Shown here one piece after another: positions 1 through 64,000 of a stretch of DNA of 64,000 nucleotides. Source of the DNA: Sphingobacterium alkalisoli (GTDB taxonomy: Bacteria > Bacteroidota > Bacteroidia > Sphingobacteriales > Sphingobacteriaceae); assembly GCF_005049105.1 (NCBI RefSeq), contig NZ_SUKA01000007.1, forward strand, positions 186,001 to 250,000. Reading direction: 5' to 3'. The notes below the pieces were generated by a model. It was not told the DNA's origin, made no database searches, and was given only the letters and a program-made list of their open reading frames with translations. Position numbers and translations under genes: made by a program. Every line of letters begins with the position of its first letter. The stretch's first letter is position 1.

Positions 1-445
1 GCGCCAGCTGTCGAAAAGCCTGCAACTGATAAGCCGCTACCGTCGGGAAAGCCTTTTCCCCCGATATCCGCACGACTACCTTAAGGCCATTTCCCGAAGG
101 CGATACGAACACAGCAGCCACAAAATCCAGCGACGAAAAATCCGTTTTCAACCGGGCCACATCATCCGCCGACAAATCGTCAAAATCCAACACAATCAAC
201 CCCGAATGCTTTTTCAACCCATCCGCTATACGTTTCGTAAACACCCCCGAAAACGTAAAGAAATCAAGCACATTTTTAAGCGTCTTACGGATATCCTTAT
301 TATCCGTCGTGCGGAGCTTTTCGATATGATCCTTATACTTATCCGATCGGATCAGATCCACCGCCTGCCCCAGCGTCAATGCCGTCGCCTCCGGCTTCAC
401 ATTCCTTATCGGACCCTTGTAAAAACTAAATTTATAAGTACTCAT
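1..445 (-). CDS. VirE/BT4734-type primase N-terminal domain protein (partial)
   Basis: The reading frame opens with ATG at 445 and runs leftward off the window edge, so only about 148 N-terminal residues are visible. They contain the pattern LIVLDFDDL, then VFVSPSGNGLKVVVRI. This is the signature of the BT4734/BF3469-like N-terminal domain found in VirE-type primase-helicase proteins of Bacteroidota phages and integrative elements, where it resembles an archaeo-eukaryotic primase core. A full protein would normally continue into a helicase or DUF3987-like domain, which cannot be seen here. The gene lies downstream of an SSB-like gene in the same leftward operon, which fits a replication module. 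The family is assigned from the motif; the replication role is inferred. Confidence 0.75.
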   Translation of the reverse strand, partial: MSTYKFSFYKGPIRNVKPEATALTLGQAVDLIRSDKYKDHIEKLRTTDNKDIRKTLKNVLDFFTFSGVFTKRIADGLKKHSGLIVLDFDDLSADDVARLKTDFSSLDFVAAVFVSPSGNGLKVVVRISGEKAFPTVAAYQLQAFRQLA

Positions 446-524
446 CTAATTGGTTTTACGGTTTTCTTTACTGAAATAATGTGCAGCACCGGCCATCACC
501 AGTGCCAGCACAAATTTGATTACA

Positions 525-908
525 CTAGAAAGGAAGATCCCCATCATCACCCGTCGCAGATTCTTTAAACGCCGTACCGGCACTCTCTAATAATTTGATG
601 GTCTTTAGCGAAGCGCCTATCAAAAATGCCCTGCCACTGCCATCCTTTTTATCGTACGCTTTACCTTTGAGATAAACTTCCACTTCCGCCTTCTTATCAA
701 TACAGTTATTATTAAGGCTATGCTTTTCGATATTATCGTTAAAAATATCTACGCCCCATTCCTCATCTGCACCTTTCTTTTCCCCACTCCATTGATCCAC
801 GTATCCAGGAATGAATAATACAATAGTTTGTTTCCGACCAGTACCGTCGTTATAGGTTTCCACCGGTAGTACATCTTTCACGATGCCTTTTAAAGTTGTT
901 GTTGCCAT
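525..908 (-). CDS. SSB-like OB-fold protein (DUF3127-type)
   Basis: This 127-residue protein starts MATTTLKGIVKDVLP and has the strand pattern of a small OB fold, close to the DUF3127 group of Bacteroidota. Its last residues, DDGDLPF, match the acidic tip ending in Pro-Phe that bacterial and phage single-stranded DNA-binding proteins use to recruit partners. It probably coats single-stranded DNA during replication of the element. It lies between the primase gene and a small unknown gene, and its start overlaps the end of that upstream gene by 19 bases, which implies co-translation. The SSB role is inferred from the tail and the neighbours. Confidence 0.7.
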   Translation of the reverse strand: MATTTLKGIVKDVLPVETYNDGTGRKQTIVLFIPGYVDQWSGEKKGADEEWGVDIFNDNIEKHSLNNNCIDKKAEVEVYLKGKAYDKKDGSGRAFLIGASLKTIKLLESAGTAFKESATGDDGDLPF

Positions 909-1072
909 TGTCTTAATTTGTTTTTAGATAATTGTCGAAGCGCCTTTTTGCCCGCTCGATTAGCATTTTTAGTTACCAGCTTATCAAATGCTGATATAGA
1001 TTTTGATGTACCCGGTATGCCGTCTTTAGCTAACACTTTCAGCTTTACCGGATACTTAGAGTATTTTCCCAT
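890..1072 (-). CDS. small basic hypothetical protein of the element
   Basis: This 60-residue protein is very rich in lysine and arginine and low in acidic residues. No family is recognised. The gene is credible because it overlaps both the upstream gene (17 bases) and the downstream SSB-like gene (19 bases), as is typical of packed phage operons. The charge suggests nucleic acid binding, but that is only an inference. Confidence 0.5.
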   Translation of the reverse strand: MGKYSKYPVKLKVLAKDGIPGTSKSISAFDKLVTKNANRAGKKALRQLSKNKLRQWQQQL

Positions 1073-1379
1073 CGCTTTTAAGATAATTTTGAAATTCTTT
1101 GAATAATTCTGAAAGAGCCTTTTTGCGTGTGTTGACGATCTTTTTACCAGTCTCGTTGAAGTGGTTTATTTCCAGCTTATTGATAAAATACTCTTCGTTA
1201 ATGCTGATTAAGAAATCTTTCATAGGTATACCTGGGTTAGGCCATCTATGCCCGTAGAACCCCCAATCCGAATCCACGAATAAAATACCGTCGTTCGTAA
1301 AGGAAAAAGTAGCGTATGATAATTTCGGGTGTAAAACGGTAATCACCGTTGCAACATCCTCTTTAATTTTTATCTTCAT
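1056..1379 (-). CDS. hypothetical phage-type protein
   Basis: This acidic/aromatic protein of about 107 residues starts MKIKIKEDVATVITVLHP. A longer frame begins 11 codons upstream at 1412, but the internal ATG at 1379 follows an A-rich stretch and gives a more natural N-terminus. The middle has a strand-rich pattern ending in DSDWGFYGHRWPNPGIP, then a helical, lysine-rich C-terminus. No family is recognised. It is in the leftward operon and overlaps the next gene by 17 bases. Confidence 0.55.
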   Translation of the reverse strand: MKIKIKEDVATVITVLHPKLSYATFSFTNDGILFVDSDWGFYGHRWPNPGIPMKDFLISINEEYFINKLEINHFNETGKKIVNTRKKALSELFKEFQNYLKSDGKIL

Positions 1380-1474
1380 TTGTTTGTTGGTTTTTAAAGT
1401 TTTATAAACCACGCCTGGCTATTGGCGTAGCGAACCGGGATAAAGAACGATTTTAGCCTACCCTGAGCATGGTT

Positions 1475-1918
1475 TCAATTTTTAGGATTGTGCGCGTTAT
1501 AGATGTCGATATACTCCTGGCACCAAAGAAACATCGGAGCGATAACCGCTTTGGTAAAAGCGTGGCATCTGCTTTCCTTAGAAGGAAGCAACAGCACCCA
1601 TTCCTTATGCAATTCCAGTACCTTAGCACATAGCACATGCAAGCGGCTATCCTGCGCATTGATCAGCATTAACAGAAGCCGATCAACAGTATGAGCCAAT
1701 TGCGGCGTAAGCCCTTTCACAGCTATAAAAGCACGGTTACGTTGCATCACCCAGGAGCGAAGCGTTTTATACATAAAATCCCGCGTTTCACTTTCCCATT
1801 TGCGCTGCAAATGCGCCTCGCTATATCCCACCACGATTTCCTTAGCAGGTTTTCTAACTTCTTTCGGGTACTGGATCAAAGCCTTGTTCGATCCCGGTAT
1901 TACATTCATTTGTAGCAT
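1475..1918 (-). CDS. hypothetical phage-type protein
   Basis: This 147-residue, mainly helical protein begins MLQMNVIPGSNKALIQYPKE. It has several aromatic and leucine-rich helices, no signal peptide and no clear metal or nucleotide motif. It lies between the broken methyltransferase (10-base gap) and the 1056-1379 gene in the leftward operon. No family is recognised, so its role is unknown beyond membership of the element. Confidence 0.6.
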   Translation of the reverse strand: MLQMNVIPGSNKALIQYPKEVRKPAKEIVVGYSEAHLQRKWESETRDFMYKTLRSWVMQRNRAFIAVKGLTPQLAHTVDRLLLMLINAQDSRLHVLCAKVLELHKEWVLLLPSKESRCHAFTKAVIAPMFLWCQEYIDIYNAHNPKN

Positions 1919-1928
1919 AGTTTATTTA

Positions 1929-2408
1929 TTAATTAGTTTTCATAAATGTGAGCCAATGAGTTTTTGATGCCTTTCCCGATTTGTGACCAAAAAGAGGTTC
2001 AGTATCGAATATTTCTAGAATTTTAGAAGTGGGTATTTGATGTTCATTCCACTTGAAAATCAATATCCCGTACTGTTGCAACACTCTCATACATTCATCG
2101 AATCCAGCTTTAAGATCCGATTCCCAGGTAGGCATTAGAAATCCATATTTTTGAGCGGTATAACTCGTTCGTCCCAGGTCGTTAAAATGCGGTGGATCAA
2201 ACACCACTAGCTTAAAAGATTCGTCATCAAATGGCATATTTTAAAAATCTGCTATCAGATCCGGATCAACTTCTATTTTTCTACTATCACACGCAACAAA
2301 GTTTTCTTTGCGGATGTCCATATAAATAGTGTCGGGATGATTTTTATTAAACCACATCATACGCGGACCACAACAAGCATCTAGTATTATCTTTCCATTG
2401 CTAGCCAT
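1929..2408 (-). pseudogene. class I SAM methyltransferase interrupted by an in-frame stop
   Basis: Reading leftward from ATG at 2408, the frame encodes ILDACCGPRMMWFNKNHPD and YMDIRKENFV, then reaches AD-F followed by TAA at 2243-2241. Two codons later the same frame resumes with MPFDDESFKLVVFDPPHF and runs 102 more residues to 1929. Together the two halves make the phage-type methyltransferase family with the SAM-binding DACCG loop and the DPPH catalytic motif. That family normally reads DFRNMPF or similar where the stop lies. The 5' half starts with a TAATG overlap with the upstream LuxR-type gene. The gene is therefore broken by a nonsense codon, unless the base is a sequencing error or the halves are made separately from the ATG at 2237. 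Confidence 0.75.
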
Positions 2409-3004
2409 TACAATTTGCTTGATTGAGGTTCAACAATATTTTTCCGTACCGCCCACGCAGACATACCCAGTTTATCCGGCACACCCAGCTTAGCCTGTAT
2501 ATTTTGGTTATGGCTCGATACCGTATCCTCCTGTATGCACAGCGATCTTGCTATCTCCTTATTCATATATCCCGAAGCCACGAGCTTCAGCACCTTAAGT
2601 TCCTGCTTAGTCAGCACACCATTAGGCGCTTTTATGGTAGAGCAAAGCTTTCCTTCCTGCGCGCAGTTACCACGGCGACCACAGTCGAAATATTCCGTAT
2701 AGTCGATGTTACCATCAGCGTCGATATCCGGTTCATTGTCGAATCCACCAAATCGGCAGATAATATACTGGCGCATCATTTCCTCCGATTGCACAAGATC
2801 CCACGACACCAATGCTTTGATCGCTTCCGGGTGATCAAGCATATCCTGCTGTACCCGATCCAGTATCCATTGCGGAAACTCCCCCCACGAATATCGGATG
2901 CCATTATGCAGACACTTGATATCATTGTCATGCACATAAAACTCCACACCACGATCTTCCAGCCCTGGTGGGATATGCTGCTGAATTTGTTTTAGGTTCA
3001 TCAT
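2408..3004 (-). CDS. LuxR-type C-terminal HTH regulator
   Basis: The start is placed at the ATG-ATG pair at 3004, just after the stop of the upstream gene, rather than at the earlier frame opening at 3094. The protein is about 198 residues. The N-terminal part is element-specific. It is followed by a cysteine cluster (CGRRGNC, then KLC) and a C-terminal GerE/LuxR helix-turn-helix, LTKQELKVLKLVASGYMNKEIA with EDTVSSHNQNI as recognition helix. It probably controls transcription of the element, and the four cysteines could bind a metal. No response-regulator receiver domain is present. Its stop overlaps the methyltransferase start as TAATG. Confidence 0.72.
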   Translation of the reverse strand: MMNLKQIQQHIPPGLEDRGVEFYVHDNDIKCLHNGIRYSWGEFPQWILDRVQQDMLDHPEAIKALVSWDLVQSEEMMRQYIICRFGGFDNEPDIDADGNIDYTEYFDCGRRGNCAQEGKLCSTIKAPNGVLTKQELKVLKLVASGYMNKEIARSLCIQEDTVSSHNQNIQAKLGVPDKLGMSAWAVRKNIVEPQSSKL

Positions 3005-3011
3005 AACCGGT

Positions 3012-3242
3012 TTATTTAGATAAGATAGATTTGAACCTATTTTCGCGTTTAGCCTTTTCCTTATTGGCCTCTTCGATGATTTCAAAAGCAACATCTACTA
3101 CTTTGATGTTATTTCGCTTACCCGAAAAAACGGAAGAAACCATTGCCTTGCTCAATTGAGTTCTTTCGGCGATTAGTCCGATTCCACCTTTCGGTAGCTT
3201 ACTTCTAAGAGCTTTTAAACTTTTACTGTCCATTTGGTACAT
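3012..3242 (-). CDS. Cro-like HTH protein
   Basis: This protein of about 76 residues is read from the ATG at 3242; an earlier opening at 3263 would need a TTG start. Residues of the type GIGLIAERTQLSKAMVSSVFSGKR form a Cro/CI-like helix-turn-helix, followed by a charged helical tail. It is the first gene of the leftward operon and faces the repressor gene at 3343 across an operator-like region. This layout is that of a phage genetic switch, with this protein in the Cro or early-activator position. The specific role is inferred. Confidence 0.65.
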   Translation of the reverse strand: MYQMDSKSLKALRSKLPKGGIGLIAERTQLSKAMVSSVFSGKRNNIKVVDVAFEIIEEANKEKAKRENRFKSILSK

Positions 3243-3271
3243 ATTTGGGATTTCAATTATCAATCAAAAGA

Positions 3272-3309
3272 AGAACTTTTGTTCTACAATAATAGAACAT
3301 ATATTCTAT
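3272..3309. promoter_or_regulatory. two operator-like inverted repeats between divergent HTH genes
   Basis: The first inverted repeat is AGAAC-TTTT-GTTCT at 3272-3285. The second is ATAGAA-CATATA-TTCTAT at 3292-3309. Both contain an AGAA/TTCT core, and their centres are 22 bp apart, about two helical turns. They lie in the roughly 100-bp gap between the Cro-like gene and the repressor gene, where operators of a lysogeny-type switch belong. Binding is inferred. Confidence 0.55.
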
Positions 3310-3342
3310 ATGTGAAAATATTGTCCGTATAAAGTGAATAAA

Positions 3343-3783
3343 ATGTCGGTAACAAACTGGCTATCAAGGAAAAAAAATTCTGATTTTTACGACATGAAAT
3401 TCGTGATAGGTGAAAAAATTAAGGAAAAAGTGGAAGAAAAAGGCGTAACACAAAAGGCTTTCGCTTCTGCTATTGGTATGACAACAAGGAATTTGGAACG
3501 TTTTTTTGAGAGGTCAGATATATCTATAAATCAGTTAGTAAAAGCATCCGAATTTCTAAACTACGACTTCGTTTCACTGTATTTAGAGAATACAGCTAAT
3601 GGAAAGAATATTCCGTTTTTAGCGAAAGAAAATTCACAACAATACAAACCCGAAATTAGAAGCTCCGACATCTCGATACAAATTAATATAGCCGGAGACG
3701 TACAATTGATTTCAAAACACTTTCCCGATCTACTAAGCAAGCTGAAAAAAGAAGCTGAAGAGCGGGGATTGCATTTAGCTTAA
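3343..3783 (+). CDS. HTH repressor-like protein
   Basis: This protein is about 146 residues when read from the ATG at 3343; a GTG nine bases earlier is possible. Residues around 25-60 form an XRE-type helix-turn-helix (VTQKAFASAIGMTTRNLERFF). It is followed by a middle region and a C-terminal segment (SIQINIAGDVQLISKHFPDLLSKLKKE) that could dimerise. There is no visible Ser-Lys autocleavage (LexA/CI peptidase) pair, so induction by self-cleavage is unlikely. It faces the Cro-like gene across the paired inverted repeats and heads the rightward, AT-rich gene group, so it may be the element's maintenance repressor. Confidence 0.65.
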   Translation: MSVTNWLSRKKNSDFYDMKFVIGEKIKEKVEEKGVTQKAFASAIGMTTRNLERFFERSDISINQLVKASEFLNYDFVSLYLENTANGKNIPFLAKENSQQYKPEIRSSDISIQINIAGDVQLISKHFPDLLSKLKKEAEERGLHLA

Positions 3784-3809
3784 GATACAACCAAAAAATT
3801 AACCAAAGT

Positions 3810-4631
3810 ATGGTAACGATATTCGTGGTCATAATTACAATTGCAGTTGTCATTTATTTGATAAATGATCGCAACCAGGGGAATCAAGATTTGACAAGGG
3901 TCAGCCAATCTGAAGCCCTTGACAAACAAATTGAGGCGGACAATATTGCACTAGAAGCTTTAAAAAAATCGATAGAAAGAAAGTATATCGATAGTTCAGA
4001 TACTCCCATCCAATTCAAACAGCAAGGCTATCCTTACAAATTTGAAATTGAAGAATACACTGCTTTACATTTTGAAACTGCAAATCAAGATCTGGATAGT
4101 ATTATAAAGTTGAGTATAGCCCACTTTCGAGGCAACCAAATTTTAGACATAAGAGAATACTATTTTTCTCCAATAAATGCAAATAACACTAACGGTGACA
4201 GATTTCAATTTACGCACTTACACGGAATCAAACCTAGCGATGTTTTAGACAAACCAACGATAATGGAACTTTGGGAAGAAATAGAACCCCAGTTACAAAA
4301 AAAGCACTTGATAGTCCACAACGTCGACTTTTTTGCTCCTTTATTAAAAAGAGTAGTTTCATTGGCAAATAAGCCCTTAAAAGGATGTACAATTACATGT
4401 ACTAGCTATTATTCTAAACTATTCATAACGTGGATGTATACACTTAAATTGGATCTTATCTGCAATGAACATAGAATACCATATTGGGGGAAGCCTTCCA
4501 AATTCAAAGCTGTCAGTACAGGACTTCTGTTTATGTATTTGTCAACAATAGCAACTAATCAATCTTACAATCTTTTTATGACAGGAAAAAAAATTAGTCT
4601 AAAACCAATAAAAAAAACAATACAAGATTAA
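3810..4631 (+). CDS. membrane-anchored DnaQ-fold protein, catalytically degenerate
   Basis: This 273-residue protein starts with a hydrophobic segment (about residues 2-19) that should anchor it in the inner membrane, followed by a charged helical linker to about residue 60. Residues 80-250 follow the DEDDh exonuclease (DnaQ/RNase T) pattern: YTALHFETAN, HGIKPSDVLDKPTIMELWEEI, and LIVHNVDFFAPLL. The catalytic set is largely gone. The first Asp of the DxE motif is His87 (Glu89 is kept), the ExoII Asp is Phe175, and no His-x4-Asp is seen near the C-terminus. It is probably a binding rather than a cutting module. It lies between the repressor gene and the PUA-like gene in the same direction. The fold is inferred by eye from motifs. 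Confidence 0.6.
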   Translation: MVTIFVVIITIAVVIYLINDRNQGNQDLTRVSQSEALDKQIEADNIALEALKKSIERKYIDSSDTPIQFKQQGYPYKFEIEEYTALHFETANQDLDSIIKLSIAHFRGNQILDIREYYFSPINANNTNGDRFQFTHLHGIKPSDVLDKPTIMELWEEIEPQLQKKHLIVHNVDFFAPLLKRVVSLANKPLKGCTITCTSYYSKLFITWMYTLKLDLICNEHRIPYWGKPSKFKAVSTGLLFMYLSTIATNQSYNLFMTGKKISLKPIKKTIQD

Positions 4632-4653
4632 TTAACCAAATAAACTTAAATCA

Positions 4654-5805
4654 ATGGCAGAAGATTTACCTTTCGATAACGATAAAGAGCAATCGAATAT
4701 TAATGTAATAAGAGAAATTCCGGATAAAAGAAAGTACTGGTTCGTTCGTACATATGGAGGCAAACTTTTCGATTGGTTTTTCGAAATGGGCCGCGTCGGT
4801 ATAGCTGGCAATACAATACCTTTAAAGCTCATTGCTGACGGAATAAAAGATGATGTAACTTTTAATGCGCTAAGGACTTCCGTAGAGAATAATATTGAGG
4901 ATACCAGGGCTGGTGCAGCTACAATGCTATCAAGACAGTTAGTAAATTTTTATCACAAAATGAATGTCGGAGACATAGTCATGATTCCATCCGACAACAG
5001 CGACTATATAGCATTTGGTGTAGTAGCGTCCGATCTAATTGAGAACAAAAAAATAAAAGATACATTTCTTCACAATGATCGTACTGAATCCTATCCGCAA
5101 CGCTATAGGGATGTTGAATGGATAAAGATTATGAGTAAAAGAGATGTTGTTGGTGACATGAGAAATCTCTTTGCTACACAAATGGGATTGACTAATGCTG
5201 ATAAATATGCCGATTTTATAGAAGGAAATATCTCAACGTTTTTTCAAAAGGATGAGTATTATTATTCATCTATGTTCGTCGATCTAAATGATGACGAAGA
5301 GCTTAACGCTTTTGAACTATATAGGTATTTGGAAGCTGTAACGAAGCTTTATAAGCACTATTGCGCTGTACATGGTATTGAAGAGAATGAAGAGCTTTAT
5401 CTAAAAATAAAAATTCAGTCTCAGGGTAATAATATTTGGAAATGGCTAAAAGCCGCTGGTGGAACTGGCGTAGCCGCAATATTGGGTATGTCGCTAGTCG
5501 GATCAGATCCCACAGTTAAAATAAACAAACAAGAAGGATTCGAAGCATCATTAAAGGGCAACCTATTCAAAAATATAACTGAAATGTACGACAATATAGT
5601 ACAAACCAACATTGCTAAGGAGGAAAAAGAATTAGAAATAGAAAATAACAAGATAGATTTAATAAACAAAAAAAGGGAGTTAGGACTGTTAACGGCTGAT
5701 GAGGTTGAGAAATATCAAATACAGTTAGTGGATTCAGCGCAGCAGTTACAATTGAAAAGTATCGAATCTAAAGAAGTAGATATAAGCGAGGTGATTAGTA
5801 ATTAA
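4654..5805 (+). CDS. PUA/EVE-like domain protein with hydrophobic segment and coiled coil
   Basis: This is a 383-residue protein. Residues about 25-180 (KYWFVRTYGG at the start; NVGDIVMIPSDNSDYIAFGVV; RYRDVEWIKIM) resemble the PUA/EVE-like sensor domain found at the N-terminus of Mrr-type and other restriction or defence proteins. Residues about 259-283 are a Gly/Ala-rich hydrophobic stretch that may be a membrane segment. Residues about 317-370 are a charged coiled coil. No nuclease motif is evident. It follows the DnaQ-fold gene after 22 bases, so the two are probably co-expressed. A sensor plus membrane-effector layout is possible, but its function is unknown. Confidence 0.55.
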   Translation: MAEDLPFDNDKEQSNINVIREIPDKRKYWFVRTYGGKLFDWFFEMGRVGIAGNTIPLKLIADGIKDDVTFNALRTSVENNIEDTRAGAATMLSRQLVNFYHKMNVGDIVMIPSDNSDYIAFGVVASDLIENKKIKDTFLHNDRTESYPQRYRDVEWIKIMSKRDVVGDMRNLFATQMGLTNADKYADFIEGNISTFFQKDEYYYSSMFVDLNDDEELNAFELYRYLEAVTKLYKHYCAVHGIEENEELYLKIKIQSQGNNIWKWLKAAGGTGVAAILGMSLVGSDPTVKINKQEGFEASLKGNLFKNITEMYDNIVQTNIAKEEKELEIENNKIDLINKKRELGLLTADEVEKYQIQLVDSAQQLQLKSIESKEVDISEVISN

Positions 5806-6038
5806 AAAAAGATAGAATATAATACATCCGCAGCTTTTCCAAGAAATATTAAAGATAGTACGATGGATATCAAAAGTAATATTATCGATAGAGGTCTATC
5901 GCCAACGTACCTATCGAGGTTAAATACTTTATACCCGACAAGATAAAGAGGACTATAGAAAACAAACAGCTCTACAGCAAAAACGCAGATAAGAAATAAT
6001 ATTAATGTAATCACACTTTTTCCATTAGGTCTTACCAA
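5802..6038 (-). CDS. possible small two-TM membrane protein
   Basis: This 78-residue frame has two clear hydrophobic helices (about residues 9-35 and 49-70) separated by a loop containing NLDRYVGDRP. It converges on the preceding gene with a 4-base overlap. Its only possible start is TTG, which lowers confidence. No family is recognised. The hydrophobic pattern is too regular to dismiss, and the gap between flanking genes has no other candidate. Confidence 0.4.
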   Translation of the reverse strand: MVRPNGKSVITLILFLICVFAVELFVFYSPLYLVGYKVFNLDRYVGDRPLSIILLLISIVLSLIFLGKAADVLYSIFF

Positions 6039-6096
6039 ATGTAAGAACTTATTATATAACTAAGACAGATAATATTAAAAAAAGTTTATTCAACAT

Positions 6097-6300
6097 ATGA
6101 GCGATCCAGTAAAAGAACTCGAACAAAAAGCCGAACAGGAAGCCTACCAACACACGGTGTTTATGGCGCTTGCTGATATCTATAATCAGCTCAATCCGAA
6201 TGTGGAAATAGGCGAATATTTAAAGCAGCTACAGGATAATAAAGCAGCTGAAAAGAATAGAATAATGAATGAGATTATACGGATGAAGCGTCCGTTATAA
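6097..6300 (+). CDS. small helical hypothetical protein
   Basis: This 67-residue, highly charged helical protein begins MSDPVKELEQKAEQEAYQHT and ends with a basic tail. It has no signal peptide or recognised domain. It is the last credible gene before the presumed end of the element, and its orientation matches the rightward group. Confidence 0.5.
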   Translation: MSDPVKELEQKAEQEAYQHTVFMALADIYNQLNPNVEIGEYLKQLQDNKAAEKNRIMNEIIRMKRPL

Positions 6301-6412
6301 CCCCTGCGAAAAGCGATAAAAAGTAACCAAAGCTTGTCTAATCTTTGTCTACTTATCAATTAACAGTTTGATAATTAGGAAACAAAGCCTATCGGCGCTG
6401 GGTACTTAACAG

Positions 6413-6442
6413 GAAAAGCGAGCGATGATTCACTCGCTTTTC
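6413..6442. terminator. hairpin terminator candidate
   Basis: Perfect 10-bp arms GAAAAGCGAG and CTCGCTTTTC enclose a 10-base loop, with A-rich and T-rich outer ends that could terminate in either direction. It follows the tRNA-end-like stretch at 6393-6406, where a tRNA terminator would sit. Confidence 0.55.
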
Positions 6443-6512
6443 TTCGTTTAAAGCCTTTTTGAGGATATAGAGCAACCTTTGACACGGGTGTTTTTTTATT
6501 GTTGCCGATAGT

Positions 6513-6535
6513 TTTTGTAGACATTTTGTAGACAT
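6513..6535. repeat. tandem 11-bp repeat
   Basis: The unit TTTTGTAGACA occurs twice back to back. The core TGTCTAC also occurs in the opposite orientation at 6346-6352. Such short repeats near an element end can be integrase arm sites, but this is only an inference. Confidence 0.4.
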
Positions 6536-6599
6536 ACATTCTGATCATCCTCTCATCAATCGATTCCAAACTTATATTTTTTTCATTCCTTCAAAAACA

Positions 6600-6614
6600 T
6601 ATTTGTAACAAATA
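6600..6614. promoter_or_regulatory. palindrome upstream of susC
   Basis: The 15-bp palindrome TATTTGT-A-ACAAATA ends 28 bp before the susC start codon at 6643. It could be a regulator-binding site in the promoter or leader of the rightward SusC/SusD pair, which has no sigma/anti-sigma genes beside it. Function is not shown. Confidence 0.35.
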
Positions 6615-6642
6615 CGTTATAATTAAAATCCCATAATATAAC

Positions 6643-9600
6643 ATGAAGTTACACCACTATTGCTTATTAGCGGGTGGATTGTGGGGGTGTATACATTTAC
6701 AGTCAAGTGCACATGGGCAACAGCTCGATTCACTGCGAGACACCTCTAAACAACCACTCCCCATTCGGGACACGCTGCTTCCAAAAGGAAGCACCCCTTC
6801 TACTCAAAGTCCTATTCAGGATAAAAGCAATCCTCGCTCGCATCAGCCATCCATTAATACCGACTCTTTGATTCAAGGGCAAGTGCTCAACGAAAATAGT
6901 TTGCCACTTAGAGCTGTTACTATCATCGCTATAAAGGGCAAAAGTGTGGTGGGAACAGATGATCAGGGCAAATTCTCGATCGCGGTAGCGGCACAAGATT
7001 CAATCGAAGCCAACATGATGGGCTACGAACGTGCTGTCATAGCTGTCGGTCAAAAAAAAGAAGTCGTCATTCGCATGGTTCCTTCTGTAGCTCAGAAAAT
7101 TGACGAAGTCGTCGTGATCGGATATGGAACTGCACTTAAGAAAAATTTAACCGGAGCGGTCAGTTCATTAAAAGGTTCAGCATTCCAACAACAGGCCATC
7201 ACCAATGGAGAAGAGGGTATTGCCGGAAAGATAGCCGGGGTACGTGTTAGTCAAACCTCTGGTGTACCTGGTTCGGCCATGAATATCAAGATACGAGGCC
7301 TTAATTCCATCACGGCATCCAGCACACCGTTGTACGTAATAGATGGTCTGCCTCAATCACATATGCGAAATGTCAATCCTCGTGACATCGCCTCCATAGA
7401 AGTGCTAAAAGATGCATCTGCCGCTGCCATCTATGGATCCCGTGGTGGAAATGGGGTAATCGTGGTCACCACTAGATCAGGTTCTGCAGGCCACCTACAG
7501 TTAGATTTTAACAGCTATGCCGGTTATCAAACGGTGGATAAAAAGCTGCCCATGATGAATACCGAAGAGTATACGAATTATATTCGCTTTGTTAGGAACG
7601 AGCGGTTCCGACTTACAGGGGGAGATCTGTCCGCTCCCATCAGTAGTCGGCCCGAAGCCTTTCAGTATCCCGATTCATACGCTAATCCCAGTTCACTTCC
7701 CAACAACAACTGGCAAGATCTAGTTTACAGAAATGCATCCATGCAAAATTATGATCTTAATGTATCTGGAGGGGGCGAGATCGGAACATTCAATATATCG
7801 GGAGGCTATCTTAAACAAGATGGTGTAATGCGATACACCGGCTTTGAAAGATATAACCTTCGAGCAAATACACATTTCCAGTTTAGCGAAAAATTCAACA
7901 TAGGCGCCAACCTAGCTGCTGCTTTCAGCCGTCAACAGGATCCGGTTACCGAGGGAAAAGAGAGCAACGCACATTATGCTATTGTCATGCCTCCCGTGGT
8001 AGAGCAAGATCAGAACACCGAACGTACAGGTTACTCGCAAGCACATACTTTTGTTAATCCACTGATCCGTCTGCAGGAAATGACAGCCAATGGCAAAGGA
8101 AATAACATACACATCAATACATTCGCCGAGTACCGACCCATAACGAGCCTCAGACTACGAACCCAACTTGGATACAATTACCACAATTCAACATACAATG
8201 AGTTTATTCCATTCAACGTGAATAAAGGTGTGCAGGCACAAGGGATGGCCACCAACCGCAACTCATTCAACATGAGTATACAGAACACAGTCTCCTACAC
8301 ACCGGATCTCGGCAGCAACCACTACCTCGATGTCTTGGCAGGACAGAGTTTTGAGAGAAATAACGAGGAATATATGGCAGCGGGAGGGAACGGATTTCCT
8401 AACGATCTACTCCCTTGGCTAAATAATGCTTCTATTCCGACGTTAGCAACGTCCAATGCCACGACAAATAGTATAGCGTCTTATTTCGGCAGGGTACAAT
8501 ATCATCTAATGGATCGCTACCTTATATCAGCTTCCGCCCGCTACGACGGATCTTCGCGGTTCGGTCAAAACCATAAATGGGGGTTATTTCCTTCCCTATC
8601 TGCGGGCTGGAAAATAAATGAGGAAAATTTCCTAAAAGATGTAGAACAAATTTCATTACTCAAAGTACGCGCTTCGTGGGGACTAGCCGGTAATGATAGA
8701 ATTGGCGATTACGAACATATCGCTTTACTTGCCGCACAAAATTACAATCTTAACGGAGAAGTTTTTAATGGCCTCGTCCCATCCACTATCCCCAATGATG
8801 ATTTAAGTTGGGAAAAGACAACATCAACCAACATAGGTCTCGATCTCTTCATGTTTACAGACCGCTTACAATTCACGGCAGATGCATACCTCAATAATAC
8901 CACGGATTTGCTACTGAGCGTGCCCACGACTAGACTATCTGGATTTTCATCCATTCGAAAAAACATTGGAAAAGTAGAAAATAAGGGATTGGAATTCCAG
9001 CTAGCTTCTACTAACATCCAAAAATCTTCGTTTACTTGGACCTCCAATCTCAATTTTTCATTAAACAGAAATAAAGTAGTGGATTTGGGTACCCAAACCA
9101 GTTCTATTATCGTCAACACATGGGGTGCAGATGCGTTCATCACCCAGGTAGGTCATCCCATAGGTAGCTATTATATGTACAAAACAGATGGATTATTAAT
9201 GCCCGGAGATTTTAATGACCAGGGAAATGCAACAGTTCCCATTGCCTCAGGACAAATCGAAGGGAATGTGAAAATTGTCGATGCAAATGGCGACGGCATC
9301 ATCAACACCCAAGATCAAGTAGTCCTCGGAAACAATCAACCCAGCTTCCTGTATGGGATAAGCAACAATATCACCTTTAGAGGCTTTGAATTCAGCTTTG
9401 ATTTACAGGGGTCTAAAGGGGGTAAGATTTTTTATCAGGGTCGCAGAGGATTCGATAACGGTGTGGGCGATGGTAGTAATCAATATCAACGATGGCTATA
9501 CTCTTATAAAACCACGGAGATGGAGGCCTCCATCCCATCAGGTGCCAATATGGAATGGGACGGGACAACACCCAATCAGTTTGGTGTTAATCCGGTTTAT

Positions 9601-9867
9601 AACGACACCTGGTTATATGATGCATCTTTCTTACGGATCCGTAATATTACTCTGGGATACAACTTCGAAGAAAATATACTACAGCAATTACGGATCAGTA
9701 AAGCCAGAATCTACCTTATGGCAGATAACCCATATACCTTTACCAAGTATCCCGGAGCTAATCCCGAAGCTAACAACGGTGGTAACGAAAGTACATCTGC
9801 CGGTGTAGATTACGGTTCCTATCCCATATCACGAAGATTTACATTTGGTATCCAACTCATTTTTTAA
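6643..9867 (+). CDS. SusC/RagA-type TonB-dependent transporter
   Basis: This is a 1074-residue outer-membrane transporter. After a signal peptide (about residues 1-25) comes an unusual Ser/Pro/Asp-rich linker to about residue 75. It is followed by a carboxypeptidase-regulatory-like domain (about 78-148), the TonB-box motif DEVVVIGYG (about 154-162), the plug (SQTSGVPG, YVIDGLP, VLKDASAAAIYG) and a beta-barrel ending in FTFGIQLIF. No STN domain is present, so it should not signal through a FecR, and none lies beside it. The partner SusD gene begins two bases after the stop. The substrate is unknown, although the convergent uronate-glycan locus may use the same or a related glycan. Confidence 0.95.
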   Translation: MKLHHYCLLAGGLWGCIHLQSSAHGQQLDSLRDTSKQPLPIRDTLLPKGSTPSTQSPIQDKSNPRSHQPSINTDSLIQGQVLNENSLPLRAVTIIAIKGKSVVGTDDQGKFSIAVAAQDSIEANMMGYERAVIAVGQKKEVVIRMVPSVAQKIDEVVVIGYGTALKKNLTGAVSSLKGSAFQQQAITNGEEGIAGKIAGVRVSQTSGVPGSAMNIKIRGLNSITASSTPLYVIDGLPQSHMRNVNPRDIASIEVLKDASAAAIYGSRGGNGVIVVTTRSGSAGHLQLDFNSYAGYQTVDKKLPMMNTEEYTNYIRFVRNERFRLTGGDLSAPISSRPEAFQYPDSYANPSSLPNNNWQDLVYRNASMQNYDLNVSGGGEIGTFNISGGYLKQDGVMRYTGFERYNLRANTHFQFSEKFNIGANLAAAFSRQQDPVTEGKESNAHYAIVMPPVVEQDQNTERTGYSQAHTFVNPLIRLQEMTANGKGNNIHINTFAEYRPITSLRLRTQLGYNYHNSTYNEFIPFNVNKGVQAQGMATNRNSFNMSIQNTVSYTPDLGSNHYLDVLAGQSFERNNEEYMAAGGNGFPNDLLPWLNNASIPTLATSNATTNSIASYFGRVQYHLMDRYLISASARYDGSSRFGQNHKWGLFPSLSAGWKINEENFLKDVEQISLLKVRASWGLAGNDRIGDYEHIALLAAQNYNLNGEVFNGLVPSTIPNDDLSWEKTTSTNIGLDLFMFTDRLQFTADAYLNNTTDLLLSVPTTRLSGFSSIRKNIGKVENKGLEFQLASTNIQKSSFTWTSNLNFSLNRNKVVDLGTQTSSIIVNTWGADAFITQVGHPIGSYYMYKTDGLLMPGDFNDQGNATVPIASGQIEGNVKIVDANGDGIINTQDQVVLGNNQPSFLYGISNNITFRGFEFSFDLQGSKGGKIFYQGRRGFDNGVGDGSNQYQRWLYSYKTTEMEASIPSGANMEWDGTTPNQFGVNPVYNDTWLYDASFLRIRNITLGYNFEENILQQLRISKARIYLMADNPYTFTKYPGANPEANNGGNESTSAGVDYGSYPISRRFTFGIQLIF

Positions 9868-9869
9868 CA

Positions 9870-11336
9870 ATGAAGAACACATCAAGAACATATAAGACAT
9901 TGCTTATCGTCATGTTGACTACCATCGGATTAATGAGCTGCAACAAGGATATTGACCTCGCTCCGGAGTCCAATTATAACGCAAAGGACTTTTACAAATC
10001 CGAAAATGACTTTACACTTGCTATCGCTGGTACATATGGCGGATTACGCGGCATACATAGTTACCAATATCCTATTGTAGTTGAAAGCCTCAGTGACAAT
10101 ATCAGTACCTCTACGAACAACCCCTATACACGTCTTACGCTTAACGATGGTGATGCAAATGTGCTATCTCTATGGTCGGCATACTGGACCATTATCAACC
10201 GTACCAATAATATCTTAGATCAGATTGATGGCGGCGAGTTCTCTACACCCGCCCTACAAGATCGTATAAAGGGAGAGGCGTTATTCATTCGTGGATTCTG
10301 TTATTTCCAACTGGGGTGGCTATTTGGTGGCGTTCCACTAGTAGATCATGTCACTCCCGAGCATGAATTGCTTCAGCTTACGCGCACCTCCCAAGCGGAA
10401 ACCTTCGCTTTCGCTGCACAGAATCTAGAGGCAGCAACAACACTTCTTCCAGAAGAAAACACAGGTGGAAACCTGGGAAGGGCAACAAAATTTTCAGCCC
10501 TCGGTTTACTCGGGCGCTTACATTTATTTACCAAGGACTACAATAAAGCCAAAGAAGCACTTTCCCTCGTTATTCAATCGGAAAATTACGATATGTACCC
10601 CGACTATAAAGACTGTTTTTTAAACACGGAAGATAATGGTATTGAACATGTTTTCCAGATTCAATACACTGAAGGGTTGATCAATCAAGGTAATCCGTTG
10701 GTGTATACATTGGTTCCGGAAAACATCCGATCAGCCCAATTCCCCAGTGGCGGACGGTCATTGTGGCTTGCCGTTTCCAATGATCTATATGAAGCTTATG
10801 AAGAAGGCGATCTACGTCGTGATATCACGATCCAAAAAGGGTACGTTACCAGTAGCAATGTTACAGATGAAAACACATTACTCTATGTCAAATATGCACA
10901 CGGGACGGTCCCAGGATTGCCAGAAGACAATGACGTTAATCTCTCCGTTGTACGATATACAGACGTCTTATTGATGTATGCTGAAAGCTTAAATGAACTG
11001 GAATATGAAGCAGATGGTGAGGCGCTATCCATCTTAAACGCCGTACGCGAGCGGGCAGATCTAGATTTTTACGATCCCTCCGATCTCACGACACAAGATC
11101 AATTCCGCGAAGCATTATTCAAAGAACGCCGTGTCGAGTTTGCCTGCGAATTCTTTCGCTGGTTTGATCTAATACGCCAAGGTCGCGATACAACTTCTTC
11201 CATCATGACCAATTTTCTCAATCGCACCGATGAAGGCAGCGGTACCTATTTGTTTGATGATAAATTTATGTTATTGCCAATTCCTGCTGCCGAAAGACAA
11301 GTAAACAATAGCTTGGAGCCCAATCCAGGCTATTAA
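9870..11336 (+). CDS. SusD/RagB-type outer-membrane lipoprotein
   Basis: This 488-residue protein has a lipoprotein signal ending LMSCNKD, so Cys24 is the likely lipidated residue. It carries the helical RagB/SusD fold with TPR-like repeats, including IKGEALFIRGFCYFQLGWLF and the C-terminal RRVEFACEFFRWFDLIRQG. It caps the SusC barrel on the cell surface and captures the glycan or peptide. It is the last gene of a two-gene operon, ending seven bases before a strong terminator stem. Confidence 0.93.
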   Translation: MKNTSRTYKTLLIVMLTTIGLMSCNKDIDLAPESNYNAKDFYKSENDFTLAIAGTYGGLRGIHSYQYPIVVESLSDNISTSTNNPYTRLTLNDGDANVLSLWSAYWTIINRTNNILDQIDGGEFSTPALQDRIKGEALFIRGFCYFQLGWLFGGVPLVDHVTPEHELLQLTRTSQAETFAFAAQNLEAATTLLPEENTGGNLGRATKFSALGLLGRLHLFTKDYNKAKEALSLVIQSENYDMYPDYKDCFLNTEDNGIEHVFQIQYTEGLINQGNPLVYTLVPENIRSAQFPSGGRSLWLAVSNDLYEAYEEGDLRRDITIQKGYVTSSNVTDENTLLYVKYAHGTVPGLPEDNDVNLSVVRYTDVLLMYAESLNELEYEADGEALSILNAVRERADLDFYDPSDLTTQDQFREALFKERRVEFACEFFRWFDLIRQGRDTTSSIMTNFLNRTDEGSGTYLFDDKFMLLPIPAAERQVNNSLEPNPGY

Positions 11337-11342
11337 TTCCTA

Positions 11343-11388
11343 AAAGATCACGGAGCTGTTTTATTGTTGATACAGCTCCGTGATCTTT
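11343..11388. terminator. bidirectional terminator between convergent operons
   Basis: A perfect 17-bp stem (AAAGATCACGGAGCTGT and its complement) encloses a 12-base loop. It ends with A-rich and T-rich flanks. It lies between the rightward susD gene and the end of the leftward catabolic operon and should serve both. Confidence 0.85.
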
Positions 11389-11489
11389 GGCTAACATGCT
11401 TGGTGAGAAAACCTCCTTCTTCCAACCATACATGCAAATTACTCTTCTACGGATTCCTTTAGTAAATGCTTAAATCGATTCTTTACTTA

Positions 11490-13442
11490 TTACAAAGGAA
11501 GGTACCTCCAAAGTTCTGTTTTATTTCTAAAATATAGGTATCCCTTATTATCCATAGTCAACAAACTAGCCCCATTATGTAAAAATGAAATCATTTTGCT
11601 TTTGCTATCTACCTTAAAGAACTTGTTCGACACTGTACCATAGACATCCCCAGAAGGATGTAACACTAAAAAAGCACTTCTCCATATATGGGATCCCATT
11701 GGCTTATGTTCATACAGATCAATAGATTCTACTACCTTATTACGATTCGTATCATAAATAAACAACTTACCACCAGCCACGCCCCATAGGCGACGATCTG
11801 GTCCTTCAATCAACCCCGTAATTGCAGGTGCTCCCTCTACCGGGATACAAACCTGTTCAATCGAATTTAGGTCGGGATTCCAAACGCAAAGCACGGCCTC
11901 TTCAGTCGAAGGTTTTACGCCCAAACCTCCCGAAATAGTGGTACCAATCCATACCTTGCGGTCCTTATAAACCATACTACTAATGGCTTGATCTTTCAGC
12001 GGTACACCATGCGAAAGCAAAAGATCCTTCTCTCGATCAAATTCTACCAGCGCACCTCCCAACAAGCCGTACTCTGGGATCATTCCAAAGTACAGCTTAT
12101 TTCTATCTTCAGCAGCAACCAAAGCAAAAGAACGTCCCTGTCCCTCTATTTCTCCGAGCCTTTGTGGATTTCCCTGCATAGGCATCCACGCTTTACGGGT
12201 ATCATATCGGTAAAACCTCCCCTTCGGATAAATACCAAAAAACAATTCACTGCCGAAGGCCACCATACCTTCCGTCTGATCCAAACCCTTCCATTCCATG
12301 CTTATCCCAGATTCTGGATCATACGTCGCATGGCCTCCTGCCAGATACCCTCCCATCCAAATTTTATTATCCGGCCCGAAAAGCAAGGCATTAATGGGGA
12401 TTGGCTGTCCAGGGATTTCCAAAGCTGTTACTATTGCGTTCTGGGTATTAAAATTGTACGCAAAAAGCTCACCGTGGGCATTAAGCACATACAAACTATC
12501 CTTCCAGCACGACAATGCATTAGCAGATCCGACCTCTTTCCGAAGAATTTTCGATGTACGGATGGATTTCGAGGGATCAAACATTTTTAAGTTTCCCCCA
12601 GAGGTATAATACACATTATTGGCATTAGATGCTAATGCTTTCATATCCATGCTATCGATTTCCTGCTCAAATCTTTCCGTTTTAAGGTTATATACCAAAG
12701 TTTCCCTTCCTGACGTAAGAAGTGCAAATAGGCGATCTGCGCCGTCTGCTGCAGGCACAATCTCCAAACCATAAACAAATTCCTTCGTACCATATTCCGC
12801 TGGCAGCAGTTCTTTTTTTTCTGCCGTCCGCGGATTCAACTGTAAAAGATGAGCGTGCGATCCGACTCCGACATACAATTTATCAGTATTTTTATGATAT
12901 GCCAAACTGCGCACATAGTTTTCCGATGCAACAATCGGCCCGTTTCCCACATCCGAAAAACCCTCACGTGGATGGTATCGAAATACCCTACAACCGGGAT
13001 ACGTTGCACCAAACACCTCGCCGTCCTTTCCTACCGCCAGATTCCACACATACGTCTCTCCCGGCAATGCTTGCCCTAAATTTTCAACGATTTGCGTACC
13101 AGGGCGGTGTCGAAATAAAATACCGCTTGCACCAGGAATATACAAGTATCCGTCATCGGTAAAAGCAAGATCCCACGCGCCGTCCGTATTCGGCAACGGT
13201 TGATTCACCAAGAGCTTCTTTGTGATCAAATCGTATCCCAAAAGGTAAGCAGGTTCGCCACGTACGACGGTATAGACGTAATCCCTTCCAGCCACATCAT
13301 GCAAAAACAGGCTTCCTTGAATCATGTTTGCGGTAAGCTGAGTCCCTAAATTTTCAAACCGACCAGCTTCTTTTTCCTGCGACCTAGTTTCATCACAAAC
13401 AAAGCAGGTAAATAAGATAAAAAATATTACGCTGTAGTACAT
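11490..13442 (-). CDS. secreted beta-propeller protein
   Basis: This 650-residue protein has a hydrophobic N-terminal signal and repeating blades of about 45-60 residues of the type VWNLAVGKDGEVFG, VRSLAYHKNTDKLYVGVGS and VYGLEIVPA. They indicate a multi-bladed propeller of the PQQ-like/YVTN type. No catalytic motif is recognisable by eye. Several propeller families are polysaccharide lyases, and the GH88 gene in this locus needs a lyase partner, so an exported lyase or a glycan-binding protein are both possible. It is the last gene of the leftward operon, with only two bases separating it from the DHDPS-type gene. Confidence 0.75.
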   Translation of the reverse strand: MYYSVIFFILFTCFVCDETRSQEKEAGRFENLGTQLTANMIQGSLFLHDVAGRDYVYTVVRGEPAYLLGYDLITKKLLVNQPLPNTDGAWDLAFTDDGYLYIPGASGILFRHRPGTQIVENLGQALPGETYVWNLAVGKDGEVFGATYPGCRVFRYHPREGFSDVGNGPIVASENYVRSLAYHKNTDKLYVGVGSHAHLLQLNPRTAEKKELLPAEYGTKEFVYGLEIVPAADGADRLFALLTSGRETLVYNLKTERFEQEIDSMDMKALASNANNVYYTSGGNLKMFDPSKSIRTSKILRKEVGSANALSCWKDSLYVLNAHGELFAYNFNTQNAIVTALEIPGQPIPINALLFGPDNKIWMGGYLAGGHATYDPESGISMEWKGLDQTEGMVAFGSELFFGIYPKGRFYRYDTRKAWMPMQGNPQRLGEIEGQGRSFALVAAEDRNKLYFGMIPEYGLLGGALVEFDREKDLLLSHGVPLKDQAISSMVYKDRKVWIGTTISGGLGVKPSTEEAVLCVWNPDLNSIEQVCIPVEGAPAITGLIEGPDRRLWGVAGGKLFIYDTNRNKVVESIDLYEHKPMGSHIWRSAFLVLHPSGDVYGTVSNKFFKVDSKSKMISFLHNGASLLTMDNKGYLYFRNKTELWRYLPL

Positions 13443-13444
13443 AG

Positions 13445-14506
13445 TTATTCATTTTCAACTAAAAAATCTTTCACAAATAGATCGTCATGCAGATGCGGAT
13501 ACGCATTATATACCCGATCAATTTCTTCCAACTGTCCCGGAGACAGATCTTCATCGGGATTAAGGCACCATCTTCCGACTAATAACCCTTGCCTACGCAA
13601 CACCTCATGTATCCCGGGAATACAACCGTGAAAACCATGTCTAGGATCGAACAATGCTGCATTGACATCGGTTATTTGTATTCCCCGGGCAAGAAGTTCG
13701 TCTGCTATCCCTGCCGTCTTTTGCGAGCGATAATGCTGAATTTCCGCCATTAATTCCACTGCTTTATGTGTCCACACTGCCCAATGCCCAAGCAAGCCAC
13801 CTCTAAAACCGATCTCTACCGGGGTATTATCCACATCAAAACGATAAGGTGTCAATAGATCGGCGACAATATTGTCGTCATTTCCGGTATACATTGCGAT
13901 ATCCATTCGACGACTAGAGTGCGCGACGGCACGCATTACATCTAACGTTTGATAGCGATTGAAGGAGGCACATTTTATCGCCTCTACATTTTCAATTTCT
14001 GCAAATTCTCTCCAAAAATCGTAGCTAAACACCCGACCACCTACAGAAGGCTGTAGGTAGAAGCCAAATACCGGAATCACCTGTGCTACCATGCGTGTCC
14101 GTTTAAGGATGTCCTCTTCTGTCATTCCTTGAAGACCTCCCATACTCAGCAATCCCATATCATATCCGTATTTACGTGCTAAGCTTGCTTCTGTCAATGC
14201 CTGCTCTGTAGGTCCGCAGATTCCGGCTATTTTGATAAAAGGTGCTTTCTTTTCAAAGCGCTCCACTTCCTCTGCCGCCCATTGCAATACTGTTTCTAAA
14301 AGATTGATTTTTGGATCTCTAATTTCAAACTGAGTGGAATGCACCCCTACTGCGATACCACCGGCTCCCGTGGCCAAGTAATACCGCGTCAATCGACGTT
14401 GGCGTTGTTCATCTATATTTCTTTCGGCATCCAAGGCTAAAGGATGTGCTGGAATCACCGTCCCCCGGAGCAAGTGTTCCTTAATTGTTACGTCTAGCTT
14501 ATCCAT
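13445..14506 (-). CDS. DHDPS/N-acetylneuraminate lyase superfamily aldolase
   Basis: This 353-residue cytoplasmic TIM-barrel protein has the superfamily start GTVIPAHPLALD. Its likely Schiff-base lysine is about residue 178 (VEAIKCASFNRY) and its likely catalytic tyrosine about residue 150 (FGFYLQPSVGG). Members cleave or form 2-keto acids, such as 2-keto-3-deoxy-aldonates, to pyruvate and an aldehyde. It is longer than classic DapA (about 290 residues) and is not near lysine biosynthesis genes. Its ATG overlaps the SDR stop codon as TAATG. In this operon it is probably the final aldolase of an oxidative sugar or uronate pathway; the substrate is inferred. Confidence 0.8.
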   Translation of the reverse strand: MDKLDVTIKEHLLRGTVIPAHPLALDAERNIDEQRQRRLTRYYLATGAGGIAVGVHSTQFEIRDPKINLLETVLQWAAEEVERFEKKAPFIKIAGICGPTEQALTEASLARKYGYDMGLLSMGGLQGMTEEDILKRTRMVAQVIPVFGFYLQPSVGGRVFSYDFWREFAEIENVEAIKCASFNRYQTLDVMRAVAHSSRRMDIAMYTGNDDNIVADLLTPYRFDVDNTPVEIGFRGGLLGHWAVWTHKAVELMAEIQHYRSQKTAGIADELLARGIQITDVNAALFDPRHGFHGCIPGIHEVLRRQGLLVGRWCLNPDEDLSPGQLEEIDRVYNAYPHLHDDLFVKDFLVENE

Positions 14507-15525
14507 TAAAATTTCCCTCCTCTCTCTTGAAAATGAGTTTCTTTATTCCATTCTTCGCCACCAAGGCGTAACCAACTTGCTGTGATATTTATGATTTCAC
14601 GAATAGAGAGCTTCGGATAGCCAAATAATCGATGGCAGTCCGATGCGTTGTTTAGCAATGCCGTTCTAGCAGGCTCGTTTACAAAAATCGGTTCAATATC
14701 AAACAAACGTCCAAATTCGTTGGCTAGCCAGACAATTCCTATCGTTTCTGGACCTGTCACATTTAAAATTCTAGCGGGATTACTCGTATGTAGCAATGAA
14801 CGTAGTGCAATCTCATTGGCGTCACCTTGCCAAATGACATTTACCATAGCTGTACTCAGATCTATGGGCTTGCCACGCAATACCGATTTAGCTATTTCCA
14901 TCACTACACCATAGCGAAAATCCACCGCATAATTCAATCGATAGATCAGCATATTGGTATGGTTTTTTTTTGAAAAGTAAGTTAAGATACGCTCCCTGCC
15001 CAAACACGATTGCGCATATTCGCCTATCGGCTCGGGAGTTGTATCTTCCGAAGCTCCTCCAGACACTGGACTCACAAAAGGCAATACATTCCCAGATGAT
15101 AAAGCCACAATATTCGATTTCTTGTAGCGGTCAGCCACCCTTCCGGGGAGGTAGGCGTTCATGGCCCAAGTGAAACTCTCATTACCCGAAGTACCAAATT
15201 TATGTCCCGCCAAATAGATTACATGGTCAGCATCCGGAAGACGCTGCAGCGACTCATCTTCCAATAAATCACATGATATGGTCTCTATCCCCGCTTCTTC
15301 TAATTCCGTTTTAGTTCGTGAGTCTGAAAAACGTGACACGCCAATTATACGTTTATTTACTCCAGCCGCTTGCGCCGCCCGTACGGCCAGTTTACCCATA
15401 CTGGGTCCCATCTTTCCCCCGATGCCGAGTAATAAAATATCACCCTCAATCTTCTTTATATCCTCAATAAGATCAACCGAAGGCTCGGTAAATCGTTGTT
15501 CTAATTCCTGCAATGTGTAATCCAT
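14506..15525 (-). CDS. NAD-dependent epimerase/dehydratase family (extended SDR)
   Basis: This 339-residue protein has an N-terminal Rossmann fold with GIGGKMG (about residues 35-41) as the dinucleotide loop. The active-site region reads GEYAQSCLGRERI: the usual YxxxK becomes Y-A-Q-S-C, so the catalytic lysine is replaced by cysteine. It may act as a non-classical oxidoreductase or dehydratase, or rely on another base. It lies between the transporter gene and the aldolase gene, so it probably converts the imported sugar acid. The SDR family is clear; the reaction is unknown. Confidence 0.8.
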   Translation of the reverse strand: MDYTLQELEQRFTEPSVDLIEDIKKIEGDILLLGIGGKMGPSMGKLAVRAAQAAGVNKRIIGVSRFSDSRTKTELEEAGIETISCDLLEDESLQRLPDADHVIYLAGHKFGTSGNESFTWAMNAYLPGRVADRYKKSNIVALSSGNVLPFVSPVSGGASEDTTPEPIGEYAQSCLGRERILTYFSKKNHTNMLIYRLNYAVDFRYGVVMEIAKSVLRGKPIDLSTAMVNVIWQGDANEIALRSLLHTSNPARILNVTGPETIGIVWLANEFGRLFDIEPIFVNEPARTALLNNASDCHRLFGYPKLSIREIINITASWLRLGGEEWNKETHFQERGGKF

Positions 15526-15541
15526 AGCTGTTTTAAAATTT

Positions 15542-16759
15542 TTATTTAATAAACATATTGTAAAAATTATAGACTGCTAAACCAGTCAAACAAAGTAAGC
15601 CGACAAAACCGCTTATCTTTTGAAATTGGGAATTCCTATTATCCTTCATAATTGAACTATCGTTTGCAACGCTAAACATCATATATCCAATAAAAGGCAC
15701 CAAAAAAATCGTGATACTTTGCGCCAGAACAATGAGCTGAAGTGGTAATCCTCCAAATAGAATCGCTACACTAGCCCCTATCAACATCACTAAAGCGATA
15801 CATATACGGCTTCCCAACGTATCCATTCCCTGTTTAAATCCTAGCGCGTCGGCAAGTAACGACCCACCAACCGTTGCATTCCCAACCAAAGACGAAAAAG
15901 ATGCCGCAAACAGTCCAGTCAGGAACACGCCGGAGGCATATCCACCAAACAGAGGCTGAAGGACATTCGCCATATCCATAGCACTTATCAATTGAATTTG
16001 CTTCGGATGCAGAATAGAGGCCGAACAAATCATAACGATCATACTCATAACACCCAACATGATAATACCTATTAAGCTTTTATCTTGATAAGCTCCTGTT
16101 GCTCGTGTCTTTTTTCTTTCCTGTACGAGATAAGACTGATAAAAGGCCCCGACAATAGAAAAACACGATGCCATGAAGGCAATGATCAATCCTTCTGAGC
16201 CCTCGGGTAGTGAGGGGATAGCACCTGCAGCGAGGAGCTCCAAATTAGGCTTCGCAAGAATAAGTGTGATGGTGAAAGATAAAAACATCAGGAGAACCAA
16301 AAATAGCATCAACCTCTCCAACACACGATAAAAAGAGCTAAAGAAAAGTAGTGATATCCCCATTATCGTAAATGCTATAATCCAAAGTTGGGGCGAAGTT
16401 TTTGTAGGCTCAGCGAGTGAAATACCTACACCGATTGCATTTCCGGCCTGAAAAGAAGCGGCAACCGAAAATATACCTATCCCTACGCATAATACCGCCC
16501 AACGTCCAAATTTGTTGCGAATCAGCTGTATCAGCGATTGCACATTGTGCATTCCGATACGACTTCCCATACCTGTAAATATGGCCATAAAAAAAATTGC
16601 TATCGGAACAATCCACACTAAGCTGTATCCATATGTAGCCCCCAACTTTGAGGTGATCGTCATCTTACTTGGTCCAAATACAACTGCAGCGATAATTATT
16701 CCTGGTATCAAGCTTTTCATCCACGTAGAGAGCGTAAACTTATTTCCCTTATTTTTCAT
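15542..16759 (-). CDS. Nramp-superfamily transporter lacking canonical metal ligands
   Basis: This 405-residue integral membrane protein has about 11 hydrophobic segments and the Nramp layout. The first helix holds FGPSKMT where Nramp metal transporters have DPGN. The sixth helix reads SIVGAFYQSYLVQE where they have an MPH-type motif. Both metal-binding signatures are therefore missing. Its position after a periplasmic sugar dehydrogenase and before two cytoplasmic sugar-acid enzymes suggests that it imports an organic acid or sugar rather than a metal. Its start overlaps the upstream stop as TAATG. Family membership is seen; substrate is inferred. Confidence 0.78.
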   Translation of the reverse strand: MKNKGNKFTLSTWMKSLIPGIIIAAVVFGPSKMTITSKLGATYGYSLVWIVPIAIFFMAIFTGMGSRIGMHNVQSLIQLIRNKFGRWAVLCVGIGIFSVAASFQAGNAIGVGISLAEPTKTSPQLWIIAFTIMGISLLFFSSFYRVLERLMLFLVLLMFLSFTITLILAKPNLELLAAGAIPSLPEGSEGLIIAFMASCFSIVGAFYQSYLVQERKKTRATGAYQDKSLIGIIMLGVMSMIVMICSASILHPKQIQLISAMDMANVLQPLFGGYASGVFLTGLFAASFSSLVGNATVGGSLLADALGFKQGMDTLGSRICIALVMLIGASVAILFGGLPLQLIVLAQSITIFLVPFIGYMMFSVANDSSIMKDNRNSQFQKISGFVGLLCLTGLAVYNFYNMFIK

Positions 16760-18294
16760 TATTTATTTCGTTTAGCTTTCACTTCAGATAAAGAAATAGA
16801 ATCGGTGTTATTCCCAAATTCCTTGCGGATATAATTAACAATTTGTTGAATTTCCTCGTCCTTCAAAAAAGAAAAAGCAGGCATTTGCTGATCGTATACT
16901 TGCCCCTTCACCGTTATCTTGCCCGAGAGGCCGTTCATCAAAATATCCAGTAAACGGCTTTTACTATCCGACACCTGCGAAGCCCCCACTAATGGTGGAA
17001 ATATTCCGACAACGCCGCTTCCATCCTCTTTATGGCAAGAAGCACAATACAAAGTAAATAATTGCTTCCCATCCTTCCCCCTATTTATGTGACCACTTTC
17101 TTTATTCACCGTGACAGGACGTATGGGTATCCCATGCACCTCTGTCGTACTACTTATTTTAAGAATACGATCATCTCCTTCCCGTGGAAAACCTTTGGAT
17201 GGATTCCAATCGCGGTTACTGGTCGCCAAAAACAGATCTCCGTGTGGGGAAACAGCAATCGCGCGTAATCTGCCGTATCGACTTTCGAAAAGGATCTGCT
17301 CATCTACAATTTGCTGCCCACCAGCACTTAATTTCATTACCCGTAATGACTGTGTTTTGAGCGTAGCAAGTAACAAACTGTTTTTCCATTCTGGAATCTT
17401 GGTCCCTGTGTAAAATGACAATCCTGCAGGAGCAATGACAGGTGTCCATGAATGCAAAGGTTCCGACGTATGGTGCTGTGTTGCATAAGAACGCTCCTGT
17501 TCTGTATCATGAAATCCCTCTATAACGGGCCAGCCATAATTTTCACCTTTCCTGATGAGATTTATCTCATCTTCGATGGCATCACCATGCTCCGATGTAT
17601 ATAGCATACCACTATCCGAAAAGGTCATTCCTTGTATATTCCTGAAACCATATGACCATACGTAACTGTCGACAAAAGGATTATCATCAGGAATCGAGCC
17701 GTCCAGATTAAGCCGAAGAACTTTTCCATTAAGCCGTGTCGTGTCCTGTGCCCACTCCCCGTGGTGCGCATCCCCTGTAGCCCACAGCATCTTGTGATCG
17801 CGAGAGATCAGCAAACGTGATCCATTATGCCCCGTATTACCTGGAATCCTTAACAAAACTTCCGGCTTAATCAGGGTGTCCAGTCCGATCTCATAACGTA
17901 CCAAAAGAGAAAAAATAGAATCTTGCTCTTTTTTTGTATAATGCACATATGCATAGGGATTGTTTTCTAGATCTGGATGAAGTACCATACTTAGTAAGCC
18001 TAAGGTACGATAGCGGTACACGTCCGCAATCTGCAACAGGACTTTCGACTTCCCCGTATTCGGATCGATCTTTTTTATGGTCCCTCCCTGTTCTGTAACC
18101 CAAAGGAAACCATCCGATCCAAATAGCATGTTCCATGGAACGTCCATTTCTGAAGATAATACCTCCACTTTTAAATTGGTACTGTCCAGTTTTATATAGT
18201 CTATGATCGGAAGATCCACACGATCATGACTACTGCAAGAAGTAAAAATGAACAGAAGAATCCAGCAGAAGAATCCAATACAATGCTTCATCAT
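16759..18294 (-). CDS. PQQ-type sugar dehydrogenase with C-terminal cytochrome c
   Basis: This 511-residue lipoprotein has a signal ending in FTSCSS. Residues about 40-390 are the GSDH/sorbosone dehydrogenase propeller: VPWNMLFGSDGFLWVTEQGG, GNTGHNGSRLLIS, GDAHHGEWAQDTT, YGWPVIEG. The C-terminal 100 residues are a cytochrome c domain with the heme motif CASCH (about 419-423) and a distal Met in QQMPAF. The protein should oxidise an aldose or similar in the periplasm and pass electrons to the respiratory chain. Its ATG overlaps the stop of the BNR_4 gene (ATGA). Substrate is unknown. Confidence 0.88.
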   Translation of the reverse strand: MMKHCIGFFCWILLFIFTSCSSHDRVDLPIIDYIKLDSTNLKVEVLSSEMDVPWNMLFGSDGFLWVTEQGGTIKKIDPNTGKSKVLLQIADVYRYRTLGLLSMVLHPDLENNPYAYVHYTKKEQDSIFSLLVRYEIGLDTLIKPEVLLRIPGNTGHNGSRLLISRDHKMLWATGDAHHGEWAQDTTRLNGKVLRLNLDGSIPDDNPFVDSYVWSYGFRNIQGMTFSDSGMLYTSEHGDAIEDEINLIRKGENYGWPVIEGFHDTEQERSYATQHHTSEPLHSWTPVIAPAGLSFYTGTKIPEWKNSLLLATLKTQSLRVMKLSAGGQQIVDEQILFESRYGRLRAIAVSPHGDLFLATSNRDWNPSKGFPREGDDRILKISSTTEVHGIPIRPVTVNKESGHINRGKDGKQLFTLYCASCHKEDGSGVVGIFPPLVGASQVSDSKSRLLDILMNGLSGKITVKGQVYDQQMPAFSFLKDEEIQQIVNYIRKEFGNNTDSISLSEVKAKRNK

Positions 18295-19751
18295 TTCTTT
18301 ACGGGTATGGGCTTTTCAAATGGCCTTTTCATAATTGGAGGCAACATAAATACATCCCCTTTACGGTTCGCGAAATACAGGCGAGAAGAAGATTTCTGGC
18401 GTCCATGCCCATCTGCCCAAAAGGCAAAGAAATCGGGGTGTACATGCATAGGTCTCCGCGCATACGAGTGATTATATAAACTGTTAAATGTAAGTTGCCT
18501 ACTTTTCCAGGTCATCCCCTGATCTTTGCTTGTCCATAATACCATCTCACCTCCTGTATTGTAAGCTTGTGGACCTTGAGTCGTAGGACCAATAATACGC
18601 CATACTCCATCTTCATCGATATACAAAGAACCCATGTCGTAATTGTTATCCGAAGACGTAACGGGGTAGATTACCCATTCTGACCCATTGTATCTTGCCG
18701 TATTCCATTGGCGCAGACCATTTTCCGGACCCGATTGATAACCATCAGAATTTACATACAAAATAACAGGATTTCCCTTTTTGTCATAAGTTAAGTCATT
18801 GATGTAAACGTTTTTTTTAAAGGATGCATACTCCTTCACCAGTGCAGGATTATCGATTTCCCGAAGTGGAAGATCCACCACTTGACCAGAAACGGTTTGC
18901 CAAGTCTTTCCAAAATCCCGCGTTTCCAAATAGTAAAGGTTACTTCTATAATTTAACCCATTCTCACCCACTTTGAACGGATGAAAATTAAAAGACGTAC
19001 CGATGATACTATCATCGAAACTTCCACTCGTTTGGTAATGTCCTTCTTCGATTATGGCCAGATCGTTCCATGTTCCATAACTTTCGCCATCGGCGCTGTA
19101 CATAAAACTTATTGTTCGCCGAGGTTTCTTTGGTTGCCCAGGTATTACCTTTCGGTCATAATGTGTAAAGAGATTGAGAAAACCCTCCCCTTTTTTATAC
19201 CAGGTTTGCAGATAAGAGAAATTATCTAATGGTACCGATTTACCGTCTTGGATTTTGGTTGCATAAATCTGCTCAAAATCAGAAATATCGTATGGCCTCA
19301 CGCTTTTATGGATGTACGACGGTGCATTGGTGCCATGCGACGTAGAAAAAATCCAAATATATCCCTCGCTATCAATATTCATAACCGGGTTATCGTGGGC
19401 ATTATCAGTTTTCTTATCGAGCAAAATGGTAGGCTGGGGAACCATCTTCGTTTTATGATCAAAATAAGAAACAGCATGAAGCAAGGTCTTTTGTTCTTTA
19501 TCTGTCGCACCATAGCAGAAAAAAGTTTTGTTGACCTCTTTTACATAAATAGAAAATGGATAATGATTAGCTGGATAGGTCCCCAAGCCACCACTATATT
19601 TGAAATGATATTCATCGCCCGACGGCTGATCGCTGTACCAAATACCGCGATAGCCGTCGTCTTTCTCATTGAGGGTAAGTACAGTTTGGGCCCTAAGTTC
19701 GCTATTTCCAAGTCCCAGCGACAACAAAAGTAAAACCAATATTTTTTTCAT
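18291..19751 (-). CDS. secreted BNR_4 beta-propeller protein, possible polysaccharide lyase
   Basis: This 486-residue protein has a signal peptide ending near ELRAQ. It opens with DDGYRGIWYSDQPSGDEYHFKY and carries repeated BNR-like blades (SADGESYGTWN, TRDFGKTWQT, SKDQGMTWKSR), matching the BNR_4 group of seven-bladed propellers. Propellers of this kind include polysaccharide lyases active on uronate-containing glycans and some glycosidases. A GH88 enzyme, which removes the unsaturated uronate made by lyases, is encoded in the same locus, so a lyase role is attractive. No active-site assignment can be made by eye. It is the first catabolic gene after SusC/SusD, 132 bases downstream. Confidence 0.75.
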   Translation of the reverse strand: MKKILVLLLLSLGLGNSELRAQTVLTLNEKDDGYRGIWYSDQPSGDEYHFKYSGGLGTYPANHYPFSIYVKEVNKTFFCYGATDKEQKTLLHAVSYFDHKTKMVPQPTILLDKKTDNAHDNPVMNIDSEGYIWIFSTSHGTNAPSYIHKSVRPYDISDFEQIYATKIQDGKSVPLDNFSYLQTWYKKGEGFLNLFTHYDRKVIPGQPKKPRRTISFMYSADGESYGTWNDLAIIEEGHYQTSGSFDDSIIGTSFNFHPFKVGENGLNYRSNLYYLETRDFGKTWQTVSGQVVDLPLREIDNPALVKEYASFKKNVYINDLTYDKKGNPVILYVNSDGYQSGPENGLRQWNTARYNGSEWVIYPVTSSDNNYDMGSLYIDEDGVWRIIGPTTQGPQAYNTGGEMVLWTSKDQGMTWKSRQLTFNSLYNHSYARRPMHVHPDFFAFWADGHGRQKSSSRLYFANRKGDVFMLPPIMKRPFEKPIPVKK

Positions 19752-19827
19752 CCGTATATATTATTCATTTATATCGAGTACAGCGCCAGAATAAAGGAGC
19801 AAAAGTGATTTACCCATCATTGTCTAC

Positions 19828-19845
19828 TAACAATAGGTATTGTTA
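19828..19845. promoter_or_regulatory. 18-bp palindrome between susD and catabolic genes
   Basis: TAACAATA-GG-TATTGTTA has perfect 8-bp arms. It lies in the 132-base gap between the SusD stop and the BNR_4 start, where an internal promoter of the catabolic operon would be. It may be an operator; no cognate regulator is identified here. Confidence 0.4.
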
Positions 19846-19883
19846 AATAACGAGGTAATGCAACCTCCAAGAAAGAATATCCG

Positions 19884-21359
19884 TTAATCGTAATCTTGAT
19901 TTTGTGTCATCACTCCAGGATTAATTTCAATCTGACTGTTGGGTATCGGAAACAGAACATGGTGAGCTTGCATACCTATTGATTCCAACACCGCCATCGC
20001 CCTATCAGTACGCACTAGATCGAACCAGCGATGTCCTTCGAAAGCGAGTTCTACACGTCTTTCATGTTCTATTGCCAATCGAAAAGCGCCCTGATCTGCT
20101 ATCCGAAGTGCTGGTGTAACGTGATTACTTGTCTTGCTTAATAAATTTGCGCGATTACGTATCTGATTCAAATAAGCAAACGCAGGACCGTCTGCTACAT
20201 ATCCCTGCTCATTTAAAGCCTCTGCATACATCAGTAACACATCAGCAAAACGTAATACAATCCAATTATTATCACTATCCAAATTAGCCGCTGGTACCCC
20301 TAAATATTTAGCAACGTAATTGTGCATCACGGTATTTCCATTAACCACGTAGCTCGTCCGCATAGATAAATCTTTTCGTACATCGTCTACTTCATAGGCC
20401 GCATTCATATTATCTGTAGGAATATTCTGCCCCAATGGATTCCCTAAAGACGTCACGGCAGTTCCTGACCCAATAGGTGCAAATTGATTCGTAAATGGAC
20501 TGCCCTCGCCCGAGGATCCCTTTTTAAATTGTACCTCAAAGATCGATTCTTTACTGTTCTCGTTCGCGATACCGAAAACACTGGCATAGCTCGGTAGCAA
20601 TTGATACTTATTCAAGGTTGTCTGATCAATAACCTCCTTCAATTTTTGGACCGCGAGAGCCCATTTTTTCTGTGTTAGGTATACCTTCCCAAGTAACGAC
20701 ATGGCTGCACCTTTCGTAGCTCTCCCGATGTCTGCATTTCCGTATTCATATAACAACGCTCCCTCTGCATCACTTAAGTCTGAGACAATTTGAGCATATA
20801 CTTCTTCTGCGGGAGTTCTCCCGTACGCATAGCCTTCTTGCGGATTGTTGATTACTTCAAGTACTAAAGGTACGTCACCGAAAATGCGAACCATGTTGAA
20901 GTACATCAATGCACGTAAGAATTTAGCTTCCCCTCGATATTGATTCTTTAAATCTTCATCCATATTAACCGCATCGATCTTATCAATAACGATATTCGCA
21001 GCCTGTATGCCTTGGTAATGGGCACTCCACGTCGTACTACTTATGGAATTGAAGGCATTGTTCTTAAATTCGTCCACTTCCTGTAGGTTGGCTCCTGCAT
21101 TAGGATTAGGTATCCATGTATTATCAGATCGTAAGTCGCCAATGATATGCATGGAAGAATAGTACATTCCCGGATATTGTAAAGCACCATATACAGCATT
21201 AAGCGCATTTTTCATGTCTTCCGCTGTTTGGTAAAAGTTATTTCCGTTCGTCTGCGATATAGGTGCAAGATCCAAGAACTTCTTACAACCGCTCAACGAC
21301 AATATGGAGAGCAACCCCATAATTACTATATTTTTGATAGTTTTCATGTTATTCATCAT
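19884..21359 (-). CDS. SusD/RagB-type outer-membrane lipoprotein
   Basis: This 491-residue lipoprotein has a signal ending LSLSGCKK and the SusD pattern: QYRGEAKFLRALMYFNMVRIFGD, GRATKGAAMSLLGKVYL, and HERRVELAFEGHRWFDLVR near the C-terminus. It should bind the target glycan at the surface and work with the SusC encoded immediately upstream (no intergenic bases). It lies in the sigma/FecR-controlled uronate-glycan locus. Confidence 0.95.
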   Translation of the reverse strand: MMNNMKTIKNIVIMGLLSILSLSGCKKFLDLAPISQTNGNNFYQTAEDMKNALNAVYGALQYPGMYYSSMHIIGDLRSDNTWIPNPNAGANLQEVDEFKNNAFNSISSTTWSAHYQGIQAANIVIDKIDAVNMDEDLKNQYRGEAKFLRALMYFNMVRIFGDVPLVLEVINNPQEGYAYGRTPAEEVYAQIVSDLSDAEGALLYEYGNADIGRATKGAAMSLLGKVYLTQKKWALAVQKLKEVIDQTTLNKYQLLPSYASVFGIANENSKESIFEVQFKKGSSGEGSPFTNQFAPIGSGTAVTSLGNPLGQNIPTDNMNAAYEVDDVRKDLSMRTSYVVNGNTVMHNYVAKYLGVPAANLDSDNNWIVLRFADVLLMYAEALNEQGYVADGPAFAYLNQIRNRANLLSKTSNHVTPALRIADQGAFRLAIEHERRVELAFEGHRWFDLVRTDRAMAVLESIGMQAHHVLFPIPNSQIEINPGVMTQNQDYD

Positions 21360-24300
21360 TTAGAAGCCAATATTCAAACCAAACATAAACGTGCGGGCCA
21401 ACGGATAACCTCCTGCGTCCACTCCTGGAACTAATGTACTCCCCCCTTGTATACTTACTTCAGGATTATAACCTTCGTAGTTGGTCCAGGTATAGGCGTT
21501 TTGCACCGTAAAATTCAATCTCGCGTGTGCAACGCCTGCTATTTGTACAATAGATGTAGGAACTGTATAACCTAGTGTAATATTTCGAAGTCGTAGGTAC
21601 GAGCCATCCTCCACAAATGCTGATGTCACGTTATTGACTAGATTACTACCTGGAAAAGCACCGAAGTTGCGATTAACCATGGGTGATTTTCCGTCACCCG
21701 GGTTCTCTGGCGACTGCCATCCTTGTGAAGCACTTTTCAATACATTGTAAGACCCTGCATAGTTGCCATAATAGCGCCGAGCCATATTCAGTACCTCAAA
21801 ACCCTTAACACCTTGTAGTGTAAAAGAGAAGTCTATATTCTTGAACTGGAATGTGTTTGTTATACCATATGTAAAATCAGGGAAAGGACTTCCCAAAATC
21901 GTTCTGTCTGCACTTGTAATACGGCCATCACCATCCACATCTTCAAACTTGAGTTGTCCCGGTTTCGATTCATTAACGATGATAGGACTGTTGGCAATAT
22001 CTGCAGCATCTTGATACACACCAATTACCTTATACCCGTAAAAACTACCCGGCTCAGCATCAATCTGCGTAATATGTGTCGGCGCATTGGCAGAAGTTGA
22101 TTGTCTAGAGATGATCGGCGATCCATCAGAACCTAGCTCCAATACGGCAATCTGATTGGTCGATAAGTTAAAATCTGTTGTCCATTTGAAAGCGCTTACT
22201 AGATTGCGGCTGGTCACCGTAAACTCCCATCCTTTATTTTGAATCTTTCCGATATTCTGCAAAGCAGTACTATATCCTGTTAAAGTAGGGACAGGTACAT
22301 TAAGCAATAGATCAGACGTCTTTTTGTTATAATAGTCTACCGTAAGTGCAAACCGATTCTTTAAAACACTAACCTCCAATCCTAAGTCCAGCTGATTATT
22401 TTTCTCCCAACCTAGCATGCTGTTCGGGATGTTAGATATTCGCGTACCGTTGACGAGCGCACCTCCGTTTCCTCCAAAAATATAGTTTTCAATACCGGTA
22501 AGACCAATATGGCCATAGTTACTTATAAAATTATTTCCGGTTGCTCCATAACTAGCCCGCAACCGCAAGTCACTTAACCAAGAAACCTCCTTAAGAAAAG
22601 CCTCCTCTGATAAGCGCCAACCGAGCGATACCGAAGGAAAAAAACCCCATTTATTATCGGCTCCAAACCGAGAAGAACCATCCCTACGGAAAGTAGCTGT
22701 AAGTAAGTAACGATCTGCAAAGCTATAATTAATACGTGCTAAGTAAGAAAGAAGCGCCCATTCCTCCTGTGTAGTCGTTGCGTTCGTAATTAATCCCGCA
22801 GCATTTATAGTTTTTATATTATCATTCGCAAAGTTAGTCCCTGCCATACTGCTGAAGTCGACATACTCTTTCTGCGCTGTATATCCCACCAATGCATCGA
22901 TAGCATGCTGATCAAATTTCTTCTTGTAATTCAAGGTAAACTCTGCTAGCCAGTTCTTGCTTTCGGAAGAAACAGCCGTAGCGGTAGGTACTTTAGTTGC
23001 GTTTACACTATTCGGATTGACAATCGATGGGCTAAAAATATGCTCTCTAAAGTTTCGAATATCCGTACCAGCCAGCGTTTTGAATGTCAAACCATCCAAC
23101 AAGCTTACCTCCGCAAATGCAGTTCCAAGCAAACGAAGTGTGCCCTGTTTAAAATAAGACTCTTCAGCCAATTTAACCGGGTTGTCAACTTCACTCGTTC
23201 CAATACCCAGTCCCGTTATTTTTGTATAGTTGCCCTGCGCATCGTATGGGGTTAAGAATGGCGCAGCAGTGATTGCTGATTGCACAATACCACCACCTTG
23301 CCAGTTTCCTTCAGCATTTACGAGGTTGTTAAAAGTATATGAAGGAGTTAGGTTAGCGCCTACTTTCACCCTTTTATGTACATTAGATTCAACATTTATG
23401 CGGAATGAGTAGCGTTTGAGATCGGAATTCAAAATAATACCATCCTGATCTAAGTAGCCCGCAGACAAGAAATACTTTGTCTTTTCGTTACCGCCTGAAA
23501 AATTCAGCTGATAGTTATGCATCATAGCTGATCTAAAAATCTCACGTTGCCAATCCGTCCCTTCCCCCAGTGCATCTGGGTTGCTCGTCATCTCCGGTAG
23601 TTGGTACATCACGTTGTTGGTGCGAACACTATTCGGATCAGAAGCAGATCTTCCTGCGCCCGAATTGATCCACGCATTATTACGGGCTTCATTGATATAT
23701 AATGCATACTCCCGGGCATTCAACAATTCGAGATATTTTTCTACTTCCTGTACGCCACTGTTTATAGATAAGTCCATGCGCGACACACCATTCTTGCCTG
23801 ATTTGGTGGTAATGATCACTACACCATTAGATCCGCGAGAACCGTAGATGGCTGTTGCAGAAGCATCTTTTAATACTTGGATATTTTCAATATCTGCAGG
23901 ATTAATTGTATTTAGTGGATTATTGTTTTGATTGTAATCGTTAGTTACCGGAAAACCATCAATCACATAAAGTGGATCATTACCAGCGCTTAATGAGCCT
24001 GCCCCCCGAATACGCACGGAAGAACCTCCCCCTGGCGCGCCCGTGGCTTGGCTTACTTGTACCCCGGCCATTTGGCCAGCCATCGCATTGTCTAGTGAAA
24101 CAACTACCTGATTTTTTATCTTTTCACTGCTCATTGAACTAATGGAGCCTGTGATATCTTTACGTTGTTGCGAACCGTATCCCACGATCACGACTTCATT
24201 TAAGTCTTGATTCAATTGCTGCAATAGAACCCGCACGTTACTTCGATCTACAACAGTTATCTCCTTGCTCTGATACCCTGTGTAACTAACCAGCAGTACC

Positions 24301-24833
24301 GGTTTTTCTAGGTCAGTAACTAAGACAAACATACCATTGGCATCGCTCACCCCCCCGACACTCGACCCCTTTATCTTAACAGAAGCTCCCTGAAGAGGGT
24401 TTCCTTGTTCATCCACAACTTTCCCCTTAATTTCAGCAGGCTGCAATGCCTGAACGACTTCTTTGCCATGACTTACTTTATTCACGATAATTGTCCGGTT
24501 ATCGATGGTATAAGAAAATCCCTGACCCTTCAAGCTTTCTTTAAGAGCTTCTTCTAATGTAGCGTTACGCAACTGTAAAGTCACAGGAGCAGCATCTTTA
24601 AGTTCGTTATATTTGTAGAAAAAAAAGTGATTACTTTGTTTCCCTATTGCCATCAATGCCTTGTCTAATGGCATATTTTTAGTTTTCAAGGTTATCGTTT
24701 GCGAAAAACTGTGCGCACTCACTTGAAAACAACTTGCTATAATCAGCAATATAATGAGTTTCATAACAAGGATCTGTTTGAAATAAGTACATTCGGAGTA
24801 CATCCGAATTTTACCATAAACATTAAAATTCAT
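21360..24833 (-). CDS. SusC/RagA-type TonB-dependent transporter with STN signalling domain
   Basis: This is a 1157-residue transporter. An extended N-terminus precedes the signal sequence (MKLIILLIIASCFQVSA, about residues 24-40). The STN domain follows (about 46-119), then the carboxypeptidase-regulatory-like domain (about 133-205), the TonB-box-like LNEVVIVGYG, the plug (YVIDGFPVT, VLKDASATAIYGS) and the barrel ending FMFGLNIGF. The STN domain is the part that contacts a FecR anti-sigma factor, and sigma and FecR genes lie directly upstream. Substrate binding should therefore switch on this locus. A GC-rich hairpin separates it from fecR. Confidence 0.95.
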   Translation of the reverse strand: MNFNVYGKIRMYSECTYFKQILVMKLIILLIIASCFQVSAHSFSQTITLKTKNMPLDKALMAIGKQSNHFFFYKYNELKDAAPVTLQLRNATLEEALKESLKGQGFSYTIDNRTIIVNKVSHGKEVVQALQPAEIKGKVVDEQGNPLQGASVKIKGSSVGGVSDANGMFVLVTDLEKPVLLVSYTGYQSKEITVVDRSNVRVLLQQLNQDLNEVVIVGYGSQQRKDITGSISSMSSEKIKNQVVVSLDNAMAGQMAGVQVSQATGAPGGGSSVRIRGAGSLSAGNDPLYVIDGFPVTNDYNQNNNPLNTINPADIENIQVLKDASATAIYGSRGSNGVVIITTKSGKNGVSRMDLSINSGVQEVEKYLELLNAREYALYINEARNNAWINSGAGRSASDPNSVRTNNVMYQLPEMTSNPDALGEGTDWQREIFRSAMMHNYQLNFSGGNEKTKYFLSAGYLDQDGIILNSDLKRYSFRINVESNVHKRVKVGANLTPSYTFNNLVNAEGNWQGGGIVQSAITAAPFLTPYDAQGNYTKITGLGIGTSEVDNPVKLAEESYFKQGTLRLLGTAFAEVSLLDGLTFKTLAGTDIRNFREHIFSPSIVNPNSVNATKVPTATAVSSESKNWLAEFTLNYKKKFDQHAIDALVGYTAQKEYVDFSSMAGTNFANDNIKTINAAGLITNATTTQEEWALLSYLARINYSFADRYLLTATFRRDGSSRFGADNKWGFFPSVSLGWRLSEEAFLKEVSWLSDLRLRASYGATGNNFISNYGHIGLTGIENYIFGGNGGALVNGTRISNIPNSMLGWEKNNQLDLGLEVSVLKNRFALTVDYYNKKTSDLLLNVPVPTLTGYSTALQNIGKIQNKGWEFTVTSRNLVSAFKWTTDFNLSTNQIAVLELGSDGSPIISRQSTSANAPTHITQIDAEPGSFYGYKVIGVYQDAADIANSPIIVNESKPGQLKFEDVDGDGRITSADRTILGSPFPDFTYGITNTFQFKNIDFSFTLQGVKGFEVLNMARRYYGNYAGSYNVLKSASQGWQSPENPGDGKSPMVNRNFGAFPGSNLVNNVTSAFVEDGSYLRLRNITLGYTVPTSIVQIAGVAHARLNFTVQNAYTWTNYEGYNPEVSIQGGSTLVPGVDAGGYPLARTFMFGLNIGF

Positions 24834-24851
24834 AAGTTTGTCATGTTTGGG

Positions 24852-24895
24852 TTAATGGATTAATAAATGTGCAATCAAAAATTAATGGGATTAAT
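24852..24895. repeat. paired direct repeat in the susC leader
   Basis: TTAATGGATTAAT (24852-24864) and TTAATGGGATTAAT (24882-24895) are near-identical and start 30 bp apart, about three helical turns. They lie just upstream of susC on the same face of the DNA and could bind an activator or the sigma complex. Confidence 0.35.
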
Positions 24896-24924
24896 CCAAG
24901 CAGTTCCATATTACTGGAGCATAA

Positions 24925-24953
24925 AGCCAGCCGTGTTACCAGCACGGTTGGTT
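24925..24953. other. hairpin between fecR and susC
   Basis: An 11-bp stem with two G-U pairs and a 7-base loop (core CCGTG/CACGG) lies in the 196-base gap between the anti-sigma gene and susC. On the leftward transcript it is not followed by a U-run, so it may be a processing or attenuation structure that separates expression of regulator and transporter. Confidence 0.4.
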
Positions 24954-25029
24954 ATTTTTACTTGTTTCCCATTACGAAGTGTTTTTTCAGTTATGTTTTC
25001 ATGGCTTTCATTTTTTAGTTTCACGCTGG

Positions 25030-26205
25030 TTAGTTGTAAATTATAACTTTTCGACCCACTATGGTCACATTAATACGGTTAAGTTTAAGTATCCGTAATA
25101 CCTCTTCGATATTTTCTCCTCTTTTTATTTCACCGACAAATTGGTCCCGGCTCAGCTCACCTTGGTATTCCACCTCTACATCGTACCATCTTGCCACTTG
25201 CCTCATAATTGTCTGGAGATCGTCTCGATTGAATTTAAAATAACCGTCCTTCCAAGCTACAGCATCTTCATTTTGGGCACTCTCTATTACAATATGGTTG
25301 TTTACCGGAGAAATCAGCGCCTGCTGACCAGGTTGTAACAGTTTCGAAATATGAGGAATAGGATTTCTGTCCTTATCAAGCTTGGTAATTTTGATACTAC
25401 CTTCCAATAACGTCGTTTTATTCGAAGTCTCTTCTCTGTAAGTATTAACGTTGAAATGCGTACCTAGTACTTCAATCATTTGATTTTCTGAAAATACTTT
25501 AAAGGGTCTACCATGCTCTCTTTTTACTTCAAAATAAACTTCGCCACTAATATCTACCCGCCGTTCATTTGCAACGAATGCAGTAGGAAAACGAATCGAG
25601 GAAGCCGCATTTAACCAAACTTTCGTTCCGTCAGATAAAACAAGGCGATACTGCCCCCCTCGGGGAGTTTGAATCGTATTTTCCAAAACCTCACCCTGTG
25701 TTTTCATATGATAAACCAACTCTCCGTCTGCCGTCTTTTCTATCGTCACTCCCGACTGTTGTGAAATAACACCATCCGCTTCGTTATTAAGAATAAGTTG
25801 TGTGCCATCAGCCAATGTCAGTACCGCGTCGTCTTTACCGGGGCGAATGATCGCTGTATCCTGCTCCGCTACCTGAACCTGTCCCTTTCCTTCAGGCGTA
25901 TAGCGCCAGTATGCAAAAAGAGCTACACAAAGCAATGTTGCGGCTACCAGCCCTACCAAAGGTGATCGAAACCATAATGATTTAGGTTTCGTATCAAGAG
26001 CTTCCTCCTCTGCCCCGAGCATCTCATCCACTTTCCTTTTGATTTCCATACCCAGGACTATTTTTTCTTGCTCCTTCATCTCCGCTAAAACATCATCCTG
26101 TAGCTCAAACAGTTGATAGTAGGCTATTAAAAAGTCTACTTCTTCTTTCGAAGCCTTTCCTTTCTGGTACTTACGAAGCAATATCAAAAAATCTTTTTTA
26201 TCCAT
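25030..26205 (-). CDS. FecR-type anti-sigma factor
   Basis: This 391-residue inner-membrane protein has a cytoplasmic N-terminal helical domain and one membrane helix (about residues 80-100, LVGLVAATLLCVALFAYW). The periplasmic FecR domain carries IQTPRGGQYRLVLSDGTKVWLNAASSI in two parts, and a C-terminal DUF4974-type domain (YFKFNRDDLQTIMRQVARWYDVEV) resembles an STN fold. It should hold the sigma factor inactive until the STN-bearing SusC signals. It lies between the sigma and susC genes. Confidence 0.93.
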   Translation of the reverse strand: MDKKDFLILLRKYQKGKASKEEVDFLIAYYQLFELQDDVLAEMKEQEKIVLGMEIKRKVDEMLGAEEEALDTKPKSLWFRSPLVGLVAATLLCVALFAYWRYTPEGKGQVQVAEQDTAIIRPGKDDAVLTLADGTQLILNNEADGVISQQSGVTIEKTADGELVYHMKTQGEVLENTIQTPRGGQYRLVLSDGTKVWLNAASSIRFPTAFVANERRVDISGEVYFEVKREHGRPFKVFSENQMIEVLGTHFNVNTYREETSNKTTLLEGSIKITKLDKDRNPIPHISKLLQPGQQALISPVNNHIVIESAQNEDAVAWKDGYFKFNRDDLQTIMRQVARWYDVEVEYQGELSRDQFVGEIKRGENIEEVLRILKLNRINVTIVGRKVIIYN

Positions 26206-26292
26206 ATTTTGGGTTAATTGTTAGGTGCTATACAGCCCCATATATTAATAAGACCCTGAAAGACAAAAAAGTCCCACAGAGCAACTATTTTT

Positions 26293-26871
26293 TTACCAGT
26301 ATTTTAGTAAATAGATAAGGATAAGCATACCTAGCGATTGACGAAGTTGCGCCACACTCTTTCCTAATTGATTTTGCACCGTTTTGCGGGTAATACTTAA
26401 ACGGTCGGCAATCTCTAAAGTAGAGAGGTCATCATGATAACGCATGCGAAATATTTCCTGCTGTGACGGGCTCAAGGTAGCAACAAGAGCCTCATAATAA
26501 AGTAAAAACTCCTTTCTGATAATCTCTGCATCCGACTGGTCACGTGCAGCAAAAAGTTGATCAAACAGTTCAGGCAGCGGTGTGAATCGTTGAGCTCTGT
26601 CCATGCACTTGAAGACCCTGTTCCGAACTGCGATATAAAGATAAGCCCCAAGGTTGTCTATGATTAGTTCCTCCCGGCGCAACCACAATTGCAGAAAAAT
26701 ATCCTGTACAATATCCCGGGCAAGTTCTAAATCTTTCAGACGTTTATATGCTGCAGAAAAAGCATGCTCCCAGTATCTAGTATAAATCGCATCGAAAGCA
26801 AGACTATCGCCAGCTGCCATCCGATTGAGCAGATCACTTTCCATTACTTTTTCATTTACAGACTCAGACAT
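26293..26871 (-). CDS. FecI-like ECF sigma factor
   Basis: This 192-residue sigma factor has region 2 (LARDIVQDIFLQLWLRREEL) and region 4 (LSPSQQEIFRMRYHDDLSTLEIADRLSITRKTVQNQLGKSV), and ends in a hydrophobic tail. It belongs to the Bacteroidota FecI-like group (TIGR02985 type). It is followed by its FecR and the STN-bearing SusC, so it should transcribe the leftward locus. GH88 lies upstream in the same direction. Confidence 0.93.
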   Translation of the reverse strand: MSESVNEKVMESDLLNRMAAGDSLAFDAIYTRYWEHAFSAAYKRLKDLELARDIVQDIFLQLWLRREELIIDNLGAYLYIAVRNRVFKCMDRAQRFTPLPELFDQLFAARDQSDAEIIRKEFLLYYEALVATLSPSQQEIFRMRYHDDLSTLEIADRLSITRKTVQNQLGKSVAQLRQSLGMLILIYLLKYW

Positions 26872-26996
26872 GCGCTTTAGATTTGTATATACTTTATATG
26901 ATCGATTTTAAAACTAAAGATAATCAGATACGACAAAAAACCACAGTCGGTATGCACCAATAGTAGTTTATATTTTTAAAAGAACCAATCCCCCAT

Positions 26997-28259
26997 TTAC
27001 GTCTTCTCCTTATTTAGTTGTTTGCGATAGCGCAGTAGCGCTTCCAAATAATAATAATCTGCATAAATCAATGGCACATCGATCTCATTATTGCTGGGTA
27101 AATTCCCCGTGCTGTGCTTCAACAAAAAATAAGGATTATCCCCCTGTGTATTGAGATAGGTGTCGGATGCTAATGTCTCCAAAATAGCTGTAGCGCCCTG
27201 CTTATATTTCATCACTCTATGTTCATCAGTTGTCAGCGTAGACAATTCTAATAGTGCAGATGCCGTGATCGCGGCTGCCGACGCATCTCGGGGTATCTCC
27301 GTAAATCGCTCTGGATCAAAATCCCAATCAGGTGTATACCCTTCCTGCCCCGCATCGAAATCCCAATAGGGTATTTTATCTGACGGTAGTCTAGCATGAT
27401 CTAAGAAGAAATCAGCCATTCCTTCAGCTGTTTTTAGAAAACGTAGATCTCCAGTTTCGCGGTACGTCATCGTAAAACCGTATATTCCCCAAGCCTGTCC
27501 ACGTGCCCAAGTCGATTGATCGGAAAAACCTTGTAAGGTTTGTCGGTTTAACACCGTTCCTGTGTTGGGATCATAATTAACTACGTGATACGAACTGTAA
27601 TCTGCTCGTACATGATTTTTCATTGTTTGTAGTGCATGATTAATAGCAATATGCCGAAAGCTGGAATCCTTTGTTACCTTCGCTGCATAAAACAAAAGTT
27701 CTAGATTCATCATATTATCCATGATAACAGGATATTCCCATACATTTACATCACCTTTGGACTTTCGCTTATTCCATGACTGAATAGACTTTACCGTACC
27801 CGAATAGCGTTCACAAAGTGAACGGGCAGATTGTATTAGAATATCGCGGTATTGGGCATTATCTTCGAATCGCAATGCATTGCCGTAACTGCAATACATC
27901 ATGAAACCGATATCGTGATGTGCAGTATTGTATTGGTTAGATTCTAATGATTCTGTCCATTTACGTGCCTCCTCTTTCCATTTGCTATCCTTCGTATATT
28001 CATACATATACCACAGGATTCCCGGCCAAAAACCACCTGTCCATTCGTCTATCTGCAAGAATTTTAACGAGCCATCAGGATTGAGTGAATGTGGATAATC
28101 CGCTAAATTGTTTCCCGTTATCTGCAACAAGCTGTCGTAAAGCGGTGCTGCAGCCTCAAAACTCTCGGCAATTATAGGATCGGATTTCTTTTGATCTTGA
28201 CATCCCGGTAGTACCACTACCATAAAAACACATGTCAACCAGTAAAAATACACTTTCAT
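26997..28259 (-). CDS. GH88 unsaturated glucuronyl hydrolase
   Basis: This 420-residue lipoprotein (signal ending VVLPGC) has the alpha/alpha-barrel GH88 pattern: WTGGFWPGILWYMYEYT, HHDIGFMM with catalytic-type Asp116, and VIMDNMMNLELLFYA with Asp181. These two aspartates correspond to the catalytic pair of characterised UGL enzymes. It removes the 4,5-unsaturated uronic acid that polysaccharide lyases leave at the non-reducing end. It therefore implies a lyase substrate for this locus. It is encoded just upstream of the sigma gene and may be its own transcript or the first gene of the set. Confidence 0.9.
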   Translation of the reverse strand: MKVYFYWLTCVFMVVVLPGCQDQKKSDPIIAESFEAAAPLYDSLLQITGNNLADYPHSLNPDGSLKFLQIDEWTGGFWPGILWYMYEYTKDSKWKEEARKWTESLESNQYNTAHHDIGFMMYCSYGNALRFEDNAQYRDILIQSARSLCERYSGTVKSIQSWNKRKSKGDVNVWEYPVIMDNMMNLELLFYAAKVTKDSSFRHIAINHALQTMKNHVRADYSSYHVVNYDPNTGTVLNRQTLQGFSDQSTWARGQAWGIYGFTMTYRETGDLRFLKTAEGMADFFLDHARLPSDKIPYWDFDAGQEGYTPDWDFDPERFTEIPRDASAAAITASALLELSTLTTDEHRVMKYKQGATAILETLASDTYLNTQGDNPYFLLKHSTGNLPSNNEIDVPLIYADYYYLEALLRYRKQLNKEKT

Positions 28260-28523
28260 AAAGTTGGTTTATCGTATCATGCAGCCCTTTATCAGACCGC
28301 CCTATATAACATGACCCGGAAGTCCCAAAAAGTCCCATGGAAAAATTATTTTTTATCTCCTGGGAATTTTATTTCTAATGTTATCGTAAAAAAATAATTA
28401 ATCATACAATTGAAAGCGCAATTATTTGTACATTACACTTGTTTATTTAAGCTATAAGCAAAAGAAGACCGATTTTAGACAAGATTTTATATAACATAGA
28501 ACGCAGCAAGTATTAACGAAGTG

Positions 28524-29477
28524 ATGTATAATAAGGTCCTTTTAGCTATCCTCTCCCTTTTCACAACCTACTTTGGTGCTATTTCACAAGAATACAATAA
28601 TGAATCTGGTGTGGTAAGTGATAATGACGCCTACCTGTGGTACGGACAAGACCGTTATTATACCAATGGTTTATTCATTTATTACAGGCGGGCCATTGAT
28701 CAGCGTAAATTAAACGGAAATCTCGAAAAATTAACCTACGAACTATCTATAGGACAGAAGATGTACACACCGTTATCTGGATATGGTCCTGACCCGAGAA
28801 CGCACGATCGGCCGTTTGCGGGGTATCTGTATGGAAAAGCGCAGGTAAATCTTTTCTATCAAAAGGAACAGGTATGGAAGGTAGGACTGGCCTTGGGAAC
28901 CTCTGGCCCAAATTCCCTGGCAAGTGGAACACAAAATCTAATACACACCACCGTAGGGTTATACGAAACAAGTGGATGGGACTATCAGATTCAGAACGAA
29001 GCAGCCGCAAATTTAGATATACAATATACGGCATTATTAGGTCGCAACAGCGCCAAGTCAGTCGATTTTTCATTAGAAAGTTATACCCAATTAGGAACTG
29101 TGTTCAATGGAGCAGGCCTTGGTCTCCTCTTTAGAACAGGACATATCAACCAGTTATTTAACTCCTCCTATCACAATGCCGCCATCAGTCAAAACAGCAA
29201 AACGAAGAAATTGCACGAGCGGGAACTGTATTTCTACGCAAGACCTCAATTTAATTATATAGCATACGACGCCACCATACAGGGTAGTCTATTCACAAAT
29301 AACAGTCCGGTAACATTTTCCGTTAGACCATTTGTATTTGAACAAAAAATAGGCGTTAATTATTCTACTGCTCGTTTTACACTCGATTATAGTTTAACCT
29401 TTCGTGGCCGAGAAATTAAAAGCAATGCTAGGCCACACCAATACGGCAGCATAGCCATTTTTTACCGCTTCAATTAA
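28524..29477 (+). CDS. LpxR-family outer-membrane protein (lipid A deacylase-like)
   Basis: This protein of about 317 residues starts at the ATG at 28524; a GTG just before it is less likely. It has a signal peptide (about to SQE) and the LpxR/DUF2219 barrel pattern: an early Asn-Asp pair with DRYYTNGLFIYY, DRPFAGYLYG, and NLIHTTVG with His142. LpxR removes the 3'-acyloxyacyl group from lipid A at the outer membrane. The conserved Asn, Asp, Thr and His positions look kept, so activity is plausible. It is transcribed alone and converges on tag with a 4-base overlap. Confidence 0.8.
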   Translation: MYNKVLLAILSLFTTYFGAISQEYNNESGVVSDNDAYLWYGQDRYYTNGLFIYYRRAIDQRKLNGNLEKLTYELSIGQKMYTPLSGYGPDPRTHDRPFAGYLYGKAQVNLFYQKEQVWKVGLALGTSGPNSLASGTQNLIHTTVGLYETSGWDYQIQNEAAANLDIQYTALLGRNSAKSVDFSLESYTQLGTVFNGAGLGLLFRTGHINQLFNSSYHNAAISQNSKTKKLHERELYFYARPQFNYIAYDATIQGSLFTNNSPVTFSVRPFVFEQKIGVNYSTARFTLDYSLTFRGREIKSNARPHQYGSIAIFYRFN

Positions 29478-30040
29478 ATATTGTTAGGCTCCTTCACCGT
29501 TAACCACATCGGTTTTACTTTTAAGATTGCTTGATGTACAGGGCAACTCTCAGAATGCGCTCCACGGAGATAACCGATACTCATCAAAAATTCATTAACG
29601 ATTTCCCCGCCAGTAAATTTGAATGTCTTCTTAAAGAGCTTTACCCACTCCTCTTTGATTTTAGGGTGATGATGTTCCAGCCATTTTTCAAAACTTCCGT
29701 ATTCCTGTTGTAATTGAAGGATCGTTTTAGCATTTTCTATCGCTGCATTTACTTTCAACCGGTTCCGAATTATTCCAGGATCATTCAATAAGCGTTCTCG
29801 ATCCTGTTCGGTGTACGCCGCTATTGTTGCGATGTTAAAATTATCATAAGCTTTTCGAAAACTAGCTTCTTTTTTAAGAATAGTTTCCCAGCTTAAACCC
29901 GCTTGGTTGATTTCCATAATCAAACGGCCGAACAGCTCATTGTCGTCATGGATAGGATATCCATAATGATTATCATGGTAAGCTTTGTGGAGACTTTTCC
30001 GGGGTTCAGCCATGGAGGGTATGTATTCGCAATAACTCAT
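29474..30040 (-). CDS. tag: DNA-3-methyladenine glycosylase I
   Basis: This 188-residue protein matches Tag throughout: Cys4 near the N-terminus, KAYHDNHYGYPIHDDNELFGRLIMEINQAGLSW, and GYLRGAHSESCPVH near the end. The Cys/His set at both ends forms the structural zinc site. Tag excises 3-methyladenine from alkylated DNA in base-excision repair. It overlaps the LpxR stop region by four bases in convergent orientation. Confidence 0.95.
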   Translation of the reverse strand: MSYCEYIPSMAEPRKSLHKAYHDNHYGYPIHDDNELFGRLIMEINQAGLSWETILKKEASFRKAYDNFNIATIAAYTEQDRERLLNDPGIIRNRLKVNAAIENAKTILQLQQEYGSFEKWLEHHHPKIKEEWVKLFKKTFKFTGGEIVNEFLMSIGYLRGAHSESCPVHQAILKVKPMWLTVKEPNNI

Positions 30041-30202
30041 TTTTTAAGGTATTTTATTTGTCTACTTAATAATTGGAATTCAAATTCCTTATTCAGTACG
30101 AATAAGAGGATCTCTACTTTATCTAATCAATAACGTGTAAAATAGTTCTTTCTGTCACATTTCAATTCATGGAATTGGAATTTAGCAGTGAGATGACGCA
30201 AG

Positions 30203-31075
30203 TTACTTTATTGCCTGACTGACTTCGATCGGAAAATCCGACTCCAATATATTGGCACCATCATCAAATACCATTCTGTATTTATTACGACGATCCTCCT
30301 TCGCTTGCAGCTTATCATAGGTAGGTGCCGCAGAAATCATACACATCACACCCTTTTCCTTAAAAAAGTTATACATCTGCTGGTTGGCAGGTTTTATCTC
30401 CGGGCCGATATAGACGATCATGCGATCAAATGGCAGACCTGAAGAGATAAAATCATCCAGGGCTTCTTGCGTTTTAATATGCATAGAAAGGTATTGATCT
30501 GGATTTTTATCCAAATAAAATCGAGCCTGCTCTACGTTATGTACCGTTACCCACACCCAACGGTACGCATTGTGTTTACGGACGATCTCCGCCGTCATTT
30601 CCATGGGAAGGTCTTTTTTATCTAGGTTCAATACAGTTTTTCCCTTGGCCCATTCGATCATTTCATCTAACGTATTGATACTATACGGGGTTATATTACC
30701 TTGACTATCTCTAAGTTTTAGTTCTTTCAGTTCTTGCCAGGTATAGTCCGACAGCTTACCACTTCCCGTCGTTGTCCGTTCCAAGGTAGCATCGTGTAAC
30801 ATCACAGCTACTCCGTCTTTCGTCAAGCGTGGATCTATCTCAAATATCGCTGTCGTATGCTTAAGTACCTCTTGCATTCCGACAATAGAATTCTCCGGCA
30901 GACCGTTTTCTATTGTTCCTCTATGACCACTTATTATCTTCTTATTCTTTTCATATTTAAAATACTGCCTCATCTCCTGTACCGTACTAAAGTTCAATAC
31001 ATGTAGTTTTTGTGCTGAAACCTGGAAGATGGAGAAAGCAACAAATAGGGTTAAAAATAAAAATTGTTTGTTCAT
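30203..31075 (-). CDS. secreted glycerophosphodiester phosphodiesterase
   Basis: This 290-residue exported enzyme has a signal peptide (to VSAQ). Its GDPD signature is IISGHRG, LPENS, AIFEIDPRLTKDGVAVMLHD and LERTT. It hydrolyses glycerophosphodiesters to glycerol-3-phosphate and an alcohol in the periplasm. It lies near a GDPD-like/alkaline phosphatase fusion, and both could feed phosphate recovery from lipid headgroups. It has its own upstream region and appears monocistronic. Confidence 0.9.
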   Translation of the reverse strand: MNKQFLFLTLFVAFSIFQVSAQKLHVLNFSTVQEMRQYFKYEKNKKIISGHRGTIENGLPENSIVGMQEVLKHTTAIFEIDPRLTKDGVAVMLHDATLERTTTGSGKLSDYTWQELKELKLRDSQGNITPYSINTLDEMIEWAKGKTVLNLDKKDLPMEMTAEIVRKHNAYRWVWVTVHNVEQARFYLDKNPDQYLSMHIKTQEALDDFISSGLPFDRMIVYIGPEIKPANQQMYNFFKEKGVMCMISAAPTYDKLQAKEDRRNKYRMVFDDGANILESDFPIEVSQAIK

Positions 31076-31326
31076 ATATACCTATAAAGATCTAACAAAA
31101 TTAAGCATTGCATTTTAACAAATTAAAACCTTTATATTTAGCTAAAGTTAACAAAGACCAGTCAACAGCCTATATATTATAAGATACCTAAACATTCCAT
31201 ATATAGCTCCGTAAAAATACTTACCATCATACCGTAGAACACTTCACGATACGGCTTAAAACCCGTAAAATTAAATTTGAGGCCAACAGATTTCGTGGCC
31301 GTCTGTTTACAGCAGTAAATGGCTCC

Positions 31327-31354
31327 CAAAAGGATATAGCCAAAAGGATATAGC
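31327..31354. repeat. perfect tandem 14-bp duplication
   Basis: CAAAAGGATATAGC occurs twice head to tail without a mismatch, about 60 bases before the pfpI start. It may be a recent slippage product. Confidence 0.6.
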
Positions 31355-31373
31355 GATGGAGTCATTCTATATA

Positions 31374-31389
31374 TTACAACAAATTGTAA
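31374..31389. promoter_or_regulatory. palindrome in the pfpI promoter region
   Basis: TTACAA-CAAA-TTGTAA is a perfect inverted repeat ending 24 bp before the pfpI ATG. It could be a repressor site; no regulator is identified. Confidence 0.35.
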
Positions 31390-31413
31390 CACGTTATAAA
31401 TAGAGAAATTAAC

Positions 31414-31974
31414 ATGGAAAAGCTACACGAAAAAAGAATCGCAATTTTAACTGAAGATGGTTTTGAAGAAGTCGAATTGACGAGTCCTAAGGAAGCATTG
31501 GAAAAAGCAGGTGCTCAGGTGGATATTATTTCACCTAAGGATGATGTTGTCCGTGCAAAGAAGGGTGATGACTGGACAGGAACTTACGACGTAGACTATG
31601 TACTGTCGGATGCGGATCCTAGTTTATATGATGGTCTTTTGATCCCGGGAGGCGTTATTAATCCGGATAAGCTTCGCACTAATGACCAAGCACTTGAATT
31701 TGTCCGTTCATTTTTTCAAGCTGGCAAACCCGTCGCGGCGATCTGCCACGGACCACAGGTACTGATCGATGCTGAAGTGATTGAAGGGCGTAAGATTACC
31801 TCGGTAGCCGCGATTAAAAATGATTTAATCAATGCCGGTGCCGTTTGGGAAGACAGCGCCGTCGTTACAGACCAAGGGCTTGTAACGAGCCGAACACCCG
31901 AAGATCTTCCCGCTTTCAATGCAAAGATCGTCGAAGAGTTTGCTGAAGGAAAACATCGAGGACAGCACGTATAG
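31414..31974 (+). CDS. DJ-1/PfpI family protein
   Basis: This 186-residue protein has the PfpI/YhbO fold with the nucleophile elbow AAICHGPQ (Cys111-His112) and the conserved acidic residue in EDGFEEVE (about residues 14-20). The family includes stress-induced chaperones and deglycase/glyoxalase-type enzymes, and older annotations call it an intracellular protease. It is monocistronic and followed by a terminator hairpin shared with the convergent phosphatase gene. Confidence 0.92.
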   Translation: MEKLHEKRIAILTEDGFEEVELTSPKEALEKAGAQVDIISPKDDVVRAKKGDDWTGTYDVDYVLSDADPSLYDGLLIPGGVINPDKLRTNDQALEFVRSFFQAGKPVAAICHGPQVLIDAEVIEGRKITSVAAIKNDLINAGAVWEDSAVVTDQGLVTSRTPEDLPAFNAKIVEEFAEGKHRGQHV

Positions 31975-31998
31975 TGCTTCCCACGACATATACCTAAG

Positions 31999-32032
31999 AA
32001 ATGCTGGTACCGCGTATGCGATACCAGCATTT
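31999..32032. terminator. bidirectional terminator
   Basis: The 11-bp stem AAATGCTGGTA/TACCAGCATTT contains a further inner CGC/GCG pairing. It lies between pfpI and the convergent phosphatase gene and overlaps the stop of the latter. Its right arm is nearly identical to that of the hairpin at 61618. Confidence 0.8.
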
Positions 32033-33939
32033 TAATTTTTATATGCCTTCCATATTTTATTGAACAATTCGTTGTTCTCGTAATAACCCATAAACTGGGT
32101 TGCTCCCGGGCCATATGCCATCACTGGTATCATCATACTACTGTGGTCGTTCGATGCGAAATGCCCGTGTACAGCACCATGTTTGGAATCTGCATCCAAG
32201 AGCGTTAAACCACCCGTCTCGTGATCCGCCAATACGATAACCAAGGTATGACCATCAGCATCGGCAAAGCGCAATGCCTCCCCAACTGCCCGATCGAAAT
32301 CCAGGGTTTCAGTGGTTACGTACTCTAGGTCGCGGGCATGCCCTCCATAATCAATTTGAGCTCCTTCCGCCATGATGAAAAATCCAGAACCTCGTCCGTC
32401 TAATTTATCTATCGTAACCATCAGGAGCTCACTCAAGATCGATCCCCGCCCGTCTTTAACCGGACGCATAGCCGAATCCGGGAGATACACCACTAGTTTT
32501 TCCTGCTTCGACTCTACATAAGCCGTTACATTATCCAACAGCGAAAAACCGTTGCCCTTGATCGTTTGCGCAAACTTCTCCCGCTTCAAGTTATCTCGGT
32601 ATGGTCCTGGTGTCGAACCGATCAGAAGATCAATACCTTTATTATCGCGAAGCGCTAGACTGATTTCCTCCGATGCGTTTCGATCGCGGTGGGATGCATA
32701 GAAGGAGGCTGGAGTCGCATCGGATGCATCACCCGTAGAAAGGATACCAGTGTGGATACCTTGCTGTGCCAAGATATCCGGTAAGCGTAGCAACGGATTT
32801 CCCGATGTATCCACGCTAAGAAATCCATTATATGTTTTTTGTCCAGTTGCGATAGCCGATCCACCCGCTCCCGAGTCCGTGTTACCCGGACTATAAGATG
32901 ACGTCTTCGAAAAACCAACATGTCGCATCTGTGTCATATGGACCTCACCTTTATTTGCCGTAAGTGCCGCCTGTATATGCCCTAGTCCCATGCCATCGCC
33001 TATCAATAAGATCACATTTCGAACAGGGCTATCTTTTCCATCAGAAGCATAAGACGGATGATAAACAGGATAAGTCTGTTTACTTTTAAATCTGGATTTG
33101 GGCAGATCATCCAAATACTCCCTTAACCTCGTAGGATGATCCGTGTTTAACCAAGTTACTCCCATCTTCTCCAATACGATCCAGGTATTTATGCTTTCGG
33201 GTGCGCCCCATAGTCTAAACGGAACACCCCACTCCTTTGCACGTAAAGCCTGTGCTTCGATTCGTTGCATCTCCTCCTTACCTGGGACACCCTTCCCATT
33301 CCAAGCTGTATAACTACGCAGATTATCACTTATCATTCCTAACCGCTTACGTTGTCCTTCGGTATACGCTAAATTGGGCCGACCGTCAAAAAAGATCCAT
33401 AATGGATAATGGTCAAAACTGTCCGCAGGGGGCATACTCCCACTAATCACGATACGTACTTTATTTCCCGAAGCACCCTCATCCAACATGAAGCGGTACT
33501 TTTCAAGTATTTCTACTAAAGGAGGCATAATTTTCTCATACCCCTCCTTAAGATCAATTAATAATTGTAGGCTCTTGGTACTATCAGCAAACGGTCGATT
33601 ACCATTCTTTTTATAAAGAGATGCCAATGGTTCTAGATAGAGCTTTTCCAATGACCTGCCAGGTCTTATCTCATCCTCGTCATGCGCAGCATATAACGTA
33701 TCCTTGCGTAGGAATAAATCCACTTCGATAGATTCCATACCTGCATAATAAGCTGTAAAAAAAGGAATATTTTGCTCATAATCGTTATGGCTGTGTCCTT
33801 TAACTACATATTGCTGTTCCTTCTCCGCTCCGAACATCAGCTGTTCGAATTTGCTGTGCATATCGGGAGTTTGTGCATTGGCCGGTACCAATCCCAAGCA
33901 TAGTATTCCCGTCCATATTGTGAAAACTATTTTTTCCAT
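32032..33939 (-). CDS. GDPD-like domain fused to alkaline phosphatase
   Basis: This secreted protein of about 635 residues starts at the ATG at 33939; the earlier frame opening would need GTG. After a signal peptide (to ANAQ), residues about 40-270 form a phosphodiesterase-like TIM-barrel domain: VKGHSHNDYEQNIPF, IEVDLFLRKDTLYAAHD and WLNTDHPTRLREYL. Residues about 310-635 are an alkaline phosphatase with IGDGMG, TDSGAGGSAIATG (nucleophile serine region), DHETGG and terminal histidines. The fusion could release and then dephosphorylate glycerophosphate-type headgroups. It follows a SusC/SusD pair, so its substrate may enter through that pair. Confidence 0.88.
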   Translation of the reverse strand: MEKIVFTIWTGILCLGLVPANAQTPDMHSKFEQLMFGAEKEQQYVVKGHSHNDYEQNIPFFTAYYAGMESIEVDLFLRKDTLYAAHDEDEIRPGRSLEKLYLEPLASLYKKNGNRPFADSTKSLQLLIDLKEGYEKIMPPLVEILEKYRFMLDEGASGNKVRIVISGSMPPADSFDHYPLWIFFDGRPNLAYTEGQRKRLGMISDNLRSYTAWNGKGVPGKEEMQRIEAQALRAKEWGVPFRLWGAPESINTWIVLEKMGVTWLNTDHPTRLREYLDDLPKSRFKSKQTYPVYHPSYASDGKDSPVRNVILLIGDGMGLGHIQAALTANKGEVHMTQMRHVGFSKTSSYSPGNTDSGAGGSAIATGQKTYNGFLSVDTSGNPLLRLPDILAQQGIHTGILSTGDASDATPASFYASHRDRNASEEISLALRDNKGIDLLIGSTPGPYRDNLKREKFAQTIKGNGFSLLDNVTAYVESKQEKLVVYLPDSAMRPVKDGRGSILSELLMVTIDKLDGRGSGFFIMAEGAQIDYGGHARDLEYVTTETLDFDRAVGEALRFADADGHTLVIVLADHETGGLTLLDADSKHGAVHGHFASNDHSSMMIPVMAYGPGATQFMGYYENNELFNKIWKAYKN

Positions 33940-33998
33940 ACCATTCAAATCTATCACTTATCTAAAAGACAATATACAAAAATAGAACTACCTGAAAC

Positions 33999-35567
33999 CT
34001 ACCAACCTTCATTCTGTGCAATCCCCGCATTGCTAAGGTCTTGCGGTGGAATTGGCCAAACATGGTGTATCGATGGATCAAAGTTACGTGCCGGCCATAC
34101 CTCAACAATAGTGAAAGCAGAGGTAGGATCGTTCTTTACGGCATACTGTCTACCCGTTGCCGCTTTCTCATAGGCAGCCTTCGCATCGCCCCAGCGGACA
34201 AGATCCGAATGTCTGTCTGTATATTCCGCGGCAAATTCAGAACGGCGTTCACGCTTCAGATCTGCTAATGTTGCACCTTGAATAGCAGGCAATCCGGCTC
34301 TATTGCGCACCTGGTTTATTTCGGCATCGCCATTCTGTCCCTGTTCGATCAAGGCTTCAGCCTTCATAAGTAAAATATCCGCGTACCGAACCAAAGGGAT
34401 GTTCAGGTCTGAAGTAGGATAATCACCATTTGGATTTAAGTGTTGATCTTTAGGAGTACGAAAGGGTTGCATATATTTATTAAATTGAAAGCCCGTTTGC
34501 GAATTTGAAGAAAAATACCTGCGTTCTTCACCAAAAAGTGTAAACGGATCATTGAATTCTAAGATAGTCGCCTTTTTACGGTGATCTCCTGTTTCAAATG
34601 AATTGTATAATTCTAAGGATGGGTGAAAATACCCCCAACCGTTATAAAGACCATAGCCCGTGTTTTCAAACAGTACACCCGGCAGAATAGATCCTCTTGT
34701 CCGATTAGAAACCACAGAAAATATATATTCCGAAGAATAGTTATTCTCAACATAAAATACACTCGCAAAATCGGCTGAAGGATTATCTGTATCGATCAAT
34801 TTGCGTCCCGAGCCCGAGTTGGTTACCATATCGCAGTATTTTACTACTTCTAGCCATTTACTGGCATCATATCGCGCCCACTGTAGGTTCATTTTTGCCA
34901 GATATGCATATGCTGCATCTTTATTTGCCCGACCTAAGTCGTCCGCACCGTAAGTTGTCAAGAGTGGCAATAATTCAGCCGCTTTTAACAAATCCTTTTC
35001 CATTTGCACAAAGTTTTCATTTACATGACCCGGTCTGCTAAAGCGCGTTTCCAACATGTTCTCTTCGGTCACAATGGGTACACCAGCACGTTGATCACCA
35101 TAATATTGTGCCAAATAAAAGTAAGCATAGCCACGCATAAAATACGCTTCGCCGAGTACACGTTGTTTAGTTTCCTCGCCGATTTCCATAGGGGGTACTT
35201 TTGTCAATATCGTATTCGCACGCTGTACAATCTCATAGAACTTCTTGTACATGCTATTCACACGGCTTTCCTGTCCAGTAGCCGTAAAATTCCGTACTGC
35301 AGCCGACCCCGCGTCTGTACGACCCGTAACCATATCATCCGATGCGTTGACATACCAAAAGAGACCGCGTCCAAACATATTATCATCACTAAAATGTTGG
35401 TAAAGACCATTTGCTGCAAAAATAGCATCCGTTTCTGTTTTCCAATAATTTGCATCGGTAATCGAACCTTGTGGAGTTAGGTCCGTAAAATTTTTACTGC
35501 ACGACAGTACACCTATATTTAAGCTTAACAGTGCAACTACCATATATTTATTAAATCGTAAATTCAT
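33999..35567 (-). CDS. SusD/RagB-type outer-membrane lipoprotein
   Basis: This 522-residue lipoprotein has a signal ending IGVLSCSK and the SusD pattern VLGEAYFMRGYAYFYLAQYYGD, with LKRERRSEFAAEYTDRHSDLVRWGD near the end. It pairs with the SusC 22 bases upstream. It is encoded in front of the GDPD-like/alkaline phosphatase fusion, suggesting phosphodiester or phosphorylated ligands, which is an inference from context. Confidence 0.94.
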   Translation of the reverse strand: MNLRFNKYMVVALLSLNIGVLSCSKNFTDLTPQGSITDANYWKTETDAIFAANGLYQHFSDDNMFGRGLFWYVNASDDMVTGRTDAGSAAVRNFTATGQESRVNSMYKKFYEIVQRANTILTKVPPMEIGEETKQRVLGEAYFMRGYAYFYLAQYYGDQRAGVPIVTEENMLETRFSRPGHVNENFVQMEKDLLKAAELLPLLTTYGADDLGRANKDAAYAYLAKMNLQWARYDASKWLEVVKYCDMVTNSGSGRKLIDTDNPSADFASVFYVENNYSSEYIFSVVSNRTRGSILPGVLFENTGYGLYNGWGYFHPSLELYNSFETGDHRKKATILEFNDPFTLFGEERRYFSSNSQTGFQFNKYMQPFRTPKDQHLNPNGDYPTSDLNIPLVRYADILLMKAEALIEQGQNGDAEINQVRNRAGLPAIQGATLADLKRERRSEFAAEYTDRHSDLVRWGDAKAAYEKAATGRQYAVKNDPTSAFTIVEVWPARNFDPSIHHVWPIPPQDLSNAGIAQNEGW

Positions 35568-35589
35568 CTCTGTATATTATTACTAACAA

Positions 35590-38500
35590 TTAAAAATTAA
35601 CATTCAGCCCCACTGTATACGTCTTGGCTAGAGGGTAGTTTGCAACATCTAAACCGATGGTACCTACTTCGGGATCGATCCCCGAGTAAGAGGTAAACGT
35701 AAACGGATTTTCCGCTGATAAATAAATCCGTGATTGCAGTTTACCCAGTAGCTGAGGGATATTATAACCCAAGGTAATGTTCTTAATACGGAAATAATCA
35801 CCATTTTCTAAGTACCAGTCCGAAGCTGTACCGAAATTACCATTGGGATCCTGGCGCGACAATACCGGGATATCCGAATTTGTATTTTGCGGTGTCCAAG
35901 CATCCAATACACGACTGTCTAAGTTATAACCTTGTAATCCGGCATTGTATGCCGTGTATTTATAACCATTAAAGATTTTAGATCCTGAGATACCATAGGT
36001 CAATACATTCATATCAAAGCGCTTATATTCTAGATTTAGCGTAAAACCATAGGTAAATTTCGGCACCGCGCTTCCCATGTATACCCTATCCGCATCGTTG
36101 ATACGTCCGTCACCATTCGAATCCACAAAACGTAAATCACCAGCACGTGCATTCGGTTGTATCAATTGTCCATCCTTGCTGTGTGCCTGTACCTCCGCAT
36201 CCGATTCAAAAATACCTGCATTAGGCACTAGATAATACGAATAAAGCTCTTGTCCTGCAGTCGATCTATACGGTAGTAACACCCCTCTAACATGATCTGA
36301 GTGGGCCACAAAATCATTAAAGTAACCGTCCAAATGCAATAGTTTGTTACCATTTATGCCTATATTCGCCTGCACACCCATTTTCCAATCGCCAAAATGG
36401 TTATGATATTTAGCCATCAATTCGAAACCCTTGTTCATCACGTCGCCCACATTCGAGGTTGGCCCTTGTGCCATTCCGGCATGCGGATCCGCATCATTTT
36501 GCATAACCATACCAATTGTTTTCTTTTCATAATAATCAACTGCAAAATTGATGGTATTCAACAAGGTAAAATCAAGTCCGATGTCAAAAGACTGCGACCT
36601 TTCCCAAATAATATCCGGATTAAACTGTTTAGCCACCGCAAAATGACGAACCAATAAATTATCCGTTCCTATTGGCGTTAACGTTCCCGTATTTAAAGGA
36701 ATATTATAGGCATATTTATCGACAGATTGGATATTCCCGATCTGACCCCATGATGCACGTAGTTTTAGATAATTCACTATAGACCTGTTAAAAAAAGGTT
36801 CCGATGAAATTTTCCAGGCTCCCGATACCGAAGGAAAAACATCCGATCGGTTCTGTTCAGACAAGCGGGAAGAGCGATCCTGACGTATACTGGCGCTTAA
36901 GAAATAACGATCTGCGTAATTATAGTTTACACGAGCAATAGCTGAAGTAAGCGCATCTTCCCAAACCGAACTTGTTGGCAGGTTAGGAATATCCCCTCCA
37001 TTACCGATATATTGGTACCAATCATCTTCCCGTTCAAATCCCATTGCTTGGATATAAAACGTTTCATACCTTGTTTTTTGTGCAGAATATACCGCTACTG
37101 CATCTAGATTATGTGCCCCAAAATTTTTGGTATAATTCAACTGTTGATCCCATATCCATCTATCTTCCCTAGATTCTTCGTGCGCTAAATAGTTGTTTCC
37201 ATTGGTCCTCCCGATTTCTGGTATTTTAGGATCAAATCGTTTATACGAATAGCGATTTAAATTCAAAGCGAAGTTGGATTTGAATGTCAGTCCGTCAAAA
37301 ATATTTACTTTTGCGAAAGCATTACCGTTTAGGTTTAAAGAAGGATTTTTTACGGTAGGACGCAATAAAAGAGCAACCGGATTATAGGTGTCGCCATATG
37401 CGGAAGAGAACCTTGCTAGATCAAATGGTACCGTACCGTGGAAAGCTCCATTTTCGTCATATACCGGAGCTGCGGGATTCATATAAATAGCATTAATAAT
37501 CGATCCGCTGTAACTACTGGATGTATTTGTTCCCCTGGTAGTCGTATGATTCACGTAAAAATTCTGTCCTACGGTCAATCGGTCAAAGAAATCGAACTCA
37601 GACTTCAGCCGGTAAGCAAACCGCTTATAGCCCGTATTTAACAACAATCCCTCTTTATCGTGGTAACCGAAAGAAGAACTATACAGCGAGTTCTCCGATC
37701 CACCTGAAAGTTGCACGTTTGCATTCAAGATATCACCTGTCTGAAAGATTTCCTCCATCCAGTTGGTGCGTGTTACCTGTCCCCATGGGTTTAAATCTGC
37801 AGTATGACCATCCGCGACGGTCACGCCGTCGTTTTTTGCAGCCGTATTATAAGCAGCAGCATACTGCTCTGCATTTAACGCGGAAGGTAGGTTAGTGGCA
37901 TTTTGCCATCCTTTGTAGAAATCTACATTTAAGCGTGGTGCACCAATTTTACCACTTTTGGTCGTAATGACGATCACTCCGGAAGAAGCCTGCGCACCAT
38001 AAATGGCCGCTGCTGCTGCATCTTTCAAGATATCTACCGTTTCTATATCATTGGGGTTGATAGGTCCACCATAATACGGCATCCCGTCGACTACGTATAA
38101 CGGATTTTCGTTATTTAAAGAACCCATACCACGAATCATCACCTTCGGTGTGGAAGTCGGATCACCGCCCGCCGACATTACCGTCACGCCAGCAACATTT
38201 CCTTGCATCATTTCTGAAATATTCGTGATCGGCCGCGCCACATTATCTGCCATATTCGGCAAAGAGCTTACTGCTGTCGTGAGGTCTCCCCGACGCTGTT
38301 GACCATAGCCGATAACGACAACTTCATCCAATTCCGAAGATTGCTCGGCGAGGCGAATCAACATGGAATTGCTTTCCCCCTCTTTTATTTGTTTAGCCGC
38401 AGTTTCGAACGAGTCGTATCCAATCATCGATACCCTTATGCGGTATAGCCCTGTAATACTTAATCCATCTAGGGTAAACATCCCCCTCGCATCTGTAGAC

Positions 38501-38688
38501 ACTTGGGTAACAGCCTTTCCATTGCCGTCTATTACTTGCACGGTAGCCCCCGCGATAGTCGCTCCGGTATTGTCCATGATCGTTCCGCGCAACTGACCAT
38601 TCGATTGTGCCCAAGCCGTGGCAGCAACCAACAGTGCTGTTCCGATCAAGACCAATCGCACATTTTTAAACATATTCCTCTTTTTCAT
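35590..38688 (-). CDS. SusC/RagA-type TonB-dependent transporter without STN domain
   Basis: This 1032-residue transporter has a signal peptide (to AWAQS), a carboxypeptidase-regulatory-like domain (about residues 33-115), the TonB-box-like motif LDEVVVIGYG and the plug (YVVDGMPYYGG, ILKDAAAAAIYGA). Its barrel ends YTVGLNVNF. No STN domain precedes the regulatory domain, although ECF sigma and FecR genes lie immediately upstream. That is unusual, because the STN domain is the usual contact with FecR. The SusD partner follows after 22 bases. Confidence 0.94.
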   Translation of the reverse strand: MKKRNMFKNVRLVLIGTALLVAATAWAQSNGQLRGTIMDNTGATIAGATVQVIDGNGKAVTQVSTDARGMFTLDGLSITGLYRIRVSMIGYDSFETAAKQIKEGESNSMLIRLAEQSSELDEVVVIGYGQQRRGDLTTAVSSLPNMADNVARPITNISEMMQGNVAGVTVMSAGGDPTSTPKVMIRGMGSLNNENPLYVVDGMPYYGGPINPNDIETVDILKDAAAAAIYGAQASSGVIVITTKSGKIGAPRLNVDFYKGWQNATNLPSALNAEQYAAAYNTAAKNDGVTVADGHTADLNPWGQVTRTNWMEEIFQTGDILNANVQLSGGSENSLYSSSFGYHDKEGLLLNTGYKRFAYRLKSEFDFFDRLTVGQNFYVNHTTTRGTNTSSSYSGSIINAIYMNPAAPVYDENGAFHGTVPFDLARFSSAYGDTYNPVALLLRPTVKNPSLNLNGNAFAKVNIFDGLTFKSNFALNLNRYSYKRFDPKIPEIGRTNGNNYLAHEESREDRWIWDQQLNYTKNFGAHNLDAVAVYSAQKTRYETFYIQAMGFEREDDWYQYIGNGGDIPNLPTSSVWEDALTSAIARVNYNYADRYFLSASIRQDRSSRLSEQNRSDVFPSVSGAWKISSEPFFNRSIVNYLKLRASWGQIGNIQSVDKYAYNIPLNTGTLTPIGTDNLLVRHFAVAKQFNPDIIWERSQSFDIGLDFTLLNTINFAVDYYEKKTIGMVMQNDADPHAGMAQGPTSNVGDVMNKGFELMAKYHNHFGDWKMGVQANIGINGNKLLHLDGYFNDFVAHSDHVRGVLLPYRSTAGQELYSYYLVPNAGIFESDAEVQAHSKDGQLIQPNARAGDLRFVDSNGDGRINDADRVYMGSAVPKFTYGFTLNLEYKRFDMNVLTYGISGSKIFNGYKYTAYNAGLQGYNLDSRVLDAWTPQNTNSDIPVLSRQDPNGNFGTASDWYLENGDYFRIKNITLGYNIPQLLGKLQSRIYLSAENPFTFTSYSGIDPEVGTIGLDVANYPLAKTYTVGLNVNF

Positions 38689-38730
38689 TTATATTGATTT
38701 GTTTGTTTTATTTTTATCCTACTGGTATAT

Positions 38731-39804
38731 CTAATTCGTCGTACCGCTCTGCTCGATCCAAATTATATTTCCGTCTTTTCGGTAGGTTAGCCCATTCATT
38801 TGGCAGACAATCTGCAACATGACCTGTATCGATTCCTCCGATGAAAAATCACCTGTAAACGATAGTCCTTCCAATTTTATCTTTCCGATCTTGATTGCTT
38901 CGTTCTTATGTTTCGCTATGGTTCCAAAAACCTCTTCTAGTGGAGTATCTTCAAAATGTAATGCCGTTGGCAACTGCTTCTGTGGAGGTAGTGCCCTGTT
39001 AGCATGCGCAGAAGGTCGAACAGCTTTTTGTACCATCGCTTTCCGTTCAACGGAACGATCTTTCACGTCGATATGAAGCTCCTCACCTGGTTCCATATAT
39101 TGATCTTCCATGGCTACCGCACTAGCTGGTGTTGCCTTCACCACAATCTTTCCAGAAAGTAGCAGTACTTTAACCATCTCCTCCGACTGTGTATCGACGG
39201 TAAATTCAGTACCCAGGGCCGTAGTGGTATAACCACTTGCCAACACGACAAACGGCCGCAAGGTATCCCTTACTACCTGAAAACGTGCTTTACCTGAGAG
39301 CACAAGCGCGCGATTGCGTACACCATACCCGGAGTTATAAGACAGCTCGCTTTTCGGAGAAAGTATCAATATAGATCCATCCGGTAACATGGCTTTTTTT
39401 TCAACCGGTTCGTTATTGATGATATGCATCGTATCCATTGCAGCATAGATTCCGTTATCGATCGGATCAGTTGGGGCCGTATTACGGAAGAGAAACCAAT
39501 AAGCCCCTAATCCTAGGCATATGAACACTGCGGCGGCAGCGGCCCATTCTCGGAAGGCAATCCGCGATTTTGGCAACGACCTCACCACCCCCATTTTTTG
39601 ATGTACCTGCGTCAGGAGCTCCGCATACCTTTCTTCCGTTAACAATTCATCATTTCCGATTGTACCTTGCTCAAATTCCTCCTGCAATTCAGTTTTCAAC
39701 TTTTCCTCCTGTTCCATCAAATCCGCAAGCAGACGCCTTTGCTCATCTTCATTTAAGGAACCCTTCCAAAACTGTTCTATATATTTTCTAACTCGTGCCT
39801 TCAT
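38731..39804 (-). CDS. FecR-type anti-sigma factor
   Basis: This protein of about 357 residues is read from the ATG at 39804; the earlier opening at 39819 would need GTG. It has a short cytoplasmic domain, a membrane helix (about residues 84-105, AAAAVFICLGLGAYWFLF), the FecR domain (KKAMLPDGSILILSPKSELSY, ALGTEFTVDTQ) and a C-terminal DUF4974-type domain (LHFEDTPLEEVFGTIAKH). It should inhibit the sigma encoded upstream. The downstream SusC lacks the STN partner domain. Confidence 0.92.
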   Translation of the reverse strand: MKARVRKYIEQFWKGSLNEDEQRRLLADLMEQEEKLKTELQEEFEQGTIGNDELLTEERYAELLTQVHQKMGVVRSLPKSRIAFREWAAAAAVFICLGLGAYWFLFRNTAPTDPIDNGIYAAMDTMHIINNEPVEKKAMLPDGSILILSPKSELSYNSGYGVRNRALVLSGKARFQVVRDTLRPFVVLASGYTTTALGTEFTVDTQSEEMVKVLLLSGKIVVKATPASAVAMEDQYMEPGEELHIDVKDRSVERKAMVQKAVRPSAHANRALPPQKQLPTALHFEDTPLEEVFGTIAKHKNEAIKIGKIKLEGLSFTGDFSSEESIQVMLQIVCQMNGLTYRKDGNIIWIEQSGTTN

Positions 39805-39975
39805 CAATAGTAAATACACGGGTAGGGCATAAAGGGGATGCCTATTTGCATTAAGAAAATATTAACAAAATGTAATGTAATTATGTAGAGAACGCTCCCA
39901 GAAAAAGGGTATTAATGTGCGGAGTGAGCACATTAATTGTACTAGAGGTAAACAATGATGAATAAACTATACACG

Positions 39976-40596
39976 TCAGAAATAGAGTGTGACAAATAGT
40001 AGGATATTGCTCACATAACCCGGGTAGCGATCAAGTACATATTCTTTAATGGCTTTATTCGCCTGTTTTAGGTAATCACTCACCGATTGGGTGCTAATAC
40101 CCAATAGATCGGCTACGTCCTCTTTGGATCGTCCCTCGTAGCGGCAAAGCCTAAACACTTCCCGCTTACGCGCAGGTAGTATATCCACTGCCTCTTCCAG
40201 CAATTGCATCTGCAGTTGAAAAACCTCTTCCTTTTCTCGGCTATTTTCCTCCGTAGCCACGAGGTCTGCCGGATACTCAGCCATATATTCAATCGATTCT
40301 TTCAGCCTGCTGCGAAGCACATTGAGCGATTTATTGTGGCTTACCACAAATAGCCATCCGCCAACAGGTTGGTCTGGCTTAATCTTAAATCTGTTTTGCC
40401 ACAGCGCGAGAAATACGTCTTGCAACACCTCCGTAGCTTGTTCAGGACATTTAACCAGTTTCAGAATATTTGCATGGACAGGTTTATGATATTTCGCATA
40501 CAATCTATTGAAGGCTGATACATCATCCAACGCCATCTGTTCAACATCCAGTTGTTCCTTGTCTCTTTTTATAACGTCAATCCGCAATGTATCCAT
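39976..40596 (-). CDS. FecI-like ECF sigma factor
   Basis: This protein of about 206 residues is taken from the ATG at 40596 (an earlier TTG opening exists at 40629). Region 2 is EQATEVLQDVFLALWQNRFKI. Region 4 is LPARKREVFRLCRYEGRSKEDVADLLGISTQSVSDYLKQANKA. It heads the FecR-SusC-SusD-phosphatase set, with 171 bases between it and fecR. It is divergent from a metallophosphoesterase gene. Confidence 0.9.
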   Translation of the reverse strand: MDTLRIDVIKRDKEQLDVEQMALDDVSAFNRLYAKYHKPVHANILKLVKCPEQATEVLQDVFLALWQNRFKIKPDQPVGGWLFVVSHNKSLNVLRSRLKESIEYMAEYPADLVATEENSREKEEVFQLQMQLLEEAVDILPARKREVFRLCRYEGRSKEDVADLLGISTQSVSDYLKQANKAIKEYVLDRYPGYVSNILLFVTLYF

Positions 40597-40706
40597 TTTG
40601 TTCTCGGAGAATGAGACAAAATTATCCAAAAAGGAGTAACAGTACTATTTTCATTGTGTTATGAAATTGTTAAGGATATATATATCTATCGTAATTTTAT
40701 TACTGC

Positions 40707-40721
40707 TGCAAATTTTTTGCA
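40707..40721. promoter_or_regulatory. palindrome in the divergent sigma/phosphoesterase region
   Basis: TGCAAA-TTT-TTTGCA is a perfect inverted repeat in the gap between the leftward sigma gene and the rightward phosphoesterase gene. It could coordinate both promoters; this is unproven. Confidence 0.35.
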
Positions 40722-40780
40722 AAAATTAACACTTATAATTATCAGCAAGATCGTAGATTCGATGCAACTATTAATTCAAC

Positions 40781-41626
40781 ATGGATCGTCGACAATTTAT
40801 CAAGAAAACGACATTAGCAGTATTAGGTTCAAGTGTCCTCGTAGGCGGCTACACTTGGCAGGTAGAACCTCTTTGGGTAGAATGGACAAAGGTCAATATG
40901 TCGATCAGAAATCTCCCCAAACGTTTGGAGGGGAAAACATTAATCCAACTTAGCGACATCCATATCGGTCCACGTGTCGATAAAAGCTATGTTATCCGTA
41001 CCTTACAGGAAGCTTCTGCTATAGAACCTGATTTCGTGGTATACACTGGGGATTTCATCAGTTTGGTCGATGGTAAAGCACCCTACGAAGATCTCCAAGA
41101 TATATTGACCCATCTGGCTATCGGAAAAGAAGGTACCGCGGCGATTCTCGGAAATCACGATTATGGCGCCGCATGGAAAGAGCCTGACATGGCCGATGAA
41201 ATAGCAAGGATGCTTTCATATAGTGGGGTGACTGTTCTTCGGAATAGTACTACTGATTTCGCTGGTCTTCAGCTGATTGGTATTGATGATTACTGGGGAA
41301 CCAACTTTTTTCCTGAAAAAGCCATGAATTTGTATGATCCCGGAAAACCTACCATCGTTCTTTGCCATAATCCGGATGTCTGTGATTTGGATGTTTGGAA
41401 TGGCTATGCCGGTTGGATCCTGTCGGGACATACCCACGGCGGACAATGCAGACCACCTTTTCTCCCTGCTCCTATCCTGCCTGTAAAAAACAAAGCCTAC
41501 AGTCAAGGTTTAATTCCTTTAGCCGATGGCCGTAGTCTGTATATCAATCGAGGTTTAGGACATTCCATCAAAGTTCGGTTTAATGTAAGACCTGAAGTGA
41601 CTTTATTTACCTTAAAAAGTATTTAA
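40781..41626 (+). CDS. YkuE-like metallophosphoesterase with Tat-type signal
   Basis: This 281-residue enzyme begins MDRRQFIKKTTLAVLGSS, a twin-arginine signal, so it is probably exported folded with its metals. The calcineurin-type motifs are in order: LIQLSDIHIG, VYTGDF, ILGNHDYG, VLCHNP and LSGHTHGGQC. YkuE-type relatives hydrolyse phosphodiester or pyrophosphate bonds, including UDP-sugars or lipid-linked phosphates. The divergent phosphate-linked SusC/SusD locus fits a phosphate-scavenging role, by inference. Confidence 0.9.
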   Translation: MDRRQFIKKTTLAVLGSSVLVGGYTWQVEPLWVEWTKVNMSIRNLPKRLEGKTLIQLSDIHIGPRVDKSYVIRTLQEASAIEPDFVVYTGDFISLVDGKAPYEDLQDILTHLAIGKEGTAAILGNHDYGAAWKEPDMADEIARMLSYSGVTVLRNSTTDFAGLQLIGIDDYWGTNFFPEKAMNLYDPGKPTIVLCHNPDVCDLDVWNGYAGWILSGHTHGGQCRPPFLPAPILPVKNKAYSQGLIPLADGRSLYINRGLGHSIKVRFNVRPEVTLFTLKSI

Positions 41627-41661
41627 TCTAGTACGACGGGGCAGTCCTTCATTTATACACT

Positions 41662-41852
41662 ATTAAGATCGCCACACCTTCGTGCCTCAGGTTCGCGATG
41701 ACGATGATGCTACTATTGCAATGAAGACGAGTCACTAATTGTACGTCAGAATGAAGAGGCACGAGGCGGAAGTCTTTTTTTACAAACCATTAAGATCGCC
41801 ACACCTTGGTACCTCAGATTCGCGATGACGTCGAAATACAATCGCGATGACG
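41662..41852. repeat. REP-like direct repeat pair with a third partial copy
   Basis: A 42-bp unit occurs at 41662-41703 and 41789-41830 with only three mismatches. It begins ATTAAGATCGCCACACCTT and ends TTCGCGATGACG. The last part TCGCGATGACG appears again at 41842-41852, and the inverted core GAGGCACGA lies in the spacer at 41756-41764. The block fills the gap between two convergent phosphoesterase genes. The composition resembles widespread extragenic palindromic elements. Confidence 0.75.
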
Positions 41853-41885
41853 ACAAGTGCCGAATAAGTTAAAATGACAACGAAA

Positions 41886-43022
41886 TCACGGACGTGATAA
41901 CGGAAACTCAAAACGTTCGAACAACTCAGGTTCGACTTTCTCTTTTCCTATCGCATCCTTCGGAATCATATAATATTCGCCGAAGAGCGTTAGACCCTCT
42001 GACGTTTTCTCTACCGCCATTTTCAGGAAGCCAAAATGATCATCACAGAAAGCTTCGAGCTTAGCGTGTCCATTTTCCACAGGAAATGCTTCAAACGAAG
42101 GATCATCTCGGTCGGCAATCGTATGGAGATCTACATAACCGCCAGCACCTGCCACGATAAAAGGCACAATCGTTCCATCGCCATATACGCGTGAAAAACG
42201 CTGATAATTGTGCACATGTCCACTAAATACCGCATCCGGTTTCATATCCGCTTCGGCAAAAGCTCCTTCTAAGAACTCGATCATCGGCTTGCTCGAACCG
42301 TGGTTGGTATCAGCAGAGAAGGGCGCGTGGTGTATACAAACGATAACTGCCTGCTCCTCCGCATGTTGTTTTGCATAGCGGAGCTCTTCTATAAACCACT
42401 CCCTTTGCTCTTCTCCGATCCAACCATGTTTCGGTATATTACTGTATAAGCCAATGAAGCGAACCAACGGAGTCTCCAACGTCCAGTACACATTAGGTTG
42501 CATCATACTTTGCCTTCTACTTCCCTCTCCAAAATCGATTGTTCTTCTTTCCGTCCCGCAAAACACCTCCATAAACGGCGCTAGGCTTTGGTAAGAAATG
42601 GGACTATCCGGATTAATATCACCATCGTGGTTACCAGGAATCGCGAATATTGGCGCCTCGTAGTTTTCGTAAGGTTGTAAAAACTGCTTGGGGTACGCAC
42701 TTGCTTCACCGTGATTATACACGATATCTCCGAGATGATATAAAAATGCAGGCGACTTATTCGCAGTCAGAATTTTATTACTTTGATTGTTGAGTGTATT
42801 CGCGACAACCGACTGAAAATCTGAATGACGTAAGCTACCCGTATCACCCAACATATGAAAACTCATCTTGTCATGCAATAATTCGGTCTCGTCACCGAGT
42901 ACTGTATTTATATCTAAGCGGTATGGGTAAGGCCAGCGCGGCTGAGGTAAAGGTCTGAATACCGGTATGCCTGTAGGCAAATTTTTAATCTGTATTGCTG
43001 TATCGTATTTATGATCCATCAT
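41886..43022 (-). CDS. calcineurin-type metallophosphoesterase
   Basis: This 378-residue protein has no signal peptide and the metal-binding motifs MLGDTGS, YHLGDIVYNHG, IPGNHDG, IHHAPFS and FSGHVHNYQRF. It is of the purple-acid-phosphatase-like or 3',5'-cyclic phosphodiesterase type. The substrate is unknown. It is transcribed alone and converges on the YkuE-like gene across the REP-like repeats. Confidence 0.88.
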   Translation of the reverse strand: MMDHKYDTAIQIKNLPTGIPVFRPLPQPRWPYPYRLDINTVLGDETELLHDKMSFHMLGDTGSLRHSDFQSVVANTLNNQSNKILTANKSPAFLYHLGDIVYNHGEASAYPKQFLQPYENYEAPIFAIPGNHDGDINPDSPISYQSLAPFMEVFCGTERRTIDFGEGSRRQSMMQPNVYWTLETPLVRFIGLYSNIPKHGWIGEEQREWFIEELRYAKQHAEEQAVIVCIHHAPFSADTNHGSSKPMIEFLEGAFAEADMKPDAVFSGHVHNYQRFSRVYGDGTIVPFIVAGAGGYVDLHTIADRDDPSFEAFPVENGHAKLEAFCDDHFGFLKMAVEKTSEGLTLFGEYYMIPKDAIGKEKVEPELFERFEFPLSRP

Positions 43023-43138
43023 ACTACAAATTTAGCAAACTTATACCTGGAAGCAGGCTTATTTCTTGACTTTATTAGCGATATTTTTCGTATATTAGAA
43101 GAAATAGAAATGTTTATTAGTTTTTAAAACAAGATCCT

Positions 43139-44218
43139 ATGAATTTTAAAAAACAGTTAGAAAAATTAGCGCATGAAACAAGCACACCTTGTGTCACGAT
43201 TTCACTTAATACACACCGTACCCATCCGGATAATGTAAAAGACGAACTAACGTTAAAAAACCTACTAAAAGAGGCAAAGGATAGGGTATCTTCGGAATTT
43301 GATAAGAGATCTGTTGCATCTTTATTGGAGAAAATAGACCAACTAGCATCGAAGATAGACGTTAATTACAATTTGGACAGTCTTCATATTTTCTTGTCCA
43401 ATGATACAGAAGAAATTATAAAATCAGCGTGGACAACCACCAATCAAGGGGTGCATATCTCTAGTAACTTTGCCATTCGTTCATTAATCAAATTGTACAG
43501 CAGAAGCGAAAATTACTTATTGATGTTACTTTCTCAAAGTGGTGTACAACTTTATGAAGCTGTAAATGATGCCATCATAAAAGAAATCAGCAACGAAGAT
43601 TTTCCCTTTTCAGAAAATGAACATTATATTACAAATTCCGATAAAGCAAGTGATGGGAAACAGGTGGATAACATGGTCCGCGAATTTTTAAATAAAGTCG
43701 ATAAAGCGTTAATGGAAGTTCACAACGAAACGGGCCTGCCTTGTGTTGTTGTTTGTACGGAAGATAATTACAGCCGTCTTCAACAAGTAGCCGACAGACC
43801 ATCTATTTATTTGGGTTATTCAGCTATTGATTACAATAATGCGGCTACACATCAAATAGTGAAGCAATCTTGGGAAATCATCAATGATTTGCAGACACAA
43901 AGAAGAGCCGATGCGATTGCGGAGATGAAGGAAGCAGTTGCTCAGGCAAAAGTACTTACGGATTTACAAGAAATATATCAGGCATCTATTGATGGACGCG
44001 GAGACCTTCTAATCGTGCATCAGAAGTTTTCGCAAGCCGTGATCATGAAAGACGAAAGAACCTTTGATCTGATCGAAGAAGCTTCACAGCCAAATGCTAT
44101 CGACGATATTACCAGCAACATTGCATGGGAAGTACTTTCTCAAAAAGGCAGAGTCGTATTTACAGCGCAAGAAGACATCAAAGATTTGGGGGAAATTGTA
44201 TTAAAAGTTAGATATTAA
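43139..44218 (+). CDS. eRF1-like protein, baeRF family
   Basis: This 359-residue cytoplasmic protein begins MNFKKQLEKLAHETSTPCVTISLNTHRTHPDN and ends with TSNIAWEVLSQKGRVVFTAQ. This matches the bacterial archaeo-eukaryotic release-factor (baeRF, family 3) pattern: an eRF1-related middle domain plus an L7Ae-like C-terminal domain. Such proteins have been proposed to act on stalled ribosomes or during stress. A GGQ motif, used by true release factors, is not obvious here. It is monocistronic and followed by a shared terminator. Confidence 0.7.
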   Translation: MNFKKQLEKLAHETSTPCVTISLNTHRTHPDNVKDELTLKNLLKEAKDRVSSEFDKRSVASLLEKIDQLASKIDVNYNLDSLHIFLSNDTEEIIKSAWTTTNQGVHISSNFAIRSLIKLYSRSENYLLMLLSQSGVQLYEAVNDAIIKEISNEDFPFSENEHYITNSDKASDGKQVDNMVREFLNKVDKALMEVHNETGLPCVVVCTEDNYSRLQQVADRPSIYLGYSAIDYNNAATHQIVKQSWEIINDLQTQRRADAIAEMKEAVAQAKVLTDLQEIYQASIDGRGDLLIVHQKFSQAVIMKDERTFDLIEEASQPNAIDDITSNIAWEVLSQKGRVVFTAQEDIKDLGEIVLKVRY

Positions 44219-44243
44219 TCGGTAAACAAATTTTAAAGTGCTT

Positions 44244-44276
44244 ACGCCAGCATCATCCTATTCGTGATGCTGGCGT
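44244..44276. terminator. bidirectional terminator at the end of the carotenoid operon
   Basis: A perfect 12-bp stem, ACGCCAGCATCA/TGATGCTGGCGT, encloses a 9-base loop and is followed by TTTTA. It ends the baeRF transcript and, from the other side, overlaps the last codons of idi. Confidence 0.8.
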
Positions 44277-44792
44277 TTTAAAATTATTGCAAACGACTTG
44301 TTCCAGTGCCATTTTGAACCAATACGTAAAATCTTGAGGTCGCTCACTCACCTCCCTTTCCAGTTCCATTAAAGACACCCAACGATAATTCTGTATCTCC
44401 GTCGGATTGGGATCTGGCTCATCGTCGGTATATCCAACAAACACGTGATCATACTCGTGTTCTATCAGTTTATTTTCAACAGGTATCTTATAAATGAACG
44501 AAAATGATTTTTCTAGCGGGCATACTAATCCCATCTCATACCTTAACCGTTCTACCGCACTTTCAGTTATGTCTTCATCCCATTGCGGATGCGAACAGCA
44601 GGCGTTGGTCCACAATCCACCACCATGGTATTTCGAATCTGCACGCTGGTGAATCAGCATATCTCCTTCCCGATTAAAGATAAAAACCGAAAAAGCCCGA
44701 TGCAACAATCCAAGTCGATGTGCCTCCATCTTGTCCATTACACATAAAGCAACATCCCTTTCGTCTACCAATACAACCCTATTTCTTTCCAT
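44253..44792 (-). CDS. idi: isopentenyl-diphosphate delta-isomerase
   Basis: This type I Idi is about 179 residues from the ATG at 44792; a 15-residue longer frame opens at 44837 but reads unlike the family. The Nudix-like domain has the active-site cysteine region WTNACCSHP and the conserved glutamate region EHEYDHVF. It interconverts IPP and DMAPP and so supplies isoprenoid precursor. It is the last gene of the carotenoid operon. Confidence 0.93.
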   Translation of the reverse strand: MERNRVVLVDERDVALCVMDKMEAHRLGLLHRAFSVFIFNREGDMLIHQRADSKYHGGGLWTNACCSHPQWDEDITESAVERLRYEMGLVCPLEKSFSFIYKIPVENKLIEHEYDHVFVGYTDDEPDPNPTEIQNYRWVSLMELEREVSERPQDFTYWFKMALEQVVCNNFKTPASRIG

Positions 44793-44860
44793 AAGCTTAT
44801 TTATTACAAATGATCGCTCCCTAATCTTATACAACAATTTATTATTATTTTATGATGAGA

Positions 44861-45550
44861 CTATTGATATTTTTCGCTAAACCTTTTAAAGAAGTAAATA
44901 TTCCATAAGATCATCATATAACCGTATACCGCGTCCTCGACGGGTACAGTACCTATACGGATTCCCATAAAATGATCGCTATTATAATTCACGATGGGTT
45001 GGTCCAATCCAGTGCCAGTAAGCACTCCATTCACCATAAAAAAACCTGGAAGCAGTATGGTATACACAAATGACAATTTACCGATCCAGGATACCTTCGC
45101 GATAAACTTCAAATACACTAGTGATAGCCCGGTCAAAAGAAACGTGATAAACGGATATATTAAGGCTACGGTCAATAGCGCACAAACCAAGCACAGAACA
45201 ATAGCAAGGACTGAAAAATAGAAGTCTATTTTAGGCTTCCAATCCAACTCAAAGAACTTATCCAAGCAAAAGTAGGTAAACACGCAGGAGAACGGTATAC
45301 AGACAAAAAAAAGCCATTCTTCGACCGGCAAACCTAGCAAACGAACACCCAAGAGGTAGGTATCATTAAACCACCACACGCCCATCCTCGTAAACCATGC
45401 ATCCCACACAATAAACGGGATCAACACCAAAACAGCACTTTTAATAAAGGGTACAAAAAACCGATTAAACTTTATTTTAGGATGAAATGAAAAAATAAAG
45501 CAGACAATTACCGCGAAAAAATTGATCAGCAAATAAGTGTAGTGCAACAT
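44861..45550 (-). CDS. lycopene beta-cyclase, fused CrtYcd type
   Basis: This 229-residue membrane protein has about seven hydrophobic helices and two copies of the lycopene cyclase domain, marked by LPVEEWLFF and VPVEDAVYG. The carboxylates of these P-x-E-E/D motifs are characteristic of the CrtYc/CrtYd family, here fused into one chain. It should cyclise both ends of lycopene to give beta-carotene. It follows crtZ in the carotenoid operon. Confidence 0.92.
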   Translation of the reverse strand: MLHYTYLLINFFAVIVCFIFSFHPKIKFNRFFVPFIKSAVLVLIPFIVWDAWFTRMGVWWFNDTYLLGVRLLGLPVEEWLFFVCIPFSCVFTYFCLDKFFELDWKPKIDFYFSVLAIVLCLVCALLTVALIYPFITFLLTGLSLVYLKFIAKVSWIGKLSFVYTILLPGFFMVNGVLTGTGLDQPIVNYNSDHFMGIRIGTVPVEDAVYGYMMILWNIYFFKRFSEKYQ

Positions 45551-45578
45551 AATATTATACTTCTTAATTAGTTAAATA

Positions 45579-46037
45579 TTAAGCTCTTTTATTTTTAAAA
45601 TACATTTTGAAATACTTGATAGGTACCCATAAAAAGCCAAAACATTCCCCCTCCCTTTTTCCCGTATGTTTGTGATGCTGCTTGTGCGCCCTTCTAATCG
45701 CCAACAGATATGGATTTTGCGTATTTCGTAGCAGCTTAATGCGTTGATGAATGAAAATATCATGCACAAAGAAGTACGAAAACCCATATATTGTAATACC
45801 CAATCCGATATAGAACCAGTAATTGAAGCCTTGTAGCGATCCATAATACATTAATGCAAAAGCAGGAATCGCAAAAATGATAAAGAAGTAATCATTCTTC
45901 TCCACTTTTCCTTCGTGATCATGGTCATGATGATCTTTATGTAAATACCATAAGAAACCGTGCATGATATACTTATGCGTACACCATGTAAAACCTTCCA
46001 TCAGCAGAAATGTTACTACTACGATTAATACACTCAT
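45579..46037 (-). CDS. crtZ: beta-carotene hydroxylase
   Basis: This 152-residue membrane di-iron enzyme of the fatty-acid hydroxylase superfamily has the histidine boxes HKYIMH, HKDHHDHDH, HDIFIH and HKQHHKH and four membrane helices. CrtZ hydroxylates the beta-rings of beta-carotene to cryptoxanthin and zeaxanthin. It lies between the SRPBCC and lycopene cyclase genes. Confidence 0.94.
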   Translation of the reverse strand: MSVLIVVVTFLLMEGFTWCTHKYIMHGFLWYLHKDHHDHDHEGKVEKNDYFFIIFAIPAFALMYYGSLQGFNYWFYIGLGITIYGFSYFFVHDIFIHQRIKLLRNTQNPYLLAIRRAHKQHHKHTGKREGECFGFLWVPIKYFKMYFKNKRA

Positions 46038-46038
46038 A

Positions 46039-46500
46039 TCATTTTTTATTAAATTCTTTCTCTAATACTTGAAACCGGAAATCGAATATGGTTTCCAATT
46101 TCTGCTTTACAAGAAGGCGATGTACCCAATCTCCGAGCAACCCAAAAGGCAATTCATAGTCAATTATGTCCGTCATCCGTACGCCATCTTCATTTTCGGC
46201 GAAATGATGTTGGTGGTTCCACAGTTTATACGGGCCTTTTCTCTGGTAATCCGTAAAACAGACTAAAGGCATTACTTTCGTAATCTCGGTCTGCCATTTC
46301 ATGGGTATGCCCAGCAAGGGTGTAACATTATAGTCGATTAACATACCTTCATATATACCACCCTCTTCCAGTTCTGATCTAACTTTAAATTTCATTTCTG
46401 GAGGAGTTAGAACGGACAGATTCGAAGGCGAGGAAAAAAAAGCCCACGCCGTTTCAATATCCGTACACAATTGCTGTTCTCTATAGAGTAGATACCTCAT
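46039..46500 (-). CDS. SRPBCC-superfamily protein
   Basis: This 153-residue START/Bet v 1-like protein starts MRYLLYREQQLCTDIETAWAFFSSPSNL and contains YKLWNHQHHF with DIIDYELPFG. The fold has a deep hydrophobic pocket. Its place inside the carotenoid operon suggests lipid or carotenoid binding, but no enzymatic role is shown. It ends one base before crtZ. Confidence 0.82.
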   Translation of the reverse strand: MRYLLYREQQLCTDIETAWAFFSSPSNLSVLTPPEMKFKVRSELEEGGIYEGMLIDYNVTPLLGIPMKWQTEITKVMPLVCFTDYQRKGPYKLWNHQHHFAENEDGVRMTDIIDYELPFGLLGDWVHRLLVKQKLETIFDFRFQVLEKEFNKK

Positions 46501-46536
46501 ATCCGTTATTGTTATTATATTCGATTTGTAATCCTA

Positions 46537-47373
46537 TCACAACATTGCTAATTTATATTGAAAATAACTGCTCATCATCAGCGAAAGCTTCTTTCCGTTA
46601 TTAATACGTATGCGTTGATGGATGATCTTATCAGCCGGCGTACGCTTAATCTTATTAAATAAAGACACGTAATAGGTATAAGCAAGATACACACCATATT
46701 TTGCCGATGTGGGCAACATTTTGATTCCACTTAAAGCAATATCAAATTCCTCTTTGATCTCCTTCTCGATGGTCGCTTTTACTTCGCAGGTAAATGCATT
46801 CATGTCTACAGCCGGGAAATAGGTTCTTCCCAAGATATGAAAATCCTCCTTCAAGTCGCGTAAAAAATTCACCTTTTGAAAAGCCGATCCTAACTTCATC
46901 GCATATGGCTTAAGGCGTTCATACTCCGACTTATTCCCTTGCACAAAAACCTGCAGGCACATTAGGCCCACCACCTCTGCAGAGCCAAGGATATAGGTAT
47001 CGTATAATTCAGAGTTATAATCAATCTGCTTCAGATCCATTTCCATGCTTTTTAGAAAGGTATCAATCAACTCCGTGTCTATCTGATATTGATGCACCAC
47101 ATGTTGAAAAGCATTCAGTATAGGATTCAAGGAGATTTTTTCATCCAAGGCCTCCTGAGTCTGTTCTCTAAAGCGCTTCATTAATCGTTCTTTATCGTAA
47201 TTATGGAAACTATCGACAATCTCGTCAGCCAGGCGTACATAGCCGTAAATAGCATAAATAGCAGGGCGAATATCTTCATTCAAAGCCAAAATGCCCAAAG
47301 AAAAACTAGTACTGTATTTCTTTGTCGTCTCTATGCTGACTTTAAGAGACAGCTCGTCGAATAAATGTTTCAT
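46537..47373 (-). CDS. crtB: phytoene synthase
   Basis: This 278-residue squalene/phytoene synthase-family enzyme has the Asp-rich motif VRLADEIVDSF and the second motif FLRDLKEDFHILGRTYFP. It condenses two geranylgeranyl diphosphates to phytoene, the first committed step. It follows crtI and precedes the SRPBCC gene. Confidence 0.95.
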   Translation of the reverse strand: MKHLFDELSLKVSIETTKKYSTSFSLGILALNEDIRPAIYAIYGYVRLADEIVDSFHNYDKERLMKRFREQTQEALDEKISLNPILNAFQHVVHQYQIDTELIDTFLKSMEMDLKQIDYNSELYDTYILGSAEVVGLMCLQVFVQGNKSEYERLKPYAMKLGSAFQKVNFLRDLKEDFHILGRTYFPAVDMNAFTCEVKATIEKEIKEEFDIALSGIKMLPTSAKYGVYLAYTYYVSLFNKIKRTPADKIIHQRIRINNGKKLSLMMSSYFQYKLAML

Positions 47374-47389
47374 AATCTTATCTTTTCGT

Positions 47390-48862
47390 TTATAAAAAGC
47401 ATTGTTTACACACTTCGTTCGCTACAATTTTTCCAGATATGATAGATGGAGGTACCCCCGGTCCTGGCACCGTTAACTGTCCGGTGTAAAACAAGTTTTT
47501 CACCTTCTTGTTGCGCACCGCAGGTTTAAATACGGCCGTCTGTCGCAGGGTATTTGCCAATCCATAAGCATTTCCTTTAAATGCATGATAATCCTCCATA
47601 AAATCCGCAATACAAAAGCTTCTCTTGTAACGGATGCCGTCAATTAAACCTGTTGTACCCGTGTGCCTCTCCAACCTCGTAATCATCTGCTTAAAGTACT
47701 GCTCCCGAATAGATTCCCCATCATTCAATCCAGTAGCAATAGGCATCAGTAAAAAGATGTTTTCATGTCCGATTGGCGCCACCTCTGGATCGGTTTTCGA
47801 CGGACAACAAACATAGAATAACGGATTAGTAGGCCAGATTTTCTCCTCGTAAATCTCCTTAGCCTGTTGGTACAGATCGTGCTCAAAAAACAGCGTATGG
47901 TGCTTTAGATTAGGAATTCTGCGATCGAATCCCAGGTAATAGATCAGACAGGAAGGAGCAAACGTGCGAGATTCCCAATACGCTTCTCCGTAGTTTCTAT
48001 ACTCCTCATCCAACAACATCTGTTCAGTATGGTGGTAGTCAGCAGAAGAAATGATAGCATCAGCAATACAAAAATCATTGTTCACTCGGATACCACGGGC
48101 AGATCCATCCTTCACCTCAATATGTTCCACCTCCGCATTACAATGAAATTTCACACCTAGCCTTTCGGCGATCGCAGTCATGCCCTCTATAATTTTCACA
48201 AAACCACCCATAGGATACCAGGTACCCATTCTGTATCCCCCATAATTCATCAAGCTATATAAAGCAGGAATATTGTCGGGCATAGCACCCAAAAAAATAA
48301 CCGGAAATTCCATTAAAGTAACCAGTTTAGGGTGTTTGAAAAACTTACGCACAAACTGGCTAAAATCGCTTAACAAATCCAGTTTAAATGCACTTTTAGC
48401 TATTTTTAGGGATACAAATTCAAACCAAGAGTGACATGGTTTATTCACAAAATCCATCATGCCCACTTCATATTTATATTTCGCATCTGCCATAAAGCGA
48501 TCCAGCTGGACCGCTGCCCCCTCTTCAATACGATCAAATAGCGCTTTCATCTCCGTATAATCGGCAGGAAGTGCAATCACTTCATCCTCGAAAACCATCT
48601 CAAATTGTGGATTAAGCTCGACCAATTCATAGAAATCAGAAGCTTTATAACCAAAATCGTTAAAGAAATTTTCGATCACATCAGGCATCCAATACCAGCT
48701 TGGGCCCATATCAAACGTATAGCCTCTATCAGTCGTAAACTGTCTGGCCCTTCCACCCAAGGTGTTGTTTTTTTCATAGACATGTACGTCATGGCCCTCT
48801 TTTGCGGCGTATGCCGCCGCCGCAATACCTGAAAATCCAGAACCAATTATAACAATCTTCAT
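47390..48862 (-). CDS. crtI: phytoene desaturase
   Basis: This 490-residue flavoprotein has the N-terminal FAD motif IVIIGSGFSGIAAAAYAAKEGHD and the C-terminal signature FYTGQLTVPGPGVPPSIISGK. It desaturates phytoene to lycopene in several steps. It is the first biosynthetic gene after the marR gene. The order crtI-crtB followed by later steps is typical of Bacteroidota pigment operons. Confidence 0.95.
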   Translation of the reverse strand: MKIVIIGSGFSGIAAAAYAAKEGHDVHVYEKNNTLGGRARQFTTDRGYTFDMGPSWYWMPDVIENFFNDFGYKASDFYELVELNPQFEMVFEDEVIALPADYTEMKALFDRIEEGAAVQLDRFMADAKYKYEVGMMDFVNKPCHSWFEFVSLKIAKSAFKLDLLSDFSQFVRKFFKHPKLVTLMEFPVIFLGAMPDNIPALYSLMNYGGYRMGTWYPMGGFVKIIEGMTAIAERLGVKFHCNAEVEHIEVKDGSARGIRVNNDFCIADAIISSADYHHTEQMLLDEEYRNYGEAYWESRTFAPSCLIYYLGFDRRIPNLKHHTLFFEHDLYQQAKEIYEEKIWPTNPLFYVCCPSKTDPEVAPIGHENIFLLMPIATGLNDGESIREQYFKQMITRLERHTGTTGLIDGIRYKRSFCIADFMEDYHAFKGNAYGLANTLRQTAVFKPAVRNKKVKNLFYTGQLTVPGPGVPPSIISGKIVANEVCKQCFL

Positions 48863-48916
48863 AACCGATTATTTTTTACCATTTCTACTGTCTCTATTAC
48901 CTTGGATCATCGTAAA

Positions 48917-49585
48917 TCATTCCGTATTTCGGATATATTCCTTGTAGGCCACGTCCAACAGTTGTGTTGGATCCACATTTTTGTGATAAATGGGCTGGTG
49001 GAAATTCTCCAATTTATTTAGGAGATGAATAAGTTCCAATTTCTCTTTTAGATTCAGATTTCCGGTTACAATCATCGTTGCCTGACGGATTTTGTCCATC
49101 TGGTTTTCTATGGCCAGTACGCCTGCCTCCGTTATCGTAATCACTTTACTACGTTTATCTACTTCCGAATCCGTCTGTGACACCCATCCTTGCTGGATCA
49201 ATCGATTAATAATCTGTATACCAGAAGGTTTCTCATGAACATTCCGTTGTATGAGCTGCATCTTGGTCATCGCCCCGAAAGTGCGCAAATTAATTAAGTA
49301 AATAAATTCCTCCTGAGTGGAGAAGGCCGAGCCCGATATAGCCGACTTCGAATAGGATTTCGCATAGCGGTTTAACTGCACGAGCAACGTATTGATCGCA
49401 CTTTCCGGACTTCTTCCTTTCTCCTTACCTTCCCAATAGGGCTCATAAAGGGTAAACGTGGAATTATTGTCCAACAGCCATTGGATAAAGCCCTCCTTAG
49501 ATCTTGGATACAACGTGTTTTTTTCAGCTTCTTGCTCAAAATCTTCCATTAATCCAATGATATCTTTTAATAGATTATATTTCAT
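48917..49585 (-). CDS. MarR-family regulator of the carotenoid operon
   Basis: This 222-residue protein has a winged-helix MarR domain (about residues 85-180): EFIYLINLRTFGAMTKMQLIQ, SGIQIINRLIQQGWVSQ and KRSKVITITEAG. It has extra N- and C-terminal helices. It is the first gene of the leftward operon, 54 bases before crtI, so it probably regulates its own and the crt genes' transcription. The ligand is unknown. Confidence 0.85.
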   Translation of the reverse strand: MKYNLLKDIIGLMEDFEQEAEKNTLYPRSKEGFIQWLLDNNSTFTLYEPYWEGKEKGRSPESAINTLLVQLNRYAKSYSKSAISGSAFSTQEEFIYLINLRTFGAMTKMQLIQRNVHEKPSGIQIINRLIQQGWVSQTDSEVDKRSKVITITEAGVLAIENQMDKIRQATMIVTGNLNLKEKLELIHLLNKLENFHQPIYHKNVDPTQLLDVAYKEYIRNTE

Positions 49586-49610
49586 TTTTAAAAAAAATCA
49601 ATAATAGTAC

Positions 49611-49618
49611 AAATATAT
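49611..49618 (-). promoter_or_regulatory. Bacteroidota -7 promoter element for the carotenoid operon
   Basis: On the leftward strand TATATTTG matches the TAnnTTTG consensus and lies 26 bases before the marR ATG. The -33 region is only A/T-rich, so the match rests on one element. Confidence 0.45.
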
Positions 49619-49715
49619 ACTTTTTATAATAAATAAAAGTAAAAATAAACACTTATTTACAACACTTGAGAACTATTCCCCAAAAATCATCACTAGAATA
49701 GGGATATATACGCAT

Positions 49716-49754
49716 AAAAAGATAGGATGCCTTTTTGGGGCATCCTATCTTTTT
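49716..49754. terminator. strong terminator downstream of the thioredoxin-like operon
   Basis: A 16-bp perfect stem (AAAAAGATAGGATGCC and its complement) encloses a 7-base loop, with A/T-rich outer ends. It should end the leftward transcript that finishes with the gene at 49784. Confidence 0.85.
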
Positions 49755-49783
49755 ATTGGCAAACATTAACCGATCTTGCTTTA

Positions 49784-50926
49784 CTATTCTCCAAAAAGCT
49801 CTTGGAGCTTTTTGTCTAGCCCCTCGCCACGCAGATCTTTTGCAATGATCTTTCCATTGGGATCGACCAAGAAGTTCATAGGTATTGCTTTGATTTCATA
49901 GAGTACACCTGCCTCATTATCCCAACCTTTTAAATCACCTACTTGTTTCCAAGTCAAGCCATCGTCTTGGATTGCTTTTAGCCATTTTGCTTTATCGGCT
50001 GCCTTATCCATAGATACACCTAAAATTTCAAACCTATCCTTCTGGTATCTTGCATACGCTTTGACTAAATTAGGATTCTCCCTGCGGCAAGGTGCGCACC
50101 ACGATGCCCAGAAATCTACCAATACATATTTACCTCTGTAATCGGATAGCTTCACGGGATTTCCATCTATATCCGGTTGCACAAAATTAGGTGCTTCTAC
50201 GCCCTCCTGTGTTTTTTTTACGGTCGCAATTCGTGCGGCGACCTCCTTGCCCAAAATAGAATTTTGCAATGCTGGATCCAATGTAGCAAATACCTTTTCT
50301 GCCGCTACTGCATCGAACTCAGGCGGTAGCGTCGAGTTAAAAGCCATCAATGCCATGTAGCTCTTTGGGTTTTTCGACACAAAGTCCATTTTCGCATCGA
50401 TAGTTTGCTGCTGAATGATCGCAGCACGGTCCTCCAGCGTCTGGATGTATTTCGGATCTTGCTGATCCGCCAGCGATTTCGACTTGTATTCCGCATCTAA
50501 CGCATCATACTGATCATAGATTGGTTTCAACATCGCGTTCACTCTTTCATTCTCCGCATTAAGAGGGGATCCGGATATTTTTGCATTTTTGATAGAATCT
50601 GTGGACACAAATTTAATTGTTGTGCCTTCGATTAAAAACGGCAATACATCCTGTTTAGCAGGTTTTGCTGGATCAAAAGGAAGATCATCATGAATAATGC
50701 GCAAATGAGCTTCCATCGGCGAAGGAATTGTGCCCTTAAATTCAAATTTACCATTTTTGATATATACCGAATCTATCTTTGGATTTCCGCCGCTGTTTAA
50801 TCGCAAAAATGCCTTCGCAGGCTTATTCAGTTTACCTACTTGGCCTTGAATCGTATAGTTCTGCTGCGCAAACCCCAAGACCGGCAATGCACAAACTAGC
50901 ATTAAAATGCGTTTCATATTTTTCAT
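49784..50926 (-). CDS. secreted TlpA-like thioredoxin with DUF4369
   Basis: This 380-residue exported protein has a signal peptide (to GFAQQ), an N-terminal DUF4369 beta domain (about residues 24-115) and a helical middle. Its C-terminal thioredoxin domain (about 240-380) has the active site WASWCAPCRREN. It should reduce or isomerise disulfides in the periplasm or on the surface. It is the last gene of the operon, and its ATG overlaps the protease stop as TAATG. Confidence 0.92.
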   Translation of the reverse strand: MKNMKRILMLVCALPVLGFAQQNYTIQGQVGKLNKPAKAFLRLNSGGNPKIDSVYIKNGKFEFKGTIPSPMEAHLRIIHDDLPFDPAKPAKQDVLPFLIEGTTIKFVSTDSIKNAKISGSPLNAENERVNAMLKPIYDQYDALDAEYKSKSLADQQDPKYIQTLEDRAAIIQQQTIDAKMDFVSKNPKSYMALMAFNSTLPPEFDAVAAEKVFATLDPALQNSILGKEVAARIATVKKTQEGVEAPNFVQPDIDGNPVKLSDYRGKYVLVDFWASWCAPCRRENPNLVKAYARYQKDRFEILGVSMDKAADKAKWLKAIQDDGLTWKQVGDLKGWDNEAGVLYEIKAIPMNFLVDPNGKIIAKDLRGEGLDKKLQELFGE

Positions 50927-52581
50927 TACTTTATTTTTTGTGTTGTTTTCTCGTATTCTGTTCCTTTACTCAATAACTGTTTATAGCGCTTTTCATCGCG
51001 CAAAACAAGTAATGCTTCTTTAAAACTCTGATTTGCTTCGTTTCGTACCCGCGCCATGTAATCGCCACCAGTGTATAAAAGCGATCCGATCTGCGCTTTC
51101 AACTGCACATCAATGGAAGCATGTGCCGCTACATGATCTTCAGCAGGGATTTCGATCGACAGATTACGTGCATATGCCACCAATTGACCATGAACCTCAA
51201 ACGGAACCTTGAAGCGGGTATTGAAGCTGTTAAAATCAGGATACGCCTTAAGTAGAGCCGCTCTGTTTTGCTGTACGAACTCGAAACCTCCTTTTGATAC
51301 AATACCCTTGTTCATCAACTTGGACATCCAATCGCTATATACATTTGTATCAATAGGAACGAATTGGTCTGGCATAATTCCGCCACCACCATAGACAATC
51401 CTATTCGTATTTAAGGTCTTAAATTTTAAGGAATCCGAAAATTGAACATGCCCCTCTTCTACTAATTCCTTTGATTCCAATCGACGACTAAAATCCTGAA
51501 AATAATCTTCTTTTCCATTGTTATAGGGTTTCTGAATCGACCGACCTGACGGTGTGTAATAGCGGGCACCAGTCAACTGCATTTCAGAACCATCCGAAAG
51601 AGGAACAGGTCGCTGCATTAAACCTTTTCCAAAGCTGCGCCGCCCTATTACCACTGCTCTATCCCAGTCCTGTAAAGCTCCAGTCACAATTTCACTCGAC
51701 GAGGCTGTCGACTCATCGATCAAAACCACCAATTCGCCTTCGTAAAACCTACCGAATCCACCCGTAAAGTAATAATCCTTGCCGCCTTCGTTAGGCACCG
51801 AATAGAACACTATTTTTTCTTTGGGTAAAAACTCGTCTACCACACCTATTGCTGATTCCACATATCCGCCGCCGTTACTTTGCAAGTCTAAGATCAACTT
51901 TGTCATGCCTTGTTCCTGAAGCATTTTGATGGCATCATCAATCTCAGGCCTTGTCGTACGATTGAAGATAGACAATCCAATATAGCCTATCTCGCTATCT
52001 ACCATATAGCTCTCCCGCACCGATTTCTCCAAAATATTTTCGCGTACGATACTTATTGTCCGTGCTTGGCTCGCTCCTGGAGAAAGAATATCCAATACGA
52101 CTTCGGTGTCTTTATCACCACGAAGCTTCAGCATAATTTCCTTATTTCCCCAACTTTCGCCTTCAATAGATTCACCATCTATACGTACAATTTGATCGCC
52201 AACTCGTATGCCTGCACGGATCGCAGGTCCATCCGGATTGACGCCAGTTACAAACGTATTCCCGTCATTTTTTAGGAACTGAATCCCCATTCCTGCAAAA
52301 CTGCCGCTCATGGCCTCGCGCATGGCCTCAGCTTCCTCGCGGCTCGTGTAGCGCGAGTGAGGATCTAAATCAGCAATCATTGCCTTTATCGCCGCATCGA
52401 CTAAATGTTCTTCATTTACTTGATCCACGTAATTCTCCTGAATAAGCCTCAGAGCCTCTTCAAATTTGTATTTGGGGTTCATTTGTGCCTGTAAAGAAAG
52501 ACTCAAACCGATTAAGCCCACAAGCAGCCCCGTCCCTTTTCTGTTCATATGTTGTGCTAGATTAAGCTCTTTATTTTTCAT
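50926..52581 (-). CDS. S41-family C-terminal processing protease
   Basis: This 551-residue exported protease has an N-terminal helical domain (LIQENYVDQVNEEHLVDAAIKAM), a PDZ domain (about residues 90-175, GMGIQFL, AGIRVGDQIVRIDG) and the S41 core. The catalytic elements are IDESTASSSEIVTGAL and GRRSFGKGLMQ, giving a Ser-Lys dyad. CtpA-type enzymes cut proteins near their C-termini in the periplasm. It overlaps the upstream gene by 11 bases. A second start 11 codons in (MNRKGTG) is possible. Confidence 0.92.
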   Translation of the reverse strand: MKNKELNLAQHMNRKGTGLLVGLIGLSLSLQAQMNPKYKFEEALRLIQENYVDQVNEEHLVDAAIKAMIADLDPHSRYTSREEAEAMREAMSGSFAGMGIQFLKNDGNTFVTGVNPDGPAIRAGIRVGDQIVRIDGESIEGESWGNKEIMLKLRGDKDTEVVLDILSPGASQARTISIVRENILEKSVRESYMVDSEIGYIGLSIFNRTTRPEIDDAIKMLQEQGMTKLILDLQSNGGGYVESAIGVVDEFLPKEKIVFYSVPNEGGKDYYFTGGFGRFYEGELVVLIDESTASSSEIVTGALQDWDRAVVIGRRSFGKGLMQRPVPLSDGSEMQLTGARYYTPSGRSIQKPYNNGKEDYFQDFSRRLESKELVEEGHVQFSDSLKFKTLNTNRIVYGGGGIMPDQFVPIDTNVYSDWMSKLMNKGIVSKGGFEFVQQNRAALLKAYPDFNSFNTRFKVPFEVHGQLVAYARNLSIEIPAEDHVAAHASIDVQLKAQIGSLLYTGGDYMARVRNEANQSFKEALLVLRDEKRYKQLLSKGTEYEKTTQKIK

Positions 52582-54574
52582 TCTTTAAAATCTCGATAGC
52601 CAAAGACAATTCATCCATCAATTTGCTTGGACTTCCGGAGTAACCACCCGAACAATAACGTACTTTACCATCTTTAACAATAATTTTGCGCGGAATAGAA
52701 GAATCACCGAACAGCGGCACAAGTTGTTTAAAAACAAAATCCTGCTCATTTGTTCTTGGATTAACCGAGTCGTGTAATAAATTAAACTGATATCCCTCAC
52801 CCCGTACAAAATTGACCGACTTGCTTTTATAGTCTCCTGTCTGCATTGTCCCCACCATATATACTGCCACCGCTTTATCATCTTTATATTTATCGACCAA
52901 TAGCTGCATACCCGGGAAAGCCATAATACAAGGACGACACCACGTAGCCCAAAAGTCTACCACCACAATCTTTCCATTCCAATCTGCTGGCGTCACAAAA
53001 AGCCCATCAGCATTTTCTAGACGGAATGTCGGCATCGTGTAGTTGACCCAATGCTGATCGACATAAGCTCTCATTTCCGCTTTCTCCTCGTCAGATCGTA
53101 GATTAGAAACATACGCTTCATACCCCTCTTCATTTCCATTATGTTGTTTAAGATATATCGATTTCAGCTTATCAAACATCTTTGGTGTCATGGCATTCTC
53201 GCGTGCGCTCATCTCCAAGAGTGGAAGAATTTGCTTATCATCTTGCAGTCCTTCTAAAACCTGTAAGTTGATCTCATTCAACTCTGCATTGCTGTATTTA
53301 CCAGCTTCAGAAAGTTCAAAAAAATACGTTCTTGCTGCTTTATACTTCTTCAGATCATTTAACAACGAAATATGCGTAAACAGCCTGTCATCCAGCTGAT
53401 TTAACATATTGGAATCAGCTTTTGCCTTATTATTAAAATCATTGAGGTACGAACCATCGTTTTTTCTAGCCATAAGTTTAGGTAATATGGCTTCTGAAAT
53501 TTGGTATAAGGTATCTTGTCCTATCGTTTTAAACATATAGGCACGCATGATGTTCCAGCGCATCAGTTCATTTCCCGTACGGAAATCGATGTCGTCGTAT
53601 AGGGCTATAAATTTATCAAACTGCTTCGTGTCAAAATATCCAGATCCTATACCACGGTACACGGCATAATAAAGAAACCCTTGATTATTTGGATTTTCCT
53701 GCCATTCTTTTAACGGAAAGCGTTTCAAAAAATCTTCATAAGATGTGGTCGCTTGATGGATATCCGAGCTGCTCTCGATGGTATTATTATAGGCTACAAA
53801 GCGAGCTGAAGCTCCTTTGGGAAACTGCGTCATGATTCGTGACTCGATGCGCTGTGTCAATACATTATCCTTCAAACGAAATTTCGTATACTGATAAAGT
53901 TCGCCTAAAGCTTCTTCGCTTAGATTTTTATCCGCTAACGATTTATTAATAAATTGCGATGCATAAGCATTGAAGTCGCTTCCCAAAGCAAGTTGCTGTA
54001 GCCTTAATAAAGTCTCAAAGTACTTCAAATACTGCTCGCCGGATAAAGCTTGTTCTTTCACCGCTAACGCTTTGAGGTAGCCTGCGTCGAGCGGAGCTGG
54101 ATCTACAGTATAGTATCCAAATGTACCACCTGCAGCGATTTCAGGAGCTTGAAAGGCCGCTTCGCCTAGATAAGCACCTGGTATGGGATTGCCTTGCATA
54201 TCTGCTAATGCGACAGCATATCCTTTATTGTTGTTGTTATCGAAAACATCCGGCTGGTTGATGTCGCCTTGAAAAAACTTGACACCGATTAAGGCCGTGC
54301 TAGGCATGACTGCAACTTGTACAGTCCACAGCCCTTCCTCATTCTTCACCATTTTCAGGCTTTCGCGCTTCCAACGAAAATTATCATAGATAAAGAGTGC
54401 AGCTTGTACTTCATCACTAAACTCCAAATCTTTATTCCGCGCATCATATACGATTTGAAGGGCCTCTCCACCTTTAGGCTGTCTCTGTTTAAAAACACTG
54501 CTATCGTATCGAGGCTGAGCATACAATGTCGCCTGGGCCATTAACAACAGTAAAAGAATCATCTGCTTTTTCAT
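52571..54574 (-). CDS. large secreted TlpA-like thioredoxin-domain protein
   Basis: This protein of about 667 residues is read from the ATG at 54574, which gives a clean signal peptide (MKKQMILLLLLMAQATLYAQ). A long N-terminal region, including a strand-rich part and a helical repeat-like part, precedes a C-terminal thioredoxin domain (about residues 525-665) with the active site FWATWCRPC. It belongs to the large TlpA-type proteins common beside SusC/SusD pairs in Sphingobacteriaceae. The partner substrate is unknown. Confidence 0.88.
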   Translation of the reverse strand: MKKQMILLLLLMAQATLYAQPRYDSSVFKQRQPKGGEALQIVYDARNKDLEFSDEVQAALFIYDNFRWKRESLKMVKNEEGLWTVQVAVMPSTALIGVKFFQGDINQPDVFDNNNNKGYAVALADMQGNPIPGAYLGEAAFQAPEIAAGGTFGYYTVDPAPLDAGYLKALAVKEQALSGEQYLKYFETLLRLQQLALGSDFNAYASQFINKSLADKNLSEEALGELYQYTKFRLKDNVLTQRIESRIMTQFPKGASARFVAYNNTIESSSDIHQATTSYEDFLKRFPLKEWQENPNNQGFLYYAVYRGIGSGYFDTKQFDKFIALYDDIDFRTGNELMRWNIMRAYMFKTIGQDTLYQISEAILPKLMARKNDGSYLNDFNNKAKADSNMLNQLDDRLFTHISLLNDLKKYKAARTYFFELSEAGKYSNAELNEINLQVLEGLQDDKQILPLLEMSARENAMTPKMFDKLKSIYLKQHNGNEEGYEAYVSNLRSDEEKAEMRAYVDQHWVNYTMPTFRLENADGLFVTPADWNGKIVVVDFWATWCRPCIMAFPGMQLLVDKYKDDKAVAVYMVGTMQTGDYKSKSVNFVRGEGYQFNLLHDSVNPRTNEQDFVFKQLVPLFGDSSIPRKIIVKDGKVRYCSGGYSGSPSKLMDELSLAIEILKNEK

Positions 54575-54667
54575 CAAAATATATTTTTTCTTTTTAACGA
54601 TCATCATGCTCTCATGCATTTATACTACAAAGGTTTATGTGGTATACGCATGAGAGATTTGTATTTG

Positions 54668-56023
54668 TTATCTCGGATTTTGACCAATCTCGGGGTTAAA
54701 ATCCAATACCTTTTGTTCAATAGGAAAAACCAAGCGTGGACTAGTTGCCTCCAAGGATACCGTCTGACCATTATACTCCCTTACTACTGTTTTGAAGTAT
54801 GATCCGTCAAGTGTAAATCGCCTCATATCGTACCAGCGCAAATCTGTTCCTACAAACTCTCTTCTTCGTTCGTTTATAACTGATTGCAACAAATCGGTCT
54901 GTACATCTGAAACGGTCAAAGCTATGTAATCACTGGCTTTAAAACGTTTTTGACGTACTGCATTTAACATTTCAACCACTTTAGTAGCATCGTTATTCCG
55001 TGCATACACCTCTGCTCTATTTAAATAGATTTCTGGCGTAGACAGTCCAACTACAGCATAAAAAGAACCTGATTTTGTTGGCTTCATGTATTTAAAACCA
55101 CCAAGGGAAGCGTTATTTTCCAAAAAGTACGTTAAACGTAAATCTTTATCGTCATAAATCCCGATCAATTCAGGATTAATCGGCCCCGTGATACTTCCAG
55201 CAGTTAATTTTGACAAAAGTATCTCTGGGTCTTTAAGTGGTTGCGGATATATTTCCGAGACGTAATCTTCCAAATTTAATAACTGGGGATTTAAAGCAAG
55301 TGCCATATCAGCATATTTTCCAGCTTCTTCAAAATTTCGCATGGTAAGGTTTACTCTGGAAAGAAGTAAATATACTGCAATCTTCGAAGGATGGTGATTC
55401 AAAGTCGAACTACTGGGCAATGCGTCTAACGACGTTAATAAGTCATCCAGAATTTGATCGTATATTCTTTGTAGGGATACACGATTTAAATTTTGGAATA
55501 AATCGGGCGTAAGCAAAAGTGGTAAACCTTCTTGCGAAGAGGCACTGCTTGGATTATAAATTGCAGCATATTGATTTGCCAATGAAAAATAAGCAAATGC
55601 GCGATGCACTTTAGCCTCTGCGGCTATTACTTGTTTCTGACTTGTCGATCCATCCTCGCTATCCATAACACCTGACAAAATTTCATTCGCTATATATATG
55701 TGTTTGTACAGATTAACCCATCCTATATCTTGTTGATCGTCTCCGAAAAAAGATTCGCTCCAGAGAAATGCATTTAGATACTGTTGATTCCATTGGTTTA
55801 CTGCGGAAACCGATGGTTTCCCATCTAGATCGTCACTCGACAAGATTGGAAGAATGCTGGTCGTTTCAAAATTACCCTTATTATTGACAAGATATTGATA
55901 GTCATTTGTCTTTTTCAGTGTCCGTGTGCCATAGGTATCTATTTCTACATATTCTCGGCAACTCACTACAGACATTAAAATAATGACTGCTACACTATAT
56001 ATTGTTATTCTTTTAATTTTCAT
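54668..56023 (-). CDS. SusD/RagB-type outer-membrane lipoprotein
   Basis: This is a 451-residue lipoprotein with a signal ending MSVVSCREY. The helical SusD pattern includes VIAAEAKVHRAFAYFSLANQYAA and VINERRREFVGTDLRWYDMRRF. It is shorter than most SusD proteins (about 490-520). It pairs with the STN-bearing SusC encoded 21 bases upstream. Confidence 0.92.
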   Translation of the reverse strand: MKIKRITIYSVAVIILMSVVSCREYVEIDTYGTRTLKKTNDYQYLVNNKGNFETTSILPILSSDDLDGKPSVSAVNQWNQQYLNAFLWSESFFGDDQQDIGWVNLYKHIYIANEILSGVMDSEDGSTSQKQVIAAEAKVHRAFAYFSLANQYAAIYNPSSASSQEGLPLLLTPDLFQNLNRVSLQRIYDQILDDLLTSLDALPSSSTLNHHPSKIAVYLLLSRVNLTMRNFEEAGKYADMALALNPQLLNLEDYVSEIYPQPLKDPEILLSKLTAGSITGPINPELIGIYDDKDLRLTYFLENNASLGGFKYMKPTKSGSFYAVVGLSTPEIYLNRAEVYARNNDATKVVEMLNAVRQKRFKASDYIALTVSDVQTDLLQSVINERRREFVGTDLRWYDMRRFTLDGSYFKTVVREYNGQTVSLEATSPRLVFPIEQKVLDFNPEIGQNPR

Positions 56024-56044
56024 CTTCTTATTTTGATTAGTTGA

Positions 56045-59000
56045 TTAAAAGGAAGCATTTAAGCTAAAAAAGAATGAAGGGGCAGGTGGTAAACTGGAAT
56101 AACTATCCGTAACTCGGTAGCTTGGATCTACACCCTCTTTATTCTTTCGCCATATAATACCAAGATTACGCACCGCGCCGTTCAGACCAATGCTCTTAAA
56201 TGGTGTTTTTGATATAAGATTTTGCGGAATACGATATCCAAAATCAATCTGCTGCAAACGAATATGACTACCGCTAATCACCAACTTGTCCGAATTAGAA
56301 TAACGCGTCACACTGTTAAACTGCCACCCATCGTTTACGATAGCCGGAATATCCGTATTTGCTTCGTCACCTGCATTCTGCCAGCGATCGGCCAAATCAG
56401 ATTGCAGACCAATAGCTCCAGAATAATAATTCCATTGAGGATAATTCTGTACAGAAAGTCTGCGCAAAACATGTCCTATTTCATATGTCACTCTTATTCC
56501 TAGAGAAAAATCCTTATAGCCAAACGTATTGAAGAGTCCACCCACGTAAGGAGGAGTGGTCCGCCCCATTTCTTGCAAATCCTCCACCGTCAGCTCATTA
56601 ATACCTTGATTAGCGGTCACTATTGAACCATCAGCTTTATATATCTGAGATCTACCTTCACCATCTAAACCAGCCCAATTATATGCATAGATATAATCAG
56701 TAGGAAGGTCTACTATCGGCACACTTCCTGAAAGTAACTGAGATACATTTGTTGGCTTTTCGAACCGCGAATCTGTCACCTCGTTTACATTGTAACCAAA
56801 ATTAAACATGGTATTCCATCTAAACGAGGTGGATCGGAACCAATTGGCTCGTAGTCCAAAATCGACACCTTGACCTTCCATTGTTGCACTATTAAATCGC
56901 ACACTTGTCCAACCATAGGTTGGATTAAAAGGAAGGCTGTACAAAATGTCTGATGTACGTTTCGTATAATAGTCTACATTGAATTGCAAACTATTATTCC
57001 AAAATCCATAATCCAAACCAATATTAAAAGTCTTAACCTTTTCCCAACTTATTTGATTGTTTGCCGGAAAGCTAATAGTAGCTACCCCCTCGCCGGTTGT
57101 ATTATCTGAACTCGTTGTGATTACTACAACGCTTCCAATACCAGTAGGAAGCGTACCGTTTACGCCATATGTCATCCGCAACCCCAAAGCATCCGCCCAT
57201 GCAGCATCTTTCAAAAAATCCTCCTTTTTTGCATCCCATTTACCACCGATAGACCAAAGCGGTTTTGCACGTTGCTCACGTGATGCACCTACAACAGTAA
57301 AATCGTCAAAACGGAGACTTCCAGATATCACATACTTATTATTAAAAGCTGATAATGAGGAATTTGAATAATATGATAATGCTCTAATTTTGTTCTTAGC
57401 AATAGTACCATTTGATGAAAATGTTGTTCCCCACCCATCTACCGTATCGTAACGACCATTTGGTGTAAAAACAGAATGCACGTAAGTTAATGGATCAAAT
57501 CCGATAAAATTACCGGATGAGGAACGGTAGTCATTCTGTTTAATCTCGGCACCACCAATAAAAGCTAGGGCATATATATCGCGCTGACCAAATGTTTTAT
57601 TAATACTCAATTGGGTGCGTACAAGATATTGCGAACCATTATAATTACGCGTTCCCAAATTTCCGCCCATAGGATAATTATAGACTAAATTCCCGGCGCT
57701 GTTAACCGTAGTTCCATAGTTTATATTATTACGCATGGAATAGCTGTTCACATAGTCAATATTTTCTGTATTCTCCAATTTTCGTTGCAACTGGCCCATT
57801 ACAGAAAAATTGGCCCAGCTCGTCAATTTCGTATTTATATCCAAATGCATGCGAATATTATGCGACTGATCATTGTAGTTTGACGTTTCCAGTTCCTCCA
57901 TGGGGCTATACGCCCAATCAAGATAACCTAAACTTTCGAACTCCTCCATCACTTCTGGTCTATAGCGCAAGTACTTCCTGATATTATCTCCATTCTCATC
58001 CTTTAATAAATCATAAGGTAACAAACCTCCCATTTGCGGGTTGGAAGACATCGCATTAATTGCCGCAGTATTCGTCAATGAATTACCATAATTATAATTC
58101 ACGCCTGTTTCAACCTTCACTCGATCATTAAACAACATGTTAGTCAAATTAGATGTCAGCGTCAAGGTTTCACCCATATTGGCACGGAACACAGGCACAT
58201 CCTTACTATAATTACCAGACAGAAAAAACGTACTCTTATTGGAACCCCCGGAGAAGGACATATTATACTGTTGTGATGTAGCATTTTGCAGAAGATAATC
58301 TCGAATTTGACTTCTATTATCTATTCCTGCCAATTTTCCCAATGCTGCATCCCGTTCCATCTCCGTAGCTGTACCTCTCTTGACCTTAAACATCCATTCT
58401 AACGACTCCGTTAAAGGAGAATTTGTATTAAAATCCCCCCAATAGGTAACGTTATCATTTAACATCTCTTTATTAAACAGTTCTCTCTCCAATTCAATAT
58501 ACTCTGCAGTTGACATACGATCCAGCTTATTGAGATTTGCAGGAGACGACACACTAAAGGTAGAGCTAAAATTAACAGCGGTCGGCGCATTTCTGCCCTT
58601 CTTTGTTTCAATTACAATAACCCCATTCGCTGCCTTTGCACCCCAAATTGAAGAGGCAGCAGCATCTTTTAGTACTGTGATACTCTCAATATCATCTGGA
58701 TTAAGCTGGGATAATATTGCTCCGCCACCACCTTGTAAACTGCTTCTTTCGGTAAAACCAAACCGGTTGTCTTCTACTTCCGCCATTGGAAAACCGTCAA
58801 TTACAATTAGTGGATCCTTACTGACACCAAGACCGAAACTATTAACACCTCGGATCCGTATAGAGTTAGTTTTAATATCGACGTGCATCCCTGGTACTAA
58901 CCCTTGAATGCGTTCCATAATATTAATAGTAGGTGTTTCTTTTATTTGCTTTGATGAAATTGTAACAAAAGAACCAGGGGCACGTTCTTTAGGAATTTGA

Positions 59001-59599
59001 GTATACCCCATAGAGACAACCTCAACATCTTCGATTAAATTCTCCGCCTTCCCCATCGATACATCAATCTGCGTATTGGTACCAATTACACGACGCTGTG
59101 GTTGCATGCCGACAAAAGAAAAAGTAAGCGCTTCTGCAGGCTGCGTTAACCGCAAGGTATAACGGCCATCACTACTTGTCGACACCCCATTGCGTGCGCC
59201 AACCCCATCCGGCATAACCGAGACCCCCACCAATGGATTTCCATCACTGTCCTTTACATGGCCGGTGATTACTTTCCAATAACGGTCGTCGCCATCGTTG
59301 TCCTTACTGCCACGGCTATCGCGGATAATAGTGTAATAATTATTCTGCACGTACAGAAATAAGAAACTACTTGGGTACAACAGTTCCTTTAAAACCGACT
59401 CGACCGGCGTATTTTTATTTTTAGGCACCAGGTCGGCGTTGACCTGCGCGTCGCGCAGAAGTCCCTCTTCGTAGGAAAACTTCGTTCCATAGATTCGGGT
59501 TACGTCATTCAACGCTTGTTCAAGGCTTACCTTCCTTTGGGCATATCCACCGCTGTAGACCAACAGGAAGATAAAAAGCATCAGTAATTTTGATTTCAT
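56045..59599 (-). CDS. SusC/RagA-type TonB-dependent transporter with STN domain
   Basis: This 1184-residue transporter has a signal peptide (to GGYAQ). It is followed by an STN domain (about residues 22-95), a carboxypeptidase-regulatory-like domain (about 108-180), a TonB-box-like motif EDVEVVSMGYT and the plug (IVIDGFPMAEVE, VLKDAAASSIWGAKAANG). The barrel ends FFFSLNASF. The STN domain can signal to the FecR encoded upstream. Its operon continues into thioredoxin and protease genes, so peptides are a plausible substrate. Confidence 0.94.
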   Translation of the reverse strand: MKSKLLMLFIFLLVYSGGYAQRKVSLEQALNDVTRIYGTKFSYEEGLLRDAQVNADLVPKNKNTPVESVLKELLYPSSFLFLYVQNNYYTIIRDSRGSKDNDGDDRYWKVITGHVKDSDGNPLVGVSVMPDGVGARNGVSTSSDGRYTLRLTQPAEALTFSFVGMQPQRRVIGTNTQIDVSMGKAENLIEDVEVVSMGYTQIPKERAPGSFVTISSKQIKETPTINIMERIQGLVPGMHVDIKTNSIRIRGVNSFGLGVSKDPLIVIDGFPMAEVEDNRFGFTERSSLQGGGGAILSQLNPDDIESITVLKDAAASSIWGAKAANGVIVIETKKGRNAPTAVNFSSTFSVSSPANLNKLDRMSTAEYIELERELFNKEMLNDNVTYWGDFNTNSPLTESLEWMFKVKRGTATEMERDAALGKLAGIDNRSQIRDYLLQNATSQQYNMSFSGGSNKSTFFLSGNYSKDVPVFRANMGETLTLTSNLTNMLFNDRVKVETGVNYNYGNSLTNTAAINAMSSNPQMGGLLPYDLLKDENGDNIRKYLRYRPEVMEEFESLGYLDWAYSPMEELETSNYNDQSHNIRMHLDINTKLTSWANFSVMGQLQRKLENTENIDYVNSYSMRNNINYGTTVNSAGNLVYNYPMGGNLGTRNYNGSQYLVRTQLSINKTFGQRDIYALAFIGGAEIKQNDYRSSSGNFIGFDPLTYVHSVFTPNGRYDTVDGWGTTFSSNGTIAKNKIRALSYYSNSSLSAFNNKYVISGSLRFDDFTVVGASREQRAKPLWSIGGKWDAKKEDFLKDAAWADALGLRMTYGVNGTLPTGIGSVVVITTSSDNTTGEGVATISFPANNQISWEKVKTFNIGLDYGFWNNSLQFNVDYYTKRTSDILYSLPFNPTYGWTSVRFNSATMEGQGVDFGLRANWFRSTSFRWNTMFNFGYNVNEVTDSRFEKPTNVSQLLSGSVPIVDLPTDYIYAYNWAGLDGEGRSQIYKADGSIVTANQGINELTVEDLQEMGRTTPPYVGGLFNTFGYKDFSLGIRVTYEIGHVLRRLSVQNYPQWNYYSGAIGLQSDLADRWQNAGDEANTDIPAIVNDGWQFNSVTRYSNSDKLVISGSHIRLQQIDFGYRIPQNLISKTPFKSIGLNGAVRNLGIIWRKNKEGVDPSYRVTDSYSSLPPAPSFFFSLNASF

Positions 59600-59621
59600 A
59601 AATGTTAATTAATTGTATTTG

Positions 59622-60650
59622 TTATTTTGAATTGATGGTTATTTCCTTATCCTTAACCTGGATATTGACATCCATGGTATGCTTGATCACGAAAAGAATA
59701 TCTTTCACCTTGCTCACCGGAATTGTCCCCGTTAACCGTTTTTCCAACAGATTTGAATCCGTTAATATCACTTTATAGCCGTAATTATCTTCTAGCACTT
59801 CGACAATATTGGATAGGTTAGCATGTTCGATATCCAATTCCCCTCTAGTCCATGAAGACACTTTCGCTACATCCTTTTTCAGTAATTGTTCCGTTTTCGC
59901 ATGCTGATCATATACAAATGTCTCTCCTGGTACCAATAATTTCTCTATCCCGTTGCCACCAGTGATCTGCAAACTTCCCTCAAAAAGTGTCACCTCGATA
60001 CGTCCGCGACGCTCTTTTACATTAAATTTAGTACCAAGAACCGTTAAGGCTAGATCTGCAACATGCACAACAAAACGATCATTTTCCCGAAGCCTATTTA
60101 ATATAGCAGTATGTTTTACCTCGAACATCGCTTCACCGGTTAACCAGACTTCACGAGGTTTATCCGATTTCCAATCGCGCACATACGAAATCTTAGAATT
60201 GCTGTTCAAATCGATCATGGATTCATCCGGTAAAACCACTTCACGCCTTTCGCCGAAGGTTGTTTTGGCACTTTTTGGACCCAAATGACTAATCTCGTAG
60301 ATCAGCATAACTGCGAGGAATACCGCTGCTATCCTTGCAGACCAACGGGTTATTGTTTGCACGCGGTATAATCTAGTCTGTCTACGCGCGTAGATTGGCA
60401 GCTTGTCTTGTATGTTCTGCCAAATCACTTCGGCACTTGCGCTTTGCTCCCGAATCGGCTGCTTACGAATGAGCAGAATCCATTTTTTTGCTGTTTCCAT
60501 TTCGAGACGAAGCTCTGGATACGTATCTCCCAACGCATGCCAAAACAATAGATCATCTTCTTTCGAAGAAAATGCGCTCGACGAGAAAACCTCATCTTGA
60601 AAAAAATCGACTGCCTTAAAATTTTTATACATCAAAAACGTGGATTCCAT
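59622..60650 (-). CDS. FecR-type anti-sigma factor
   Basis: This 342-residue protein has a cytoplasmic N-terminus and one membrane helix (about residues 107-124). Its FecR domain includes FGERREVVLPDESMIDLNSN and LTVLGTKFNVKERRG, and a C-terminal DUF4974-type domain includes LSNIVEVLEDNYGYKV. A second ATG six codons in (60632) is possible. It should couple the STN-bearing SusC to the sigma factor upstream. Confidence 0.92.
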   Translation of the reverse strand: MESTFLMYKNFKAVDFFQDEVFSSSAFSSKEDDLLFWHALGDTYPELRLEMETAKKWILLIRKQPIREQSASAEVIWQNIQDKLPIYARRQTRLYRVQTITRWSARIAAVFLAVMLIYEISHLGPKSAKTTFGERREVVLPDESMIDLNSNSKISYVRDWKSDKPREVWLTGEAMFEVKHTAILNRLRENDRFVVHVADLALTVLGTKFNVKERRGRIEVTLFEGSLQITGGNGIEKLLVPGETFVYDQHAKTEQLLKKDVAKVSSWTRGELDIEHANLSNIVEVLEDNYGYKVILTDSNLLEKRLTGTIPVSKVKDILFVIKHTMDVNIQVKDKEITINSK

Positions 60651-60836
60651 ACACTGATTTATTAGATTATACTTGAAATGAAAAAATTACCCCAGTTTTA
60701 TTTATTTTTTTTATTTTATTTTTGGAAGGAGCAAGAAAAAGCCAAAAACATGAACTAGAAAACAACTAATTAGCGAAAAAAAACATAAAAATAAGTGATG
60801 TTAGGTGAATTTCGACAATTACCTAAAGAAGTTAAC

Positions 60837-61433
60837 CTACGAAGAGCGCAAATAACCGACAATTGAAAGAAGAGCAAGTAGATTTATCTTACCGATATGT
60901 TTACGCAAGCTGTCCATGGCACGATAAAACAGTTTGTAGGTATCTTTTATGGAAAGTCCCATCACATCTGCTATTTCCTCGTAAGTCATTTCCTCAAAAT
61001 AGCGAAGGTGAATTATTTCCCGTTGCCTTGGCGACATTTTATCCAAAGCCTGGCTAAGTTGCTGCCGAATTTCAGCAAGACGCTCTTTGCGCATCAAATC
61101 TACATCCGACGGCAACTCAATATCAAAGGGTAATTTTTCAGATGAAATGGTCTGCAAGCTCAAGAATCGACTGGCACGCTCCAATTTGCGCGATAAGATA
61201 CGACGAAAGGATTTAAAAAGGTAGTTTTTGACCGAAGCCGTATCGCCAAGATTTTCCCGATTGTACCATAGCTTTACAAAAAGCTCCTGTACACAATCAT
61301 CAATTAAATTTTCATCCTGAGTAAATTTATAGCCATAATTGAACAACAACGATTGATACCGCTCAAAAATACTCTTGAACGATGCCTCATCGCCCATGCG
61401 AAACATCTCCCACCACTGTGATTCATCTTTCAT
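60837..61433 (-). CDS. FecI-like ECF sigma factor
   Basis: This 198-residue sigma factor has region 2 (NLIDDCVQELFVKLWYNREN) and region 4 (MSPRQREIIHLRYFEEMTYEEIADVMGLSIKDTYKLFYRA). It heads the leftward FecR-SusC-SusD-thioredoxin-protease set. The gap of 186 bases to fecR is A/T-rich. Confidence 0.92.
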   Translation of the reverse strand: MKDESQWWEMFRMGDEASFKSIFERYQSLLFNYGYKFTQDENLIDDCVQELFVKLWYNRENLGDTASVKNYLFKSFRRILSRKLERASRFLSLQTISSEKLPFDIELPSDVDLMRKERLAEIRQQLSQALDKMSPRQREIIHLRYFEEMTYEEIADVMGLSIKDTYKLFYRAMDSLRKHIGKINLLALLSIVGYLRSS

Positions 61434-61519
61434 TTCGAAACTCCAGGATATTCCAATAATCTGCTCGTATCAGATGATACTCCACCAAGCCAAAATGTTG
61501 CTACTTGTATACGGTTTTT

Positions 61520-61546
61520 CAAACATAAATAAAATGCTTTGCATTT
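61520..61546 (-). promoter_or_regulatory. promoter-like element and palindrome upstream of the sigma gene
   Basis: On the leftward strand TATGTTTG (61527-61520) matches the TAnnTTTG -7 consensus. Next to it, AAATGC-TTT-GCATTT (61532-61546) is a perfect inverted repeat covering the spacer region, as a repressor site would. The resulting leader would be roughly 80 bases. Confidence 0.4.
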
Positions 61547-61617
61547 ACGAAAAATTTGCGTTGAAATGCAATTTCATTCGGATTAGCCTATGCTTCAAAC
61601 ACAACATCCTTAAAATA

Positions 61618-61655
61618 GTAAATGCTGATATCACTCTCGCGATACCAGCATTTAC
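61618..61655. terminator. terminator hairpin downstream of the fifth SusD
   Basis: A 15-bp stem with one mismatch encloses an 8-base loop. It ends the SusC/SusD transcript that finishes at 61673. Its right arm GATACCAGCATTT is the same as in the hairpin at 31999-32032. Confidence 0.7.
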
Positions 61656-61672
61656 GTAGAAATAAACCACTA

Positions 61673-63190
61673 TCAATCTTTAAGCAGCCACATCACTTTA
61701 TTGATCTCGTCATATCCATCAAACTGCCTATCAAGGGCATTACGGAGATTTGCACTGTTGTAATTAAGCTCAGAAGAAGGATAAAGGTAACGCAACGGAA
61801 GACTCCCCGGACTATTCACGTTCAGGTTAGTGCTGGGATCAATCGGAAATTCAGGATACCCATTTCTACGGTACTCAAAATAAGCCGTCTCGCCATCTAT
61901 CAAAAAGTTTAACAAGTACCGCTGTAACCAAATCTGCTTCAATTGCTCGCTCGATTGGTTCTTAAAGGCCGCTGTACCCTCAAAATAACCTTCTATATCT
62001 GCCGTTGTAATAGCATGACCGTGCGCATAAGCCGCATCCGTAGCCATCATACTTATTAGTGCAGCTTTTACCCCATTTTTGTAGTATGCTTCCGCACTTC
62101 CACTTGTTATCCACCCCCTTACCCGTGCTTCCGCCAAGATAAGCTCTTGCTCTGCGTAGGTAAGTAACCTACGAGGCTCGCTATTCTGTTTAGTTTGGTA
62201 ACGTAAGTTTATCTTCGAATAACTTCCTTTCGAAAACTCGGTATTCATCGCTGCATAGTCAATGGCTGCATTCACACCCACATAGGCTTCGCTATCTCCC
62301 GGTAAACGACCCGCCTGAATCTGTGCATTCGCCGGCTCCGCAAAGTAAAACAACCTTTTATCATTTAGTTGCTTAAGGTGATCAACGACCAAACTGCTTA
62401 AGATGGTTCGCCCTGTGAACATATCATTAGTACTGTACAGCGGATGTAGATTTACTGTATTATACTCCAACCCCAGAAAGTCATTGGCAGATTCCAGCAA
62501 GACATTGTCACTCACAAGCTGCGCAAAGCGCTGTTGTATGCGCAGATCGGCATCGTTAGATTTGGCACTTAACGTCATCAGTACCTTCAATGTAAAAGCA
62601 TGTGTAGCACGCTGCCACTTTTTTGGATCACCTTTAAAAATTGTTGGATCCCCCTCAAAAGCCGGGCTCTGTGCGAAGAAAGCACTTGCTTGTTCCAGTT
62701 CATTTAAGATTCCAATAAAGACATCCTTTTGGGCATCATACACCGGTTTAAAATTACCTATCTCCCCTTGGTTAGCGGCGCTGAATGGGATATCCCCCAT
62801 ACGCATGGTCAAGAGGTAGAACGTATAGGCCCTTGCGAAATGAGCAACACCTTTGTACCCATTTTCAGCCGGATCACCTACTGCAAAGCCCAACATCTTA
62901 TCGATATCCGGTAAGATAGTCATCGGCCCGAAGCTACCGTTATAAATAATATTATACTGTGTCGCCAACTGCCCTTCGTTCGCATATCCCACATACTTAG
63001 GCAAAGCGTTTTCTGAGATATAAGATTTAGCATCACCACCATTATATTTGGTCACGCTCAAAATAATATTAGTACACAACATCGAAGCACTCACGCTTGT
63101 CGGTGTATTTGGATTGGTGTTGATTGCGTCAAATTTGCTACATCCCACCAACAAGAAGATGCTGGCAAATGCTGCTATAATTTTTTTCAT
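61673..63190 (-). CDS. SusD/RagB-like outer-membrane lipoprotein (SusD-like_2 type)
   Basis: This 505-residue lipoprotein has a signal ending LLVGCSKFD and the opening INTNPNTPTSV typical of the SusD-like_2 subgroup. Conserved helices include GVAHFARAYTFYLLTMRMGDIPFS and TYAEQELILAEARVRGW. It pairs with the SusC whose 3' end is visible to the right. The 140-base gap between the two is longer than in the other pairs here. Confidence 0.92.
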   Translation of the reverse strand: MKKIIAAFASIFLLVGCSKFDAINTNPNTPTSVSASMLCTNIILSVTKYNGGDAKSYISENALPKYVGYANEGQLATQYNIIYNGSFGPMTILPDIDKMLGFAVGDPAENGYKGVAHFARAYTFYLLTMRMGDIPFSAANQGEIGNFKPVYDAQKDVFIGILNELEQASAFFAQSPAFEGDPTIFKGDPKKWQRATHAFTLKVLMTLSAKSNDADLRIQQRFAQLVSDNVLLESANDFLGLEYNTVNLHPLYSTNDMFTGRTILSSLVVDHLKQLNDKRLFYFAEPANAQIQAGRLPGDSEAYVGVNAAIDYAAMNTEFSKGSYSKINLRYQTKQNSEPRRLLTYAEQELILAEARVRGWITSGSAEAYYKNGVKAALISMMATDAAYAHGHAITTADIEGYFEGTAAFKNQSSEQLKQIWLQRYLLNFLIDGETAYFEYRRNGYPEFPIDPSTNLNVNSPGSLPLRYLYPSSELNYNSANLRNALDRQFDGYDEINKVMWLLKD

Positions 63191-63330
63191 CTGTATATAA
63201 TTTACTTGTTAAATATGATGAAGCTCTCAGATTTATCCATTCCCCTGTGGGGTTTGAACAAATCCAAGATGGTTTCATCTGTTTCTTTTAAATGGCTCCT
63301 CTATTTAATTCAGTTGATATCATGCTGTTT

Positions 63331-64000
63331 TTAGAAGTCGACTTTAATGTTGAATCCAATGTAGCGTTGCGACGGATCACTGAAATTATCCATTCCACCA
63401 TCCGGATCCGAATACTTGAAATCCTTTGCCCATAAAAATAAGTTTTGACCGATAGCCGACACGGAAGCCCCCCTTGCACCGACAAACTTACTCATCGACT
63501 GTGGAATACGGTAAGTCACCGAAACTTCACGCAGCTTTAAAAATGTGGTGCTATAGGTATCCATAGGCGATGGCGCACCACCCCAGGCTGTACCTTTATG
63601 GATTCGCTTCACATAGTTTTCGTACGTTACCGGCACATCATTAGGTGCATATTGTCGGGTATCCGATGTAATATTGCCATAAACATCATAAGCAACGTTA
63701 CCTGAGATCACTTTTACCCCATCACCCACATAGTTAGCCGTTCCGGTTGTTACATCCAGATACCGCGTATCATTCACAGAATTAGGGTGATTACCAGACT
63801 GCCACATATACATCTCCGTGGTTGTCTGCGCCAGTCCGCCAATACGACCATCCACTGATAGCGCCAGCGAAAAGTCCTTATACCGAACCGAAGATGCTAA
63901 TCCCCATATTTGCCCCGGGTCCGAATACCCAAATACCGATTGGTAGGGTGAGTACACCGGAAGACCGCTCTCATAAATAACATTTCCGCCGGCATCTTTC
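63331..64000 (-). CDS. SusC/RagA-type transporter, C-terminal part (partial)
   Basis: The open frame continues leftward from the right edge; the 5' end lies outside the window. About 223 C-terminal residues are visible, including FGYSDPGQIWGLASSVRYKDFSLALSV, TFLKLREVSVTYRIP and the terminal strand YIGFNIKVDF, typical of SusC barrels. A GTG at 63957 is internal rather than the real start because the frame stays open and in family upstream. Confidence 0.92.
   Translation of the reverse strand, partial: KDAGGNVIYESGLPVYSPYQSVFGYSDPGQIWGLASSVRYKDFSLALSVDGRIGGLAQTTTEMYMWQSGNHPNSVNDTRYLDVTTGTANYVGDGVKVISGNVAYDVYGNITSDTRQYAPNDVPVTYENYVKRIHKGTAWGGAPSPMDTYSTTFLKLREVSVTYRIPQSMSKFVGARGASVSAIGQNLFLWAKDFKYSDPDGGMDNFSDPSQRYIGFNIKVDF

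Follow-up and report, generated by a model that had tools for sequence, protein, structure and literature searches.

A glycan utilization locus of Sphingobacterium alkalisoli with a putative periplasmic oxidation step and an Nramp-fold carrier lacking its metal site

An eleven-gene locus of Sphingobacterium alkalisoli joins genes of a SusC/SusD-type polysaccharide utilization locus (PUL) to a PQQ-type dehydrogenase, an Nramp-fold membrane protein that has lost its metal ligands, and two cytosolic enzymes. It occupies positions 11490-28259 on the minus strand of the window, the stretch of 64,000 nucleotides that we analyzed. Our reading, tentative and held at somewhat less than even confidence, is that of a PUL under ECF sigma factor control, directed at a glycan of uronate and probably hexosamine, in which a released sugar would be oxidized in the periplasm and the resulting acid imported by the Nramp-fold carrier. 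In a preliminary description the locus had been read as depolymerization of a uronate glycan by a lyase, coupled to periplasmic PQQ oxidation. All eleven genes (GH88, SusCD-type and propeller genes, PQQ dehydrogenase, transporter, SDR and aldolase among them) are there on the minus strand within the coordinates of that description, and its overall interpretation survives in part: the GH88 enzyme, the dehydrogenase-cytochrome c with its PQQ-site residues, and the coupling of the dehydrogenase to transporter, SDR and aldolase, conserved in relatives, all speak for it, whereas the glycans that it named have become less likely.

Regulation and conservation of the locus

The regulatory and uptake genes are a FecI-type ECF sigma factor (26293..26871; Sigma70_r2/r4), a FecR-type anti-sigma factor with one transmembrane segment (25030..26205; PF04773, PF16344), a SusC with an N-terminal STN signalling domain (21360..24833; TIGR04056, 919.7 bits; STN PF07660) and a SusD lipoprotein (19884..21359; PF07980, PF14322). 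From the BNR_4 gene to the second propeller, neighboring genes overlap by up to 4 bases or stand at most 16 bp apart; the upstream gaps are wider, with 132 bp between SusD and BNR_4, 196 bp between SusC and FecR, and 125 bp between GH88 and FecI.

The order GH88-FecI-FecR-SusC-SusD-BNR4-GSDH-Nramp-SDR-DHDPS-propeller is found again in five relatives (L033, L035, L039, L040 and L041), at identities from 97% down to about 50-75%. The part from SusC to the propeller is kept in L036, L058, L076 and the Belliella locus L107, the last of which carries its GH88 gene (68% identical) after the propeller. Such recurrence of gene order is far beyond chance. We had considered that two operons might be mixed within these coordinates and dropped this explanation, as the same order recurs in relatives.

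The target glycan and the candidate lyase

The GH88 protein (26997..28259; PF07470), a predicted lipoprotein-like unsaturated glucuronyl hydrolase, aligns across 336 residues, at 51% identity, with 3wiw, whose molecule name is 'Glycosyl hydrolase family 88' and which we take to be the heparin-type GH88 unsaturated glucuronyl hydrolase of Pedobacter heparinus. The catalytic pair is kept: the motifs HHDIGF and IMDNMMNL align with Asp88 and Asp149 of 1vd5. Given this identity and both catalytic residues, some step must produce unsaturated uronate, and the lyase step that the preliminary description had deduced from GH88 is supported.

In five relatives (L035, L036, L039, L040 and L041), a GH20 hexosaminidase gene follows the locus; GH20 is absent from the window's own operon, and the same genome has three GH20 matches elsewhere. 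Amino-sugar-type genes occur at 14 of 20 cassette loci and at 0 of 20 control regions from the same genomes, a contrast that overstates independence, as the loci and controls are phylogenetically related. GH20, M20, NagB-like and aminotransferase genes all accompany the module in relatives. M20 and NagB-like genes may also have other roles. The GH88 identity and the GH20 genes of five relatives are easier to reconcile with a glycan of uronate and hexosamine than with ulvan, gum arabic or pectin, and we propose a target that contains uronic acid and probably hexosamine too.

The substrates named in the preliminary description (ulvan, gum arabic, glucuronan and pectin) belong to an alternative that we regard as distinctly unlikely, in which the target is a plant or algal uronate glycan free of amino sugar, each of the two propellers acts as a lyase, and rhamnose, xylose or glucose is the substrate of the dehydrogenase. 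The companion genes of the module count against it, as does the closeness of GH88 to the presumably heparin-type 3wiw. On its side are the need of GH88 for a lyase product and the family of the first propeller: Pfam also places FoRham1, a lyase for rhamnose-glucuronate linkages, in BNR_4 (PMC8377490), and the nearest solved relative is PL25.

This secreted BNR_4 propeller (18291..19751; PF15892), a distant relative of PL25, is the best lyase candidate within the locus. A profile search matched it to the PL25 structure 5uam (E 5e-7). Residues H119, H139, Y180 and H197 are invariant among its homologues, and H119 and H139, 20 residues apart, align with His123 and His143 of PL25. At the neutralizer position (Arg204 in PL25, Arg166 in FoRham1), a Lys or H197 aligns in what are weak alignments; the neutralizing Arg of PL24, PL25 and FoRham1 is not seen in them, a further point against that alternative. 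The AF2 model of the protein (mean pLDDT 58) was too poor for a fold search. The secreted 650-aa propeller (11490..13442; Reg_prop), single copy in the genome, gave a better model (pLDDT 86), and a sequence search of solved structures found nothing. Structural comparison of the model (Foldseek, VIA-align) matched hundreds of unrelated propellers, indicating a generic propeller fold from which no function can be read: the match to streptogramin B lyase 2qc5 (Z 29.6, rmsd 2.5, 284 aligned) is tied with WD40 and YncE propellers. No lyase match stands out for this protein, which argues against two lyases acting on a plant or algal glycan.

The dehydrogenase, the carrier and a mobile cassette

The dehydrogenase gene (16759..18294; PF07995, PF00034) encodes a lipoprotein in which a GSDH-type PQQ domain is fused to cytochrome c. 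The HNG, GFRN, LKT and GRLR motifs of the GSDH domain are conserved across homologues and align with the PQQ-site residues of sGDH, presumably His144, Arg228-Asn229, Lys377 and Arg406/408. A CxxCH cytochrome c motif is present in 25/25 homologues checked. These features support a periplasmic PQQ-type dehydrogenase with an intact PQQ site and a fused cytochrome c. Neither PqqC nor PqqE scored over cut-off in the genome itself, so PQQ may have to be taken from outside; PqqC controls likewise scored in no control genome, which leaves room for such genes to be present.

The 'unusual transporter' of the preliminary description is an Nramp-family protein (15542..16759; PF01566, 208.8 bits against a cut-off of 29.8), the operon's sole multi-pass inner-membrane protein and sole inner-membrane transporter. 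All four metal ligands are lost relative to 5kte (D to G, N to K, M to S and H to V). The protein belongs to a clade of its own in the PF01566 tree, characterized by TM1 GPSK, and this motif, with Lys for the metal-binding Asn, is present in 54 of 59 carrier relatives. A survey of the order, covering 300 genomes, showed 71 of 72 carrier copies directly before the SDR gene, 14-119 bp upstream of it; a chance insertion of the Nramp gene, which we had considered, was dropped with 71/72 copies linked. In a set of 80 GTDB loci, the carrier directly precedes SDR-DHDPS in 36/36 cases and GSDH occurs only at loci with the carrier (25/25). The genome itself has two PF01566 genes only, both within such cassettes. 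The Nramp, SDR and DHDPS genes form a mobile cassette, of which we found no earlier description in the open-access literature. The preliminary description had been silent on this SDR-DHDPS cassette, on the lost metal site of the carrier, and on the sigma/anti-sigma pair.

We infer from these findings that the carrier brings an oxidized sugar acid into the cell. It could instead import a divalent metal such as Mn2+ for a pathway enzyme, with the sugar entering by an unlinked transporter and the locus otherwise an ordinary uronate-glycan PUL. Precedents exist: MntG/YcsG, an Nramp-related protein encoded in the 5-oxoprolinase operon of Bacillus subtilis, is a reported Mn2+ importer (PMC10448178), so operon context by itself can mislead, and EleNRMT transports Mg2+ without a DPGN motif (PMC12873925). 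The MntG-like genes of the order (L149, L157-L159), which by eye adjoin YcsF-like ORFs, nevertheless fall in a separate clade with TM1 GPGF, and the conserved Lys at the former metal site is unfavorable for a cation. Moreover, the linkage of the carrier to SDR and DHDPS is near-perfect, and none of 30 SDR-DHDPS loci from Firmicutes encodes the carrier; in its place, 12 of the 30 carry ABC sugar permeases. We judge metal import rather unlikely.

The extended-SDR-like cytosolic enzyme (14506..15525; PF01370) departs from the catalytic YxxxK: the window protein reads EYAQSC, and in 71 of 72 homologues (one had no motif match) the residue after EY[AG]QS is C, T or S, and Lys in none of the 71. Its reaction is uncertain, since the usual catalytic Lys is missing. 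Solved relatives surfaced only with a profile, the distant match being TerB (6d2v, E 5e-6), which presumably acts in the metabolism of unsaturated hexuronic acids. The neighboring cytosolic DHDPS/NAL-superfamily lyase-like enzyme (13445..14506; PF00701, barely above cut-off) has N-acetylneuraminate lyase 8u8w as its best solved relative, and its Schiff-base K178 and Y150 are invariant among homologues. VHSTQFE replaces the pyruvate-binding motif GTTGE (VH[ST]TQF[EQ]I among homologues), and no NCBIfam model matched this 350-residue variant. Non-homologous dehydratase-type genes accompany SDR-DHDPS elsewhere, an enolase-superfamily gene in Bacteroidota and Fe-S serine-dehydratase alpha/beta genes in Paenibacillus.

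These two enzymes might process the unsaturated uronate itself: GH88 would free a 4-deoxy-5-keto uronate that enters by the carrier, the SDR would reduce it to 2-keto-3-deoxygluconate for cleavage by the DHDPS-type enzyme, and the dehydrogenase would serve a different sugar. The window operon has no dehydratase gene, the class I aldolase Lys and Tyr are kept, and the second cassette copy of the genome adjoins a heparinase-II-like gene (a weak PF18675 match on a homologue; homologue in L032), all in favor of such a route. Against it, the cassette is also known without GH88 or a recognized lyase, beside enolase-type or Fe-S dehydratases, and none of the 80 GTDB loci has GSDH without the carrier, which ties the carrier to oxidized sugar. 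We consider direct processing of the unsaturated uronate improbable, the most doubtful of the readings set out here.

Proposed route and comparison with known systems

In the route that we favor, the glycan substrate, the order of reactions and the carrier's cargo are all inferred. SusC and SusD would carry oligosaccharides into the periplasm, where a lyase step, possibly by the BNR_4 propeller, would create unsaturated uronyl ends for GH88 to cut off. The released aldose, possibly a hexosamine, would be oxidized at C1 by the membrane-anchored dehydrogenase, whose fused cytochrome c would pass on the electrons. The Nramp-fold carrier would then take the acidic product (an aldonate, a lactone, perhaps a uronate-derived keto acid) across the inner membrane, and in the cytosol the SDR-like and DHDPS-type enzymes could yield a 2-keto-3-deoxy acid and then release pyruvate.

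More generally, we see about an even chance that the GPSK clade moves an organic acid (an aldonate, hexosaminate or uronate derivative) and not a metal, and that carrier, Lys-less SDR and DHDPS-type lyase make up an undescribed cassette for sugar-acid catabolism, which in Bacteroidota would take over after PQQ-type oxidation in the periplasm. If so, a protein group of unassigned cargo would gain a job, and periplasmic sugar oxidation followed by acid import would be a non-textbook route in Bacteroidota. The tie of the clade to two catabolic enzymes and the Lys at the former metal site turn this into a concrete, testable hypothesis about cargo.

The locus shares FecI, FecR, STN-SusC, SusD and glycan-active enzymes with ECF-sigma SusCD polysaccharide utilization loci, and differs from them by its putative periplasmic PQQ-type oxidation step and Nramp-fold carrier. 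Its GH88 shares the catalytic Asp pair with 3wiw; what differs is the setting, a FecI/FecR-SusCD locus that includes an oxidative branch. The BNR_4 protein resembles PL25, PL24, FoRham1 and GH145 in its domain, its His spacing and probably its Tyr, and is set apart from PL25, PL24 and FoRham1 by distant sequence and, in the weak alignments, by the neutralizer position. The dehydrogenase shares the PF07995 domain and the PQQ-site His, Arg-Asn, Lys and Arg with sGDH/GSDH, from which its lipoprotein character and C-terminal cytochrome c distinguish it; the DHDPS-type enzyme likewise has the Schiff-base Lys and Tyr of the DHDPS/N-acetylneuraminate lyase superfamily, with VHSTQFE for GTTGE.

Canonical Slc11/Nramp metal transporters have DPGN and MPH motifs, both missing from the window carrier, which has GPSK in TM1 and SIV in TM6. 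In this it resembles the Nramp-related groups (NRMT, MntG/YcsG, MumT and others), as a predicted multi-pass membrane protein with PF01566 and neither motif; the groups besides NRMT and MntG are entirely uncharacterized according to a 2026 study (PMC12873925). The carrier differs from these groups in its linkage to SDR-DHDPS, and often GSDH, rather than to M-box, 5-oxoprolinase or urea genes, and from MntG/YcsG in particular in belonging to a different clade and not lying beside 5-oxoprolinase (YcsF-type) genes.

Locus organisation and surroundings

All eleven genes of the locus (11490-28259) were found in one direction on the minus strand, and the observation made in the preliminary description is right. 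From the 5' end, they encode GH88 (26997-28259), a FecI-type sigma factor (26293-26871), FecR (25030-26205), SusC with an STN signalling domain (21360-24833), SusD (19884-21359), a secreted BNR_4 propeller (18291-19751), a GSDH-type PQQ dehydrogenase-cytochrome c fusion (16759-18294), an Nramp-family membrane protein (the carrier; 15542-16759), an SDR-like enzyme (14506-15525), a DHDPS-superfamily enzyme (13445-14506) and a secreted 650-aa propeller (11490-13442). Judged by hydropathy and N-termini, the gene order runs from outside to inside: SusCD in the outer membrane, then enzymes predicted to be periplasmic or lipoproteins, a single multi-pass protein of the inner membrane, and two enzymes in the cytosol.

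Comparison over 20-kb stretches recovered the complete order in the relatives' loci L033 (84-99% identity), L035, L039, L040 and L041, and a nearly complete order in L036. The run from SusC through SusD, BNR_4, GSDH, Nramp, SDR and DHDPS to the propeller was also present in Sphingobacterium nematocida (L058), a Pedobacter MAG (L076) and Belliella kenyensis (L107); the closest named loci are from Sphingobacterium. GH88 lies 125 bp from the sigma gene, and we count it as a member because the order recurs in relatives and a 68% identical GH88 follows the propeller in B. kenyensis.

A plus-strand SusC/SusD pair (6643-11336) converges on the end of the locus; M20 and Gfo/Idh genes occupy this position in the close relative L033, and these may have been lost, or exchanged for others, in the window strain. 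A second minus-strand PUL (32032-40629), comprising an alkaline-phosphatase-like protein, SusD, SusC, FecR and an ECF sigma factor, with metallophosphatases nearby (40781-43022), looks like a system for organic phosphate use. The window also holds a small carotenoid cluster (46537-49585: phytoene synthase, desaturase-like amine oxidase and MarR-family regulator) and a further ECF/FecR-SusCD locus (49784-63957) that also encodes thioredoxin-like proteins and an S41 protease.

Candidate lyases, probable glycan and proposed periplasmic oxidation

Alignment shows that GH88 keeps both Asp88 and Asp149 of the Bacillus enzyme; over 336 residues it shares 51% identity with 3wiw, which we take to be a heparin-type enzyme of Pedobacter heparinus. 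GH88 acts on an unsaturated uronyl end, which requires a lyase at some step; the best candidate is the BNR_4 protein. Ulvan lyase PL25 is the sole solved protein convincingly related to it (E 1e-4 by itself, 5e-7 when a family profile is used). Using published PL25 assignments (His123, His143, Tyr188 and neutralising Arg204; PMC8377490), H119 and H139 align with the two histidines and Y180 is probably the counterpart of Tyr188; all three are invariant across seven homologues. In the weak alignments made, the Arg204 position falls on a Lys or on H197 and no Arg, so we do not claim membership in such lyase families. The 650-aa propeller gave a good model (pLDDT 86) whose structural matches are generic propellers, streptogramin B lyase being one of many tied matches.

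GH20 hexosaminidase directly follows the second propeller in five relatives, of which three were scanned against Pfam. In the Pedobacter MAG, too, a GH20-like gene follows. M20 hydrolases, NagB-like proteins and class III aminotransferases are likewise common near the Nramp-SDR-DHDPS trio (the cassette) in relatives. At least one such amino-sugar-type gene occurs in 14 of 20 cassette loci versus 0 of 20 control regions from the same genomes (Fisher p 3e-6, overstated owing to shared ancestry). No GH20 adjoins the locus within the window, and three GH20 matches lie elsewhere in the genome. Together with the closeness of GH88 to 3wiw, these neighbours point to a glycan of uronate-hexosamine type.

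The dehydrogenase gives a good alignment with soluble glucose dehydrogenase, in which the PQQ-site positions (His, Arg-Asn, Trp, Lys and a pair of Arg) are retained, and carries a CxxCH cytochrome motif. No PQQ synthesis gene exceeded the cut-off in the window's genome (5.78 Mb, 22 contigs), and PqqC gave none over the cut-off in 198 Bacteroidota, with PqqC control genomes giving no match either; PQQ may be supplied from outside. The proposal of lyase-type depolymerisation joined to periplasmic oxidation is plausible as an overall reading and partly supported, but the lyase role given to both propellers and the substrates named (ulvan, gum arabic, glucuronan and pectin) found no support in these comparisons.

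The Nramp-SDR-DHDPS cassette

Most worth pursuing is the cassette, a unit moving between contexts, with an Nramp-fold carrier that possibly imports a sugar acid. A second copy in the window's genome (L032, G000:C22:108700-128600) has its own GSDH; its neighbours are a different SusCD pair, genes for a heparinase-II-like protein and a GntR-type regulator, and SMP-30. Across 300 genomes of the order there are 72 carrier genes (a broken copy in two pieces being counted once), 75 SDR and 77 DHDPS genes, and the carrier lies 14-119 bp upstream of SDR in 71 of 72. Among 80 GTDB loci gathered with a DHDPS alignment, the carrier occurs in 36 of 50 from Bacteroidota, each time directly before SDR-DHDPS, and in none of 30 from Firmicutes, where ABC sugar permeases and Fe-S serine-dehydratase-type subunits each occur in 12. 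GSDH is present in 25 of the 80, all 25 with the carrier. In two genomes (L073 and L104), an ApbE-like ORF, identified by eye, adjoins the cassette downstream of DHDPS; it might point to a flavinylated partner in electron transfer.

The Schiff-base Lys and Tyr are present in the DHDPS-type enzyme, the usual GTTGE motif absent. The enzyme's top solved relative is N-acetylneuraminate lyase, and the obvious conjecture is that it releases pyruvate from a 2-keto-3-deoxy acid. The SDR contains a glycine motif, with C, T or S at the catalytic Lys position in 71 of 72 homologues, so no simple redox step is assigned. Enolase-superfamily genes (Bacteroidota) and Fe-S dehydratase subunits (Paenibacillus) beside the SDR-DHDPS pair would fit a route in which a 2,3-dihydroxy or 2-amino-3-hydroxy acid is dehydrated and then cleaved. 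In the Firmicutes loci L086-L136, from Paenibacillus and others, genes for the beta and alpha subunits of Fe-S L-serine dehydratase come right after SDR-DHDPS, often with an M20 hydrolase, an arrangement in which a new role for SDH-type enzymes in amino-sugar-acid breakdown is possible.

The carrier among Nramp proteins

All four Nramp metal ligands are gone from the carrier (PF01566) relative to solved Nramps: TM1 has Gly for Asp and Lys for Asn, and TM6 has Ser for Met and Val for His. The TM1 motif reads GPSK in 54 of 59 homologues (some sharing a genome) and GPGS in four of the other five. In the tree, this clade stands apart from proteins with the canonical metal motif DPGN and from the order's MntG-like proteins, which adjoin YcsF-like genes. 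PF01566 is represented in the window's genome by two genes only, each lying in such a cassette. In published phylogenies most Nramp-related groups count as uncharacterised (PMC12873925), and an orphan outgroup is also recognised (PMC10606218). The nearest functional precedent points away from an organic-acid cargo: for MntG/YcsG, encoded in the 5-oxoprolinase operon, the conclusion was import of Mn2+ (PMC10448178), after an earlier annotation as an importer of 5-oxoproline. Because of this precedent, we regard an organic acid as the carrier's cargo with confidence about evenly divided.
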